Below the pieces are notes generated by a model. It made no database searches and was not told the origin of the DNA. It worked only from the letters and a program-made list of their open reading frames with translations. DNA of 64,000 bases from Microglena sp. YARC (lineage: Eukaryota; Chlorophyta; Chlorophyceae; Chlamydomonadales; Chlamydomonadaceae). The stretch spans positions 176,311,179 to 176,375,178 of the forward strand of contig CM039462.1 in assembly GCA_022414725.1 (NCBI GenBank), written 5' to 3'. Positions 1 to 64,000 of the stretch are shown here, in pieces (positions within the stretch are counted from its first letter, which is position 1; each line of letters opens with the position of its first letter). The position numbers were made by a program, and so were the translations under genes.

Positions 1-82
1 GGGCTGCAGCATCATCCAGCAAGAAGACGGATGCTGCTGCCGCGACGAGAAACACAAACATGAAGCGCTGGTGACTGGGCAT
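1..82 (-). CDS. Secreted cysteine-rich protein, copy A, 5' coding end only (partial at left edge)
   Basis: The ATG is at 82 and the frame stays open to base 1 (27 codons). The encoded start, MPSHQRF followed by a run of V/A/F/L and then LLDDAAA, is a signal peptide: a short basic n-region, a hydrophobic core and an Ala-rich cleavage region. It matches the first coding exon of copies B (25,430) and C (45,238). The start is supported because similarity between A and B continues through a 5'UTR intron (101-478 here) to a TATA box, while the reading frame begins at the same ATG in all three. The rest of the gene lies outside the window. Confidence 0.75.
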   Translation of the reverse strand, partial: MPSHQRFMFVFLVAAAASVFLLDDAAA

Positions 83-541
83 CTTGTCACGATCAGTCCA
101 CTGCAATCTACCTTCAATTCTCCTGCACAATATTATGGCCAGAGCGCTGTTGCAAAGCGATGGGAAACTAGAGCACCGGCAGTAAGTCAAGGCAACAATC
201 AGGAAGTAAATCCGGTTGACTGCGTCTAGGATTCTCTAGCGCATCAGCATATTATTCGTACTAATCAACTAGCTAGCAAGGTAAGAGATCGTGTAGCAAG
301 AGCCTACATGATGAGCAAAAACGCTGACATAACGTATTAGAATTTATACGCACACGGAAAGAGCTAAGCAAGGATGCCATCATGCTCATAACTCGCACCA
401 CGGCACTTTAATGGGATGGCCCTATAGGGTTAGCGAGGCATACAATCATATCATGGAGGAGCCAAACATGATGCCTACCTGGGGTGGGCGCTGTTGAATT
501 GAAGAGGGCGTTTGCAGGCAGCACTTGCCTTGGTCTTTATA
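83..541 (-). promoter_or_regulatory. Promoter, 5'UTR and 5'UTR intron of copy A
   Basis: On the minus strand TATAAAG lies at 541-535. It is followed about 55 nt later by a donor, CCCAG/GTAGGC, with the intron starting at 478. The intron ends with TTGCAG at 101, leaving 18 nt of 5'UTR before the ATG at 82. The same TATA, donor and acceptor occur at matching positions in copy B (25,887-25,881; 25,829; 25,449). Conservation of these sites inside otherwise drifting sequence is the main support. The transcription start near 510 is inferred from the TATA position. Confidence 0.65.
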
Positions 542-612
542 GCCCTCGAACATAAGCTACTCGCCCAACCCTACCCTCAACCTTACCTGGCAATGGTTCC
601 GCTTATCTGGCA

Positions 613-668
613 AGGTGAAATGTGCCAGATCAGCAAGCATTTCCCTACTGATCTGGCACATTTCACCT
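613..668. repeat. Perfect 21-bp inverted repeat with 14-nt loop
   Basis: Arms 613-633 and 648-668 are exact reverse complements, starting AGGTGAAATGTG and ending CACATTTCACCT. The hairpin lies about 70-130 bp upstream of the copy A TATA box. Copy B has a different hairpin (26,102-26,149) upstream of its TATA box with the related core ACATTTCGCCT. A cis-regulatory role is only an inference. Confidence 0.8.
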
Positions 669-1065
669 CGTAAGTTGCGCCTTCACGCGCCCTTCTCTTG
701 TATATCTGGTTTGACTATTTCTGATGTATGTACAGCTGGGTTTTCCTAGAAAGAAACCACAGTTTTCCTAGAAAGAAACCACAGTTTCTTCCAGTCTTGC
801 TTACGTATTTCATAGCTATCAGATCACACGGATGATCATGGATGAACCGCCGTATGGAAGAGGGACAAGTGCGAGAGGAGTTTAGGAGATGACGCTGGCA
901 ACGTCCGAAACCAATGGACCGGCAGCAGCGAATCTAAGCAATCCTAGCTGCCGCATGCATGTGCCATCACATGAGTGTGCTCATGGCACATGCGCATGGT
1001 AGCTCCAGGCCCAGGCGCTTGAGAAGTGGGGAGCAAGGGAAGAGATACTCGCAACCTCGGAACTT

Positions 1066-1485
1066 TGACAAATATCTGCCCAAGAAAATGATGCGAACAG
1101 CTCCCTTTCTTTCTTGCACAATTCTGTGCATCTGCGCTCAACTTATTCTCTCCTCCGACCAGCTCCGACCCGTACTATGAATCATCGCCACCTCCCTCAC
1201 CCAGGGACTCCATAACTCGCATGCTATCAAACACATTCAAACAAAACAAGTTCACGAGGCAAGGCAGAGTATGCTCTGCCCATTATGAACGAGGCTGAGA
1301 ACGAAGCCTCTCTATGATCGAGTTTCAGACGTAGAAGTGTGGTGTGTGTGTGTGCACTGTTTGAAACGAGGCTACGAACGAAGCTCCTGCACTTCCGCCA
1401 CAAAACGAGGCTTCGGCATCAGATTTGTGCAAGAAAGAAAGGAAGCTGTTCGCATCATTGGGCATATATTTGTCAAAATTGGTAT
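1066..1485. repeat. Pair of ~55-bp inverted repeats flanking ~300 bp
   Basis: Sequence at about 1,066-1,127 (TTGACAAATATCTGCCCAAG through TTTCTTGCACAA) recurs in reverse complement at about 1,427-1,485 with a few mismatches. The segment between carries repeated GAGGCT/GAACGAAGC motifs. This could be a decayed foldback element. No target-site duplication was identified. Confidence 0.55.
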
Positions 1486-3010
1486 GTGGCGAAGTTCCCG
1501 GAAGATCCGAGGGTACACGATCGTACGTAAGTGACTGCCGCGAGCTCTACAGAGCACATATCGAGCCAGGGAATCGATCAATCGCCATCGAATTGTGCCA
1601 TCCAACAAATTGCCCGAAGTTGAATTGTCAGAAACTGCGTGATCCTGCCTTTCGTTCCGACTGCTGCGGGCTGCGGGTCGGTATGCCAGTCTGTAAGGGC
1701 TGGAAATGGCTGGCATGGTGCTTGTATATGTCAAATGGGTGACCTCTTCATCTTCTACACCAAATTCACCTGGGTATAATCTGCTGGGAGGGTGCATTCT
1801 AGCGATCTGCAACTTGGATTAAATTTCTTACTTGGATGAGACTCTTAAAACGGAAGATATGTGCCATTTGGGGCACATTTTGGGTCAAATTATACGATAT
1901 GTGCCACATCCGATCTGAAACCCAGAAAGGGAACTCGGGAAGGTCCTCTTCCTCCCTTCGAATCTCGCCATTCAAAATCCCTGCTTCAAATTTACTCTTG
2001 CCGCTACGTCCCTGCCACGCTGTGCAGCACCTCGACAATGACCGTGACGGTCTGGAGAAGAATATACCCCACCGTTTCCACGAGAAAAGCTTCAGGCTCT
2101 TTTGGGGCCCCAGGCTCACTCATCAAGTCATCATGCAACAATCGGAAAATAGCGAAGGAAACTATAGGGCTAAATGATTTTTTCAGTTTAAATGATGTTT
2201 ACGAAAACTTCAAACAACCCTACATCTCAGCGTAGAAACTTGAAGCTGCGCTACATCTCAGCGTACTGCGCTACTGCTAAGCGTCCTGCCGGCAGCTGCT
2301 CTGTCGCCGCTATTGATTACAGCCCTATATATATTGCGCATGATCAGTCTGATAAACTTGACTTTACACCTTCATGACTTATAAGAAATTGAGAAAGATT
2401 GAAAAATTGAAAGACTCAAAACGACAAAACGACAAATCCACAAAAAGAAGGGTCCTCGATTACAGCCCTATATATATTACACCCCGTGTGTAATCGACCA
2501 ACGACTGCATATTCGTAACGCTTTCGTAAACGCGTTTTTGATGGTTTGCGGCACGTTCGATTCAGGCCACAGATGGAGAAGTTGTGAAGAAATGTTGAGA
2601 TCGGCCTCGACGATGTAACCAAGTTCAAGGTCAAGTTCCATCTCTTTTATACCCCGGTCGTCGTTTATACTACTATTAACTATACTGCTCAATCTTGCAG
2701 ATTCGCCGTAGTCATGCCGGGTGCCTCAGTTTTTCTCTTCACACTTCGTTTCTCAATGTAACAATTTCTACAAGTAGGATTAATACCTCCAGTCACATAT
2801 AATACCAAGAGGACGAGAGTAGAAAACTAGTTTGTAGTGTCGCCGCTGGTTAGTTTAAGCTTAGGCCTAGCATAGGGGGAATGGGAGGCCAACTCTTTGA
2901 GGAGAGCATCCTCCTTGAAAGAAAATAAGTACAAGGCAAAGCCTGTCATATACACTGTACCAACTGTTTACATGCGTGTCTATTCACAATCATGGGCTAA
3001 AATCAATGCG
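1486..3010. other. Intergenic stretch without a recognised gene
   Basis: Only short open frames with no recognisable protein features occur. A 21-bp segment, GATTACAGCCCTATATATAT, occurs at about 2,316 and again at about 2,458. Around 2,700-2,775 a pyrimidine-rich stretch ends TCAATGTAACA, resembling one at 24,410-24,455. The region separates the start of copy A from the end of copy B. Confidence 0.4.
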
Positions 3011-3014
3011 GTAC

Positions 3015-3215
3015 ACGTCCTAGGCAGCGTCGCAAGCGACGCGGGAAATTGGCGGCGAGTGTTGGCTATCAGAACGACAGGTGTCAACGGAATGGAGCGG
3101 AACGAAGCCAGTTAGTTACGAGTCGGTTGGCTGACATGTCAGGCTTCGTCTCGGTCGGTCGGGCGGACAGGATGGATCTGGGGGCTCCTGCCCTCCAGAA
3201 GGGGGGGCTCCGCAA
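3015..3215 (+). mobile_element. Dispersed ~230-bp element, family 'RepA'
   Basis: RepA copies start with TATGCAGCGTCGCAAGCGACG-like sequence, pass through a GTTAGTTACGAG...TGTCAGGCTTC block and end with a GC-rich palindrome CCCCCTTGAAGAGGGGGCTC and CCAAAAA. Other copies: 4,969-5,182, 16,851-17,093, 18,548-18,705 (minus), 23,287-23,517, 23,995-24,062 (minus, truncated), 40,390-40,640. Mobility is shown by the copy at 4,969-5,182, which is missing from the matching place in copy C. The class is unknown. Confidence 0.6.
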
Positions 3216-3249
3216 AAACAAATCAATAAATGGTGCGCCATTTAACAAG

Positions 3250-3560
3250 GCATGCAGTTGTGGATGCAAGCAGTCAAGTCTGGTCGGAGAAGACGAGGAG
3301 TATGGTCACTGGCCATTGGCTTGGCTTGGCTTGATGCTGAGGAGCATGGCCACTGGCCATTGGCTTGGCTTGGCTTGAGGCTGAGGAGCATGGCCATTGG
3401 CCATTGGCTTGAGGCCGAGGAGCATGGGCCCATACTACTGAACATCATCATTACCAGCATTGGCTTGGCTTGATGCTGAGGAGCATTGACCAGTACTACT
3501 GCACATCATCATAACCAGCATCAGGAGAGGATCCACCTGCACGCATCAGGGAGGAAGGTG
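3250..3560. repeat. Minisatellite GGCCATTGGCTTGGCTTGAGGCTGAGGAGCAT
   Basis: Several imperfect units of CATTGGCTTGGCTTGAGGCTGAGGAGCATGG lead into one unit of a longer repeat (CTGCACATCATCATAACCAGCATC...). The paralogous array is 32,290-32,980. This marks the 3' end of the segment shared by the copy B and copy C loci. Confidence 0.7.
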
Positions 3561-3700
3561 ATGGATGTTGCATTATATTATATAATCAAATTATCTCTGT
3601 AGCATGAACTCAGGGCCCCCGTCGGTAAAGCAGTTGGAGTTCAGTTCATCAATGTCTTTTCTTTTTAGCTCTTCCTGTCATGGTTGGGCAAGTCCCTTTA

Positions 3701-4083
3701 GGGTGTGTTTCCAGTGGGGCAGGGGCTGGTTTCTCGCGGACGTCAAATTGTCCATGTTCTGAAAGCCTCAAACCTCATCGAGAGAATCCTGGAGAGAATA
3801 CTTGGTGCTCGCCGGGCTGGTCTTCAGCGGATCCTACGTGGACTTCAGCGGAATTGAAAAACTTCAGCGGGAGGGTCAGGGCTCCCGCTGAAGTTTTGCA
3901 TTCCGCTGAAGTCCACGTAGGATCCTCTGAAGTCCACGTCGGCCTTCAGCGGTCAAAAAAGCCAGCGTGGACTTCAGCGGGACATAGCAAAATGTCAGCG
4001 GAACCCCACTGGAAACACTTTGTGCCAGCGTGGACTTCAGCGGAACTTCAACGGTGACCGAAAACCCCACTGGAAACACACCC
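3701..4083. mobile_element. PIF/Harbinger-like MITE with TTA target duplication
   Basis: Perfect 19-bp terminal inverted repeats, GGGTGTGTTTCCAGTGGGG at 3,701-3,719 and its reverse complement at 4,065-4,083, are flanked by TTA (3,698-3,700 and 4,084-4,086). The paralogous site near copy C (33,540-33,580) lacks the insert and reads straight through, so this is an empty/filled pair. The inside is a long foldback with repeated CTTCAGCGG and GTGGACTTCAGC blocks and no open frame. The TTA duplication and GGGTGTGTTTCC end are typical of Harbinger-type MITEs (family knowledge). Confidence 0.85.
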
Positions 4084-4258
4084 TTAGCGTATTTGGCATA
4101 GCCCTGGACTGTAACATACATACAAGCATCATCAGAGCGGCGTCAGACGGGACAGAGCCCAGAACAATAGCACGGGTGAATCATTTCCCCAATGTCAGAC
4201 CTGCCGCCTCGGAAGAGGTAGAGAACTTCCCTCTGTGCTATCATGCGGTAGTCCAAGC

Positions 4259-4275
4259 TCAGACGCAATAGCGGT
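4259..4275 (-). CDS. Copy B coding exon 8 (C-terminus and stop)
   Basis: The acceptor TAATGCAG is followed by AC CGC TAT TGC GTC TGA, completing ...WTP-D-R-Y-C-V-stop with the phase-1 end of exon 7. The equivalent in copy C (33,759-33,743) gives D-C-Y-C-A-stop. Downstream sequence stays similar to the copy C flank for over 100 bp and is taken as 3'UTR, although it holds another conserved-looking open frame (see findings). Confidence 0.6.
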
Positions 4276-7200
4276 CTGCATTACCAAAACCCAGCACAGT
4301 AACCATTCCCCAGTGTAAGTGAACTGGAAGGTTCCTTCAACCTCACGCCCCGTGGCAAGGCGTGTGCATTTTAAATTTTCACGGGTGGAACACCATCTCA
4401 AAGTATAAAAGTTAGATAGGAGAGGTTGGTGGTCACAGTATCTTTTAGGGGCTATCCATAGCACAGCTTCTAGGCAGCTCCCTTTCCCCCTCCTTGACCC
4501 AAACCTGAAGCTAGCAAGCGCAGCTGGAAGCTGCCATGAAGGGCATTCCAATGAAGCTGAAAGCATTGGGCTTGACTCAGTGGCTGGCTAATGGAGCTGG
4601 CTGGAAGCTGCCATGACAGGGTTTTTATATTCGTTTTTGAAGCCCCCCCTTTTCATAGCTATTCTGGTTCCGGAGCCATCTGACAAGTCTCCGTTTGTAG
4701 CTATTCATAGCTATTTTCAAATTGTCTTCTTTCAACATTCTAACTTATAACATCTTTAGGTATAGATGATTTGTATTGATCAGTACTGAGTAGGGAACGA
4801 CATTATGATATAATATGATGTCCTGTCATCAGTCTGCCTAGGCCGAAGTTACCACTTATCTACAATATCGTATGATGAAATTTGTGTGATATCATATGAT
4901 ATCATATTCGCCTCAACATCATATGATATGCTGGTCCCTAGTGCTGAGCAGCCATGCGTAGCCTGAACAAGTCCTATGCAGGGTCGCAAGCAATGTTACA
5001 AATTGGCGGAGTGTGTTGGCAATTGAACGAAAGGTGGCAACGGAAGCGAGTTAGTTACGAGAACGCTGGCTGACGTGCCAGGCTTCGTCTCGGGGGGGGG
5101 GGGGGGGGCGGGCGGCCGGACGCACAAACGGACTACGGGGTAACCCTGGGGGCTCCGCCACGAGGGGGCTCCGCCAAAAACAAACAGTGCTTTTATAGAC
5201 ATGTCAGTCCTGCTAGCCTTACCCGGAGTCCATGGTTGGCACCTTGTGCCCATAGCTGAGATGGTAGTGGAGAGTGAGGCCTCTAGCTTTGGTCCCTAAA
5301 CCGTAAACCCTACAACCCTACCTGGTGTCCATGGTTGGCACTTGGTTCCCATAGCGGAGATAGTAGCGAAGAGTGAGTCCTCTAGTTTTGGTCCCATGTC
5401 TTCAATTTTCTCCATTGCTGTGTTCTCGGCGTCACCATTCTCCTTGCCATTGGTGGACACATCCACATAGTTCTCACTCATAATCACATTAACCACAGGG
5501 TTGAACTGCATGGTTGGGTGGTTGGGTGGTTGGGTGGTTGGCAGACACATCCACATAGTTCTCACTCATAATCACATTAACCACAGGGTTGAACTGCATG
5601 GTTGGGTGGTTGGGTGGTTAGTGGTTGGTGGTTAGGTGGTTGGCAGACGCATCCACATAGTTCTCACTCATAATCACATTAACCACAGGGTTGAACTGCG
5701 TGGTTGGGTGGTTGGTTGGGGGTGGTTGGTTCTCACTCATAATCAAATGAACCACAGGGTTGAACTGCGTGGTTGGATTGTTGGTTGGGGGTGGTTGGTT
5801 CTCACTCATAATCACATTAACCACAGGGTTGAACTGCGTGGGTTAGGTTGGGTTGGTTTGGGTTCCAGGGTTTGGTTTGGTTGCGTTGGTTTGGGTTTCA
5901 GGGTAGGGTTGGGTTTCAGGGTTGGTGGGCAGGTGGGCGGGGACTACAAAAAAAGCTTCTTTTCGGGCAGTGAGTCCTAGGGGTCTAGGGATCTAAGATG
6001 AATTTTTCAAAGAGAGATCAACAGTACGAAAGAGAAATCGAGATTAGGAGGAGATGTCCACCAAGTTCTCACTCATCGTCACATCAACCACAGGTCAGGT
6101 TGGTTGGGGGTGGTTGGGGGTGGTTGGTTTTCACTCATCGTCACATCATCCACAGGGGAGGTAAGTGGTGACTGCGGTAGAGGTTGGTAAAGTGAAAGAA
6201 AAAAAACTGCCAGTTCCTACAGTGAAGCAAATCTCTGTTAAGTTCAAATTCAAATTTTAAATTGATTTCGAAAACTTGATTTGAAAAATTGAATTTTGAA
6301 TTTGAAAAATCTTGTTATGAGAAAGAAACTGCTACTTTTACCATGAAACAAATCTCGGTCGAGCTCAACGATGCGACAAAGCTGTGCATGACTGGGACAT
6401 GTTGATATCGGAGAAGTAAAGCGTGTCCCCAAGAAAAATGCAAGTTATTACCATGAAACAAAGCATGTGCTGAAAAAAACCCTGCCAGCTCCCACTGCGA
6501 AACAAATCTTGGTCGAGCTCAATGATGCAACAAAGGTCCCTGTGACCCGGTGGGATTTGAAAACCCTTTGACCCGGTGGGATTTGAAAAGTGATCCGGTG
6601 GAATTTGAAAACATTGCACATGGCAGCTCCTACCGTGAAACAAATATCTGTTTAGTTTGACTTTAATTTTGAATTTGAATTTGTAAAAATTGCACATGGC
6701 AGTTCCTACCGTGAAACAAATCTCTGTTGAGCTTGACTTCAATTTTGAATTTATAAAAATTGCACATGGTATTTCCTACCGCGAAACAAATATCTGTTGA
6801 GCTTGACTTCAATTTTGAATTTTGAATTTATAAAAATTGCACATGGCATTTCCTACCGTGAAACAAATCTCTGTTGAGCTTGACTTCAACTTTGAATTTA
6901 AATTTATAAAAATTGCACATGGCAGGTCCTACCGTGAAACAAATCTCTGTTGAGCTTGACGAGGCGACAAAGGTCCCTGTGGCCCGGGCGGCGAGGCCAG
7001 AGATCTGGAAGGTGATGGGGGCTGTGGTGAGCAGCACATCAGGTGTGCAGACCTCAGGGCTGCACACCGCTGGCATCTTGATATCAGGGGAGCAGACACC
7101 AGGGACGCAGACCTTGGGAATGCACGTGTCAGGAATGGTCGTCTTGCAGCAGCAGCTAAAACGGGGTTGGGATGTTTGGTTTGGTTTGGGATGGTTAGGT

Positions 7201-10200
7201 TTGGGATGGTTAAGTTTGGTTTGGTTTGGGTTGGCCTCAGGGCTGCACACCGCAGGCATGCTGCTATCTGGGGAGCAGACACCAGGGACGCAGACAGCGG
7301 GGATGCATGCTTCAGGAATGGTCGTCTTGCAGCAGCAGCTTGCAGCAGCAAAACGGGGTTGGGATAGGATGGGATGGGATGGGATGGTTTGGGGTGGTTT
7401 GGGATGGGACCTTGGGGATGCACGTGTTGGGAGTGGTCGTCTTGCAGCAGCAGCTAAAACGGGGTTGGGATGTTTGGTTTGTTTTGGTTTGGCTTAGATT
7501 GGTTTGGTTTGGGTTGACCTCAGGGCTACACACCGTGTGCATCTTGCTATCTGGGGAGCAGGCACCAGGGACGCAGACCTTGGGGATGCATGCGTCAGGA
7601 ATGGTTGTCTTGCAGCAGCAGCTTGCAGCAGCAAAACGGGGTTGGGATGGGATGGGATGGGTTAGGGCGTTTGGGATGGTTTGGAATGGTTTGGGATGGG
7701 ACCTTGGAGATGCACGTGTCAGGAATGGTTGTCTTGCAGCAGCAGCTGAAACAGGTTGGGGTTGGGGTTGGGGGTTGGGTTGGGATGGGTTGGGATAGGG
7801 TGGGATGGGGTGGGATGGGGTGGGATAGGGTTGGGATAGGGTGGGATAGGGTTGGGGTTGGGGGTGTGGTTGGGATGGGTTGGGATAGGGTTGGGTTTGG
7901 GGGTGTGGTTGGGATAAGTTGGGATAGGGTTGGGGGTGTGGTTGGGATGGGTTGGGATAGGGTTGGGGTTGGGGGTGTGGTTGCGATGAGTTGGGATAGG
8001 GTTGGGGTTGGGGGTGTGGTTGGGATGGTTTGGGATAGGGTTGGGGTTGGGGTTGAAGGGGTGGTTGGGATGGGTTGGGATAGGGTTGGGGGTGTGGTTG
8101 GGATGGGTTGGGATTGGGTTGGGGTTGGGGGTGTGGTTGGGATGGGTTGGGATAGGGTTGGGGTTGGGGGTGTGGTTGGGATGGGTTGGGATAGGGTTGG
8201 GGTTGGGGGTGTGGTTGGGATGGGTTGGGATAGGGTTGGGGTTGGGGGTGTGGTTGGGATGGGTTAGGATAGGGTTGGGGTTGGGGGTTTGGTTGGGATG
8301 GGTTGGGATAGGGTTGGGGTTGGGGGTGTGGTTGGTATGGGTTGGGATAGGGTTGGGGTTGGGTGTGTGGTTGGGATGGGTTGGGATAGGGTTGGGGTTG
8401 GGTGTGTGGTTGGGATGGGTTGGGATAGGGTTGGGGTTGGGTGTGTGGTTGGGATGGGTTGGGATAGGGTTGGGGTTGGGGGTGTGGTTGGGATGGGTTG
8501 GGATAGGGTTGGGATAGGGTTGGGGTTAGGGGTGTGGTTGTGATGGGTTGGGATAGGATTGGGGTTGGGGGTGTGGATGGGATGGGTTGGGATAGGGTTG
8601 GGGTTGGGGGTGTGGTTGGGATAGGTTGGGATAGGGTTGGGGGTGTGGTTGGGATGGAATGGGATAGGGTTGGGGTTGGGGTGGGGTTGGTATGGGTTGG
8701 GATAGGGTTGGGTATGGGGGTGTGGTTGGGATGGGTTGGGATAGGGTTGGGGTTGGGGGTGTGGTTGGGATGGGTTTGGTTAGGGTTGGGGTTGGGGGTG
8801 TGGTTTGGATGAGTTGAGATAGGGTTGGGGGTGTGGTTGGGATGGGTTGGGATAGGGTTGGGGTTGAAGGTGTGGTTGGGATGGGTTGGGATAGGGTTGG
8901 GGTTGGGGGTGTGGTTGGGATGGGTTGGGATAGGGTTGGGGTTGGGGGTGTGGTTGGGATGGGTTAGGATAGGGTTGGGGTTGGGGGTGTGGTTGGGATG
9001 GGTTGGGATAGGGTTGGAGTTGGGTGTGTGGTTGGGATGGGTTGGGATAGGGTTGGGGTTGGGAGTGTGGTTGGGATGGGTTGGGATAGGGTTGGAGTTG
9101 GGGGTGTGGTTGGGATGGGTTGGGATAGGGTTGGGGTTGGGTGTGTGGTTGGGATGGGTTGGGATAGGGTTGGGGTTGGGGGTGTGGTTGGGATGGGTTG
9201 GGATAGGGTTGGGTTGGGGTGTGGTTGGGATGGGTTGGGATAGGGTTGGGATAGGGTTGGGGTTAGGGGTGTGGTTGTGATGGGTTGGGATAGGATTGGG
9301 GTTGGGGGTGTGGATGGGATGGGTTGGGATAGGGTTGGGGTTGGGGGTGTGGTTGGGATAGGTTGGGATAGGGTTGGGGGTGTGGTTGGGATGGAATGGG
9401 ATAGGGTTGGGGTTGGGGGTGGGGTTGGTATGGGTTGGGATAGGGTTGGGTATGGGGGTGTGGTTGGGATGGGTTGGGATAGGGTTGGGGTTGGGGGTGT
9501 GGTTGGGATGGGTTTGGTTAGGGTTGGGGTGGGCGGTTGAAGGGTGGTTGGGATGGTTTGGGTTGGGGTTGATGGGTTGGGATAGGGTTGGGGTTGGGGG
9601 TGTGGTTGGGATGGGTTAGGATAGGGTTGGGGTTGGGGGTGTGGTTGGGATGGGTTTGGGATAGGGTTGGAGTTGGGTGTGTGGTTGGGATGGGTTGGGA
9701 TAGGGTTGGGGTTGGGAGTGTGGTTGGGATGGGTTGGGATAGGGTTGGAGTTGGGGGTGTGGTTGGGATGGGTTGGGATAGGGTTGGGGTTGGGGGTGTG
9801 GTTGGGATGGGTTGGGATAGGGTTGGGGTTGGGGGTGTGGTTGGGATGGGTTGGGATAGGATTGGGGTTGGGGGTGTGGATGGGATGGGTTGGGATAGGG
9901 TTGGGGTTGGGGGTGTGGTTGGGATGGGTTGGGATAGGGTTGGGGTTGGGTGTGTGGTTGGGATGGGTTCGGATAGGGTTGGGGTTGGGGGTGTGGTTAG
10001 GATGGGTTGGGATAGGGTTGGGGTTGGGTGTGTGGTTGGGATGGGTTGGGATAGGGTTGGGGTTGGGAGTGTGGTTGGGATGGATTGGGATAGGGTTGGG
10101 GTTGGGTGTGTGGTTGGGATGGGTTGGGATAGGGTTGGGGTTGGGTGTGTGGTTGGGATGGGTTGGGATAGGGTTGGGGTTGGGGGTGTGGTTGGGATGA

Positions 10201-12238
10201 GTTGGGTAAGGGTTGTGGTTGGGAGTGTTGTTGGGATAGGTTGGGATAGGGTTAAGGGTGTGGCTGGGATGGGTTGGGATAGGGTTGGGGGTGTGGTTGA
10301 GATGTAATGGGATAGGGTTGGGGTTGGGGGTGTGGTTGGTATGGGTTGGGATAGGGTTGGGGTTGGGAGTATGGTTGGAATGGGTTGGGATAGGGTTGGG
10401 GTTGGGGGTGTGGTTGGTATGGGTTGGGATAGGGTTGGGGTTGTGGGTGTGGTTGGGATGGGTTGGTAGAGGGTTGGGGTATGGGGGTATCGTTGGGATG
10501 GTTTGGGTCAGGTTTGGGGTTGGGGGTGTGGTTGGGATGGGTTGGGATAGGGTTGGGGTTGGGTGTGTGGTTGGGATGGGTTGGGTAAGGGTTGTGGTTG
10601 GGAGTGTGGTTGGGATAGGTTGGGATAGGGTTAAGGGTGTGGCTGGGATGGGTTGGGATAGGGTTGGGGGTTTGTTTGAGATGTAATGGGATAGGGTTGC
10701 GGTTGGGGGTGTGGTTGGTATGGGTTGGGATAGGGTTGGGGTTGGGAGTATGGTTGGAATGGGTTGGGATATGGTTGGGGTTGGGGGTGTGGTTGGCATG
10801 GGTTGGGATAGGGTTGGGGTTGAGGGTGTGGTTGGGATGGGTTGGTAGAGGGTTGGGGTATGGGGGTATCGTTGGGATGGTTTGGGACAGGTTTGGGGTT
10901 GGGGGTGTGGTTGGGATGGGTTGGGATAGGGTTGGGGTTGGGTGTGTGGTTGGGATGGGTTGGGATAGGGTTGGGGTTGGGGGTGTGGTTGGGATGGGTT
11001 GGGATAGGGTTGGGGTTGGGTGTGTGGGTGGTATGGGTTGGGATAGGGTTGGGGTTGAAGGTGTGGTTGGGATGGGTTGGGATAGGGTTGGGGTTGGGGG
11101 TGTGGTTGGGATGGGTTGGGATGGATTGGGATAGGGTTGGGGTTGGGTGTGTGGTTGGGATGGGTTGGGATAGGGTTGGGGTTGGGTGTGTGGTTGGGAT
11201 GGGTTGGGATAGGGTTGGGGGTGTGGTTGGGATGGGTTGGGATAGGGTTGCGGTTGGGGGTGTGGTTAGGATGGGTTGGGATAGGGTTGGGGTTGAGGGT
11301 GTGGTTGGGTTGGGATAGGGTTGGGGTTGGGGGTGTTGTTGAGATGGGTTGGGATAGGGTTGTCATTGGGGGTGTGGTTGGGATGGGTTGGGATAGGGTT
11401 GGGGTTGGGGGTGAGGTTGGGATGGGTTGGGATAGGGTTGGGGTTGGGTGTGTCGTTGGGATGGGTTCGGATAGGGTTGGGGTTGGGGGTGTGGTTGGGA
11501 TGGGTTCGGATAGGATGGGATGGGATGGGATGGGATGGGATGGGATGGGATGGGATGGGATGGGATGGGATGGGATGGGATGGGAAGGGATGGTTTGTTT
11601 TGTTTTGTTTTGTTTTGTTTTGTTTTGTTTTGTTTTGTTTTGTTTTGGTTTGGTCTGGCCTGGCCTGGATTGGTTCGGTATTTTTGGTATGGTTTGGCTT
11701 TGTTTGGCTTGATTTGGTTTGGTTTGGTTTGGTTTGGCTTGGTTTGGTTTGGCTTGATTTGGTTTGGTTTGGTTTGGTTTGGTTTGGTTTGGGTTTTGGG
11801 TTAGGTGTTAATATTATATATTATTATGATAAAGGTTATGGGATTAGGGTTGGTTTGTTTTTGGGGGAGTCAGGTTTTATATTTTGTGCGCAGGTCTTTT
11901 GCACACTTTTGAATTTGATTTTGAATTTGAAATGGTACATTTTGTTTTACCTGCCGTCCACGCACGTATTACAGCAGCAGCCACCACATGCCCTCTATGC
12001 ATTTCATACTGTTTACCCCCCCACACACACCCACCCACCCATCCCCACCCCACCCACACACTCACCATACAAGCACACCCTGTGCGTGCCAGCCTACACC
12101 ATCCCGGGTGTCAGCACCCTGGAGGCATGTAATCCCCCCCCCCCCCCCCACACACACACACACACACATACCACACACAAACCCACACTCACACACACTC
12201 CCACCCATATCCCCCCCCCACCCACCCACCCACAATCC

Positions 12239-12269
<31 letters not shown>

Positions 12270-14922
12270 ACACACACACAAAAACCCACCCACCCACACC
12301 CTGTGCGTGCCAGCCTACACCATCCCGGGTGTCTGCACCCCGGAGGTATGTAACGCCCCACCCCACACACACACCACAACCTACACCCCAAACTCCACAC
12401 ACCAATAGTTGATTTGTTTACCTGCCGGCCACGCAAACCTTGCAGCAGCTTCCACCACAGCAGCAGCTCTCCGGGGTACACACCTGGCGAAAGAAATGGG
12501 GGTTGGGTTGGTTAGAGTTAGTTTTTATTGGTCAGGGTTTGTTTGGGTTCGTTTGGGTTGGTCTGGTTTGAGTCACGCCTGGCCCAAGAAATGGGGGTTG
12601 GGTTGGTTATAGTTGGTTATAGTTGGTTATGGTTGGTTTATGTTGGTTTGGGTTGGTCTGGCTTGAGTCACACCTGGCACAAGAAACGGGTTTGGGTGGG
12701 TTAGGGTTGGTTAGGGTTGGTTTGGTTTGGTTTGGTTTGGTTAGGGTTGGTTAGGGTTGGTCTGGTTTGAGTCACACCTGGCGTAAGAAATGGGGGTTGG
12801 ATTGGTTATGGATGGTTAGGGTTGGTTAGGGTTGGTAGAAGGTGGTCTGGTTTTAGTCACACCTGGCGCAAGAAATGGCTTTTGGGTTAGTTAGGGTTGG
12901 TTATATTGGTTAGGGGTGGTTTGGGTTGGTCTGGCTTGAGTCACACCTGGCCCAATAAATGGGGGTTGGGTTGGTTAGGTTGGTTGTATTGTTTTGGGTT
13001 GGTTTGGTTTGGTCTGGCGTGAGTCACACCTGGCCCAAGAAATGAGTTTTGGGCTGGTTAGGGTTGGTTGGGGTTGGTTAGGGTTGGTTTGGTTTGGTCT
13101 GGTTTGAGTCACTCCTGACGCAAGAAACATGTAGTTGAATTATCTACATAGCTTCTTATTTGAAGCCCTTCCTGTCACGGCTGGGCAAGTTCCTTTGGCT
13201 GATTTGGCCTACCCCTGGACTGTAACATACATACATAGCAAGAACTTCAGGTCCCCATACATGGTTTACGATTGTTTGCGTTCAGTTCACTAGAGCTTGT
13301 TCTTTTTAATTGCCTTTCCTGTTTCAAGGGTTGGCAAGCTCCTTTAGCCTATTCAGCTGCCCCTGGACTGTAACAATACAAACATACTAGGGATTGATTT
13401 CCCGCTATGTATATATATATATATATATATATATAAAGAAATCATGGTCGTGGTCGTGGTCGTGGTCGCGGTGGTCGTGGTGGTGTCATCGCGTAACCGA
13501 CTTAACCAACTTCCCGCCCAGCCAATTCTCGCTCAGCCAATTCACGCTTTTAATCCCTCCTGCTTCAACTTCCGTCTGATTGGCCTCCTTCGAATTCTGC
13601 CTTATGCAACCTTCGCCTCCTGCGTATTCTACCTGTTGCGCATCCAGCCCGATTTCTCCTTTTCCCGCCTGTGTTCATCCACCTGATTTCGGTAGCGCTA
13701 CAGTTCGTCTTCCTACAAGCTTTTCTCCCTGATTGGCCTCCTGCGAATTCTCTTATGCAACCTTCGCCTCCTGCTTATTCTACCTGTTGCGCATTCCGCC
13801 CGATTTCTCTTTTTCCCGCCTGAGTTCATCCACCTGATTTCGGTAGTGCTACAGTTCGTCTTCATACAAGCTTTTCCCTCTGCAAGACCTTTCCCTTGCG
13901 TCAAGAGACCTGTCGCTGCGCACAACGGGAGGTGACGTGGTGAGTCAGCCGAACTGTCAGAAATGTCCGAATCGCATCCATCCCATGTCACAAACTTGAC
14001 TGCAAATTCTTCCCACTGCATTGAGAAACATGTCGCTCCGCATTGTGCCATAGCAAGTACGCATCAAAGTTGACCGAATGAAAAATCTCGCTGAGCATTC
14101 TCGCCCTAACTTGACCGAACATCTAAAATCAGCAACTTGACTGCAACTTCTTCCCACTGCATCGAGAGACATGTCGTCGCTGTGCATTGTGCTATAGCGA
14201 GCACGCGGCAAAGTTGAATGGATGAACTTAGCGATGTTTCCAAGTCTCAGATCGAGTTGACTTCGGGAGCAGTTGCGGTGAACAGGATTGTTCGTCGGCC
14301 GAACTGAATACATGCTCGCTAACAAGAAGCTTTAGTTACGTTCAGTTGCGATTGCGCAGGTTCAGCTCTTTCAGTGGGGTCGACTATCGATCACAGCTGA
14401 GGTGGCAGGGAAGCAGGTCCGATGCTTTTAGCGGAGTCGGATGATGCGCAAACGTTGTCGATGCTCATCGTCCCGTTTGCCTTTCAGCTATGGCAAAGCC
14501 CACAGCTGAAGTGGAGGGAGGCAGATATGGAGTATGTGTGTGCTGGTGGGTGCGTGTAGGAGGGAGGAGAGGGATGAGAGTGGGGAGAGGGTGGGGGCTG
14601 GTGGGATGGCTGGGTGGGGGAAGGGATGGAGTCAGGAAATATGTCAGGAAGAGTAAGGGAGTATGTTTGTGGGCGGGGGTACATGGTTGGGTGGGGGTGG
14701 GGGTGGGGGTGGAGATAACTGGAGGGGGGGGGGAGTAAGGTGGTGTTTGTGTGCTTGTGGGTGCACAAGGGAGACCATCGCAAGGGATATGCGTCCGTCA
14801 ATGTTTGAAGTTGCGTGCACTACAGAGAAAAACCGTTTTGCAACCCAGCCCAAAACAGGTGTGGCCAACGGGAGGGAAGGGGGGAGGGGGCGGATAATGG
14901 TATGGTGGCGGTGGTGTGTGAA

Positions 14923-14953
<31 letters not shown>

Positions 14954-15092
14954 TTGAAGTGTCAACCATTATGTAACCAGCCCAAAATAGGTGTGGCCAA
15001 AGGCCAAACGGGCACAGTACTATGATTGGGGGGGAGGGGGGGGTCTTCATGAGAGTTGGTGTGGCCACCGGCCACACGGGCTACCGTACTAG

Positions 15093-15145
<53 letters not shown>

Positions 15146-18100
15146 CGATACAAGTATATATATATAGCGATCGCAATTTTTTACCGTGTTTTAGCCCAAA
15201 TTATCGCAGCATAGTTTTTGCTCTAAATGGCCCTAAAAGCCATAAATTGTTAAAAATGTCCCTGGAGGAGGCCTTCAAAAAACAGAAAAACTTAAACTAG
15301 AAAACTAAAAAAAACTAGAAAAATTTTCAGATTTAAAAAAAAACAATCCCTGATACACACCTCTGGGCTGCAGACACCCGGGATAGTGTAGGCTGGGATG
15401 CACACGCCCGGCACGCACAGGGTCCCATGGGGAGCTTTGTGTGTGTGGAGTGTGGGGTGTGGGGTGGGGTGGGGTGGGGTGGGGGAAACGGCCACACAGG
15501 CTACCGTACTAGTACATACACACAAACATATATACATACTATACTACTGTAAAATACATACACACCTCCGGGCTACAGACACCCGGGATAGTGTAGGCTG
15601 GGATGCACACGCCTGGCACGCACAGGGTCCCGTACACCTTGGCCGACCCTTTGCCCTCGATACCAGTCCCGGAGGGTGTTGCGCCCATCCAATTCCTGCA
15701 AGAACAGCAAGGGTGTTTTCTGTATTTTTGTGTACTCTTAATTTATTTCTCCTGCAACAACAACAAGGGTGAATAATGTATTATTTATTTATTTATTTAT
15801 GAATACAAATACATGGCTGGGATGTGGAAACTATTGGCATACTTTGCTTGAGCTAGCAATACTAGCACTACTACGACAACTACTACCACTAGAACGACCA
15901 CTACCATCACTACCACTGTCACTACCAACACTATACCGCCAAAGATGGCGAGCAGCCAAATTGCTGGCTGGAGCCATGTAATCAAATTCAAGTTCAAGGA
16001 GCACCCCGGAGGCTGCTAGGAGCATAATGGTGCTACTTAGAGACATCATTTCCTTCCCTTCAAAACAAACCTGCTCAGAGCAAAATAAATAAACACCGTA
16101 ACAGAAATACAAGCATGCTCGCTGTAACAGAAAGAGCAACAGAAGCAAGCATAGTAACAGAAATATAAGCATGCTCGCTGAAACAGAAAGAGCAACAGAA
16201 ACAAGCATAGTAACAGAAATATAAGCATGCTCGCTGTTACAGAAAGAGCAACAGAAACAAGCATAGTAACAGAAATAGAAGCATGCTCGCTGTAACAGAA
16301 AGAGCAACAGAAGCAAGCATAGTAACAGAAATATAAGCATGCTCGCTGTAACAGAAAGAGCAACAGAAACAAGCATAGTAACAGAAATATAAGCATGCTC
16401 GCTGTAACAGAAAGAGCAACAGAAGCAAGCACAGTAACAGAAATATAAGCATGCTCGCTGTAACAGAAAGAACAACAGAAGCAAGCACAGTAACAGAAAT
16501 ATAAGCATGCTCGATGTAACAGAAAGAGCAACAGAAACAAGCATAGTAACAGAAATATAAGCATGCTCGCTGTAACAGAAAGAGCAACAGAAACAAGCAT
16601 AGTAACAGAAATATAAGCATGCTCGCTGTAACAGAAAGAGCAACAGAAGCAAGCACAGTAACAGAAATATAAGCATGCTCGCTGTAACAGAAAGAACAAC
16701 AGAAGCAAGCACAGTAACAGAAATATAAGCATGCTCGATGTAACAGAAAGAGCAACAGAAACAAGCACAGTAACAGAAAAACGTACACGCTTCAAAAAAA
16801 GCCAGCCCACTGTAACATGAAGAGAAACAGAAATAAACACAGTAACAGAACAAGTTCTATGCAGCGTTGCCTGCGACGCTAAAAATCAGGGGAGAGTGAT
16901 CGTGAGGGAGCAACAGGCGGCAATGGAAGCGAGTTAGTTACGAGACCGTTGGCTGTCGTGTCAGGCTTCAGCGCGGTGCCGCGGTCAGACGGATGGTCGG
17001 ATGGATGGTCCGCCGATTGGTCGGTCGGTCGGACAGACAAATGGGTAAACATGGGGGCTACTGCCCCCTTGAAGAGGGGGCTCTGCCAAAAACAACCCGG
17101 CTCAGAGGAACCGAAACCAAAACAGTAACAGAGAACATCCAGCTCACAGTAACTGAAACCAAAACAATAGCCGAAACCAAAACAATCCTGCTCACAGTAA
17201 CTTAAAACCAAAACAGTAACAGAAAACATCCGGCTCACAGTAACCGAAACCAAAACAGTAACAGAGAACATCCAGCTCACAGTAACTGAAACCAAAACAA
17301 TAGCCGAAACCAAAACAATCCTGCTCACAGTAACTTAAAACCAAAACAGTAACAGAAAACATCCGGCTCACAGTAATCGAAACCAAAACAGTAACAGAGA
17401 ACATCCAGCTCACAGTAACTGAAACCAAAACAATAGCCGAAACCAAAACAATCCTGCTCACAGTAACTTAAAACCAAAACAGTAACAGAAAACATCCGGC
17501 TCACAGTAACCGAAACCAAAACAGTAACAGAGAACATCCGGCTCACAGTAACTGAAACCAAAACCAAAACCAAAACCAAAACCAAAACAATCCTGCTCAC
17601 AGTAACTGAAACCAAAACAGTAACAGAAAACATCCTGCTCACAATAACTGAAACCAAAACCGAAACCAAAACAATCCTGCTCACAGTAACTGAAACCAAA
17701 ACAGTAAAAGAAAACATCCTGCTCACAATAACTGAAACCAAAACCGAAACCAAAACAATCCTGCTCACAGTAACTGAAACCAAAACAGTAACAGAAAACA
17801 TCCTGCTCACAATAACTGAAACCAAAACCGAAACCGAAACAACCCTGCTCACAGTTGTGTGACTGCGAGCATGTGCCTGAGGCCAATCTTTTCATTCTGG
17901 CCTGGCTCATAGTGTGTGTGTATGTATGTATGTATGTTCGTATGTTACAGTCCAGGGGTGGACAAATAGGCTAAAGGGACTTGCCCAACCTCTTGATATC
18001 AGGAGACTCACAGCGTGATTGCAAAGGTGCCTGAGGCCACTCCATCCACGTCGCTTGTGGCGGTGCAGGAGGTGTCCTGAATCAGGAGATTTGCCTGCGG

Positions 18101-20615
18101 GTGTGGTGCGGAATTTGAATTTGAATTTGAATTTGTATTGGTTGCATAATTGTGCAGGCGGTGTCCTCAACCAAGACTTTGGCCTGCGGATGCAGAATTT
18201 GAATTTGAATTTGAAATAGTCGCTCGAAGCTGTGCAGGTGGTGTCCTGAATCAGGATGTTTGCCTGTAGGGTTGCAGATTTGAATTTGAATTTGAAGGAT
18301 GATTATATTCTATTTTTCCTTGTGCCCTACTTGACTCCAAATGTCCTCGCAGGCAGGGTACTACATTTCGTCAAATTGGTCAGCGCTTAAAGCGCAAAAA
18401 CGTCAAATTGGTCAGCACTGTGCAAAAGGCGCGCGCTGCACCCACAGGGGGTTGAACAAAACTGCGCAAAACGCGCAGTGGGGCTCACAAAGCGTGCGCA
18501 AAATCGCACTGCCGCGCGCGCTTTGTAGTACTCTTCCCGCAGGTTGACGAATTGGTACATGGTTTTGGGCAGAGCCCCCTCTTCAAGGGGGCGGGAGCCC
18601 CCATGTTTACCCATTTGTCCGTCTGTCCGACCACCAAACTTGAAGCCTGACACGTCAGCCAACGGTCGCGTAAATTGCTTGCGACGCTGCATAGGACTTG
18701 TTCACCCAACTCTGGTCTTCTCACCTTCTCCCACCCAATTCTAATCCCCCCCGTGCGCGATACCCATGGAAACCAGGGAGCACGCAAAGCGGAGTAGACA
18801 GTTGCCTGATGGGGCGCAGAACACAGCTTTTCTTTTCAGCTACGAGCAGCAGCTTCTAGACAGCTCCCTGAGCTAGCCACTGGGCTAAGCCCCAAGATTT
18901 CAACATTGCTGGACTGCTGATTTTGACAGCTTCCAGATGCAATAGGTTGCGAAAGGTCTGGCTAAAATGTAAGCCAGGGGAGCTGCCTAGAAGCTGCTAC
19001 TCGTATCTGAAAATAAAAAGCACTCGTGCACATACAAGTGCAGCGCAACACTCTTTATTTGGGGGGCTACACATGGCAGCTTCTATCAAGCTCCATTAGC
19101 CCTCCACTGGATCCAGCCCAAAGCTTTCAGCTGAATTGGAATGCCCACCATGTCAGCTTTCAGATGCTCATGTTAGCTTCAGCTTTGGCTTCATAACAAG
19201 GGAAAGAAGCTGCCTAGAAGCTGCAATGGGCACCCCCCAAAAGAGAATATTAGCTTTTAGATGCACAAGTTAGATTGAGCTTTGGCTTAAGGACGAGGGA
19301 AAGGAGCTGCCTAGAAGCTGCTACACATAGAAAAAATAGAAACAGTTGTTTTCTTTTCGTGATGTGTTCTTTTTGTTCGTGATATTCATAAATCCCCCCT
19401 GACTCCATCAATGTCTAATGGCCCAAGGACGAGGGAAAGGGGCTGCCTAGAAGTTGCTAAGCGTAGCTAAAAGAATGGACAGTTTGTATCTTTTTGTGAT
19501 GTGTTCGTTTTGTTCGTGATGTCCATAAATCCCCCCTAACTCCACAAAGGTCTAATGGCCCAAGGACGAGGGAAAGGAGCTGCCTAGAAGCTGCTAAAAG
19601 CTTAAAAAGGGAACAGTGGTGTAGCACGCTCTGACTTTAACACACAACTTTGGGACCATACACCACGTGAGGTTTGGTTTTTGGTGGGAGCCCCCAGAGT
19701 CCCCAGCTGATTGTTTAGGTAAAAAAAGAAACAGTGGTGCAGCATGCTCTGTAATTCTTCAAAATTGGCTTGGACTTTGTTGGACTCAATCCTGAATTTT
19801 TACAAGGTATAAATGTTCCGCCTGGAGTGAGTTCAACACACAACTATGTGACCATGTGATGAGGCTTGTTTTTTGGTTGAGCCCCCCACCCCCACCCCCA
19901 CCCCCACCCCCCTACGGGGGGGGGGAGCCCCCAGGGTGATCCGTTTGTCTGGTTGTTGTGTTGTCATGTGGTTGGCACATAACCCTGGCCCTAACAGTGC
20001 CCCTTGAATCCACTGCACTCAATTCCGGTGTCACTCTCCCAACACACAACGTTGGGACCTTACAACACGCGAGGCTAGGTTTTTGGTGGAAGCCACCTGA
20101 GCCCCCAGAGCTGTTTGTGTAGCTAAAAAAGTAGACAGTGGTGCAGCACGCTCTGACTTCAACACACGACTTTGAGACCACACAACATGTGAGGCTTATT
20201 TTTTGGCAGAGCCTCTCCCCCCCCCCCCCCCCCCCCCCCCCCTCCCCCCCCCTCAGGGGGGCAGGAGCCCCCAGAGTCACCCCTGTGTCCGGTTGTCATG
20301 ATGTCATCTTATAGTGTTGTTGGCAAGTAACCCTGCCCCTAACTGTGTTGGAAACCCTGGCTTGAATTCACTGCACTCAAATCCGGTGCCACTCTCCCAA
20401 GCAGGTTGCTACATTTTGTCAAATTGGTCAGCGCTCTGTCGTGCAAAAAGCACAAAACCGCGCGCTGCGCCCACAGGGGGTTGAGAAAACTGCACAGACC
20501 GCGCACTGGGGCTCAAATATAACGCTGCCGCATGCACTTTGTAGTACCCTGCTTCCAACACACAACATGAAGCAACGTATAACATTTGAGGCTAGATAAC
20601 ATTCATTACCATGAC

Positions 20616-20667
<52 letters not shown>

Positions 20668-23600
20668 TATGCATGAGCCTGCCTGAAGGCTCACACGCCT
20701 AAATAGGTCCAGGCACACTCACAGTAATGTCATTGAAGCCATAGATGGTCACACGCCTAAATAGGTACAAGCACACTCACAGTGATTCCATCGTAACATA
20801 CGGCGAGCAGCTAAATGGCTGGCTGAAGCTATGTAACTAAATTTGAGATGTCAGTGTAGCCGTAGATGGACACACGCCTAAAAAGCTACACGCGCACTCA
20901 CAGTGACGGCATCGTTATGTACGGTGAGCAGCTACATTGCTGGCTGAAGCTATGTAACCGAGTGCAAGATGCCATTGTAGATGGTCACACGCCTACATAG
21001 GTACAAGCACACTCAGTGATGTCATAGCAGCTGTACATGGTCACACGCCTAAATAGGTACAAGCACACTCAGTAATGTCATAGCAGCTGTAGATGGTCAC
21101 ACGCCTAAATATGTACAAGCACACTCAGTAATGTCATAGCAGCTGTAGATGGTCACACGCCTAAATAGGTACAAGCACACTCACAGTAATGTCCTTGGAG
21201 CCGTAGATTTTCATGGAGTAATCCACATTGTAGGTGACGCCATCCTTAAGAACAGTCTTTTTTCCATTGTTTGACCCGATGTAACCTGATGGGATAAAAG
21301 CAAAGGTTGTAAGGTCACGCCATCCTTCAGAACCCTATTTTTCCATTGTTTGATCCGATGTAACCTGATGGAACGAAAGCAAAGGTTGCAATAAAGTCCA
21401 AGTCATTTATTTTCGGCTTTACACAGCAGCTTCTAGGCAGCTCCCCAAGCCAGCCAGTGTGCTACACCCCCATGTTTGCACACTGCTGGACAGCTGATTC
21501 TATCAACTTCAAGGTGCACTAGGTTGCGTTAGGTACATAGCGAGTCAGGGGAGATGCCTAGAAGCTGCTGCTCGTAGCTGGAAAACAAACCAAGCCAAGC
21601 GCCACATCATGGGCAAAGAGTCCAGAAGGATAGCTGTTAATTTGGTCTTCCACACCCTTGTATTGGGCTGATAAGTAGGGAACAGCAATATGATATCATA
21701 TGATGCCGGCAGTCTGACTAGGCCAAAGTTACCATTTATATACAGTATCATATGATGTGATTTGTATGATATCATATGATATCATACTCGGCTTTGGCCA
21801 ACATCATATGATTCGCCCGGGGATTTCCCCCCCGCAATATATAGCGATCGCTAGTTTCGACCCCGTTTTAACGAAATAATCGCTATATAAAAAATAACAG
21901 TTTGTTTTTGCCCTTGCTGGCCTCATAAAGCTACAAAATCTATAAAAAGCACTAGAACGCTGTCCCAGGAGGAGCCTAAAACCATTAAGCTAGAAAAATT
22001 CCACTTTCAGATTTGAAAAAGAAACAACAGGATTTGCCAGTCCCTACTGATAAGGGTGCATTTTGGGTGCTAATTGTCCCGCAGGCGTGCATCAAAGGGT
22101 GCCGAAGACCCCCTAAATTTTCGTTCAATTGTATCTCTGGGGCCGAGACTCTCTAGACAGTATCTGGAGTCCGTACAGTAATTAAATAAGCTTAACTGCA
22201 AGGAAGGTCTGGATGCCGAGGTGACATCATACATGCACATGCTGAGGTGACATCATACCGAGGGGACATCATACATGCACATACTGAGGTGACATCATAC
22301 ATGCACATGCTGAGGTGACATCATACTGAGGTGACATCATACTGAGGGGACATCATACATGCACATGCTGAGGTGACATCATACCGAGGGGACATCATAC
22401 CGAGGGGACATCATACATGCATATACTAAGGTGACATCATACCGAGGGGACATCATACATGCACATGTATGCCTAGGATTGTCAAGTATGATACTGGTAT
22501 AAGACAACGGGAAGTAGCATTAAACTGTAATGTTACAAAGGACCCCATCGCACCCGCAGTCTGCTTTGCAGCTGTTCAAGTTCAAGTTCATGTTCAATTA
22601 CAATATATTTATTTTGCCAAGGTTGTTTCCTTGTAGCTTCAGGCGTTGCTGTGGGGTGTAGTGCAATATTGGCACCTCTACACATGTCTACGGGTCCGCT
22701 ATGTTATATAATATTAGTGAATAAATAATATTATGTAATAGTAGTCGGACGAGCCGTCTCACCAGAATTTCGAATTTATTTGAAAAATTAATATTATTGT
22801 GACACAGTAATAATATTAGTCAATATTAGTTTTTGAAACAGTTATATTAGTTGCCGTTCGCTACACATGTCTAGGTTTGTCAAGTATGATATTGTACCAG
22901 GGGGGTTCTTGAAGGCTACACGTATCACAAGAGCTAACTTGTGTGCCTTCTTATTTGGGGGGGGGGGGGGGGGGGGCTATGTGAAAAGTCATCTGGGGTT
23001 GCTTTATTTGGGGGGGGGCAAAAGCTGCTAGAAGCACCCCTAAAGTCACTAGGAGCACTAGGTTGCTTTGGGAGGCCCCAACAGCTGCTAGTACTCTAGT
23101 AGCACAAAAAAAGGCACTAGGAGCACTAGGTTGCTTTAAGGGGCCCAACAGCGGCTAGTAGCACCCCAAAAGGCAAGAGGAGCACTAGGTTGCTTTGGGG
23201 GGCCCCAACATCTGCTAGTACTCTAGTAGCACCCCAAAAGGCACTAGGAGCACTAGGTTGCGAAGTGAAGACACTGCTGCATTTCCTCGAAGAACAAGTT
23301 CTAAGCAGCGCTAAAAATTGGCGGAGTGATCGCGAGGGAGCGACAGGTGGCAACGAATGTGAGTTAGCTATGAGACCGTTGGCTGATGTGCCGGGCTTCA
23401 GCGCGGTCAGACGGATGGTCGGATGGATGGATGGATGGATGGATGGTCGGTCGGACGGACAGATGGGTAAACATGGGGGCTCCCACCCCCTTGAAGAGGG
23501 GGCTCCGCCAAAACATTGAGTGTATCCACGGATCCTACGCTTGTCTAGGGAACGGCAACTAATATTAGTGTTTGAAAAACTAATATTTAAACAATATTAA

Positions 23601-25430
23601 CTAATATTATTATAGTGTCACAATAATATTAGTTTTTCAAATAAATTCGAAATTATGGTGAGACGGCTCGTCCGACTAATAGTATATAATATTATATAAT
23701 ATTATTCATTCACTAATATTATATAACATAGCCGACCCCTACACTTGTCTAGGGTTGTCAAGTGCGATATTGACACCCCTACACAAGTACAAGGATCCTA
23801 GACCAGCCTGGGTTGATGAGCTATAGATGTAGTGGTGACAGCATAAAAGGTGAATCCAGGGTTTTCGTTAAGGTGATACTTGTTGCACAAGTGCTAAATT
23901 ACCGGTAGTTAATATTTTAAAAAATATTCGTTTTTCAAACACTAATATAAGTTGCTGTTCCCTAGACAAGTGTAGGATCGGTGGATATACTCAATATTTT
24001 GGCGGAGCCCCCTCTTCAAGGGGGCCGGAGCCCCCATGTTTACCCATTTGTCCGTCCGACCAAAAGGTGCTACTTGTTGTACAAGTGCTAAATTGTGTGC
24101 CTTCCTGTTTTGGGGGGGCTATGTTAAGAGTCTTTTGGAGTTGCCTACTTGCTTTAGTTTCTTCGTCATACTGCTGAGTACCATTCCCTTTTTCCTCTAT
24201 AGCAATAGATATCCTGGCTGCCATCCCCTTGTTCCTCTATAGCTTTAGGTATCTTGGTTGCCATCGACCTCACTGCTCTATCGGGCAGCTCGCCGATGTA
24301 CTGCCAATTACCACCTTAGAGTCCTGGGTTATGAAGGTACCTAGGCGGCCTTCGACTACACTGCTCATTCTGGCGGTTTCGCCGATGTACCGCTAAGTAC
24401 CGTCTCTTTGTTCAGTCTCTTGCACGTTACGTTACTTCGTCTCATTGTAACAATTCTACCACTTGCTTTAGGGGGGCAAAAAAGCTGGGGGCACTAGGAG
24501 CACTTCGAAAAGACTCTAGTTCCGTTCCTTCGAAAGAAAGGACTGAACGCCGGGACTGGCCGGGAGAACAAAAAATCGAGCGTGGTAACCCGCAGTACCA
24601 GGTCAGGTTAACAGGTTAAGGCGGGTTGTACGAGGAGAGGTACGGGCGGGTGAGGGGGCGTTCTAAACGACGACGGGCAGCAACTGTGGAGTGGGCAGAG
24701 TGGACAGCATGGACATGGAGGGTGCGAAATAGAGATGGGAGCTTGGAGGGGGGAACGCCGAGAGTTACGAGAGTGGTGTCGATTGAGGAGAAGATGGTGC
24801 CATATGTGCCGAGAAAAGTTATGTGGGGGAAAACACCTGGGTGCATCCACCGATCCGCGATCCTACGCATGTCTGGGGTCGTCAAGCACTATACCGGACC
24901 AGTACGATATTGACAACCCTACACGTGTCTGGTTTGTGTAGCAGCCTGTCGACATTCAGGCCACGGAACACTTCCAGTGCCCACCTACGGTTGCTATCAT
25001 AATGCGATAACGATGGATCGCTCCACGACTTCAGAGACTTCAAAGGCTTCGATATCCAGTCAGCATTAACAGCAACCTGGCAAGAAGGCCACCCCCCACC
25101 CGCGCCCACCCACCCTCACGAATCTGATTAGTTTCGTGAAGCTGCCTACCTCGCCACCCCTTATCCAATACGCATATCAGACAGGGACGGTGATGCGAGT
25201 GACTCACTTGCGTTTTTGTCGAAAGCAGCGTTCATCTTGGACGTTGCGCCTGCACTGACTGTCGGGGCGATGCTGGCAAATGCAGCACACGCGGACGTGA
25301 TGAGGGGGCTCTTCGGTGGGCGAGGCGAGCGAGGAGGGAAGGGGGAAATGGCTGCAGCATCGTCCAGCAAGAAGACGGATGCCACTGCCGCGACGATAAA
25401 CACACAAATGAAGCGCTGGTGTCTGGGCAT
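4259..25430 (-). CDS. Secreted cysteine-rich protein, copy B (8 coding exons, 340 aa, unrecognised family)
   Basis: Join on the minus strand: 25430-25208, 21285-21185, 18094-18012, 15695-15566, 12483-12422, 7155-6933, 5505-5322, 4275-4259. The total is 1,023 nt, and all phases agree across GT-AG introns. Order in the protein: signal peptide (about 1-27); Pro/Ser/Arg linker [14 protein letters not shown]; a region with [17 protein letters not shown]; a [12 protein letters not shown] strand-like block; Gly/Ser stretch [14 protein letters not shown]; then a Cys-rich core with repeated C-x-P-[GA]-V-C-[ST]-P units and CCCGG/SCCK clusters; a hydrophobic block [14 protein letters not shown]; and an acidic C-terminal part ending CQPWTPDRYCV. 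No membrane segment follows the signal peptide, so it is probably extracellular or cell-surface. The function is unknown and I match it to no named family. The model rests on copy C having the same exon lengths. Introns are filled with repeats that include copies of the splice junctions. Confidence 0.75.
4590..4785. repeat. Segment shared with copy C locus (intron 7 in both)
   Basis: Sequence around AAGCTGCCATGACAGGGTTTTT, GAAGCCCCCC and CATCTGACAAGTCTCCGTTT recurs at 34,310-34,500 in the same intron of copy C. This shows that the introns were duplicated together with the exons. Confidence 0.7.
4791..4940. mobile_element. AT-rich hAT-type MITE (TAGGGA termini, 8-bp TSD)
   Basis: The ends TAGGGAACGACATTATGAT and (reverse complement) TAGGGACCAGCATATCATAT flank an interior rich in ATGATATCATATGAT. 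Flanks GTACTGAG (4,783-4,790) and GTGCTGAG (4,941-4,948) form an 8-bp target duplication with one mismatch. The copy C intron has a single ATACAGAG at this place and no insert. Relatives: 21,676-21,816 and 32,984-33,179. The 8-bp duplication and TAGGG end point to hAT. Confidence 0.8.
4969..5182 (+). mobile_element. RepA element inserted in intron 7 of copy B
   Basis: It runs from AAGTCCTATGCAGGGTCGCA to GGCTCCGCCAAAAACAA and includes a 16-G tract near 5,093. The matching copy C sequence (34,505-34,535) goes directly from CTGAAC to CAGTGC, so this RepA insertion postdates the duplication. Confidence 0.7.
5200..5321 (-). repeat. Donor-side decoy copy of exon 7 end
   Basis: The end of exon 7 (ATGGGCACCAAGTGCCAACC...ACACC) plus the first intron bases is repeated once downstream (minus-strand sense) of the real donor at 5,322/5,321. 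TTTAGGG-like bases separate the copies. Copy C has a larger version at 34,590-35,045. Confidence 0.7.
5322..5505 (-). CDS. Copy B coding exon 7
   Basis: The 184-nt exon begins after TGCAG with [16 protein letters not shown], runs through an acidic stretch ([19 protein letters not shown]) and ends CQPWTP plus one base before GTAGGG. It is fully open and aligns without gaps to copy C exon 7 (35,229-35,046), with about 9 amino-acid differences in 61. Confidence 0.75.
5506..5850 (-). repeat. Acceptor-side decoy array of exon 7 (about 4 extra copies)
   Basis: The acceptor plus the first ~45 nt of exon 7 (CAG/TTCAACCCTGTGGTT...ATGAGTGAGAAC) recurs at about 5,548-5,600, 5,649-5,702, 5,729-5,772 and 5,799-5,840, separated by CCAACCAC-type pyrimidine-rich spacers. 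Two more diverged pieces lie at 6,060-6,160. Only the copy nearest the exon body continues into the full coding sequence. Confidence 0.75.
6220..6932 (-). repeat. Donor-side decoy array of exon 6 (about 7 copies)
   Basis: The end of exon 6 plus its donor (ACAGAGATTTGTTTCAC/GGTAGGA...) is repeated about every 70-130 bp through intron 6, each copy followed by AATTTTTATAAATTCAAA-type sequence. Each copy keeps a usable-looking GT donor. The real donor is the most upstream one in the minus sense (6,933/6,932). Confidence 0.75.
6933..7155 (-). CDS. Copy B coding exon 6 (Cys-rich core)
   Basis: The 223-nt exon starts after TTTTAG with C TGC TGC TGC AAG and encodes [11 protein letters not shown], then repeated C-x-P-x-V-C-x-P units ([23 protein letters not shown]), then [24 protein letters not shown] and TEICFT before the donor. 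Phase 2 in, phase 0 out, as in copy C (36,966-36,744). Confidence 0.75.
7156..7760 (-). repeat. Acceptor-side partial copies of exon 6
   Basis: Four pieces of the 5' half of exon 6 with its TTTAG or GCTGCTGCAAG acceptor occur at about 7,240-7,345, 7,410-7,460, 7,520-7,640 and 7,700-7,750, joined by GGTTTGGGATGG spacers. They encode the [14 protein letters not shown] segment but break off before the second half, so they look like duplication debris rather than extra exons. Confidence 0.7.
7640..11515. repeat. 3.9-kb G-rich minisatellite, ~39-bp unit, in intron 5 of copy B
   Basis: Roughly 95 imperfect units of GGGATAGGGTTGGGGTTGGGGGTGTGGTTGGGATGGGTT, with length variants lacking one subunit. 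The plus strand carries dense runs of three to five G, so G-quadruplexes are likely. The sense strand of the gene is C-rich. A block around 8,500-8,780 is repeated nearly intact at 9,240-9,510, a higher-order duplication. Because the unit is 13 codons long, every frame stays open for hundreds of codons; these are not genes. Confidence 0.95.
11515..11815. repeat. TGGGA and TTTTG pentamer tracts grading into GGTTT repeats
   Basis: (TGGGA)n at 11,515-11,592, then (TTTTG)n at 11,597-11,650, then GGTTTGGTTTGG to about 11,800. A simple-sequence tail of the neighbouring minisatellite, with no coding signal. Confidence 0.95.
11940..12000 (-). repeat. Extra copy of exon 5 (donor half) in copy B
   Basis: On the minus strand this reads TGT GGT GGC TGC TGC TGT AAT ACG TGC GTG GAC GGC AG/GTAAAAC, matching the [12 protein letters not shown] end of exon 5 with its donor. 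It lacks the VCTPESCC start and lies downstream of the intact exon. Decoy or alternative exon; no acceptor seen. Confidence 0.6.
12050..12355 (+). repeat. Inverted fragments of exon 4 among CA/C-rich repeats
   Basis: Two pieces at about 12,080-12,127 and 12,298-12,345 read on the plus strand as [12 protein letters not shown] followed by a GCATGT or GTATGT donor. That is the end of exon 4 in inverted orientation and lacking the GVC[IT]P segment. Between them lie poly-C and (CA)n tracts. Confidence 0.7.
12422..12483 (-). CDS. Copy B coding exon 5
   Basis: The 62-nt exon follows TTTCGCCAG, encodes [20 protein letters not shown] plus two bases, and ends at the donor GTAAAC. Phase 0 in and phase 2 out match neighbours; copy C equivalent 38,884-38,823. 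Confidence 0.75.
12484..13140 (-). repeat. Acceptor-side decoy array of exon 5 (about 8 copies)
   Basis: The junction CATTTCTTGCGCCAG/GTGTG recurs every ~80-100 bp (near 12,575, 12,670, 12,775, 12,860, 12,945, 13,030, 13,115), separated by GGTTGGTTAGGGTTGG repeats. Each copy preserves the acceptor AG plus a few exon bases. Confidence 0.75.
13150..13395 (+). repeat. Two copies of dispersed ~150-bp repeat 'RepB'
   Basis: RepB reads CACGAACTCAGGGCCCCCGT..., ..., CTTCCTGTCACGGTTGGGCAAGTCCCTTT..., CCTGGACTGTAACATACATACAT. Plus-strand copies: 3,600-4,130, here, 33,440-33,605, 34,070-34,235, 39,845-40,335 (three) and 59,140-59,290. Minus-strand copies: 17,930-18,000, 42,675-42,760 and three shorter ones to 43,200. 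The (ACAT)n 3' tail suggests a SINE-like retroelement, but no pol III boxes were seen. Confidence 0.65.
13395..14480. other. Intron 4 segment partly shared with copy C
   Basis: Begins with (AT)n and AAGAAATCATGGTCGTGGTC...GTCATCGCGTAACCGACTT, which recurs at 40,775-40,860 in the same intron of copy C, so this sequence predates the duplication. Later parts hold two imperfect direct repeats: CCTCCTGCGAATTCT blocks at 13,575-13,860, and TTGACTGCAAATTCTTCCCACTGCAT blocks at 13,990-14,210. No gene is recognised. Confidence 0.5.
14481..15353. repeat. G-rich, poly-G and (TA)n tracts with a truncated hAT-type MITE
   Basis: Contains GGTGTGGCCA repeats (14,860-15,080), a ~28-G run near 14,925 and (TA)n at 15,100-15,145. 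From about 15,155 to 15,352 lies a relative of the 26,391 MITE: AGCGATCGCAATTTT...TGTCCCTGGAGGAGGCCT...TTTCAGATTT...CAATCCCTG. Its left end is lost in the TA tract. Confidence 0.6.
15363..15440 (-). repeat. Extra donor-half copy of exon 4 (copy B)
   Basis: The minus strand reads [22 protein letters not shown] followed by GTGTGT, identical in sense to the end of exon 4, but without the NWMGATPSG start or acceptor. Confidence 0.7.
15566..15695 (-). CDS. Copy B coding exon 4
   Basis: The 130-nt exon follows TTCTTGCAG. Its first G completes a Leu codon from exon 3; then [40 protein letters not shown] and SPE lead to the donor GTGTGT. Copy C equivalent 41,764-41,635 differs at about 4 of 43 residues. 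Confidence 0.8.
15696..16080. repeat. Intron 3 start: acceptor fragments, ATTT tract and dispersed repeat
   Basis: Pieces AACAACAAGGGTG resemble the exon 4 acceptor region. (ATTT)n lies at 15,780. A CTACTACCAC-type CNG tract and AAGATGGCGAGCAGCCAAAT...GCTGGCTGGAGCCATGTA follow at 15,940-15,985; that dispersed unit recurs near 20,810, 20,925, 26,725, 38,205, 59,035 and 62,600. Confidence 0.55.
16085..16850. repeat. 56-bp minisatellite in intron 3 of copy B (~12 units)
   Basis: Unit AGCATGCTCGCTGTAACAGA / AAGAGCAACAGAAACAAGCA / TAGTAACAGAAATATA with few substitutions. Minus-strand frames of up to 340 codons are repeat artefacts. Confidence 0.95.
16851..17093 (+). mobile_element. RepA element
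   Basis: Starts CAAGTTCTATGCAGCGTTGC and ends GGGGGCTCTGCCAAAAACAA. Contains the RepA blocks GCGAGTTAGTTACGAGACCG and TCAGGCTTCAGC and a GGTCGGATGGATGG tract. Confidence 0.6.
17095..17862. repeat. Minisatellite of CAGTAACTGAAACCAAAACA units
   Basis: Short units (CTGCTCACAGTAACTGAAAC, CAAAACAGTAACAGAAAACATC) form a higher-order repeat of about 133 bp, present three times at 17,100-17,500. It then changes to a shorter alternation up to 17,860. Confidence 0.9.
17925..18011 (-). repeat. RepB fragment adjoining exon 3 donor
   Basis: Reverse RepB (GTATGTTACAGTCCAGGGGT...GGGACTTGCCCAACC) ends within 20 bp of the exon 3 donor. The same junction is tandemly copied in copy C (42,675-43,330). Confidence 0.55.
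18012..18094 (-). CDS. Copy B coding exon 3
   Basis: The 83-nt exon after CCCGCAG encodes [27 protein letters not shown] plus CT before GTGAGT. Copy C equivalent 43,419-43,337, about 5 differences in 27 residues. Confidence 0.75.
18095..18295 (-). repeat. Acceptor-side decoys of exon 3 with GAATTTG repeats
   Basis: Two further copies of the CCGCAG/GC...GAGGACACC junction occur near 18,150-18,190 and 18,230-18,270, each bounded by TTTGAATTTGAATTTG. Confidence 0.65.
18354..18535. mobile_element. hAT-type MITE, CAGGGTACTAC family
   Basis: Begins CAGGGTACTACATTT and ends TTTGTAGTACTCTT. Flanked by CTCGCAGG (18,346-18,353) and CCCGCAGG (18,536-18,543), an 8-bp duplication with one mismatch. The interior has AAATTGGTCAGCGCTTAAAGCG and a GCGCAGTGGGGCTCA block. 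Family members: 20,402-20,551, 28,934-30,189, 48,740-48,902 and 58,818-58,985. Confidence 0.75.
18548..18705 (-). mobile_element. RepA element, shortened
   Basis: Reverse orientation: TTTTGGGCAGAGCCCCCTCT...GCGACGCTGCATAGGACTTG. Internal part shortened relative to the 16,851 copy. Confidence 0.6.
18800..19620. repeat. Dispersed 'CTTCTAGGCAGCTCC' repeat cluster (RepC)
   Basis: Units around AGCAGCTTCTAGACAGCTCC and its reverse GGAGCTGCCTAGAAGCTGCT are repeated five or six times, in part with a GTGATGTGTTC...CATAAATCCCCCCTGACTCC block. Other copies: 21,420-21,590, 33,985-34,340, 43,600-43,870 and 62,350-62,515. Confidence 0.7.
19615..20395. repeat. ~230-bp tandem repeat with ACACACAACTTTGGGACCAT
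   Basis: Three diverged units, starting near 19,620, 19,735 and 20,110, share GTGGTGCAGCACGCTCTGAC, TGAGGCTTGTTTTTTGG and GGAGCCCCCAGAGT, interrupted by poly-C/poly-G palindromes at 19,885-19,930 and 20,216-20,270. Confidence 0.75.
20402..20551. mobile_element. hAT-type MITE, CAGGGTACTAC family
   Basis: Left end CAGGTTGCTACATTTTGTC, right end TTTGTAGTACCCTG. Flanks CTCCCAAG and CTTCCAAC agree at 6 of 8 positions. Confidence 0.65.
20565..21184 (-). repeat. Donor-side decoy array of exon 2 (about 7 copies) with (CAT)n
   Basis: The end of exon 2 plus its donor (minus sense ACCATCTATGGCT.CAATGACATTACT/GTGAGTGTG) followed by CCTATTTAGGCGTGTG recurs near 20,720, 20,775, 20,895, 21,015, 21,070 and 21,130. 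A (CAT)n run lies at 20,609-20,667. Confidence 0.75.
21185..21285 (-). CDS. Copy B coding exon 2
   Basis: The 101-nt exon after CCCATCAG encodes (S)[20 protein letters not shown] and [13 protein letters not shown] before GTGAGT. Its phase (two bases completing a Ser codon) fits the exon 1 donor AACGCAA/GTGAGT. A second acceptor-side fragment lies at 21,305-21,375. Confidence 0.75.
21676..21816. mobile_element. AT-rich hAT-type MITE, right end interrupted
   Basis: Begins TAGGGAACAGCAATATGATA, continues with ATCATATGATATCATA and runs directly into the next element at ACATCATATGATTCGCC, so the TAGGGA right end is missing. Confidence 0.6.
21817..22040. mobile_element. Degenerate hAT-type MITE related to 26,391
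   Basis: GGGGATTTCC...ATATATAGCGATCGCTAG...CGTTTTAACGAAATAATCGC...CACTTTCAGATTTGAAAAAG matches the 26,391-26,611 element along its length. Termini are decayed and no target duplication is clear. Confidence 0.55.
22041..22680. repeat. GAGGTGACATCATACATGCACATGC tandem repeat and flanks
   Basis: About a dozen 17- and 27-28-bp units (TGAGGTGACATCATAC with or without ATGCACATGC) occupy 22,205-22,465. Upstream, 22,065-22,125 resembles one unit of the 72-bp satellite at 46,848. Nothing coding is seen. Confidence 0.8.
22689..22863 (-). mobile_element. hAT-type MITE (TAGGG..CGGC family) with perfect 8-bp TSD
   Basis: Flanked by CACATGTC on both sides (22,681-22,688; 22,864-22,871). Termini TACGGGTCCGCTATG and TTGCCGTTCGCTA. 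Interior AT-rich with AATATTATT. An inverted relative lies at 23,546-23,741 and a fragment at 23,905-23,965. Confidence 0.8.
22950..23275. repeat. ~64-bp tandem repeat AGCACTAGGTTGCTTTGGGG
   Basis: Units of CACTAGGAGCACTAGGTTGC...CAACAGCTGCTAGTACTCTAGTAGCACC repeat about five times after an 18-G run at 22,960. Confidence 0.8.
23287..23517 (+). mobile_element. RepA element
   Basis: CAAGTTCTAAGCAGCGCTAA to GGGGGCTCCGCCAAAACA, with an expanded GGATGGATGGATGG tract. A truncated inverted RepA end lies at 23,995-24,062. Confidence 0.6.
23546..23741 (+). mobile_element. hAT-type MITE (TAGGG..CGGC family)
   Basis: Left end TAGGGAACGGCAACTAATA; reverse complement of the right end TAGGGGTCGGCTATGTTATA. 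Flanks CGCTTGTC (23,538-23,545) and CACTTGTC (23,742-23,749) form an 8-bp duplication with one mismatch. Confidence 0.8.
24616..24860 (-). other. Open-frame fragment of unknown origin inside intron 1 of copy B
   Basis: The minus frame starts [19 protein letters not shown] near 24,870 and runs about 80 codons to ...[10 protein letters not shown]. Composition is protein-like (C-ending codons, few low-complexity runs), unlike surrounding repeats. I do not recognise it. It could be a transposon or retrogene fragment; similarity to copy C intron 1 was not seen. Confidence 0.3.
24940..25076 (-). other. Conserved intron 1 block, open in one frame (compare 44,760-44,912)
   Basis: After GCCAG the minus strand reads [20 protein letters not shown] and later [13 protein letters not shown]. 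The copy C block gives VAVQADWASKVLKRLKSWND but needs a 1-bp shift before ALKLFRGLQFDRL. Its phase does not fit exon 1, so it is not included in the model. Confidence 0.4.
25208..25430 (-). CDS. Copy B coding exon 1 (signal peptide)
   Basis: The ATG at 25,430 lies 18 nt after the TTGCAG acceptor of the 5'UTR intron. It encodes [13 protein letters not shown], a hydrophobic core, LLDDAAA, the linker [14 protein letters not shown] and ...[11 protein letters not shown] plus one base. The donor GTGAGT at 25,207 is where similarity to copy C coding sequence drops. Codon-third-position changes dominate the differences from copy C. Confidence 0.8.
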
Positions 25431-25887
25431 CTTGTCACGTTCAGTCCACTGCAAGGTATCTTCTATTCTCCTGCACAATAGTATGGCCAGAGCGCTATAG
25501 CTAAGCGACGGGAAACTAGATGACCAGTAGTAAGCCAAGGCATCAATCAAGAATACATTCGATTGGCTGCGTCTAAGATTCTCCAGCGCATCAACATCTA
25601 ATTCGCACTAAACCTAGCTAGCAAGGTAAGAGGTAATGTAGCAAGAGCGTTTATGGTGAGCAAAAACACTGGCGGAACGTATTAGAAGCACAAGGAACGA
25701 GCTAAACAAGGTCGCCATCATGCTAATAACTCGCACCACGGCTGCACCGCAAGCTAATCGGATGGCCCTCTACGGTTGGCGAGGCATCCAATTATATTAT
25801 AGCATGAAGGAGCCACACACAATGCCTACCTGGGGTGTGCGATATTGAATTGAAGAGAGGGCTTGCAAGCAGCACTTGCTCTTTATA
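25431..25887 (-). promoter_or_regulatory. Promoter, 5'UTR and 5'UTR intron of copy B
   Basis: Minus-strand TATAAAG at 25,887-25,881; donor CCCAG/GTAGGC with intron 25,829-25,449; acceptor TTGCAG, then TGGACTGAACGTGACAAG and the ATG. Same layout as copy A. The similarity to copy A continues to about 25,920. Confidence 0.7.
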
Positions 25888-26101
25888 GCCCTCGAACAAT
25901 AGCAACTCGCCCAACCCTACCCTAGATGCGCAGGATCAATCTGGGAAGTCTACAAATCGCTTAATGCGTACGAGCGCAGCGGAATGCACGTGGAACGCAC
26001 GCGCACGCGGGGTCCGCGATTAGTCATAGTCAGTTAATGACCTGGCACTTCTGAGTCTGGCGGTAAGCCCTATACCCGCGTCGCGTGTAGCTCAGAATCC
26101 C

Positions 26102-26290
26102 GAGACATTTCGCCTACATTTCCAAGGCGGATTGTCGTCGAAATGTCTCAGACTTCTGAACCATTTCGCCTTCACCTCGCCACGCACGGCGGCTTGTGCA
26201 CGGTACTCCGGAGAAATGCTCGGTCTTCTGAGACATTTCGCCATGCCGCCTGAACTTCGCCTGCAGGGCGGTTAGGGCACTGTAGTCGGA
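26102..26290. promoter_or_regulatory. Hairpin and repeated ACATTTCGCC motifs upstream of copy B
   Basis: GAGACATTTCG (26,102-26,112) and its reverse complement (26,139-26,149) form a hairpin. CATTTCGCC recurs at 26,106, 26,162 and 26,234. The related ACATTTCACC is part of the hairpin upstream of copy A. Candidate cis-element cluster 215 bp or more upstream of the TATA box; function inferred only from position. Confidence 0.4.
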
Positions 26291-26390
26291 GAGGTCACAT
26301 TTTCAGGAATACTTTCCAGGAGCATTTCTCAATTACATCAGGATTCGAGACGGTAGATAACATACAGAATAAACTATGCATCCATTAACC

Positions 26391-26611
26391 CAGGGATTTT
26401 TATTTTCGCTATATATAGCAATCGCTACTTTTGCCTCCGTTTTAGCGAAATTATCGCTATAAAAAAAGTAAAAAAAAAGATTTGTTTTGACCTCAATGGC
26501 CCTAATCAGCTACAAAAAGCTACAGAAAGCACTATAACGCTGTCCCTGGAGGAGGCCTAAAACCGTAAAGCTAGAAGAAACCCACTTTCAGATTTGAAAA
26601 TAAAATCACTG
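26391..26611. mobile_element. Intact hAT-type MITE with 8-bp TSD CATTAACC
   Basis: Termini CAGGGATTTTTATTTTC and (reverse complement) CAGTGATTTTATTTTC. CATTAACC is duplicated at 26,383-26,390 and 26,612-26,619. The interior has CGCTATATATAGCAATCGCT and TGTCCCTGGAGGAGGCCTAA. Relatives: 15,155-15,352, 21,817-22,040 and 33,197-33,409. Non-autonomous, no open frame. Confidence 0.9.
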
Positions 26612-26829
26612 CATTAACCTATTGATCTACCTATCTATCTATGTTAGCATCCTTACACATGTACATCCGCTACATCCCATATATTCCCTCTATGTCCATT
26701 AACCATAGATAGACAGCGAGCAAAAGACAACGAGCAGCCAAATTGCTGGCTGGAGCCATGCAGCTAATTAAGTTCAAGTACAAGTATATAGGCAGCCTGC
26801 AGGCAGCTAGGGATATGCATAAGGATTTG

Positions 26830-27800
26830 GGCATAAACATTAAAAATCGTGGCACCGATGCCCAGGTGTAGAGTTTGGGAATGGGGAAACATAAAAAATC
26901 GTGGCAGCCGATGCCCAGGTGCAGCTTTTTACAAGGTGGAAACATTATATATCGGGCGTCCTTTTTGGCTTGCCCGATGCCAGTATTGGGCAGTCACATA
27001 AAAAGAGGTTTCGGGTAGGTTTGAGAGGAGGGTGGCTGAGGGGAGGGAAGGCTTGGTGGCTGGGATGATATCAGCATCAAGAAAGCCTTCTCAGGGTCGG
27101 CATAGCTCTGACGGAGTCCGACTTCGACCAGACGAGGCGGGGGAGAGGAGGTAACGGGGAGGAGAGGGGGAGTAGGCGGAGGGGGAGGAGCAGGTGGAGG
27201 GGGGAAGGGTGGGGACCTGAGAGGGGGAAAGGTGGGGGATGGGATAAGTAAATTATAGAAGCATTGACTCAAGCATGACAGGACAATCCCGACATGCCCA
27301 GAGGTGGAGGTTGCTTGGGCGTCGACAGCTAAAGAGACAGCCATCGAGCCAGCAAAACAAGTTGCCTGGGGGTAGGACGTTGGACCTCGCGTTTGTCGGC
27401 CGACCGGTCTTCTTCTGCTGCACTTGCAGGACGACAGCTAACAGACACAAGGACAGTAACCGCGGGGTCGCGCTGTTATTTTGTTTGAATTTGTCGGTGT
27501 GTGCTTGTCGGTGTGTGGACGGCGCGTGGTCGTCGCGTGCTAGTGGCAACGTGGCTATCGCCCAGGTGCCACCTCATCAACTTGCTGGTGAAAGCGCGCG
27601 ATGCCCTCGAACTGTTCAAGCATTAAAAATCGTGGCACCCGATGCCCAGGTGCAGCATGTGGGAAGTTGGAAACATTAAAAATCGTGGCACCCGATGCCC
27701 AGGTGTAGCTTTGGGGGAGGTGGAAACATTACTTATCGTGGCGCCCGATGCCCAGGTGTAGCATCTGGGAACCTGGAAACATTAACACACCTGGGGGCGC
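26830..27800. repeat. Minisatellite AACATTAAAAATCGTGGCAC...CCCAGGTGCAGC split by ~640 bp
   Basis: Units of CGTGGCACCCGATGCCCAGG occur at 26,835-26,965 and 27,615-27,795. Between them, 26,970-27,610 is a different, non-repetitive segment. Its minus strand has a proline-rich frame ([17 protein letters not shown]) that continues LVEVGLRQSYADPEKAF. No function is assigned. Confidence 0.6.
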
Positions 27801-28079
27801 GATGGACCAAAACGGGAATAAACATTATATATCGCGCGTGCGTGATATATCGTGGTTATGCATTTCGCTGCAGGCAGCTATCTATTTGTCTACTTATGAA
27901 GACATACGCCTATATATCCACTGAGTAGAAACGTCCAAGCAAAGCTATAAATCTATATATATTCGCTGATCATATTATATATTTCCATCTTCAGCATTTG
28001 TAGTTCCCTCGTGGCAACAATCTTCATCGCAGCTGTAGCATTTCCATCTATCCTCTTGCCCCTGCAAGACATGCAGAGC

Positions 28080-28290
28080 AGGGCATGCGTCGCGTCAGAG
28101 AGCGACCAAGGGCAGGGTTAATGACAAGGCGCAGGACAGTGCGGTGATGAGCAGAGCATGGCATGCGTTACATAGCAACCAATGGCAGGGAGCATGGCAA
28201 GGGGCAGGCATGTGATAAACATAGCAGAGCATGCTTTAAAGAGCAATGAATGGCAGGGAGCACGGTAAGGGGCATTGATGCGATAATGAC
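28080..28290. repeat. Short tandem repeat GCAGAGCATGGCATGCGT / AATGGCAGGGAGCA
   Basis: Three imperfect ~60-70-bp units containing CAATGAATGGCAGGGAGCA and GGCATGCGTTACATAGCAAC precede an open frame at 28,291. Confidence 0.6.
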
Positions 28291-28491
28291 ATGGAGGAAC
28301 CTGGCCCTTTCATGATGTTCCTCGATGATATAGTCATGCCCTGGACCCACAGAGACTACTTCCTAATGGAAAGGTTTCCCCCCACCTTCTCACCAGATCC
28401 TACTTTAGCAGACTTTGACAGGTTCCTAGCCCTCCTCACTGAGAAAATGCAATCTGGTGGATTCTTCAAAATCCCCTACCCCCTGCCATGA
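28291..28491 (+). other. Open-frame fragment, 66 codons, unrecognised
   Basis: ATG frame MEEPGPFMMFLDDIVMPWTH, then RFPPTFSPDPTLADFDRFLA and ...GFFKIPYPLP stop. Balanced amino-acid composition and lack of repeats suggest a relic of a real protein, perhaps a transposon, in an intergenic region rich in elements. No motif was identified. Confidence 0.3.
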
Positions 28492-28769
28492 CTTTCTGAT
28501 ACTCTTTAGATGAGCTGCAGATTGGACTGGAAACTGATTACCCCGGCTCTCTATATTTATGTCACCATGCATATTAGGCAAAGGACTTCTAAACTGTCTT
28601 GAGACCAGTTTAACTGACTTTCTCTGGGTCTAATACCGGTAGACTAAGTTACCCTAGACTGAGAAATAACACAGTTTTCCATTTAAAAAATTGTGTTTTT
28701 ATGCAGTATCTACCAGTCTGTTTTCTCAGGTTACTATGTCTTAAAGACTTACCTCTGTTCTAGCCTCTT

Positions 28770-28933
28770 TCAGTGATATACATCGGTCTAGTGGTAGACT
28801 GAGTCACTTTAAGAATGAAGAGTCAGGGGTTCGACTCCCCCTTCGGTCGCTCTTGGCGTTGCAGGTCGTCAACCGCGATGGTAGCTTGTTCAATTGAGCT
28901 AGGAGACCGCTCCCCACCCGAGTACGACGGGCT
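28770..28933 (+). mobile_element. tRNA-derived SINE, 5' part (rest at 30,190-30,232)
   Basis: Box-A-like GGTCTAGTGGTAGAC and a perfect box B, GGGGTTCGACTCC, lie about 50 bp apart at 28,785-28,840. They are followed by GTCGCTCTTGGCGTTGCAGG and CTAGGAGACCGCTCCCCACC. The same unit, uninterrupted and inverted, is at 61,605-61,832. The acceptor stem cannot pair, so it is not a tRNA gene. Confidence 0.75.
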
Positions 28934-29283
28934 CAGGGTACTACTTATGGCCAAATTGACCAGCGCTTAAGCGCACAGCTCCGAAATAAAACTGCGCGGT
29001 GAGCTCACAGCCCCCAAAAACTACAGCGCGGTGAAAAAATCCTCAAAAAAGAAAAACTGCGCTTTCTTCACTCTTCTGATATTTTTTTTTCTGCGCTGTT
29101 TTCTGCGCTCTGGAGTAGAGGGCTGGAACGATCGGATCAGGAGTTTAGGATAGCGGACTACGTAGGCAGAAACGACTCGAGAAACTGCGTCGAATCGCAC
29201 AGGCTGACGCTCGGTTCACGGTATACAAGACAGTTAAGCCGACTATGGAGACAGCATCCAGGCAGAGGCAAAGCGTGGTCGCA

Positions 29284-29319
<36 letters not shown>

Positions 29320-30189
29320 TACCCGCCGGCCATCACATGCGCCCCGACCTGTCTCCCCCCTTCATCCAGCTTCCTTCTCGGTTCGATTCCACGAGGGCAA
29401 CAACGAACGAGAGCAAATGAGCAAAAGGCGAGTGCAAACAAGGAACGTGGAACGGGAGGCCAGAGGGCATTCATCATGAGGAGGAGGAGCGCGGAGGAGG
29501 AGCGAGGAGGAGCAGCAGGCGATGGAGGAGGAGTGGGAGGAGGACTGCACAGGGGAAAAGGAGTAGTTTAGAAACTTGAAGTTTTCAGCAATTCGGCAGG
29601 TTTGACTACTCGACTGGTCGATTCAGAAGCAAACAAACTTTCGTTTGGTGCGGGGGGAGGAGACTATCAGACTAGAGCAGTGACGAAATGGCGACAGCAG
29701 GGGCGGGGCGGGGCTGGGGCACGGGCGGGGCTTAGGAGCGTTAGCGCTGAATGATCCCTCGAGAAGGGATGAGGGATTTGAAGACGTTAGAACTGCTTCG
29801 ACAGAGCCTACAGGTTCAATTATCAGGATGTCTGTTCGGTTGTTTCTGTTAGTGTTCAAATTCGACGGTCTGAGAGTCCCCCTACCTGGCAGCTTCCATG
29901 GCGATAACCGATGGTCATTGGCTGTCACTCAATTTAAATCCCAGAGGGCAATCCAGCCCTTGAGTCACTCAATGACTCACACTCAAAAAATGAGAAAGCG
30001 CACGTGGGGACAGCGGTTTCTGCGCTTTTCTGCGCTTTCTCTGAGTGAGTGAAAATAGGAAAGCGCTGTGATATTCAAAAAAGCAGCGCGCTCCGCGCAC
30101 AGGGGTTGATAAAAACTGCGCGAAACGCGCAGATGGGCTCAAAAAGGCAGCGCGGGCCGCGCTCGCCGCGCGCGCTTAGTAGTACCCTG
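28934..30189. mobile_element. 1.26-kb hAT-type element carrying foreign interior, inside a SINE
   Basis: Perfect 12-bp termini CAGGGTACTACT and AGTAGTACCCTG, flanked by GACGGGCT on both sides (28,926-28,933; 30,190-30,197). The outer ~100 bp at each end match the short CAGGGTACTAC MITEs. The middle, about 29,100-30,050, is unrelated and includes a 33-C run, a GAGGAGGAGCG-rich stretch and unique sequence. No transposase is visible, so it is a non-autonomous element with cargo. Confidence 0.8.
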
Positions 30190-30232
30190 GACGGGCTCCC
30201 TTAACACCACGCCCCACCGGGCGTTATCATTA
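30190..30232 (+). mobile_element. tRNA-derived SINE, 3' part
   Basis: GACGGGCTCCCTTAACACCACGCCCCACC...GGCGTTATCATTACC continues the unit broken at 28,933; compare 61,605-61,660 (inverted). Confidence 0.75.
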
Positions 30233-31145
30233 CCTCTGTTCTGCTGTTTCCATAGTATTTGTTTTTATCTCCTGTTTTTTTTGCTATTAGCTAACCTTTA
30301 TGTTACCGTTTTTGGGCAAGCTTTATTTATGTTACAGCCCCTCTTTTCTCTTAGGTTTTAGAAACCCTGGAACTCTTTACTACAAGAGTACGGGGGTTTG
30401 GGGGGGATGTTATGGTACGCCTTATTGGTCGTACCATACTAACCTCGGTTACGCGTAGGCCTGGCCAGGTTCTCTACCCTGGGCCATACCATCCGCCAGC
30501 TAGGCCCGTTGTATTGTAGCTAAGGCAGGCCCTTGTGCCGCCATCTCTGATTGCTACCAATGCCGGCAAGTTCAGCTTGCTACTATCTTGTACAACGTGT
30601 AACAACCGCGGTAGTGCCCTTCGTCCCCGAGAAGCAAGGAAAACTAAAGGTAAGGTACATAAATGTTGTTTTTGAGGGCCGGCTTGCCTTGGGTCCCACT
30701 AAACATCTCCACAATATGCATAGAAGTTGTCCTATGGCTTTTAGAAGCCATACGAGTACATGGCCAAAGTCTTGGGGATTGTTTTAGGCGGATCAAATTG
30801 TATCGGCCTCCTAAGTGGGTCGGTTTGGTGCTAAAACTGCATGTAACCTATTTTTTTAGGCCATCACATTTCACGTTTTAATGTATTTTTATCTTTAAAA
30901 AATCCCATAGAGACTTTCATAATTATGAGCGCTTAAGAAACTTTGCGAAGCGGTTTCAAGAGTCAGCCACGAATTTAAAAACATTGTTCGATTTTAGGTA
31001 AAAACACATCCCTGCACAAACAAATGTGGGTCCAATTGTCCAAAACAGGGGGTAGTGAGGAAGGCGCTCGTGTACCTCACGTTGGAATAGGGGCCTAAAG
31101 GGGTCGCAAGCAACGAAACCATCGAAACTAGTCAAAACATGTGTC
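30233..31145. other. Intergenic, possible LTR-retroelement remnant
   Basis: A purine tract GGGGTTTGGGGGGGA followed by TGTTATGGTACGCC at 30,392-30,420 looks like a polypurine tract and LTR start. No second LTR, primer site or reverse transcriptase is seen, so this is weak. The rest to 31,145 has no recognised gene. Confidence 0.25.
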
Positions 31146-32060
31146 GGGGGGGGGGGGGGGGGGGGGGGATCCAGCCGCTTTCAGAAATTTCTCTGGTGAA
31201 ATCCTTTTGAGGTCGAAACTTCCTCAGCACTCGGTTTTTGAGGAAGTTAAGCATACCTGCCTGTGACACAGGTTCTACAAGATCTGTCTGAAACTGCGCT
31301 TATTTCCGACAGCGAGTAAATATGGAGGCGTGATCCTCTAGATCCAAGTCCAGGCACCTGCCAGGCTGGCAGATCCTCGTACAGAGGTCGAGCCGGTCTC
31401 GGAAATATCTCCGTAACTTCCTCACCAGACGGAATCTGACGGAGTTAAGGATACTCACGAAACTGGTTCGACGGAAGCATTCCGAATCCGCGCTTGTTTT
31501 CGAGAATGAGTCTGTGTGTCGTGGTAGTGCTCGAGTAGTGACCTCCACAGGTTCTACGTACACGAAGTGTGAAAGTTGGGTCAAACCAGAAACTCAATAT
31601 TTCGTCGCCACATTTCTTGGGTATAAGGAGGGTACTTGGGTATGCAAATTAGGCTAACACAACCTTCAAATTCTCAAACACTAACACTAGCTAGCCCAGC
31701 TCAGAATCAGGACTAGGAAAGGGTCTACGCTTGACCATGTTGTCAAAGTTTGATCAAATCCAAATGTAAGACCACAAATGGATAAAGCTCGTCGAGGGGA
31801 TCACTATAGACCCTACTTTGACCCCCTAATCATAATATTTTAAGGAGATGTGGGCCTTTTGAAGGTGACGGGGGGGGGGGGGGGGGGGGGGGGGGGGGAG
31901 GCAGATTACAAAAACTTCCGACGTAGGTATATGAAAAACATTCCTCACTGCCCCCTGGTCCAAAAACCCCAAATCATTTTCAAAACAAAATCCCCCCCAA
32001 ATTATTTTGTCTCAACCAAGACTCCCAATAAATTTGGGTCCAATTGGAAAAAGTCGATTT
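31146..32060. other. Intergenic with poly-G runs and a diverged ~200-bp tandem duplication
   Basis: Poly-G runs at 31,146-31,168 and 31,870-31,898. Two related blocks, about 31,205-31,310 and 31,420-31,510, each contain AACTTCCTCA, GGAGTTAAG or GGAAGTTAAG, ATAC and a TGCGCTT or CGCGCTTGTT ending. No gene is recognised. Confidence 0.4.
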
Positions 32061-32980
32061 TGCCTCTGAACATACATAGTGCATTTGGAAACAGCAAAAG
32101 CAACATTTGCAATTGGAAACAGAAAAAGGCAACATTTGCTTTTGGAAACATAAACAGCAATATTTGCATTTGGAAACAGCAACAGCAACATTTGCATTTG
32201 GAAACAGGCAGCAACAGCCTTCCAGTCCTGTTATAATCTTGAGGCTCAGCCCAGTGGCTGGCTCAGGGAGCTGCCTTGAAGCTGCTGCTTGAAGCTGATA
32301 ATAAAGGTTGTGGATGCATGCTGTCAAGTCTGGTTGGAGAAGCTGAGGAGCATGGCTAATGGCCAGTGGCCATTGGCTAGAATTGGCTTGGCTTGGCTTG
32401 AGGCTGAGGAGCATGGCCACTTGCCATTGGCTTGGCTTGGCTTGAGGCTGAGGACGGAGCATGGCCATGTGCCAGTATTACTGCACATCATCATAACCAG
32501 CATCAGGAGAGGATCCACCTGCACGCAACAGGGAGGAGGGTGATGGCCATTGGCTTGGGTTGGCTTGAGGGATAGGAGCATTGCCCGGAACTACTGCACA
32601 TCATCATAACCAGCATCAAGAGAGGATCCACCTGCATGCAACAGGGAGGAGGGTGATGGCCATTGGCTTGGGTTGGCTTGAGGGATAGGAGCATTGCCCG
32701 GTACTACTGCACATCATCATAACCAGCATCAAGAGAGGATCCACCTGCATGCAACAGGGAGGAGGGTGATGGCCATTGGCTTGGGTTGGCTTGAGGGATA
32801 GGAGCACGGGCCAGTACTACTGCACATCATCATAACCAGCATCAGGAGAGGATCCACCTGCATGCAACAGGGAGGAGGGTGATGGCCATTGGCTTGGGTT
32901 GGCTTGAGGGATAGGAGCATGGGCCAGTACTACTGCACATCATCATAACCAGCATCAGGAGAGGCTCCATCTGCACTCAT
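32060..32980. repeat. ATTTGGAAACAGCAACAGCA repeat and 113-bp minisatellite
   Basis: Short units ACATTTGCATTTGGAAACAG fill 32,080-32,210. From about 32,470 a 113-bp unit (CTGCACATCATCATAACCAG...CATTGGCTTGGGTTGGCTTG) repeats about 4.5 times with few changes. Paralogous to 3,250-3,560. Confidence 0.9.
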
Positions 32981-32983
32981 CAG

Positions 32984-33179
32984 TACTGAATGGCAATGTG
33001 ATATCATATGATATCATGTCATCATATGATATCATGTCATCATATGACATCACATTATGCCGGCAGTCTGACTAGGCTAAAGTTACCATTTATATACCAT
33101 ATCATATGATGCAATTTGTATGACATCATATGATATCATACTTGCCGTTGGTCAACATCATATGATATGCCGGTCCCTA
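32984..33179. mobile_element. AT-rich hAT-type MITE with 8-bp TSD CTCATCAG
   Basis: CTCATCAG at 32,976-32,983 and 33,180-33,187. The right end (reverse complement TAGGGACCGGCATATCATAT) matches the 4,791 element. The interior repeats ATCATATGATATCATGTC. Confidence 0.75.
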
Positions 33180-33196
33180 CTCATCAGGGAGGAACG

Positions 33197-33409
33197 TAGT
33201 GATTTTTTTTCAAATCTGTTAGTGGGTTTTCCCTAGCTTTATGGTTTTAGGCCTCTTCCAGGGACAGCGTTTTAGTGCTTTCTATAGCTTTTTGTAGCTT
33301 TTTAGGGCCCTTTAAGGCAAGCAAAAAAAAAAATTCTCATATAGCGATAATTTCGCTCAAACGGGGTCAAAACTTGCGATCGCTATTATAGCGGAAATAA
33401 AAATCCCTG
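33197..33409 (-). mobile_element. hAT-type MITE with 8-bp TSD GAGGAACG
   Basis: GAGGAACG at 33,189-33,196 and 33,410-33,417. Inverted relative of 26,391-26,611, ending GGAAATAAAAATCCCTG. It sits 9 bp from the previous element's target duplication. Confidence 0.85.
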
Positions 33410-33439
33410 GAGGAACGTGATGGATGTATTATATCGTAG

Positions 33440-33742
33440 AATAAAATTACATCAGTAGCACGAGCTCAGGGCCCCCGTCGATAAAACAATTGTTTGGAGT
33501 TCAGTTCATCAATGCCTTTTATTTGTAGCTCTACCTGTCATGGTTGGGCAAGTCCCTTTCGGGTATTTGGCATACCCCTGGACTGTAACATACATACATC
33601 ATCATCATCATGATCAGAGCGGCGTTAGACGGGAAAGAGCCCCGAACAATAAAGCATGGATGAATCAATTCCCCAATGTCAGACCTGCTGCCTTGGAAGA
33701 GGTAGAGAACTTCCCTCCATCCTGTCACTCGGTAGTTGAAGC
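33440..33742. repeat. RepB copy and 3' flank of copy C
   Basis: RepB without the Harbinger insert seen near copy B (empty site at CAAGTCCCTTTCGGGTATTT). The 33,600-33,742 part aligns with 4,120-4,258 and is the probable 3'UTR. Confidence 0.6.
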
Positions 33743-33759
33743 TCAGGCACAATAGCAGT
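33743..33759 (-). CDS. Copy C coding exon 8
   Basis: TAGTGCAG, then AC TGC TAT TGT GCC TGA, giving ...WTPDCYCA-stop. Same stop position as copy B. Confidence 0.6.
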
Positions 33760-36700
33760 CTGCACTACCAAAAAACAGCATAGTAACCATTCCCCAGAGC
33801 AAGTTAATGGGAAGGTTCCTTCAAATGTTCAAATTTCCAGGGCAATTTAATGGGAAGGGTCCTTCAAACTCATGCCCCGTGGCAAGGCGTTTGATCTTTC
33901 AATTTACAGGGGTGGGAGACCAACTCAAATTATAAAAGGTAGATAGGAGGGGTTGGTGGTCATTTTTTCTTTTTGGGGCTATACGTAGCACTGCTTCTAG
34001 GCAGCTCCAACTCCCATCCTTGAGCCAACCCTGAAGCTAGCAAGTGCATCTATTAAATTGTAGAAGTAAATTATTACTGTAGCACGAACTCAGGGACCCC
34101 GTCGGTTAAACGATTGTTTGGGGTTCAGTTCATCAGTGCTTTTTCTGTTGAAGCCCTTCCTATACGGTTGGGCAAGTCCCTTTACCGTATTTGGCCTACC
34201 CCTGGACTGATACATACATACATACATACATACATCTAGAAGCTGACATGAAGGGCTTCCAATGAAGTTGACAGCATCAGGCTTGACTCAGAGGCTGGCT
34301 AAGGGAGCTGGCTGGAAGCTGCCATGGCAGGGTTTTTCTTTTCGTTTTGAAGCCCCCCCTATTCACAGCTATTCTGGCTCCGGAGCCATCTGACAAGTCT
34401 CCGTTTGTAGCTATTCATAGCTATTTTTAAATTTGCTTCTTTCACCATTCTAACTTCTAATTCAACTGTCGTTATAGATGATTTATACTGATCAATACAG
34501 AGCACCCATGCGTAGGCTGAACCAAAAAAATACAGTGCAGTTTTAAGACATGTCAGTGCTAGCTAGTCCTAGCTAGCTTTACTTGGTGTCCATGGTTGGC
34601 ACCTTGCGCTCATAGCTGAGATTGTAGTGGAGAGTGAGGCCTCTAGCTTTGGCCCTTAAACCGTAAACCCTACAACCCTACCTGGTGTCCATGGTTGGCA
34701 CTTGGTGCCCATCGCTGTGATGGTAGTGGAGAGTGATGACTCTAGCTTTGGTCCCTAAATCCTAAACCCTACCTGGTGTCCATGGTTGGCACTTGGTGCC
34801 CATCGCTGTGATGGTAGTGGAGAGTGATGACTCTAGCTTTGGTCCCTAAATCCTAAACCCTACCTGGTGTCCATGGTTGGCACTTGGTGCCCATCGCTGT
34901 GATGGTAGTGGAGAGTGATGACTCTAGCTTTGGTCCCTAAATCCTAAACCCTACCTGGTGTCCATGGTTGGCACTTGGCGCCCATCGCTGTGATGGTAGT
35001 GGAGAGTGATGACTCTAGCTTTGGTCCCTAAATCCTAAACCCTACCTGGTGTCCATGGTTGGCACTTGGTGCCCATTGCCGAGATGGTAGTGAAGAGTGA
35101 TGCTTCTAGCTTTGGCCCCATGTCGTCAATTTTCTCCATTGCAGTGTTCTCGGCGTCGCCCTTCTCCTCGCCGTTGGCATACACGTCCACATAGTTCTCA
35201 CTCATCGTCACATCAACAACAGGGTTGAACTGCGTGATTGGGTTGGTTGGTTGGTTGGTTGGTTGGTGGTTGGGTTACTCATCGTCACATCAACAGCAGG
35301 GTTGAACTGTGTGGTTGGTTGGGTGGGTCGAGGAGGTCTGGCGTGGGTTGGGTTGGTGGGTGGTTGGGTGGGTTGGCATGCACGTCCACATAGTTCTCAC
35401 TCATCGTCACATCGACCTCAGGGTTGAACTGTTGGTTGGTGGGTCGAGGTGGGTCCAGGGTTGAGGTTGGGTTGGTGGTTGGGTGGGCTGGTGTGGATTG
35501 GGTTGGGTTGGTGGGTGGTTAGGCCGTTGGCATACATGTCACAGAGTTTTCACTCATTGTCACATCAAGCACAGTGTTGAACTGCATGGGTGGGTGGGTT
35601 GGCATTCACGTCCACATAGTTTTCACTCATTGTCACATCAACCACAAGGTTGAACTGCGTGGGTTGGGTTCGGCGGTTGGGTTGGTGGATGAGTGGATGG
35701 GTTGGCATGCACGTGCACATCGTTCTCACTCATGGTCACATCGACCACAGGGTTGGGTGGTTGAACTGTGTGGGTTGGGTTGGGTGGTTGGGTTGGTGGG
35801 TGAGTGGATGGGTTGGCATGCAAGTGCACATCGTTCTCACTCATGGTCACATCTTCCACAGGGTTGAACTGCGCAACGGGGAAGGATACAGTGGGAGGTT
35901 GGTTGGGGGTGGTTGGGTTGATGCCTAATTTTAAAGACCATCTCAAAAAGGTTGTAAAATTCCTCAAATAACAAAAACATGAGAACAAAATCGACATTGC
36001 ATAGCTGCCTTAATTTTGCGTTTAGCAAGTGTTAAGAAAGCTACGCAGAGTAAAATTGTGCAAGGAGGGGGGAGCAGCGGGAGGTTGGTTGGGGTTGCAG
36101 TGCAAGGACGAGGACACGGAGGGAGGTTGGTTGGGGTTGGTTGTGTTGAACAGTGCAAGGACGAGGACACGGCGGGAGGTTGGTTGGGGTTGGTTGTGTT
36201 GAACAGTGCAAGGGCGAGGACACGGCGGGAGGTTGGTTGGAGTTGGTTGTGTTGAACAGTGCAAGGACGAGGACACGGCGGGAGGTTGGTTGGGGTTGGT
36301 TGGGTTGAACAGTGCAAGGACGAGGACACGGCGGGAGGTTGGTTGGGGTTGGTTGGGTTGAACAGTGCAAGGACGAGGACACGGCGGGAGGTTGGTTGGG
36401 GTTGGTTGGGTTGAAAAGTGCAAGGAGGAGGGCACAGTGGGCAGCAAGTGGTGCACAGTGTAGCAGGGGGTAGGCAGTATGAAAACAACAATGCCAGTTC
36501 GTACCATGCAGCACAGCGCCATTTTTTTGTTTTGCTTTAATTTTGAGTTTGTATCTAAAACAATTGCAGTATTGCACATAGAAGTTCCCACCATGAAACA
36601 AATATCTGTTACGTTGAATTTAATTTTGAATTTGAATTTGTTAAAGTGCACATGGCAGTTCTTACTGTGAAATACATATCTGTTGAGTTTGAAAAAATGA

Positions 36701-39406
36701 ATTTTGAAATCGAATTAAACAAATGGCACATGGCAGCTCCTACCGTGAAACAGATCTCTGTTAAGTTTGACGAGGCGACGTAAGTCCCTGTGGCCCGGGC
36801 GTTGAGGCCTGAGACCTGGAAGCTGATGGGGGCCGTGGTAAGCAGCACGTCAGGTGTGCAGACCTCAGGACTGCACACCGCTGGCATGTTGATATCTGGG
36901 GAGCAGACGCCAGGGACGCAGACAGCGGGGATGCATGTGTCGGACACACATGTCTTGCAGCAGCAGCTTAAACGGGGTTGGGATTGGGTTGGGTTGGGTT
37001 GGGTTGGGTTGGGTTGGGTCGGGTTGGGTTGGAGGGGGGGTCGTTTTTAAGTTTTGTTTTTTCTTTTCCAGGGCTGCACACCGCTGGCATGTTGATATCC
37101 GGGGAGCAGACACCAGGGACGCCATCCGCAGGGGTGCACGTGTTGGACACACATGTCTTGCAGCAGTAGCTAAAACAGGGTTGGGTTGGGTTTGGTTTTG
37201 GGGGGTGGTTGGGGGGGTCGTTTTGAAGTTTATATTTTTTTCCCCCCCAGGGCTGCACACTTCTGGCATGCTGATTTCGGGGGAGCAGATGCCAGGGACG
37301 CAGACAGTGGGGGTGCACGTGTTGGACACACATGTTTTGCAGCAGCAGCTAAAATGGGGTTGGTTGGGGGTTGGGGGTTGGGTTAGGTTTTGGGATTTGG
37401 GTCTGGTGTTAATATTATATTTTATGAAGATATGGGTTAAGGTTCGGTTTTTGGGGGGGGGAGGGGCGGGGGGGGGGGGGGGGGGGGGGGGCTTTTTTTT
37501 TTTTCTTCTTACTTTCAGGGCTGCACACTGTGGGCATGTTGATATCGGGTGAGCAGACGCCGGGAACGCAGACAGCGGGGGTGCACGTGTCGGACACACA
37601 TGTCTTACAGCAGCAGCTAAAACGGGGTTGGGATGGGGTTGGGTTGGGTTGGGGGATTTGGGTTGGGTTTGGGGGTTTGGGGGGGGGGGGGGGGGGGGTC
37701 GTTTTTAAGTTTTGTTTTTCTTTTTCCCCAGGGCTGCACACCGCGGGCATGTTGGGTGAGAAGACGCCAGGGACGCAGACAGCGGGGGTGCACGTGTCGG
37801 ACACACATGTCTTGCAGCAGCAGCTAAATCCAGGGTTGGTCTGGTTTGGGATTGTTTGGTCTGGTTTGGTCTGGTTTGGTTTTGGTTATGGTTTGGTTTG
37901 GGATGGTTTGATTTGGTTTGGTTTTGGTTTGGTTTGGGATGGTTTGAGATGGTTTGGTTTGGGCAGAGCTCAGCAGCAGCAAAAACGTTTGTTGGTCAGT
38001 ACAGACTACTTTATCAGGTTTCATGAAAGGGCACAGCTGTGCTATGCCTTAAACGATATCGTTGACGTCAGCAAGTCCTTCACAGGTTGTCACCCCCCAC
38101 ACCACCCTACCCTACCCACCACACCACCCACCACACCACCCTACAAAAAATATAATGTGATAACAAACACTTAGATTTGAATAGTTTATGATACTGCCAA
38201 AAACGGAGAGCAGCCAAATTTCTGGCTGGATCCATGCCACCTAGTTCAAGTTCAAGTTCAAGTGTCAAGTGAAACAAAATTGAAATAGGCAATAGGAAGT
38301 ATATAAATATATTTTTCCTCATGGGAGCCATGTCACCAAGTTCAAGTTCAATTTCAAGTGTGAAGTGAAACAAAATGAAATAGGCAACAGGAAATATGTC
38401 AATACATTTTGCCTCATTGGAGCCATGTCACCAATTTCAAGTTCATATTCAAGCTCAAGTTCAAGTCCATGTTCAAGTTCTACTTGTAGTTCAAATGTGA
38501 AGTGAAAGAAAGGGAAATAGGCAATAGGAAATATGCTTTTACCTGCCTAACGCGTATTCTTTCACAAACTTTTGAATTCAAGTTTGAATTTGAAATGGTA
38601 CATGGTTGTTTACCCGCCAAACACACATTTCTTTTGCATACTTTTGAATTCAAAATCGACTTTGAAATGGTACATGGTTGTTTACCTGCCGAACGCACAT
38701 TTCTTGTGCAAACTTTATAATTCAAAATTGACTTTGAAATGGTACATGGTTTTTATCTGCCAAATGCACATTTCTTTTGCAAAATTTTGAATTCAAATTT
38801 GAAATGGTACATGATTCTTTACCTTCCAAACGCGCATGTCTTGCAGCAGCAGCCACCACAGCAGCAGCTCTCTGGGGTGCACACCTGGCGCAAGAAATGG
38901 GGATTGGTTTGGTTTGGTTTGGTTTGGTTTGCTTTGTTTTAGTTTGGTTTTGATGTCGGCTGGTTTACACACTTCGCACAAGAAATGGGGTTTGGTTTAG
39001 TTTGGGTTGGTTTGGAATGCACACCTGGCACAAGAAATGGGGTTTGTTTTGTTTGGTTTGGGTTGAGGGTGATTGAGGGTGGTTGGAGGTGGTTGAGGGC
39101 GGTTGGGGGTGCACACCTGGTGCAAGAAACGTGAAGTTAAATGATCTGCATCTCTTTCTTGTGAGGGCATCCTGTCACGGTTTGCACACCTGGCACAGGA
39201 AATGGTTTTGTTTTGGCTTGTTTTATTTGGGGTTGGGTTGGGTTGGGTGGGGGGTGGTTGAGGGCGGTTGGAGGTGCACACCTCGTGCAAGAACGTGAAG
39301 TTAAAATATCTGCATAGCTGTTTCTTGCGAGCGCCCACTGAAAGTACATACAAATTAAGCAATACACATAATCCTCTTATATGTGGGGTGTGGGAGTGGG
39401 TGGGAG

Positions 39407-39454
<48 letters not shown>

Positions 39455-42408
39455 TGGGGTTGGGGTTGGGTTGGGTTGGGTTGGGGGGGGGGGGGGGCAG
39501 AATATTAGGCACAAGCCCATCTTGGGCTATTTCGGGCTATTTCAGGCTATTTCGGGTTGTAGGCACAACCAGATACCGAATGCACCAAACGCGTATGAGA
39601 TTTCCAGGAAACGCGCTGTTTGCTGTGAGCGCTTCCTGTCACGGTTGGGCAAACCAGCGACTCGAGGGATGTTCAATGCATGGCTGAGCCACTGATTGGC
39701 TTTTATTGTAGTTGATACAATATTTGAGTTGCATTTAGGTTACACATGTATTCAAGTTGTATTTAACTTATACCGATATTAATAGGCAAAACTAGATGGT
39801 TGGAACAGCTTAACATTTCGTCCAGCACAATGATTTTAATATAGTAGTCAGCGCACTGTAGCAAAAACTCAGGGTCCCCGTTGGTAAAACGATTGTTTGT
39901 TTGTGATTACATTATTATTATTATTATTATTACGATTGTTTGTGATTCAATTCATCGATGTATTTTCTTGTTAGCCCTTCCTATCTCGGTTGGGAAAGTC
40001 CCTTTTGCCTATTTGGCCTACCCCTGGACTGTAACATACGTACATAGCACGAAGTCTGGGCCCCTGTTGGTTACGATTGTTCTCAGGGCTCAGTTTACAT
40101 GTGCTTGTTGTTTTGAAGTGCCTTTCCTGTTGTAAGCATGCGCAAGTACCTTTTGCCTATTTGGCTTCCCCTGGACTGTAACATACGCGCATAGCACAAA
40201 CTCTGGGCACCCGTTGTTTGCGATTGTTTGGGTTCAGTTCACTTGCAATTGTTTTGGTTAATTGCCTTTCCTGTTTTTAGCTTGTTCAAGTCCGTTAAGC
40301 CTATTTGGCTTCCCCTGGACTGTAAACATTTACACATACCTCCAGGCTGCAGTAAAGATACATACATACATGAATACATGCTATACTACTGTAGCGAGTC
40401 TTATGCGGCGTCGCAAGCGATGCGGAAAATTGGCGGAGTGTGTTGACAACGGAACAAATGGTGGCAATGATGGAGCAACGATGGAACAAATGGTGGCAAC
40501 GATGGAGCAACGATGGAGCCGAAGCCAGTGAGTTCTGAGACAGTTGGCTGACGTGTCAGGCTTCAATTTTGGGGTCGGACAAACAGACAAATGGATAACC
40601 CTGGGGGCTCCCGCCCCGCAGAAGGGGGGGCTCCACCAAAAAAAGATACATCAAGACAAACTTTATTACTGTAAAAATAAACACATTCACGAACAAAGAC
40701 ATACTATGCTAATGTAAAAATACATACATACATAAATAAATACGTACTATATGGTTACTGTAAAAATCTATATATATAAAGAAATCATGGCGGTCGCGGT
40801 CGTGGTGTCATCATCGCGTACCCACGTGCCGTGGGCGTGCGAAGTGTAACCGACTTGCAACCGACTTTCCGTGCACCCAATCCCAGCGAAATTCTCAAAT
40901 ACCGAAACAGCAGATGCGCTTAGCTATGTGCGCGCTCATTCCATGTCGACATCTGCCTCACATATTATAACTGCGAGAAATTTTGAGTGAGAAGATCCTC
41001 TCCTTGGAGGTCATCTGCTGACCCTCAGAAAGCTTCGCGTGACGCTCAGAATAATAGTCGCCAGTGCATTGCTTCTTAACGGAGCATGAGCCACAGGGCG
41101 CATAATGCATGCCAACGATCCTGGATATGAGGGCCCGCAACACCGCCGGTCAGCGCTCAAGGCGAGTTTGCCTGAGCTACGAAGATAGGGACAGAGCCAA
41201 CAAGCGTCGACGAAATGCCCACGCTGCCAGATTTGAGGACCTGCGTCAGGCTGTTAATCAAGCCAGGCGAGAAGAGTATGCTGCCCAACCTTGGGAGTTA
41301 CGCCAGACTCATAATCAAGCCAGGCCTTCAGATCATCATGCTTTTTTTCTCCGCCTGCGAGCGTTGCCACCATTTATCTCACGCATGCGCACTTAAATAA
41401 ATACGTACTATACTACTGTAAAAATGCATACATGAATAAATACGTACTATACTACTGTAAAAATGCATACATAAATAAATACGTACTGTACTACTGTAAA
41501 AATGCATACATAAATAAATACGTACTATACTACTGTAAAAATGCATACATAAATAAATACGTACTATACTACTGTAAAAATGCATACATAAATAAATACG
41601 TACTATACTACTGTAAAAATGCATACATAAATACCTCGGGGCTGCAGACCCCCGGTATGGTGTAGGCTGGGGTGCACACACCCGGCACGCACAGGGTGCC
41701 ATACACCTTGGCCGACCCTTTGCCCTCCACACCAGTCCCTGACGGAGTTGCCCCCTGCCACATCCTGAAAGAACAGCACGGGTGGTTCATTTCTTATTGA
41801 TTCATTTATCATTTATGTATCCTGCAACAACAGCAAGGGTGGTTTCTGTATTTATTATTTATCATTTGTTTCGTTTCTCGTGCAAGAACAGCAAGGGTGT
41901 TTTATGTATATATTTTGTATCATTGATTTATTTCTCGTGCAAGAACAGCAAGGGTGTTTTATGTATTTATTTTTTATCCTTGATTTATTTCTCCTGCAAT
42001 AACACCAAGGTTGGTTTATTCATTTATTTTCAATATGTATTTATTTATCCTGCAATGCACAAGGTGCCATACACCTTAGCTGACCCTTTGCCCTCCACCC
42101 AAGCCCCGGACGGTGTTGTGCCCTGCCACACCCTGAAAGAACAGCAAGGGTGGTTTCTGTAAAAACAATCATTTATGTATTTCTCAAGCAAGAACAGCAA
42201 TGGTGGTTTATTTATTATGTACCCTATTCATTCGGATTCATTTATAATTTATTTATCCTGCAATAACAGCAGGGGTGGTTTATTGATTTTATATTCATGT
42301 ATCATTTATTTCTCCTTAAAGAACAGTCTGTCTATCTGTCTGTCTGCCTGCCTGTCTGTCTGTCTATCTATCTATCTATCTGTCTGTCTATCTGTCTGCC
42401 TGCCTGCC

Positions 42409-42451
<43 letters not shown>

Positions 42452-42807
42452 TGCAGGCAGGGCAATGTGGGGCTAGATGGTCCTACCTAGTGAGCCATTA
42501 CCCTGCAGTGGGTTGTGGACCATTGCTAGTCTAGTCTCACTCGAGCACCTCTAGGGTTGCATCCTTACACAATCCTGATAGCCTATGCATTTGCCTTTGC
42601 ATCCTGTCTGTTTTTGTTACCTATCCTGTCTGTTTTTGTTACCTATCCTGTCTTCCTGTTGTTTGATCATCTAAATGTATGTTACAGTCCAGGGGTAGCC
42701 AAACAGGCTAAAAGGACTTGCCCAACCTCTCGATGTTTGGAGACTTCCAGCGTGATTGAGAAGGTGCCTGGGGCTAATATTTTCAGACTAGCCTGGCTCA
42801 CAGTGTA

Positions 42808-42838
<31 letters not shown>

Positions 42839-45238
42839 GGGGGGGGGGGTATGTTACAGGAAGGACAATATGTTAAAGGGACTTGCCCAACCTTGATGTC
42901 AGGAAACTCACTGCGTGATTGCGAACTTGCCTGAGGCTAGACTGTGCGAACTTGCCTGAGTTTAGCCTGTCTCACAGTGTGTGTGTGTGTGTATGTGTAT
43001 GTGTGTGTGTGTGTGTGTGTGTGTATGTTACGGGCAGGAAAATATGCCAAAGGGACTTGCCCAACCTTGATGTCAGGACACTTACAGCGTAATTGCGAAT
43101 ATGCGTGAGGCTAATATTTTCAGTCTAGCCTGGCTCACAGTGTGTGTTTGTATGCGTGTATGTATGTTTGTTACATGCAGGACAAATGGCGAAAGGAACT
43201 TGCTCAACCTTGATATCAGGAGACTCACAGCGTGATTGCGAATGTGCCTGGGGCTAATCTTTTCAGCCTAGCCTGGCCCCCAGTGTGTATGGGTGTACGT
43301 ATGTTTGTATGTATGTATGGATTTCAGGAGACTCACAGTGTGATTGCGAAGGTGCCAGAGGCCTGTGCATCCACATCGGTAGTGGCAGTACAGGAGGTGT
43401 CCTCAATCAAGACGTTTGCCTGCAGGGGTGCAGAATTTGAATTTCAATTTGAATTTGAATTTGTCGATCAAAGCTGTGCAGGTGTCCTCAATCTAGATGT
43501 TTGCCTGTGGGGATGCAGAATTTGAATTTGAATTGATGATGATTCATTACATTTTTCCTGGTGCCCTACTTGACTCCAAAGGTGTGCTCGGGTTCTTTTC
43601 AGCAATGAGCAACAGCTTCTAGGCAGCTCCCCTGACTATTTATTGAGCCATTCCTTAAGCACCAGCTTCTAGGCAGCTCCCCTGGCTTTCTATTGAGCCA
43701 TACCAAAAGCAACAGCTTCTAGGCAGCTCTCCTGCCTGATTATTTGGCTAAAACAAAACCAACTCCATGTCTCTTGCAGCTGGAGTAATCAGCGTCCTTT
43801 TTTTATTTTTTCTTCTTTGTTAGTTCGAGATGTTCGTCATGTGTTCTTGATGCTCATAAGACCCCCCTGACTCCGTCATGTCGCAGGCACATTTGGAGTC
43901 CAGTAAGGCACTAGGAAAATGCCACCAGCATCATCAGTATCAGCAGCAGCAGCAGCAGCAGCACTGGTAGCATAGGCATCAGCAATGCGTCATCATCACC
44001 ATCATCATCATCATCATCAATGCATGGGCCTGCCTGAAGGCTCACACATCTAAAAAAAGGTCCAAGCACACTCACAGTGATGTCATCGTAGCCGTAGATG
44101 GTCATGGAGTAATTCACATTGCAGGTGACGCCTTCCTTACGAACGGCCTGTCTTCGATGCAAGTCCCATGTTACACCCCAAACACCCCACACACGAACCT
44201 ATATGCACCCACACCCCACACCCCACAACCCAAACCCCACACACCAATGTACTCGATGCAAGTCACACGCAGATCGTCGCACGCCCAAATAGGTCCTAGC
44301 ACACTCACAGTGATATCATTGTAGCCGTAGATGGTCATGGAGTAATCCACATTGTAGGTGACGCCATCCTTAAGAACGGTCTTTTTTCCAGAGTTTGATT
44401 TGGTGTGACCTGATGGGATGAAAGCAAAGGTTGTAATTAGGTCCTCGTGACTTATTCATAGCCACGATAAGACATGTAGGCCATGAGTGTACAATATGTT
44501 TATTTTTCCTGGTAATTATGGTGGTGGTGGGAGGGAGGGAGGGTGGGTGGGGTGGGGTGGGTGGGTGTGTGTGTGTGGGGGGGGGGGGTTACCACTTGGA
44601 CATCTGATTCAGATGTCCAAGTGGTACACTGCTGATTACAACAGGGTGTGTGTGGGGGGGAGGGGGGGGGGGGGGGCAACGTTTGGGAGTCTTCTGGGGT
44701 CTGGAGTTGTCAAGTACGCTATCGAAACATAACGATATCGCATGACATCCCTGCACATGTCCGTTTTTTAGCCAGTCTGTCGAATTGCAGGCCGCGGAAC
44801 AGTTTCAGTGCAGTTTCGCATACAATTCGTAATGCTCTTGTGATTCATCGTTCCACGACTTCAAACGCTTCAAAACCTTTGATGCCCAATCAGCTTGCAC
44901 AGCAACCTGGCTGGTAAGTCACGCCCACCCTTCTTCTCGAATATGATTAGTTTCGTGAAGTTGCCCCTTATTCCGAAGACCAAATCGGACAGAAACATTG
45001 AGGCGAGTGACTCACTTGCGTTCTTGGCGAAAGCCGCATTCATATTGGACGTTGCGCCTGCGCTGACCGTCGGAGCGATGCTAGCAAAGGCAGCACATGT
45101 GGACGTTATGAGGGGGCTCCTCGGTGGACGAGGTGAGCGAGGAGGGAAGGGGGAAATAGCTGCAGCATCATCCAATAAAAAGACGGATGCTGCTGCCGCG
45201 ACGATAAGCACTAACACGAAGCGCTGGTGACTGGGCAT
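33743..45238 (-). CDS. Secreted cysteine-rich protein, copy C (8 coding exons, 340 aa)
   Basis: Join on the minus strand: 45238-45016, 44409-44309, 43419-43337, 41764-41635, 38884-38823, 36966-36744, 35229-35046, 33759-33743. It has the same exon lengths and phases as copy B and a continuous 1,023-nt frame. The signal peptide starts MPSHQRFVLVLIV. The Cys core carries extra cysteines relative to B (CCCGGCCCKTC; CCCKTCVSDTC), possibly changing disulphide pairing. Hand alignment gives about 50 differences in 340 residues. Upstream similarity to copies A and B stops 5-6 bases before the ATG, so the TATA box and 5'UTR exon were lost or replaced. Expression may depend on the shared 460-bp region with the divergent gene at 45,701. 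Function unknown. Confidence 0.75.
33985..34560. repeat. Intron 7 of copy C: RepC, RepB and empty sites
   Basis: RepC pieces at 33,985-34,060 and 34,240-34,330, RepB at 34,070-34,235 with a CATA tail. At 34,490-34,540 the sequence matches copy B but lacks both the MITE (4,791-4,940) and RepA (4,969-5,182). Confidence 0.65.
34560..35045 (-). repeat. Donor-side decoy array of exon 7, 91-bp period (5 extra copies)
   Basis: The last ~66 nt of exon 7 plus donor and ~25 nt of intron (GTAGGGTTTAGGATTTAGGG) repeat with donor sites at about 34,590, 34,681, 34,772, 34,863 and 34,954; the true donor is at 35,045. The four central units are nearly identical, so amplification is recent. Each unit carries TTTAGGG-like bases. 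Confidence 0.85.
35046..35229 (-). CDS. Copy C coding exon 7
   Basis: 184 nt, [16 protein letters not shown] to CQPWTP plus one base, open throughout. Acceptor CACGCAG at 35,230. Confidence 0.75.
35230..35880 (-). repeat. Acceptor-side decoy array of exon 7 (about 6 extra copies)
   Basis: CAG/TTCAACCCTGTGGTTGATG...ATGAGTGAGAAC recurs near 35,271, 35,385, 35,540, 35,607, 35,715 and 35,825, separated by CAACCCAACCCAC spacers. Confidence 0.8.
36060..36425. repeat. 53-bp minisatellite GTGCAAGGACGAGGACACGG
   Basis: About seven units of CAGTGCAAGGACGAGGACAC/GGCGGGAGGTTGGTTGGGGT/TGGTTGGGTTGAA. Long minus-strand frames across it are artefacts. Confidence 0.9.
36480..36743 (-). repeat. Donor-side decoy array of exon 6 (about 3 copies)
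   Basis: ACAGATATTTGTTTCA.GGT-type junctions at about 36,500, 36,600 and 36,680 follow the true donor at 36,743, with AAATTCAAATTC spacers. Confidence 0.7.
36744..36966 (-). CDS. Copy C coding exon 6 (Cys-rich core)
   Basis: 223 nt: [74 protein letters not shown]. Phase and length as in copy B. Confidence 0.8.
36967..37825 (-). repeat. Four acceptor-side partial copies of exon 6
   Basis: At about 37,065-37,170, 37,245-37,355, 37,515-37,620 and 37,725-37,822 the minus strand encodes CVxDTCxPxVCVPG(V/I)CSPxINMPxVCSP and then breaks into AAAAAGAAAAACAAAAC and poly-C sequence. All keep the GCTGCTGCAAG acceptor region. The rightmost has lost codons inside PGVFSPNMP. Confidence 0.75.
37826..38520. 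repeat. GGTTTGG repeats, ACCACACCACCC tract and GTTCAAGTTCAAG units
   Basis: GGTTTGGTCTGG-type repeats to 37,970; CACCACACCACCCTACC at 38,090-38,145; three ~115-bp units with GGAGCCATGTCACCAAGTTC and GAAACAAAATGAAATAGGCA at 38,230-38,520. No coding signal. Confidence 0.7.
38520..38822 (-). repeat. Donor-side decoy array of exon 5 (4 copies)
   Basis: Minus sense CATTTCAAATTC...AAGTTTGTGAAAGAATACGC/GTTAGGCAG/GTAAA and three variants (near 38,550, 38,620, 38,690, 38,760) preserve the last ~15 exon bases and the donor, embedded in GAATTTGAA repeats. Confidence 0.7.
38823..38884 (-). CDS. Copy C coding exon 5
   Basis: 62 nt after [29 protein letters not shown] plus two bases, donor GTAAAG. Confidence 0.75.
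38885..39320 (-). repeat. Acceptor-side decoy array of exon 5 (about 5 copies)
   Basis: TTTCTTGTGCCAG/GTGTGCA.. recurs near 38,975, 39,025, 39,115, 39,190 and 39,285 with GGTTTGGTTTGG or GGTTGAGGGTGG spacers. Confidence 0.7.
39400..39560. repeat. (GT)n, GGGTT and poly-G tract, then GGGCTATTTC repeats
   Basis: (GT)n at 39,411-39,452, GGGTTGGGGTT and poly-G to 39,500, then GCTATTTCGGGCTATTTCAG to 39,550. Confidence 0.9.
39845..40335 (+). repeat. Three tandem RepB copies
   Basis: Copies at 39,850-40,035, 40,050-40,190 and 40,200-40,335, each ending CCCCTGGACTGTAA(C)A. The first has an internal (TTA)n. Confidence 0.7.
40390..40640 (+). mobile_element. RepA element
   Basis: TCTTATGCGGCGTCGCAAGC to GGGGGGCTCCACCAAAAAAA, with a local tandem GGAACAAATGGTGGCAACGA expansion. 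Confidence 0.55.
40775..41395. other. Intron 4 segment shared with copy B, with a charged open frame
   Basis: AAGAAATCATGG...GTCATCATCGCGTA matches 13,435-13,500. At 41,109-41,396 a plus frame reads RRNAHAARFEDLRQAVNQAR, REEYAAQPWELRQTHNQAR, a direct repeat of Q-A-V-N/Q-T-H-N-Q-A-R. The opposite strand has HYAPCGSCSVKKQCTGDYYS. Probably a decayed element protein; orientation undecided. Confidence 0.35.
41395..41634. repeat. 39-bp tandem repeat beside exon 4 donor
   Basis: ATAAATACGTACTATACTAC/TGTAAAAATGCATACATAA repeats six times and begins directly at the donor of exon 4, so the GTATTTATGTATGC intron start is copied in each unit. A sparse version starts at 40,660. Confidence 0.9.
41635..41764 (-). 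CDS. Copy C coding exon 4
   Basis: 130 nt after TTCTTTCAG: G, then [43 protein letters not shown], donor GTATTT. Confidence 0.8.
41765..42320 (-). repeat. Acceptor-side decoy array of exon 4, including a longer copy at 42,055-42,136
   Basis: AACACCCTTGCTGTTCTTGC and CCACCCTTGCTGTTCTTTCA acceptor tracts recur near 41,825, 41,890, 41,945, 42,000, 42,145, 42,190, 42,250 and 42,320 with ATTTATTT spacers. At 42,136-42,055 the exon start itself is present ([25 protein letters not shown]) but is cut off at ATTGCAGG. Confidence 0.8.
42325..42452. repeat. (TCTG)n/(TCTA)n microsatellite
   Basis: Tetranucleotide run TGTCTGTCTATCTATC and variants. Confidence 0.97.
42675..43336 (-). repeat. Donor-side decoy array of exon 3 fused to RepB and (GT)n (4 copies)
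   Basis: CAGGCACCTTCGCAATCACGCTGTGAGTCT-like exon 3 ends with donor, followed by reverse RepB ends and CACACACTGTGAGCCAGGC, recur near 42,755, 42,920, 43,090 and 43,225. (GT)n and poly-G lie between. Confidence 0.75.
43337..43419 (-). CDS. Copy C coding exon 3
   Basis: 83 nt after [34 protein letters not shown] plus CT, donor GTGAGT. Confidence 0.75.
43420..44075. repeat. Exon 3 acceptor decoy, GAATTTG tract, RepC units and (CAG)n/(CAT)n
   Basis: A second CCACAGGCAAACATCTAGAT junction at 43,480-43,520; RepC units at 43,600-43,740; GTTCGTCATGTGTTC...ACCCCCCTGACTCC at 43,830-43,875; trinucleotide runs at 43,940-44,025. Confidence 0.7.
44076..44170 (-). repeat. Second, diverged copy of exon 2 (copy C)
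   Basis: Minus sense AVRKEGVTCNVNYSMTIYGY, DDIT, GTGAGTGTGC. The 3' two thirds match exon 2 but the start differs and lacks the CCCATCAG acceptor, so it is classed as a decoy or inactive alternative exon. Confidence 0.6.
44309..44409 (-). CDS. Copy C coding exon 2
   Basis: 101 nt after CCCATCAG: (S)[33 protein letters not shown], donor GTGAGT. About 7 of 33 residues differ from copy B. Confidence 0.75.
44590..44626. repeat. Perfect 18-bp palindrome with 1-nt loop
   Basis: TACCACTTGGACATCTGA (44,590-44,607), T, then its exact reverse complement (44,609-44,626). Lies in intron 1 of copy C beside G-rich tracts. No counterpart was seen in copy B. Confidence 0.85.
45016..45238 (-). CDS. Copy C coding exon 1 (signal peptide)
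   Basis: [41 protein letters not shown] linker, ...SNMNAAFAKNA plus one base, donor GTGAGT. Same 223-nt length as copy B. Confidence 0.8.
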
Positions 45239-45700
45239 CTTATATATGAGGCGGGGAGGATGCTTATGAGGTAATTAGGAACGGCAGATTTGTGTGGGGT
45301 ATGCTCAAAATCAGCTGTGGCGAAACAAGGCTTCTGTCAAATTTCAATTTACTTTTTCTATGGATGATTGAATGGAAGAAAGAAGGCAATCCGCCAATTT
45401 TATGGGAAACCGGGGCGAAACAAAGGGCGCGGGCGGGCGCGCGGGTGGGCGCGGCGGTACGTCACTTTTCCCCCATTTTTTGCGTGGCGCCGCCCCCGGC
45501 CCCCCACCCTATACAGTCAGCAGTAGAGCTTCTGGCACTGATTTTGGTTTGGGCCAGGGCGGGCTAGGGGCGGTTTGGGCTGTCGAGAACCGTGTAACCA
45601 GAACTGTCATCAACAAATGGTGGTTCAGAATCGAACAGAACGGGACATTCTGTAGTGTGAGCCTTCCCCCCTTGTTTCCCATTTTCCTTTCGTCCGACTC
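45239..45700. promoter_or_regulatory. Head-to-head intergenic region, candidate bidirectional promoter
   Basis: 462 bp separate the minus-strand ATG of copy C (45,238) and the plus-strand ATG at 45,701. It holds a GC-rich block (GGGCGCGGGCGGGCGCGCGG near 45,425) and a pyrimidine-rich leader before 45,701. TATATAAG on the minus strand lies only 2-9 nt before the copy C ATG, too close to be its TATA box. Confidence 0.4.
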
Positions 45701-46048
45701 ATGGTTCTCTCAATGCGCATAGGCGGAGTTGCCTCGGCACTCGCCTGCGGATCGAATAGAAGCAGCATAAACAGCATAAACAGCAGCAGCAGCAGCAGCA
45801 GCATGCATGCATGGCAGCGAAGTCGATGCGACGTGCGAGCGCTCACCTACAGATTGAATAGAAGCAGCATGGGCAGCAGCAGGTGCAAGAGCAGCAGCAG
45901 CATACATGCCTGGCAACGAAGCAGAGGCGACATATGGGCGGGTCGTAACTGTGGAGAGAATGCAGAGGCTTCAGGGCAGACTTCGCGGAGCGTGCGAGTG
46001 GGAGTGTTCGATAAGTTGAAGAATATATTCAGTGGGTCAAGCTCTGAG
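45701..46048 (+). CDS. DUF3783-like gene, exon 1 (transit peptide)
   Basis: 116 codons from ATG to ...FSGSSSE, donor GTAAGG. Contains an internal duplication: NRSS-x-N-S...HAWQRSR at about residues 19-42 and [20 protein letters not shown] at about 53-72, with CAGCAG slippage in the first unit. Confidence 0.7.
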
Positions 46049-49000
46049 GTAAGGCGGACAGCTGTTGTATCACTACAAATGTGGGGGGGTCTTCCGTGCC
46101 CTTTTCTGCACCCTTATAGCAATTCAGGGGATGATTTGGGAAGCACACTTTGTGCTTCGGACTTGGTTCACAGAATCTCAGGCCAATTATCGAGAATTCT
46201 AGCGAGAATTCTCAGATTTCCAGGCCAATTTCTCAATTTCATGTACAAAGTCCGGATTCTTCAGAAATCTTGAACCCAAATCATCCCTGAATGGCTATAA
46301 GTCACCCTTCCCACCCAGAATGCACCTGTATAACAGGAGTTTAAAAAGGTGTGACCCCTGATGCCTACAAAACCTGAGGAGGGCTGCCCCCCCCCCCCCC
46401 CACACACCACACCACCACACACACACCACCACCACCACCACCACCACCCCCTTTAACATAAATAAAAGGCATGACTTCAATTGATACACGGATTCTGGGT
46501 CTGCACACTACGGCGCACACAATTGAATGGTATCCTCAGAATTCCCAAACAGGGATTGTGTGATAGACAAAATACTCACCCACCCATCCACAATACCCAC
46601 CCACTCATCCACTCACCCATACCCACCCATCCATACCATCCATACTACCCATACTCACCCATTCATCCACCCAGTCACCCACCCATACACCCATCCATAC
46701 CACCCATTCAGAATTACCTGAAAATAAGATCAAAACATAGCCATTAATCACGCCATTATAGTCCCATTCTCAGACAAAATCGATCGGCATATGTAAATTT
46801 TGGAGGCCTGGGCATCTCCTGCTTGTAATGAGCCAAATAAAGGGTGCATTGTGGGGGTGACACAGGGGTGCAGAAAAGGGTGCCTATAACCGGTCAAGGA
46901 CCCCCTAAATAAAGGGTGCATTGTGGGGGTGACACAGGGGTGCAGAAAAGGGTGCCTATAACCGGTCAAGGACCCCCTAAATAAAGGGTGCATTGTGGGG
47001 GTGACACAGGGGTGCAGAAAAGGGTGCCTGTAACCGGTCAAGGACCCCCTAAATAAAGGGTGCATTATGGGGGTGACACAGGGGTGCAGAAAAGGGTGCC
47101 TATAACCGGTCAAGGACCCCCTAAATAAAGGGTGCATTGTGGGGGTGACACAGGGGTGCAGAAAAGGGTGCCTGTAACCGGTCAAGGACCCCCTAAATAA
47201 AGGGTGCATTATGGGGGTGACACAGGGGTGCAGAAAAGGGTGCCTATAAACCGGTCAAGGACCCCCTAAATAAAGGGTGCATTATGGGGGTGACACAGGG
47301 GTGCAGAAAAGGGTGCCTATAACCGGTCAAGGACCCCCTAAATAAAGGGTGCATTATGGGGGTGACACAGGGGTGCAGAAAAGGGTGCCTAAAACCGGTC
47401 AAGGACCCCCTAAATAAAGGGTGCATTATGGGGGTGACACAGGGGCTGCAGAAAAGGGTGCCTAAAACCGGTCAAGGACCCCCTAAAATAAAGGGGCATT
47501 ATGGGGGGTGACACAGGGGTGCAGAAAAGGGTGCCTATAACCGGTCAAGGACCCCCTAAATAAAGGGTGCATTATGGGGGTGACACAGGGGTGCAGAAAA
47601 GGGTGCCTAAAACCGGTCAAGGACCCCCTAAATAAAGGGTGCATTATGGGGGTGACACAGGGGTGCAGAAAAGGGTGCCTAAAACCGGTCAAGGACCCCC
47701 TAAATAAAGGGTGCATTATGGGGGTGACACAGGGGTGCAGAAAAGGGTGCCTAAAACCGGTCAAGGACCCCCTAAATAAAGGGTGCATTATGGGGGTGAC
47801 ACAGGGGTGCAGAAAAGGGTGCCTATAACCGGTCAAGGACCCCCTAAATAAAGGGTGCATTATGGGGGTGACACAGGGTGCAGAAAAGGGTGCCTATAAC
47901 CGGTCAAGGACCCCCTAAATAAAGGGTGCATTATGGGGGTGACACAGGGGTGCAGAAAAGGGTGCCTATAACCGGTCAAGGACCCCCTAAATAAAGGGTG
48001 CATTATGGGGGTGACACAGGGGTGCAGAAAAGGGTGCCTATAACCGGTCAAGGACCCCCTAAATAAAGGGTGCATTATGGGGGTGACACAGGGGTGCAGA
48101 AAAGGGTGCCTATAACCGGTCAAGGACCCCCTAAATAAAGGGTGCATTATGGGGGTGACACAGGGGTGCAGAAAAGGGTGCCTAAAACCGGTCAAGGACC
48201 CCCTAAATAAAGGGTGCATTATGGGGGTGACACAGGGGTGCAGAAAAGGGTGCCTAAAACCGGTCAAGGACCCCCTAACTTTGTAGTGTCATACATACAT
48301 ACATGCTCAGAGAGATGTACATAATTTAATTTAATCAAATTGACTTGTATTTACGTGAATTGAATGCATTTAAATGATTCATATGTGATTAATTTGAATT
48401 CAATTGAATTGAATTTATTTGAATTGACTTGAATCGATGAATGCTGAAGCATTGCTGAGTATGAAGTAACGAAAAGGGGGCAATTTTGGTTTTTTTTTAT
48501 TTTTAAGCAGTATTGAACGTGCCTGAACTGTCATGCAATGCAATGACCCAGTGTACATCAGCTTTATTTGTAAGTATTTGATGCACACAAAATGAGATGA
48601 ATCAGGCGTTGTGTTGATTTGAGGGAATTTTTACAAGGCAAGTTTTTTACAAGACAAGGCAGTACAAGGCAAGTACAAGGCAGTGCATGTTTCGGCTGGG
48701 TGCTTCGTACCGTCCAAGTCTGGGCTGGATGGTATATACCAGGGTACTACAAAGCACGTGCGGCAGCGCGATTTCGCGCACGCTCTTTGAGCCCCACTGC
48801 GCATTTCACACAGTTTTTTTAACCCCCTGTAGGCGCAGCGCACAGTTTTTGAGCTTTTTGCACTATTAAGCGCTGACCAATTTAACAAAATGTAGTAGCT
48901 TGGTACATACCGTTCCAGAAGTTTGTGGCCACCAATAGTCAATAAACGTGATAATGCAAGTATGGGTAGTGGAGGGTGTGTGGGTAGTGGAGACCTTGGA

Positions 49001-52000
49001 GGGGAAGGGGGTGGAAAGGAAGCATAGCGTTTACTGCCTATCATGTGATGATGCAAGTATGGGTAGTGGAGGGTGTGTGGGTAGTGGAGACCTTGGAGGG
49101 GAAGGGGGTGGAAAGGAAGCATAGCGTTTACTGCCTATCATGTGATGATGCAAGTATAGGTAGTGGAGGGTGTGTGGGTAGTGGAGACCTTGGAGGGTAA
49201 GGGGGTGGAAAGGAAGCATAGCGTTTACTGCCAATCATGTGATGATGCAAGTATGGGTAGTGGAGGGTGTGTGGGTAGTGGAGACCTTGGAGGGTAAGGG
49301 GGTGGAAAGGAAGCATACCGTTTACTGCCAATCATGTGATGATGCAAGTATGGGTAGTGGAGGGTGTGTGGGTAGTGGAGACCTTGGAGGGGAAGGGGGT
49401 GGAAAGGAAGCCTAGCGTTTACTGCCAATCATGTGATGATGCAAGTATGGGTAGTGGAGGGAATGTGGGTAGTGGAGACCTTGGAGGGGAAGGGGGTGGA
49501 AAGGAAGCATAGCGTTTACTGCCAATCATGTGATGATGCAAGTATAGGTAGTGGAGGGTGTGTGGGTAGTGGAGACCTTGGAGGGGAAGGGGGTGGAAAG
49601 GAAGCATAGCGTTTACTGCCAATCATGTGATGATGCAAGTATGGGTAGTGGAGGGTGTGGGGGTAGTGGAGACCTTGGAGGGGAAGGGGGTGGAAAGGAA
49701 GCCTAGCGTTTACTGCCAATCATGTGATGATGCAAGTATGGGTAGTGGAGGGTGTGTGGGTAGTGAGACCTTGGAGGGAAGGGGTGGAAAGGAAGCATAG
49801 TGTTTACTGCCAATCATGTGATGATGCAAGTATGGGTAGTGGAGGGTGTGGGGGTAGTGGAGACCTTGGAGGGGAAGGGGGTGGAAAGGAAGCCTAGCGT
49901 TTACTGCCAATCATGTGATGATGCAAGTATGGGTAGTGGAGGGTGTGGGGGTAGTGGAGACCTTGGAGGGTAAGGGGGTGGAAAGGAAGCATAGCGTTTA
50001 CTGCCAATCATGTGATGATGCAAGTATGGGTAATGGAGGGTGTGTGGGTAGTGGAGACCTTGGAGGGTAAGGGGGTGGAAAGGAAGCATAGCGTTTACTG
50101 CCAATCATGTGATGATGCAAGTATGGGTAGTGGAGGGTGTGTGGGTAGTGGAGACCTTGGAGGGGAAGGGGGTGGAAAGGAAGCCTAGCGTTTACTGCCA
50201 ATCATGTGATGATGCAAGTATGGGTAGTGGAGGGTGTGTGGGTAGTGGAGACCTTGGAGGGGAAGGGGGTGGAAAGGAAGCCTAGCGTTTACTGCCAATC
50301 ATGTGATGATGCAAGTATGGGTAGTGGAGGGTGTGGGTAGTGGAGACCTTGGAGGGTAAGGGTGGAAAGGAGCCTAGCGTTTACTGCCAATCATGTGATG
50401 ATGCAAGTATGGGTAGTGGAGGGTGTGTGGGTAGTGGAGACCTTGGAGGGGAAGGGGGCGGAAAGGAAGCCATAGCGTTTACTGCCATCATGTGATGATG
50501 CAAGTATGGGTAGTGGAGGGTGTGGGGTAGTGAGACCTTGGAGGGGAAGGGGGTGGAAAGGAAGCATAGCGTTTACTGCCAATCATGTGATGATGCAAGT
50601 ATGGGTAGTGGAGGGTGTGTGGGTAGTGGAGACCTTGGAGGGGAAGGGGGTGGAAAGGAAGCATAGCGTTTACTGCCAATCATGTGATGATGCAAGTATG
50701 GGTAGTGGAGGGTGTGTGGGTAGTGGAGACCTTGGAGGGGAAGGGGGTGGAAAGGAAGCATAGCGTTTACTGCCAATCATGTGATGATGCAAGTATGGGT
50801 ATGGAGGGTGTGTGGTAGTGGAGACCTTGGAGGGGAAGGGGTGGAAAGGAAGCATAGTGTTTACTGCCAATCATGTGATGATGCAAGTATGTAGTGGAGG
50901 GTGTGGGGTAGTGGAGACCTTGGAGGGTAAGGGGGTGGAAAGGAAGCCTAGCGTTTACTGCCAATCATGTGATGATGCAGTTGGGTAGTGGAGGGTGTGG
51001 GGGTAGTGGAGACCTTGGAGGGTAAGGGGGTGGAAAGGAAGCATAGCGTTTACTGCCAATCATGTGATGATGCAAGTATGGGTAGTGGAGGGTGTGTGGG
51101 TAGTGGAGACCTTGGAGGGGAAGGGGGTGGAAGGAAGCATAGCGTTTACTGCCAATCATGTGATGATGCAAGTATGGGTAGTGGAGGGTGTGTGGGTAGT
51201 GGAGACCTTGGAGGGGAAGGGGGTGGAAAGGAAGCCTAGCGTTTACTGCCAATCATGTGATGATGCAAGTATGTAGTGGAGGGTGTGTGGGTAGTGGAGA
51301 CCTTGGAGGGAAGGGGTGGAAAGGAAGCCTAGCGTTTACTGCCAATCATGTGATGATGCAAGTATGGGTAGTGGAGGGTGTGTGGGTAGTGGAGACCTTG
51401 GAGGGGAAGGGGGTGGAAAGGAAGCATAGCGTTTACTGCCAATCATGTGATGATGCAAGTATGGGTAGTGGAGGGTGTGTGGGTAGTGGAGACCTTGGAG
51501 GGGAAGGGGGAAAGAAGCATAGTGTTTACTGCCAATCATGTGATGATGCAAGTATGGGTAGTGGAGGGTGTGGGGGTAGTGGAGACCTTGGAGGGTAAGG
51601 GGGTGGAAAGGAAGCCTAGCGTTTACTGCCAATCATGTGATGATGCAAGTTATGGGTAGTGGAGGGTGTGTGGGGTAGTGGAGACTTGGTAGGGTAAGGG
51701 GGTGGAAAGGAAAATAGCGTTTACTGCCAAATCATGTGATGATGCAAGTATGGGTAGTGGAGGGTGTGTGGGTAGTGGAGACCTTGGAGGGGAAGGGGGT
51801 GGAAAGGAAGCATAGCGTTTACTGCCAATCATGTGATGATGCAAGTATGGGTAGTGGAGGGTGTGTGGGTAGTGGAGACCTTGGAGGGGAAGGGGGTGGA
51901 AAGGAAGCCTAGCGTTTACTGCCAATCATGTGATGATGCAAGTATGGGTAGTGGAGGGTGTGGGGGTAGTGGAGACCTTGGAGGGGAAGGGGTGGAAAGG

Positions 52001-55000
52001 AGCCTAGCGTTTACTGCCAATCATGTGATGATGCAAGTATGGGTAGTAGAGGGGTGTGTGGGTAGTGGAGACCTTGGGTAAAAGGGGGTGGAAAGGAAGC
52101 ATAGCGTTTACTGCCAATCATGTGATGATGCAAGTATGGGTAGTGTTGGGTGTGGCCACCAGGAGCTTGTGGACGTATAAATCAAGCTCGTAGCTCACAG
52201 CCCGAAGCTCAGAGCTCGAAGCTCAACGCTGGGGGCTCAAAGCTGGGAGCTGGAAGCTGGAAGATCAAAGCTGGGGGCTTAAAGCTGGGAGCTTGAAGCT
52301 CAAAGCTCAAAGCTGGAAGCTCAAAGCTCAAAGCTCAAAGCTGGAAGCTCAAAGCTCAAAGCTCAAAGCTCAAAGCTCAAAGCTCAAAGCTGGAAGCTGG
52401 AAGCTCAAAGCTGGAAGCTCAAAGCTGGAAGCTCAAAGCTGGAAGCTCAAAGCTGGAATTTCAAAGCTGGAAGCTCAGAGCTGGGGGCTCAAAGCTGGAA
52501 GCTCACAGCCCGAAGCTCAAAGCTGGGGGCTGGAAGCTGGAAGCTCAAAGCTGGAAGCTCAAAGCTGGAAGCTCAAAGCTGGAAGCTCAAAGCTGGAAGC
52601 TCAAAGCTGGAAGCTCAAAGCTGGAAGCTCAAAGCTGGGGGCTGAAAGCTGGGAGCTGGAAGCTCAAGCTGGAAGCTGGAAGCTGGAAGCTGAAAGCTGG
52701 AAGCCCAAAGCTCAAAGCTGAAAGCTCGAAGAAGGAATTAAGAAGAAGGAAGGGCCCAGACACCAATTAAACAAGAAGGAAAGAAGAAGAAAAATGCATA
52801 TTTTAGGAGGAGGATGGCAGCAGGACGATGTGCATTGACAGCAAGTCTAGGGGAATTGCATTCGACCCACTCACGTACACTCTCACATTACTATACATGA
52901 CAAACCAAACACACAAGTCAACCCCTATAATTAAGTGTATGATAATAATATAAAACAATACAAAATAATCAATAAACCAATCAGCCAAGAGGGAAAGAAA
53001 AGACCATGTATACTTAAGCAGGAGGAGGGTAGCAGTGTGGTGTGCATTGACTGCCAATTCAGGGGGATCGTATTCAAACCACTCGCATACACGCTCACAT
53101 ACGAATACATGAATAATAATATACAAACAATTATAGGAGGAGGGCAGCAGTATGGTGTGCATTGACAGCTAGTCTAGGATGAGTACATTCAACCCACTCA
53201 CGTGCACTCTCACATACTTGAATACAAAAACATGAATAAACACCTATAATGGAGTGTATGATAAGAATATAACCTGCCGCCATATCAAGAGCGAAACACA
53301 TAAATAAACCCCTATAACTAAGTGTATGATAATAATATTAACCACCCTTTTAGGAGGAGGAGGGCAGCAGTATGGTGCGCATTTGCAGCGAGTCTAGGGG
53401 AATTACATTCAACCCACTCACGTACACTCTCACATAATTATACATGAATAATAATATAAAAACAATTATAGGAGGAGGGCAGCTGTATGGTGTGCATTGG
53501 CAGTGATTCTAGGGAATTGCATTCAAGCCACTCATGTACACTCTCTCAACCTTGAATACAAAAACATGAATTATCGCAGATAACAAAGCGAATGATAATA
53601 ATATAAACCACCCTTGTAGGAAGAGGGCAGCCGTATGGTGTGCATTGACAGTGAGTCTAGGGGAGTCGCATCCAACCCGGTCACGTACACTCTCACATAC
53701 TTACACACGATCGTATTGATTCCTACACCGCTGTGTCCGTTGTGCAGGAATCAAGCTGTGAGGCCCCGTGAGGCACCCAGATTTTCATCGATACTTGCAC
53801 GATACTCCACGATACCCTAGGCTAACTCAGGCTAACTCAAGCTGCTGCTCTCGGGGTGGGGGGTGGGGGGGGGCTGCTGTCGGTACGACGGGCACACTGC
53901 CCTAGTGTCTAGCGTTTTTCGTCTAGCAAAACTGTAATCGTGCAGAATCGTTATAAACGATTTTTAATGTTTTCATGTTCCCAAAGTGCAGACCCAGGAA
54001 TTGGACCCAAACGATTATTAATGTTTCGTCCAAAAACCTTAGGAAAATCACTGACGAAGAACCAAACTCAAAAATCACTTTTAGGAGGAGGAGGGCAGCA
54101 GTATGGTACGCATCGATGGCGAGTCTAGGGGGATCGCGACAGAAGAAGCCTTTGGACCTTTGTCTGTCTTGCTCGTGGGCTTCCTCCCAGAAGATGTTGC
54201 GGCCTTCCATTGTCTTATGGAGGAGATGGAGGCGCAGATGATTAAGGTGGGTGCATGATTTGAATTTGAATTTGAATTTGAATTCGGACCTTTTTCTTTC
54301 TTGCTGGTGGGCTTCCTCCCTGAAGGTCTTACGGAGGTGATGGAGGCGCAGATGATTGAAGGTGAGTGTATCATAATATCATTTGAATTTAAATTTGAAT
54401 TTGACAGATATAGCCTTTGGACCTTTGTCTCTCTTGCTTGTGGCCTTCCTCCCTGAATTAAGGTGACTGCATGGTTTGAATTTGAGTTTGAATATGGACC
54501 TTCGTCTGTTTTGCTCGTGGGCTTCCTCCCAGAAGATGGCGAGGCCTTCCATCGTCTCATGGAAGAGATGGAGGCACAGAGGATTAAGGTGGGTGCATGA
54601 TTTGAATTTGAATTCAGAACTTAGTCTGTCTTGCTTGTGGGCTTCCACACTGAAGACCTCAAGGCCTTCCATCGTCTCATGGAGGTGATGGAGGCAAAGA
54701 TGATTAGGGTGAGCATATGATTTTAATTTAAATTTGAATTTGACAGATCTAGCCTTCGGACCTTTGTCTCTCTTGCTCGTGGGCTTCCTCTCTGACTGAG
54801 AGTGAGTGCATGATTTGAATTTGGATTTGAATTCGGACCTTTTTCTGTCTTGCTCGTTGGCTTTCTCCCAGAAGATGTCAAGATCTTCCATCGTCTCGAG
54901 GTGATGGAGGCACAGATAATTGAAGGTGGGTGTATCATAATATCACTTGAATTTAAAGTTGAATTTGACAGATCCAGCCTTTGGACCTATGTCTCTCTTG

Positions 55001-58000
55001 CTCGTGGGCTTCCTCCCTCAATTAAGGTGAGTGCATGATTTGGATTTGAATTTGAATTCGGACCTTTTTCTGTCTTGCTCGTTGGCTTCCTCCCAGAAGA
55101 TGTCGATATCTGCCATTGTCTTATGGAGGTGATGGAGGCACAGATGATAAAGATGAGCAGGTTATATGAATTTAAATTTAAATTTGACAGATCTAGCCTT
55201 AGGACCTTTGTCTCTCTTGCTTGTGGCCTTCCTCCCTGACTGAAGGTGGGTGCATGATTTGAATTTGAATTCGGGCCTTTGTCTGTCTTGCTCGTGGGCT
55301 TCCTCCCAGAAGATGTCGAGACCTTCCATTATCTTATGGAGGTGATGGACGCACAGATGATTGAAGGTGGGTGCATGATTTGAATTTGAATTTGAATTTG
55401 AATTTGGACCTTTTTCTGTCTTGCTGGTGGGCTTCCTCCCTGAAGGTCTTATGGAGGTGATGGAGGCGAGGATGATTAAGGTGAGTGCATGATTTGAATC
55501 TGAATTTGAATTTGACAAAACCCACACACCACTCACCACACACCGCACACCACACACCACACACGCCAATGTCCTCTCTGCAGGTCATCCCGTGTAACCA
55601 GGCTTTGCTGAAGGGCACCCTCCATGCGGCTTTTGAGATAGACCCTGTTCCCGAGTACCAGCAGCCCCCCTTGGGTCAACGGAGGGTTGTGATTATGTCA
55701 GGTGTGTATTTGTGTGTGTGCGCATGTATATGTGTGTATGTCCATGTATGCGTGTATGTGCATGTATATGTGTGTATGTGCATGTATGTATGTGTGTATG
55801 TATGTATGTATGTAATGTATGTATGTATGTGTGTGCGTGTATGCATGTAAGTATGCATGTATGTAAGTATGTATTTATGTATATGTGTGTTTATGTATGT
55901 GCGCGTATGTTTGTATTTACATGTGTGTGTATGTATGTATATGTATGCATGTATGTGTATGTATGCATGTACGGATGTGTGTATGTATATGTATTGATAA
56001 GTATATGTGTGTATGCATGTGAGTGTACGTATTTGCGTATGTATGTATGTATGTATGTAAGTATGTATGTAAGTAAACCTTGAGCCCAGAATCCCTGTGT
56101 CCTCTTTTCAGGCATGTTTGGGTCTGAGACGATAGATATGGCTCCAAGCTTCCGTGAATACGGACTTCTCTGAACCCTAAACCCTGAACCCTGAGCCCTG
56201 AACCCCTATATCCTCTTTACAGGCATGTTTGGGTCTGTGACGATAGATGTGGCTTCAAGCTTCTGTGAGTACAGCCTATCCAAGGGTAAACGCCCTAGAC
56301 CCTAAACCATCAGCCCTAAACCCAGAGCCCTGAAACCAGAACCCCTATATCCTCTTTTCAGGCATGTTTGGATTAGAGGTGATTCATGTGGTGTCAAGCT
56401 TCCATGAGTATGGCCTTCCACAGGCTAAACACCCTAAACCCTAAGCCCCAAACCCTGAGCCCTAAAGCCAGAACCCCTATATCCTCTTTTCAGGCATGTT
56501 TGGATCAGAGGTGATTGATATTGTTACAAGCTTTCGTGAGTTTGGCCTTCCCCCGTCGGTGTTTGCTGTGGCAGTACCCAACAACTGGTCCCGAGTTGTC
56601 GAGGGCCTGATTAAGGAGGTGTGCGCTGATGACGCAGCCATGGTGCGTGGGCTCAGAGGGTGGACACACATACACGCTCACCTACCACTTACACACAAGC
56701 ACACACAAACACACATGCACACACACATATATAATGCACACATACACATACGCACAAACACACACAAACACACGCACACACATCAGCTGTAGCTGTACCC
56801 AACAACTGGACCCGAGTTGCCAAGACCTGATTGAGAAGGTGTGCGGATGATGATGCAGCCATGGTGCGTGGGCTCAGAGGGGGGACACACATACACACTC
56901 TCTTTTGATCTGAAACATATATAAACACACGAACACACACACACACAAACATACACACATATCTGACGCACACATTCACACAAACACACACACATATATC
57001 TGACGCACACATCCACACACACACTCACATATCTGACGCACACATTCACACAAACACACACACATATATCTGACGCACACATCCACACACACACTCACAT
57101 ATCTGACGCACACATACACATTACACAAAGACACTGATGGTGTGTGGGGTCAGGAGGTGGACACACAAACACACACAAGCACACACACATACACACACGC
57201 ATGCACACACACATACACACACACATACACACACGCATGCACACACACCTGCACATACACATGCACACACGCATGCACACACATACACTCACACATACAC
57301 ACACGCATGCACACACACCTGCATATACACTCACACATACACACACATACACACACATACACACACGCATGCACACACATCTGCACATACACTCAAACAT
57401 ACACACACATACACACACGCATGCTCACACACCTGCACATACACTCACACATACACACACATACACACACATGCACACACACCTGCACATACACTCACAC
57501 ATACACACCCGCATGCACATACACTCACAAAACAAACACATACATACACTCTTCCTCCCTTCAACATGCGTACATGCACAAACAAACAAATACACGTTGT
57601 CTTACACAAACATACACCCAAACACAAATATGGCCTTGCATACAGTCACACACACACGTGCACACACACAAGCACATATCACCTTGCAGTCACACACATA
57701 CATACACGCACAAACAAACAAACACACGTGGTCTGACACTAACACACTCCCAAACACAAATACTCCCTTACATGCAGTGACACACATGCATGCACACACG
57801 TTGTCTTACACAAACACACACCCAAACACAAATATCACTTTACATGCAGTCACGCACATGCATACACACACAAACACACACACTTCCCAAACACAAATAT
57901 CACCTTACATGCAGTCACACACACGCATACACACACAGACACACACCCAAACACAAATATCATATTCCATACAGTCACACACACGCATGCATACACATAC

Positions 58001-59502
58001 AAATACACACGCATACACACCCAAACACAAATATCACCTTACATACAGTCACACACACGCATGCATACACATACAAACACACACAGACACACACACAAAC
58101 ACAAATATCATATTCCATACAGTCACACACATGCATGCATACACATACAAATACACACGCACACACACACAAACACAAATATCACCTTACATACACTTAC
58201 ACACATACACACACACACACACACACAAACACAAGTATCACCTTACATACAGTCACACACACGCATACACACACATGCATGCAGACACACACAAACAAAC
58301 ACACAAACACACTTACACACACACACACACACAAACACAAATATCACCTTACATACAGTCACACACACGCATACACACAAACACAAATATCACCTTACAT
58401 GCAGTCACACACATGCATGCATACACACAAACAAACACACACACACACACACACAAGCACAAGTATCACCTTACATACAGTCACACACACGCATACACAC
58501 ACATGCATGCAGACACACACAAACAAACACACAAACACACATACACACACACACACACACACACAAACACAAATATCACCTTACATACAGTCACACACAC
58601 GCATACACACACAAACACACACAAACACAAATATCACCTTACGCACAGTCACGCACATGCAAACACACACAAACACAAATATCACCTTACAAACAGTCAC
58701 ACACTCATACACATACAGCTCTTGCGCGTGAATAAGAATAAGAATAAGAAGCCTGCACACACAGGTCTTCATGTGAACATGCAATATCCTTTTATCCCAC
58801 CCCACTGGCTGCTCTAAAAGGTACTACATTTTGTCAAATTGGTCAGCGCTTAAAGCGCGCAAACGTTAAATTGGTCAGCGCTTTCTAGTGCAAAAAACGC
58901 AAAAACTGTGCGCTGCGCCCACAGGGAGTTGAAAAAACTGTGTGAAAAGCGCAGTGGGGCTCAAAAAGGCAGGGCGTACCCTGCTGCTGAATCTGTACAG
59001 GCTCACACGTGCTCGTGTATAATTAAATGATGAATTGCTGGCTGAAGCTATGTAACCAAATTGAAGTTCAAGTTCAAGTTATCCCACCCCACAAGCTCAC
59101 ACAGGCTCGCACATGCTCACATGTGCTCGTGTAGAATTCAATGATCACTGTAGCAAAAACTCAGGGCCTCCGTCGGTAAAACGATTTATTGAGGGTTCAG
59201 TTCATCAAAGCTTTTCCTTTTTAGCTCTTCCTATCACGGTTGGGCAAGTCCCTTTAGCTTATTTGGCCTACCCCTGGACTGTTACATACATCCACCCCAA
59301 ATCAACTCCCAAGCCCTTCACTCTACATCTCACACCCTCCCCACCTGCACCCCGATCTGCGTCCGGCTCCTTGTTCCTCACCCCCTCCTCACCCCCCACC
59401 CCACCACTACCGCCACCATCACCACACTCACTCCACATCTCGCACACACGTGCTCACTCTTTTCCCCTTTGACAGAAGCAACAGGCTGCTGAGGAAGAAT
59501 AA
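45701..59502 (+). CDS. Probable organelle-targeted protein with DUF3783-like C-terminal half (5 exons, 267 aa)
   Basis: Join: 45701-46048, 54085-54246, 55584-55701, 56494-56642, 59476-59502 (804 nt, stop included, phases 0-0-1-0). Residues 1 to ~100 are Ser/Arg-rich with few acidic residues, typical of a chloroplast or mitochondrial transit peptide. Then [20 protein letters not shown], a conserved-looking domain [20 protein letters not shown]...[20 protein letters not shown], and [20 protein letters not shown]...[15 protein letters not shown]...LIKEV, ending MKQQAAEEE. The SG(M/F)..EEV, GLPP and (A/T)VPNNW pattern resembles DUF3783, from memory of that family. Function unknown. Intron 1 is 8.0 kb and intron 4 is 2.8 kb, both repeat-filled; exons 2, 4 and 5 have decoy copies nearby. 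Confidence 0.75.
46049..46847. other. Start of intron 1: unique sequence, poly-C/CA and CCCACCCATCCA repeats
   Basis: 46,050-46,380 is unique-looking, with GAGAATTCT direct repeats near 46,195-46,225. C-rich and (CAC)n tracts at 46,388-46,450; CACCCATCCATACC-type repeats at 46,575-46,705. No gene is seen. Confidence 0.6.
46848..48285. repeat. 72-bp satellite array (~20 units) in intron 1
   Basis: Unit ACCCCCTAAATAAAGGGTGC / ATTATGGGGGTGACACAGGG / GTGCAGAAAAGGGTGCCTAT / AACCGGTCAAGG. Near-identical units, differing mainly at ATTATG/ATTGTG and CTATAA/CTAAAA. One related unit occurs at 22,065-22,125. The 24-codon period keeps minus-strand frames open. Confidence 0.95.
48286..48735. other. AT-rich AATTGAATT tract and short repeats
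   Basis: GAATTCAATTGAATTGAATT-type sequence at 48,330-48,440 and ACAAGGCAAGTACAAGGCAG repeats at 48,635-48,690. Nothing coding. Confidence 0.6.
48740..48902 (-). mobile_element. hAT-type MITE, CAGGGTACTAC family, inverted
   Basis: CAGGGTACTACAAAGCACGT to AAAATGTAGTAGCTTG. Flanks GTATATAC (48,732-48,739) and GTACATAC (48,903-48,910) form an 8-bp duplication with one mismatch. Confidence 0.8.
48935..52150. repeat. 97-bp satellite array (~33 units) in intron 1
   Basis: Unit ATCATGTGATGATGCAAGTA / TGGGTAGTGGAGGGTGTGTG / GGTAGTGGAGACCTTGGAGG / GGAAGGGGGTGGAAAGGAAG / CATAGCGTTTACTGCCA. Units are nearly identical; those at 50,320-51,010 and 51,490-52,080 carry small indels. Homogeneity implies recent expansion or gene conversion. 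Confidence 0.95.
52190..52735. repeat. AGCTGGAAGCTCAA 7/14-bp minisatellite
   Basis: Tandem AGCTCAA and AGCTGGA heptamers, about 75 units, ending in an AAGAAGGAA tract. Confidence 0.95.
52800..53720 (+). repeat. Acceptor-side decoy array of exon 2 (6 copies)
   Basis: Copies near 52,806, 53,022, 53,137, 53,352, 53,471 and 53,618 repeat the acceptor (T)TAG/GAGGAGG and the exon start up to GGCAGCAGTATGGTGTGCAT / TGACAGCGAGTCTAGGGGAA ([14 protein letters not shown]), then diverge into CCCACTCACGTACACTCTCA. Only the copy at 54,085 continues into TEEAFGPLS. Confidence 0.85.
54085..54246 (+). CDS. DUF3783-like gene, exon 2
   Basis: 162 nt after [63 protein letters not shown], donor GTGGGT. Phase 0 at both ends fits exons 1 and 3. 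Confidence 0.75.
54247..55500 (+). repeat. Exon 2 duplication array in intron 2 (~11 copies, two size classes)
   Basis: Long class (~95 nt; near 54,494, 54,617, 54,831, 55,058, 55,271; shortened at 54,285 and 55,405): GGACCTTTGTCTGTCTTGCT to ATTAAG/GTGGGT, open and encoding [21 protein letters not shown] but without an acceptor AG. Short class (~60 nt; near 54,407, 54,748, 54,971, 55,188): GACAG/AT.TAGCC...CTGA.T.AAG/GTGAGT, with both acceptor and donor. The classes partly alternate and are joined by TTTGAATTTGAATTTG. Confidence 0.85.
55584..55701 (+). CDS. DUF3783-like gene, exon 3
   Basis: 118 nt after [49 protein letters not shown] plus G, donor GTGTGT. No decoy copies seen; this is the only single-copy internal exon of the gene. 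Confidence 0.75.
55702..56085. repeat. (TGTATG)n-rich microsatellite in intron 3
   Basis: TGTATGTATGTG-type repeat beginning at the exon 3 donor. Confidence 0.95.
56112..56470 (+). repeat. Three upstream partial copies of exon 4 with CCCTAAACCC spacers
   Basis: Starts at 56,112, 56,223 and 56,362 after TTTCAG or TTACAG; each encodes GMFG(S/L)(E/V).I(D/H)(M/V)..SF.EY then breaks off into ACCCTAAACCCTGAGCCC. The second contains a donor-like CT/GTGAGTA. Telomere-like CCCTAAA lies between all copies. Confidence 0.85.
56494..56642 (+). CDS. DUF3783-like gene, exon 4
   Basis: 149 nt after [58 protein letters not shown], donor GTGCGT. It contains an internal C/GTGAGTT at 56,537 that could act as a cryptic donor. 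Confidence 0.75.
56643..58735. repeat. CA-rich array in intron 4 with exon 4 donor copies and a ~65-bp higher-order unit
   Basis: Partial donor-side copies of exon 4 lie at 56,785-56,875 (AACAACTGGACCCGAGTTGC...GCAGCCATG/GTGCGTGGG) and as a trace at 57,134. CA repeats follow with ACACGCATGC blocks. From 57,820 a unit CACAAATATCACCTTACATA/CAGTCACACACACGCATACA repeats about 13 times. Frames of 557 and 313 codons here are artefacts. Confidence 0.9.
58818..58985 (+). mobile_element. hAT-type MITE, CAGGGTACTAC family, worn ends
   Basis: GGTACTACATTTTGTCAAAT to GGGCGTACCCTG, with the family interior TGGTCAGCGCTTAAAGCGC. No clear target duplication. Confidence 0.6.
59140..59290 (+). repeat. RepB copy in intron 4
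   Basis: CACTGTAGCAAAAACTCAGG...CCTGGACTGTTACATACATC. Followed by C-rich CACCCTCCCCACC sequence leading to the exon 5 acceptor. Confidence 0.65.
59476..59502 (+). CDS. DUF3783-like gene, exon 5 (C-terminus)
   Basis: After the pyrimidine-rich TTTTCCCCTTTGACAG: AAG CAA CAG GCT GCT GAG GAA GAA TAA, giving ...[15 protein letters not shown]. It is short, but phase and acceptor fit and it ends the frame cleanly. Confidence 0.6.
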   Translation, partial: KQQAAEEE

Positions 59503-59640
59503 TGGGGACATAGTAGCGACTGCTGAGGATGAGTAATGAGTAATGAGGAAACATAGCAGCGGGCTGCTGAGGATGAGTAATGAGTGATGAGGAATCATAG
59601 CAGCGACTGCTGAGGATGAGTAATGAGTAATCATCGACTG
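59503..59640 (+). repeat. Tandem copies of the terminal exon with its stop codon
   Basis: GACTGCTGAGGATGAGTAATGAG repeats three times (near 59,518, 59,567, 59,607) as diverged copies of the [12 protein letters not shown] segment, placing extra stops in the 3'UTR. Confidence 0.7.
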
Positions 59641-59689
59641 TACTAGAACAGGATCTGTTCTACAGTTGGTAAATGTTATCTGTTTAAAT

Positions 59690-60365
59690 TCGAATTATGA
59701 ATAATGAGGAATCTATGGAGGGCGACAGTGGGTGCTGTTTACGCTGGGAGTCAATTGTTTTTAGTGCATGGAGACTGAGCTAGCGACAGTTGGTGGAGAC
59801 TCTGGCGACAGTTGGTGCTGATTGCGCTGGGAGTCAATTGTTTTTAGTGCATGGAGACACTGAGCTAGCGACAGTTGGTGGAGACTCTGGCGACAGTCGG
59901 TGCTGATTGCGCTGGGAGTCAATTGTTTTTAGTGCATGGAGACACTGAGCTAGCGACAGTTGGTGAAGACACTGGCGACAGTCGGTGCTGATTATGCTGG
60001 GAGTCAATTATTTTTAGTGCATGGAGACACTGAGCTAGCGACAGTTGGTGGAGACACTGGCAACAGTCGGTGCTGATTATGCTGGGAGTCAATTATTTTT
60101 AGTGCATGGAGACACTGAGCTAGCGACAGTTGGTGGAGACACTGGCGACAGTGGGTGCTGTTTACGCTGGGAGTCAATTGTTTTTAGTGCATGGAGACAC
60201 TGAGCTAGCGACAGTTAGTGGAGACACTGGCGACAGTGGGTGCTGTTTACGCTGGGAGTCAATTGTTTTTAGTGCATGGAGACACTGAGCTAGCGACAGT
60301 TGGTGGAGACATTGGCGACAGTCGGTGCTGATTACGCTGGGAGTCAATTTTTTGTTAAGGGATGG
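59690..60365. repeat. ~86-bp tandem repeat (7-8 units)
   Basis: GCTGGGAGTCAATTGTTTTT / AGTGCATGGAGACACTGAGC / TAGCGACAGTTGGTGGAGAC / ACTGGCGACAGTCGGTGCTG / ATTAC. May be 3'UTR or intergenic. Confidence 0.9.
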
Positions 60366-60399
60366 ACACACTGACATCTGTCTACCTGGGTTGTTCAAA

Positions 60400-61365
60400 T
60401 CTGCTAATTAGCGAAGCTTAGTAGCAGTAGCTTTCTAGAACATTGGTGCCCTTGCCTTTAAAAGACCGCTTATGCCTTGTAGCAGTAGCTTTCTAGACAA
60501 TTGGTGCCCCTGTATTTAAAGGACCGCTGATTGTTGCCGTTGACTCTGAAAGGCCGCTGATGCCTTTGTCTTTGCATGCCACATCAGCTGCGAGCTCTGA
60601 TCTGTCTACAATCAATGGTGCCCCTGTCTGTAAAAGACCGCTTATGCCTTGTAGCAGTAGCTTTCTAGACAATTGGTGCCCCTGTATTTAAAGGACCGCT
60701 GATTGTTGCCTTTGACTTTGACTTCGAATTTTAAAGACCGCTGATGCCTTTGCCTTAGCCTTTGCATGCCACATCAGCTGCGAGCTCTGATCTTTCTAGA
60801 CAATTGGTGCCCCTGTCTGTAAAAGACCGCTTATGCCTTGTAGCAGTAGCTATCTAGACAATTGGTGCCCCTGTATTTAAATGCCGCTTCTTGTTGCCTT
60901 TGACTCTGAAAGGCCGCTGATGCCTTAGCCTTTGCATGCCACATCAGCTGCAAGCTCTGATCTGTCTACAATCAATGGTGCCCCTGTCTGTAAAAGACCG
61001 CTTATGCCTTGTAGCAGTAGCTTTCTAGACAATTGGTGCTCCTGTATTTAAAGGACCGCTGATTGTTGCCTTTGACTCTGACTTTGAATTGAAAAGACCG
61101 CTGATGCCTTTGCCTTTGCATGCCACATAAGCTGCGAGCTCTGATCTTTCTAGACAATTGGTGCCCCTGTCTTGAAAAGAACCGCTGATGCCTTGTATGG
61201 TTGCAGTAGCTGTAAAGACAATTGGTGCCCCTATCTTGAAAAGGCCGCTGGTTCCTTGTTGCAGTAGCTATTCAGCCAATTGGTGCCCCTGTCTTCAAAA
61301 TACCGCTTCTGCCTGGTAGCAGTATCTATCTAGCCAATGGGCGCCCCTGTCTTTAAAAGTTAAGT
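60400..61365. repeat. Compound tandem repeat with TTTCTAGACAATTGGTGCCC
   Basis: Blocks TTGTAGCAGTAGCTTTCTAG / ACAATTGGTGCCCCTGT / AAAAGACCGCTTATGCC recur about 12 times. They are combined into a ~180-bp super-unit with TGCATGCCACATCAGCTGCG that is present four times. Confidence 0.85.
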
Positions 61366-61379
61366 TCAAGTTCAAGTTT

Positions 61380-61604
61380 GCTGCAAGTAAGGAGGGACTT
61401 GGATTTGCAAAACTGAAGTTGCTATATGATCAACCTGTGATTCGCAAAACTGAAGTTGCTATTTGATCAACCTGTGAAGTTGCTATTTGATCAACCTGTG
61501 ATTCGTAAAACTTAAGTTGCTATTTGATCAACCTGCGAAGTTGCAATTTGATCAACCTGTGATTCGCAAAACTGAAGTTGCTATTTGATCAACCTGTGAT
61601 GCGC
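61380..61604. repeat. GAAGTTGCTATTTGATCAAC tandem repeat
   Basis: Units AAACTGAAGTTGCTATTTGA/TCAACCTGTGATTCGC, about 6 copies, some shortened, ending at the SINE. Confidence 0.9.
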
Positions 61605-61832
61605 CTTCGTTAAATGGTAATGATAACGCCTGGTGGGGCGTGGTGTTAAGGAAGCCCGTCATACGCGGGTAGGGAGCGGCCTCCTACCTCAACTGGACAA
61701 GCTACCATCGAGGTTGACGATGACCTGCAACGCCATGAGCGACCGAGGGAGGAGTCGAACCCCCGGCTCTTCATTCTGCAGCGATGAGGTCTACCATTAG
61801 ACCATTGTAAATCACTGACAGAGGGTACCTTC
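61605..61832 (-). mobile_element. tRNA-derived SINE, uninterrupted copy
   Basis: Minus-strand box A TGGTCTAATGGTAGACC (61,804-61,788) and box B GGGGGTTCGACTCC (61,764-61,751), then the unit tail ending GGCGTTATCATTACC near 61,610. Matches 28,770-28,933 plus 30,190-30,232. Confidence 0.8.
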
Positions 61833-62345
61833 GCTGTAAGGAGGAATTTTGAAGAAGGCCCCCTTTTTAGAGCTCTATGCCTCTCTCCTTGTTTGTTTGG
61901 TGATTTTCCTGTGCCTTTTGTCCTTCACGTCTTCTTGTAGAATCTCGCTTTTTAGGCCTCGGCAACTCTCAGCCCTTCTTCAATATACTCTTAATTTGCT
62001 AGTTTCTCTATGCCTTGGTAGTTCGCATTGCTTGTTGTCAAGCCTTTTTTTTGCTCTTTCGTACGCTTTTTTTGAGGTCACCTCCTGGATCAGGTTCTGA
62101 GGGGTATGTTGCCCAAACCCTCACTGTTATAAAACTGTCCAGCTGCCTCGGCGCTGTTCAGTCTCGGCATTTATTTTTGCTGAGTATGTAACTATATCCT
62201 CTCTCAAAGAAGTCTATGAGATGCCCGGAGTTGGCTGAAAAACATCTTACAATTCAATGGTGTGTTGTGTCACTGCTAGGACATGAGCCCCTTGTAATCT
62301 TTCTTTCAATTCAATTCCATTCAATTCTACAGTCGCTTGTGCCTT
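61833..62345. other. Intergenic, possible LTR-like remnant
   Basis: GGTTCTGAGGGGTATGTTGCCCAAACC at 62,090-62,115 resembles a purine tract with an LTR-type TGTTG start, followed by TTATAAAAC. No partner LTR or element protein is seen; weak. Confidence 0.2.
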
Positions 62346-62349
62346 TCTG

Positions 62350-62850
62350 TTCAGCTACTTGCAGCACCTTCTAGACAGCTCCCCTGACTAGATATCCATA
62401 CAAACTTAACGCACCCTAGAGCACCTTGACACAATCAGCTGCCCAGAACTGCTGAAATCGTTGGGATTAGCACATGGGATGTCTCGGGGAACTGCCTGCA
62501 AACTGCTACAAGCAGCAAAAAAGAAAAGCCCTGACCCTCGCTGCACTGCATGTACGTACGCTCTGATATTATTATTGATTGTTATTGTAACTGCCGCAGA
62601 TGGCGAGCAGCAAATTGTTTGACTGGAGCCATGTATTCAATACCTGAGGTACAGAAACATAGGCACACAATTGCCAATGTTGCGGTAACTATGCCCTGTG
62701 TGGTTGTATCTGTGTGGTTGGCTGCAGGTCCTTGCTGGCTAATAGTCCTCTGACCATCTGTGTGGTTGGCTGCAGGTCCTTGCTGGCTAATGGTCCTCTG
62801 ACCATCTGTGTGGTTGGCTGCAGGTCCTGGCTGGCTAGCGGTCCTCTGAC
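62350..62850. repeat. RepC unit, gene-dispersed 'GCAGATGGCGAGCAGC' unit and 48-bp repeat
   Basis: RepC at 62,350-62,515; dispersed unit at 62,595-62,640; then CTGTGTGGTTGGCTGCAGGT/CCTTGCTGGCTAATGGTCCT/CTGACCAT three times at 62,700-62,850. Confidence 0.8.
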
Positions 62851-62989
62851 CATCGCTTCCATTGACAGGATTGGGGCAGCGGATGCTCTGATTGGCCAAT
62901 CCCCACATCCAACTTGCGATGCTCCAGGGCACGACAGAGGACTCTGATCATGTCGCCCTCCTCTCTGAGGCTCACCCCCTGCTTTTGAC

Positions 62990-63660
62990 ATCACTCAAAA
63001 CAAGCGGGCCAAGCTGGGTAGAGATTTCCTCGGTGCCAGAATAGCAGACCAATGGGCTTCTTCTACTTTCTTCTGCTCCTTTCTAACCATTGACAGGACT
63101 GAGGGAGGCAAGGGATGTCCTATCTAAATGCAGGCCCTAGCTTCACTCAAAACAAGCGGGTCAAGCTGGGTAGAGATTTCCTCGGTGCCAGAATAGCAGA
63201 CCAATGGGCTTCTTCTGCTTTCTTCTGCTCCTTTCTAACCATTGACAGGACTGAGGGAGGCAAGGGATGTCCTATCTGAATGCAGGCCCTAACTTCACTC
63301 AAAACAAGCGGGTCAAGCTGGGTAGAGATTTCCTCAGTGCCAGAATAGCAGACCAATGGGCTTCTTCTGCTTTCTTCTGCTCCTTTCTAACCATTGACAG
63401 GACTGAGGGAGGCAAGGGATGTCCTATCTGAATGCAGGCCCTAGCTTCACTCAAAACAAGCGGGTCAAGCTGGGTAGAGATTTCCTCAGTGCCAGAATAG
63501 CAGACCAATGGGCTTCTTCTGCTTTCTTCTGCTCCTTTCTAACCATTGACAGGACTGAGGGAGGCAAGGGATGTCCTATCTGAATGCAGGCCCTAGCTTC
63601 ACTCAAAACAAGCGGGTCAAGCTGGGTAGAGATTTCCTCGGTGCCAGAGTAGCAGACCTG
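62990..63660. repeat. 152-bp tandem repeat (4.4 units)
   Basis: Unit CACTCAAAACAAGCGGGTCA...ATTTCCTCGGTGCCAGAATA...TTCTGCTCCTTTCTAACCAT...GTCCTATCTGAATGCAGGCC. On the minus strand each unit encodes KAEEAHWSAILAPRKSLPSL and TRLF, then stops; it may again be exon-end copies. Confidence 0.9.
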
Positions 63661-64000
63661 GGAGCCTCTTCCGCCTTGTTCCGACCATTAATTCCATTAG
63701 CAGGATTGAGGCAGGGCATGCCCCGTCTGCCAGGAGACTCTAGCTGTCCTTGCGGTAGTGTACCCAGAGATGCAGGAGATGCAAGCCCTAGCTGTCCTAC
63801 TGGTAGTGTACCCAGAGATGCAGGAGATGTAAGCCCTAGATGTCCTACTGGTAGTGGACCCAGAGATGCAGGAGATGCAGGCCCTAGCTGTCCTACTGGT
63901 TGTGGATCCAGAGGCATGGGAGATGTAAGCCCTGGGTGTCCTCCCCGTTTTGGACCCAGAGACACGGGAGATGTAAGCCCCGGCTGTCCTCCCCGTTTTG
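63603..64000 (-). CDS. Repeat-containing open frame running off the right edge (tentative exon)
   Basis: The minus strand is open from the right edge: 19-codon repeats of the type GxLPVGQLGLASPASLGTL (57-bp DNA unit), then GRRGMPCLNPANGINGRNKA, EEAPRSATLAPRKSLPSLTR, LF-stop. The unique stretch joins the 152-bp repeat, whose units copy its end, as seen around real exons elsewhere here. It could be the last exon of a Pro/Gly-rich protein or just a repeat artefact. Confidence 0.3.
   Translation of the reverse strand, partial: KRGGQPGLTSPVSLGPKRGGHPGLTSPMPLDPQPVGQLGPASPASLGPLPVGHLGLTSPASLGTLPVGQLGLASPASLGTLPQGQLESPGRRGMPCLNPANGINGRNKAEEAPRSATLAPRKSLPSLTRLF

Follow-up and report, generated by a model that had tools for sequence, protein, structure and literature searches.

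Tandem copies of exon edges in the introns of a green alga resemble the mirage minisatellites of amphioxus

Background

Mirages are minisatellites that span exon-intron boundaries. The report that uses the name describes them in amphioxus, in Adh3 and the globin genes BflGb6 and BflGb9, with units of 10-160 bases (PMC3087553); they are also reported in PGBD5 and troponin C (PMC3902484). Regular splicing of the amphioxus genes is reported, from RT-PCR, to be undisturbed. Further traits of mirages are unstable length, between haplotypes or in the soma, and concerted evolution of the units in a cluster. Variable internal tandem repeats of human segmental duplicates are a related case, and about half of those in the published account are in coding exons (PMC2812944).

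The arrays described here are in a window of 64,000 nucleotides, the whole stretch of DNA that was analysed, from the green alga Microglena sp. YARC (contig CM039462.1, positions 176,311,179 to 176,375,178). Coordinates are those of the window. An earlier note on this DNA stated that the pattern had no described name; this was wrong, as the amphioxus report (PMC3087553) describes it as mirages.

Gene models

The arrays were analysed in three genes, B, C and D.

3496..25430, minus strand: gene B, Cys/Pro-rich protein; open spliced frame
25430-25208, 21285-21185, 18094-18012, 15695-15566, 12483-12422, 7155-6933, 5505-5322, minus strand: gene B exons 1-7; open frame
3536-3496, minus strand: gene B exon 8, terminal; predicted
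32478..45238, minus strand: gene C, paralogue of B; open frame, exon 1-6 lengths matching B
45238-45016, 44409-44309, 43419-43337, 41764-41635, 38884-38823, 36966-36744, 35229-35046, minus strand: gene C exons 1-7; open frame
32518-32478, minus strand: gene C exon 8, terminal; predicted
54085..59502, plus strand: gene D, DUF3783 protein; open frame and Pfam DUF3783 match
54085-54246, 55584-55701, 56494-56642, 59476-59502 (stop), plus strand: gene D exons 2-5; the modelled part starts at exon 2, with exon 1 upstream

Exons 1-6 of B and C are equal in length (223, 101, 83, 130, 62 and 223 bases), and the introns are therefore at the same positions. The two genes differ at 22, 25 and 74 sites in codon positions 1, 2 and 3, respectively, over 274 codons. 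The product of D matches DUF3783 (Pfam, E=7.3e-12), and its named DUF3783 relatives are from Tetradesmus and Scenedesmus. No Pfam domain scored above the cut-off in the products of B and C or in the proteins P0001 and P0002; a search for RNA families gave 0 matches at the gathering score. The relative P0002 aligns with B over 166 amino acids without gaps, spanning the exon 4-7 junctions, and P0004 aligns with D over 147 amino acids with one gap.

The most likely end of exon 7 in both B and C is the donor CCAG/GTAGGG, with a short terminal exon 8 to follow; this corrects the earlier note. A donor is the more likely reading because CCAG/GTAGGG is repeated and a frame-matching terminal exon exists; for the same reasons we rejected a model in which B and C stop just after exon 7 and the array there is a stop-codon array. 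Exon 8 itself is a prediction in both genes, and the relatives lend it no support.

Copies of exon edges

An iterative search found at least one copy of the exon edge in the adjacent intron at 25 of the 35 splice junctions of B, C and D. This bears out the earlier observation that introns contain tandem copies of pieces of exon edges, next to both ends of many exons and in two unrelated gene families. Removal of 4 copies at stop codons and 10 low-complexity matches (10 of the 16 at the C exon 7 acceptor) reduced the 105 raw copies to 91: 50 at acceptors (13 families) and 41 at donors (12 families). The extra copies are called decoys below.

21228..21388, minus strand: B exon 2 acceptor array; 1 decoy
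20660..21185, minus strand: B exon 2 donor array; 6 decoys, GT lost in 3
18094..18270, minus strand: B exon 3 acceptor; 2 decoys
15300..15566, minus strand: B exon 4 donor; 1 decoy
12479..13127, minus strand: B exon 5 acceptor array; 7 decoys, 5 exon bases only
11940..12422, minus strand: B exon 5 donor; 1 decoy
7155..7760, minus strand: B exon 6 acceptor; 4 decoys
6200..6960, minus strand: B exon 6 donor array; 6 decoys, 76-base unit
5456..6165, minus strand: B exon 7 acceptor array; 6 decoys
5220..5322, minus strand: B exon 7 donor; 1 decoy
44070..44309, minus strand: C exon 2 donor; 1 decoy
43419..43510, minus strand: C exon 3 acceptor; 1 decoy
42740..43337, minus strand: C exon 3 donor array; 4 decoys
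41764..42140, minus strand: C exon 4 acceptor; 1 decoy
41394..41634, minus strand: array abutting C exon 4 donor; 39-base unit, exon bases uncopied
38884..39331, minus strand: C exon 5 acceptor array; 5 decoys
38538..38845, minus strand: C exon 5 donor array; 3 decoys
36966..37830, minus strand: C exon 6 acceptor array; 4 decoys, 101-104 of 223 exon bases in each
36590..36744, minus strand: C exon 6 donor; 2 decoys
35229..35911, minus strand: C exon 7 acceptor array; 6 decoys kept, 16 raw matches
34580..35119, minus strand: C exon 7 donor array; 4 decoys, 91-base unit
32472..32975, minus strand: array at predicted terminal exon 8 of C; 4 upstream whole-exon (41-base) copies, 113-base unit
52800..54084, plus strand: D exon 2 acceptor; 6 decoys
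54246..55500, plus strand: D exon 2 donor array; 11 decoys
56074..56493, plus strand: D exon 4 acceptor array; 3 decoys
56642..56880, plus strand: D exon 4 donor; 1 decoy
59476..59640, plus strand: end of D terminal exon at the stop codon (no splice junction); 3 downstream copies

By the iterative search, the positive junctions in B are the acceptors and donors of exons 2, 5, 6 and 7, the acceptor of 3 and the donor of 4; in C, the acceptors and donors of exons 3, 5, 6 and 7, the donor of 2 and the acceptors of 4 and 8; and in D, the acceptors and donors of exons 2 and 4. The same search found no copies at the exon 1 and 3 donors and the exon 4 and 8 acceptors of B, at the exon 1 and 4 donors and the exon 2 acceptor of C, or at the exon 3 acceptor and donor and the exon 5 acceptor of D. 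Positive junctions have 1 to 11 copies after low-complexity cleaning; the earlier note gave 1 to 8. As a further correction to that note, at the C exon 4 and D exon 3 donors an array adjoins the exon or lies within 12 bases of it, with the exon uncopied.

In a symmetric probe test (1500 bases on either side of each junction, score 34), same-strand copies were present at 24 of 31 junctions, and in all of these 24 they were confined to the intron side; reverse-strand copies were found at 0 of the 31 junctions. Two of the three stop-codon ends have downstream copies (B 1, at its predicted exon 8; D 3), and in B and C neither the exon 1 donor nor the start codon has any. Of 24 internal-exon families, 22 have a median spacing of 57-233 bases; the other two are single far copies at 368 and 471. 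Junction-derived spans occupy 31% of 37.6 kb of intron, in line with the earlier view that the introns have been enlarged.

The full exon sits on the outermost copy. The earlier note took the junction on the full exon to be the coding one, and the open frames and the P0002 and P0004 alignments, which have no gap or one, agree. Decoy insertions are absent from these alignments; the transcript status of both records is unstated. Decoy sequence does occur in P0001 and P0003, both of which apparently come from this genome.

Assembly of long tandem arrays is difficult, and one amphioxus mirage is reported to have been misassembled in a draft (PMC3087553). It is nevertheless extremely unlikely that the arrays are assembly errors: the copies are diverged, with family means of 0.01 to 0.44 for the exon-side distance to the real edge (B5 and C5 acceptors excluded), their spacing varies, and they occur in unrelated genes. 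The decoy sequence in P0001 and P0003 also speaks against errors, but both may stem from the same assembly. At junctions common to B and C, the number of copies differs between the two genes (one haplotype). Unit trees of 8 common junctions, drawn to look for concerted evolution, separated B from C for the exon 2 donor (support 0.70) and the exon 6 acceptor but not for the other 6; these 70-base alignments have low resolution.

Enrichment at junctions

Copies occur at 26 of 34 junctions, against 18.2 (sd 2.5) at random positions in the same introns (P=0.001); with a stricter score the figures are 21 and 15.9 (P=0.03). Thirteen of 38 arrays touch a junction, against 3.2 expected for one-unit seeds (0 of 3000 simulations) and 9.0 with full-length arrays placed (P=0.07). 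Junctions are enriched for copies above chance, though modestly, and the size of the excess varies with the null model.

Repeats are common elsewhere. At moderate complexity, same-strand copies were found at 51% of 1798 intron-interior positions and 38% of 2229 positions outside genes. Outside junction-derived spans the figure is 31% of 1446 positions, a control that leaves the junction excess standing. The density of arrays with a period of at least 20 is 10.1 per 10 kb of intron and 7.5 per 10 kb outside modelled genes, a class which includes the presumed first intron of D (~46-54 kb). Simple AAATTC and CCAAC tracts recur in the sequence by eye.

The earlier note favoured a duplication process aimed at exon-intron boundaries, which could arise from breaks or template switching linked to transcription or co-transcriptional splicing. 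Such a process would account for the excess over random intron positions, for the 13 arrays against one-unit seeds and for hits on both exon sides in B, C and D. However, the excess weakens once full-length arrays are placed, stop-codon ends are copied, repeats are dense in intron interiors and plentiful outside modelled genes, and B and C lack copies at their start codons and at their exon 1 donors; we consider the process unlikely. A bolder form is similarly doubtful: throughout the genomes of this lineage tandem duplication would start by preference at exon-intron edges, for instance at breaks tied to transcription or splicing, introns would grow inward from their ends, and many genes would have a large stock of near-perfect decoys for exon definition to reject.

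Splice-site signals and completeness of the copies

Splice-site-like sequences have been multiplied, as claimed earlier: AG or GT is intact in 78 of 91 copies (43 of 50 acceptor, 35 of 41 donor). With a 3-base register shift allowed for copies, 50 of 91 equal or exceed the score of the real site. With ties included, the real site has the top score in 10 of 12 donor families but in only 5 of 13 acceptor families.

Decoys could be functional, as reserve or recursive splice sites by which the removal of long introns is tuned or staged. The many copies that score like the real site would fit this. The retention of AG and GT first favoured selection for such sites, but detection of those copies was biased to the core, and a masked-core test gave no clear support. 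In it AG was intact in 27 of 31 copies and GT in 20 of 25, with exon-side control positions intact in 18-27 of 30-32 (acceptor) and 10-19 of 16-24 (donor). The AG figure is the joint highest among 13 acceptor positions and exceeds every intron-side control position (0.42-0.61), but the rates are not clearly above the exon-side controls. Copy number also varies between the paralogues B and C, and GT is lost in 3 of the 6 copies at the B exon 2 donor. A function for the decoys is very unlikely.

The internal-exon copies that could be resolved are partial exons. Alignment through the junction succeeded for 86 of 91 copies and failed to resolve 5, each being followed up to the next copy. None of 82 internal-exon copies reaches the opposite splice site, and the 4 whole-exon copies are all of the predicted terminal exon of C. 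The shortage of whole-exon copies has P=0.002 overall but P=0.21 once five single far copies are left out. Most spacings leave no room for a whole exon, and the depletion is suggestive only. A recount of the alignments gave a net frame change in 7 of 52 copies; of the raw frame-breaking gaps (16 of 56), 4 were terminal-exon copies aligned past the exon and several others cancel.

Proposed origin

The arrays are probably mirage-type minisatellites (a probability of about 0.7), produced by ordinary tandem duplication in a repeat-rich genome and tolerated where they cross one exon edge. Segments that straddle one edge would duplicate in tandem, with the extra copies joining the intron; the duplications would stem from the general tandem-repeat activity that also fills intron interiors and DNA outside modelled genes. 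Duplication across a single edge would be harmless because the outermost copy retains the full exon and original site. Duplication inside an exon, or with both splice sites, would alter the protein and be lost. The spliceosome would skip the copies not as weak sites, but because they are half-exons with no partner site across the exon (exon definition). Copying of stop-codon ends is as expected from a splice-blind process.

Several observations run against this reading: the junction excess persists after controls, AG in the masked-core test was intact well above the intron-side positions, and site strength is partly informative, as the donor families show. The modest excess could arise if selection freezes the exon-borne copy, in which case the copies related to it would remain identifiable for longer than a pair of copies that are both free in the intron. 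A weak test on the exon side gave no clear sign of this: copies were closer to the real edge than to one another in only 10 of the 17 families, 2 of which (B5 and C5 acceptors) extend past the copied exon part, and the means run the opposite way (0.240 real-to-copy, 0.198 copy-to-copy).

Mirage minisatellites would thereby extend from amphioxus to a green alga. Their density is a natural experiment, with up to 11 copies beside one exon and more than half of all copies scoring like the real site. Accurate splicing, if it holds here, would mean that sites are chosen by their exon context. Gene prediction in such genomes can absorb decoys, as in P0001 and P0003.

Comparison with known systems

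Introner-like elements, also known from algae, are dispersed copies of one element. Like them, the arrays are repeats that add to introns; each array resembles its own local exon edge, by similarity search with that edge, which would set the arrays apart.

Intron gain by tandem duplication, as reported for potato RdRp (PMC4974935), likewise crosses one boundary and passes on splice signals. Under the published model, introns should contain or adjoin duplicated pieces of exon that carry AG and GT (PMC4974935, PMC3087553), much as found here. In the potato account an intron is gained, whereas here existing introns grow; the copies are within introns that B and C share by position, and it is scarcely credible that these introns were themselves born from exon segments. 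The human segmental-duplicate repeats (PMC2812944) are similar in that minisatellite expansion changes exon or intron length, at times at a boundary; coding exons are intact here.

The amphioxus mirages, as reported, are closest. In both cases the intron end and adjoining exon part are copied in tandem, 5' and 3' boundaries are both duplicated, and many copies, though not every one, retain AG or GT. The units are of overlapping size, with 10-160 bases there and the median spacings of 57-233 in 22 of 24 families here. The host here is a green alga, not a chordate, and 25 of 35 junctions in three genes are affected; the undisturbed splicing reported from RT-PCR concerns amphioxus. Among the papers listed in literature searches, none showed an algal case of such arrays in its title or the start of its abstract. 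Mirage-type arrays are already known but rarely described; notable here are their density and the algal host.

Gene models and their relatives

Three genes were modelled in the window: the paralogues B (for a Cys/Pro-rich protein) and C on the minus strand, and D, encoding a DUF3783 protein, on the plus strand. Exons 1-6 are equal in length between B and C, and both spliced frames are open. Over 274 codons, the paralogues differ at 22 first, 25 second and 74 third codon positions; this concentration at third positions is as expected for coding exons. The frame of D is also open, and its product contains a DUF3783 domain (E=7.3e-12). Exon 8 of B and C and exon 1 of D are provisional. Named DUF3783 relatives come from Tetradesmus and Scenedesmus; one more carries a Chrzof1 identifier, presumably Chromochloris. 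These matches make a chlorophycean green alga the probable source.

The earlier note took the functional junction to be the one on the full exon, rather than one of the decoys (duplicates of an acceptor or donor exon edge within the adjoining intron). Protein alignments with relatives, of unstated transcript status, support this: B aligns without gaps to P0002 over 166 residues, and D to P0004 with one gap in 147 aligned residues, each crossing three such junctions. Two further predicted proteins are apparently of the same genome. Set against gene B, P0001 terminates within one of the exon 7 decoys; P0003, set against D, includes an exon 2 decoy.

Exon-edge copies

Seeding a search with 52 bases spanning each splice junction turned up copies at 25 of the 35. 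The 105 raw copies were reduced to 91 by removing four at stop codons and ten of low complexity at the C exon 7 acceptor; 50 of those retained are acceptor copies and 41 are donor copies. Copying of exon edges into adjacent introns, as originally described from the sequence, is thus borne out. A symmetric search covered 1500 bases on each side of 31 junctions, leaving out exon 7 donors and the putative exon 8. At a score of 34, it found a same-strand copy at 24 junctions, on the intron side in all 24, and no reverse-strand copies within that range at any of the 31.

Alignment through the junction was achieved for 86 of the 91 copies. The exon part of these has a median of 47 bases, or 31% of the exon, and none of the 82 that derive from internal exons reaches the opposite splice site. 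The four whole-exon copies all come from the putative last exon of C, which is 41 bases long.

Other repeats

This eukaryotic window of 64 kb holds plentiful tandem repeats (205 repeat-finder rows). The following features were also observed:

12070-12350, minus strand: two inverted copies of the B exon 4 donor end, seen by eye in the intron after exon 5; they sit amid GT/CA-rich repeats and are not a tandem product.
41394-41634: about six repeats of a 39-base unit starting at the C exon 4 donor; by eye, the units contain donor-like GTATTTAT and acceptor-like TTTTTACAG sequences.
46903-48201: an array with telomere-like CCCTAAA every ~72 bases; this motif recurs in the arrays of the D exon 4 acceptor and the C exon 7 donor, with 32 sites window-wide.
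7754-11581: a 3.8-kb G/T-skewed array of a 39-base unit (~99 copies) inside one B intron; GC skew is 0.997 at 8001-10000.
54246-55500, 18111-18330 and 38540-38840: short AAATTC/GAATTT tracts, noted by eye within the units of unrelated junction arrays; such tracts may aid slippage.

Association with splice junctions

Hits were found at 26 of 34 junctions, compared with 18.2 (sd 2.5) at random positions of moderate complexity in the same introns (P=0.001). At a stricter score there were 21 junctions against 15.9 expected (P=0.03). Copies were also found at 31% of 1446 intron-interior positions outside the junction-copy spans. Of 38 intron arrays with a period of at least 20, 13 touch a junction. 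A null that places one unit start expects 3.2, and none of 3000 simulations reaches 13; random placement of full-length arrays expects 9.0 (P=0.07). Within the window, the association is therefore real, with a magnitude that depends on the null.

Splice-site strength and fate of decoys

Sites were scored with a leave-one-out matrix, with a 3-base register shift permitted for copies. More than half of the copies (50/91) equal or exceed the real site in score. With ties included, the real site ranks first in 10 donor families out of 12 and in 5 of the 13 for acceptors; it is not clearly distinguished by splice strength. The rest of the exon and the partner site are present at the real site and absent from the copies, and choice of the real site would fit exon definition.

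AG is intact in 43 of 50 acceptor copies and GT in 35 of 41 donor copies; when copies were detected with the core masked, the figures were 27/31 and 20/25. The masked AG rate exceeds intron-side acceptor controls (0.42-0.61), and the masked rates for both site types are close to exon-side controls (acceptors 0.60-0.87, donors 0.50-0.86). Exon-side positions make the better comparison, because constraint acts on the coding exon as well as on the real site, and there is no clear sign that decoys are retained for a function.

Unit trees were built for the eight junctions common to B and C. The genes separate at two (exon 6 acceptor and exon 2 donor) and do not separate at the other six. Some arrays are likely to be older than the B/C split, which falls short of proof because the alignments are short.

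Origin of the copies

We think that the duplication process is splice-blind, because copies and arrays are common outside the modelled genes and stop-codon ends are copied as well. Copies occur at 38% of 2229 moderately complex probes outside modelled genes, and array density there is 7.5 per 10 kb versus 10.1 in introns; this portion takes in the presumed first intron of D (~46-54 kb) and so is not purely intergenic. Of the three gene ends marked by a stop codon, two have copies downstream: that of D, and that of B, which lies at a putative exon.

A duplication over one exon edge would leave one exon complete, the surplus entering non-coding DNA; duplications confined to an exon, or enclosing one entirely, would have no such harmless outcome. 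Whole internal-exon copies are lacking (P=0.002, or P=0.21 minus five single far copies). Their absence agrees with single-edge duplication, an agreement that depends on those five copies. Against splice-blind duplication, the junction excess persists. A frozen-anchor effect could explain this excess; it is not clearly visible, being as predicted in 10 of 17 families, yet with opposite means.

Comparison with known mirages

Minisatellites spanning exon-intron boundaries were named mirages in amphioxus (PMC3087553). Further genes reported with mirages are PGBD5 and troponin C (PMC3902484). No algal mirage appears in the titles or abstract starts among the matches listed; given that coverage, absence from print is unproven. 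Of six features of known mirages, three are present in the window arrays: units across exon-intron boundaries, duplication at acceptors and donors alike, and AG or GT kept in many copies but not all. For a fourth, concerted evolution of units, the unit trees give a mixed picture, split by gene at two of eight shared junctions. The novelty lies in the probable host, a green alga, and in the density of the arrays.
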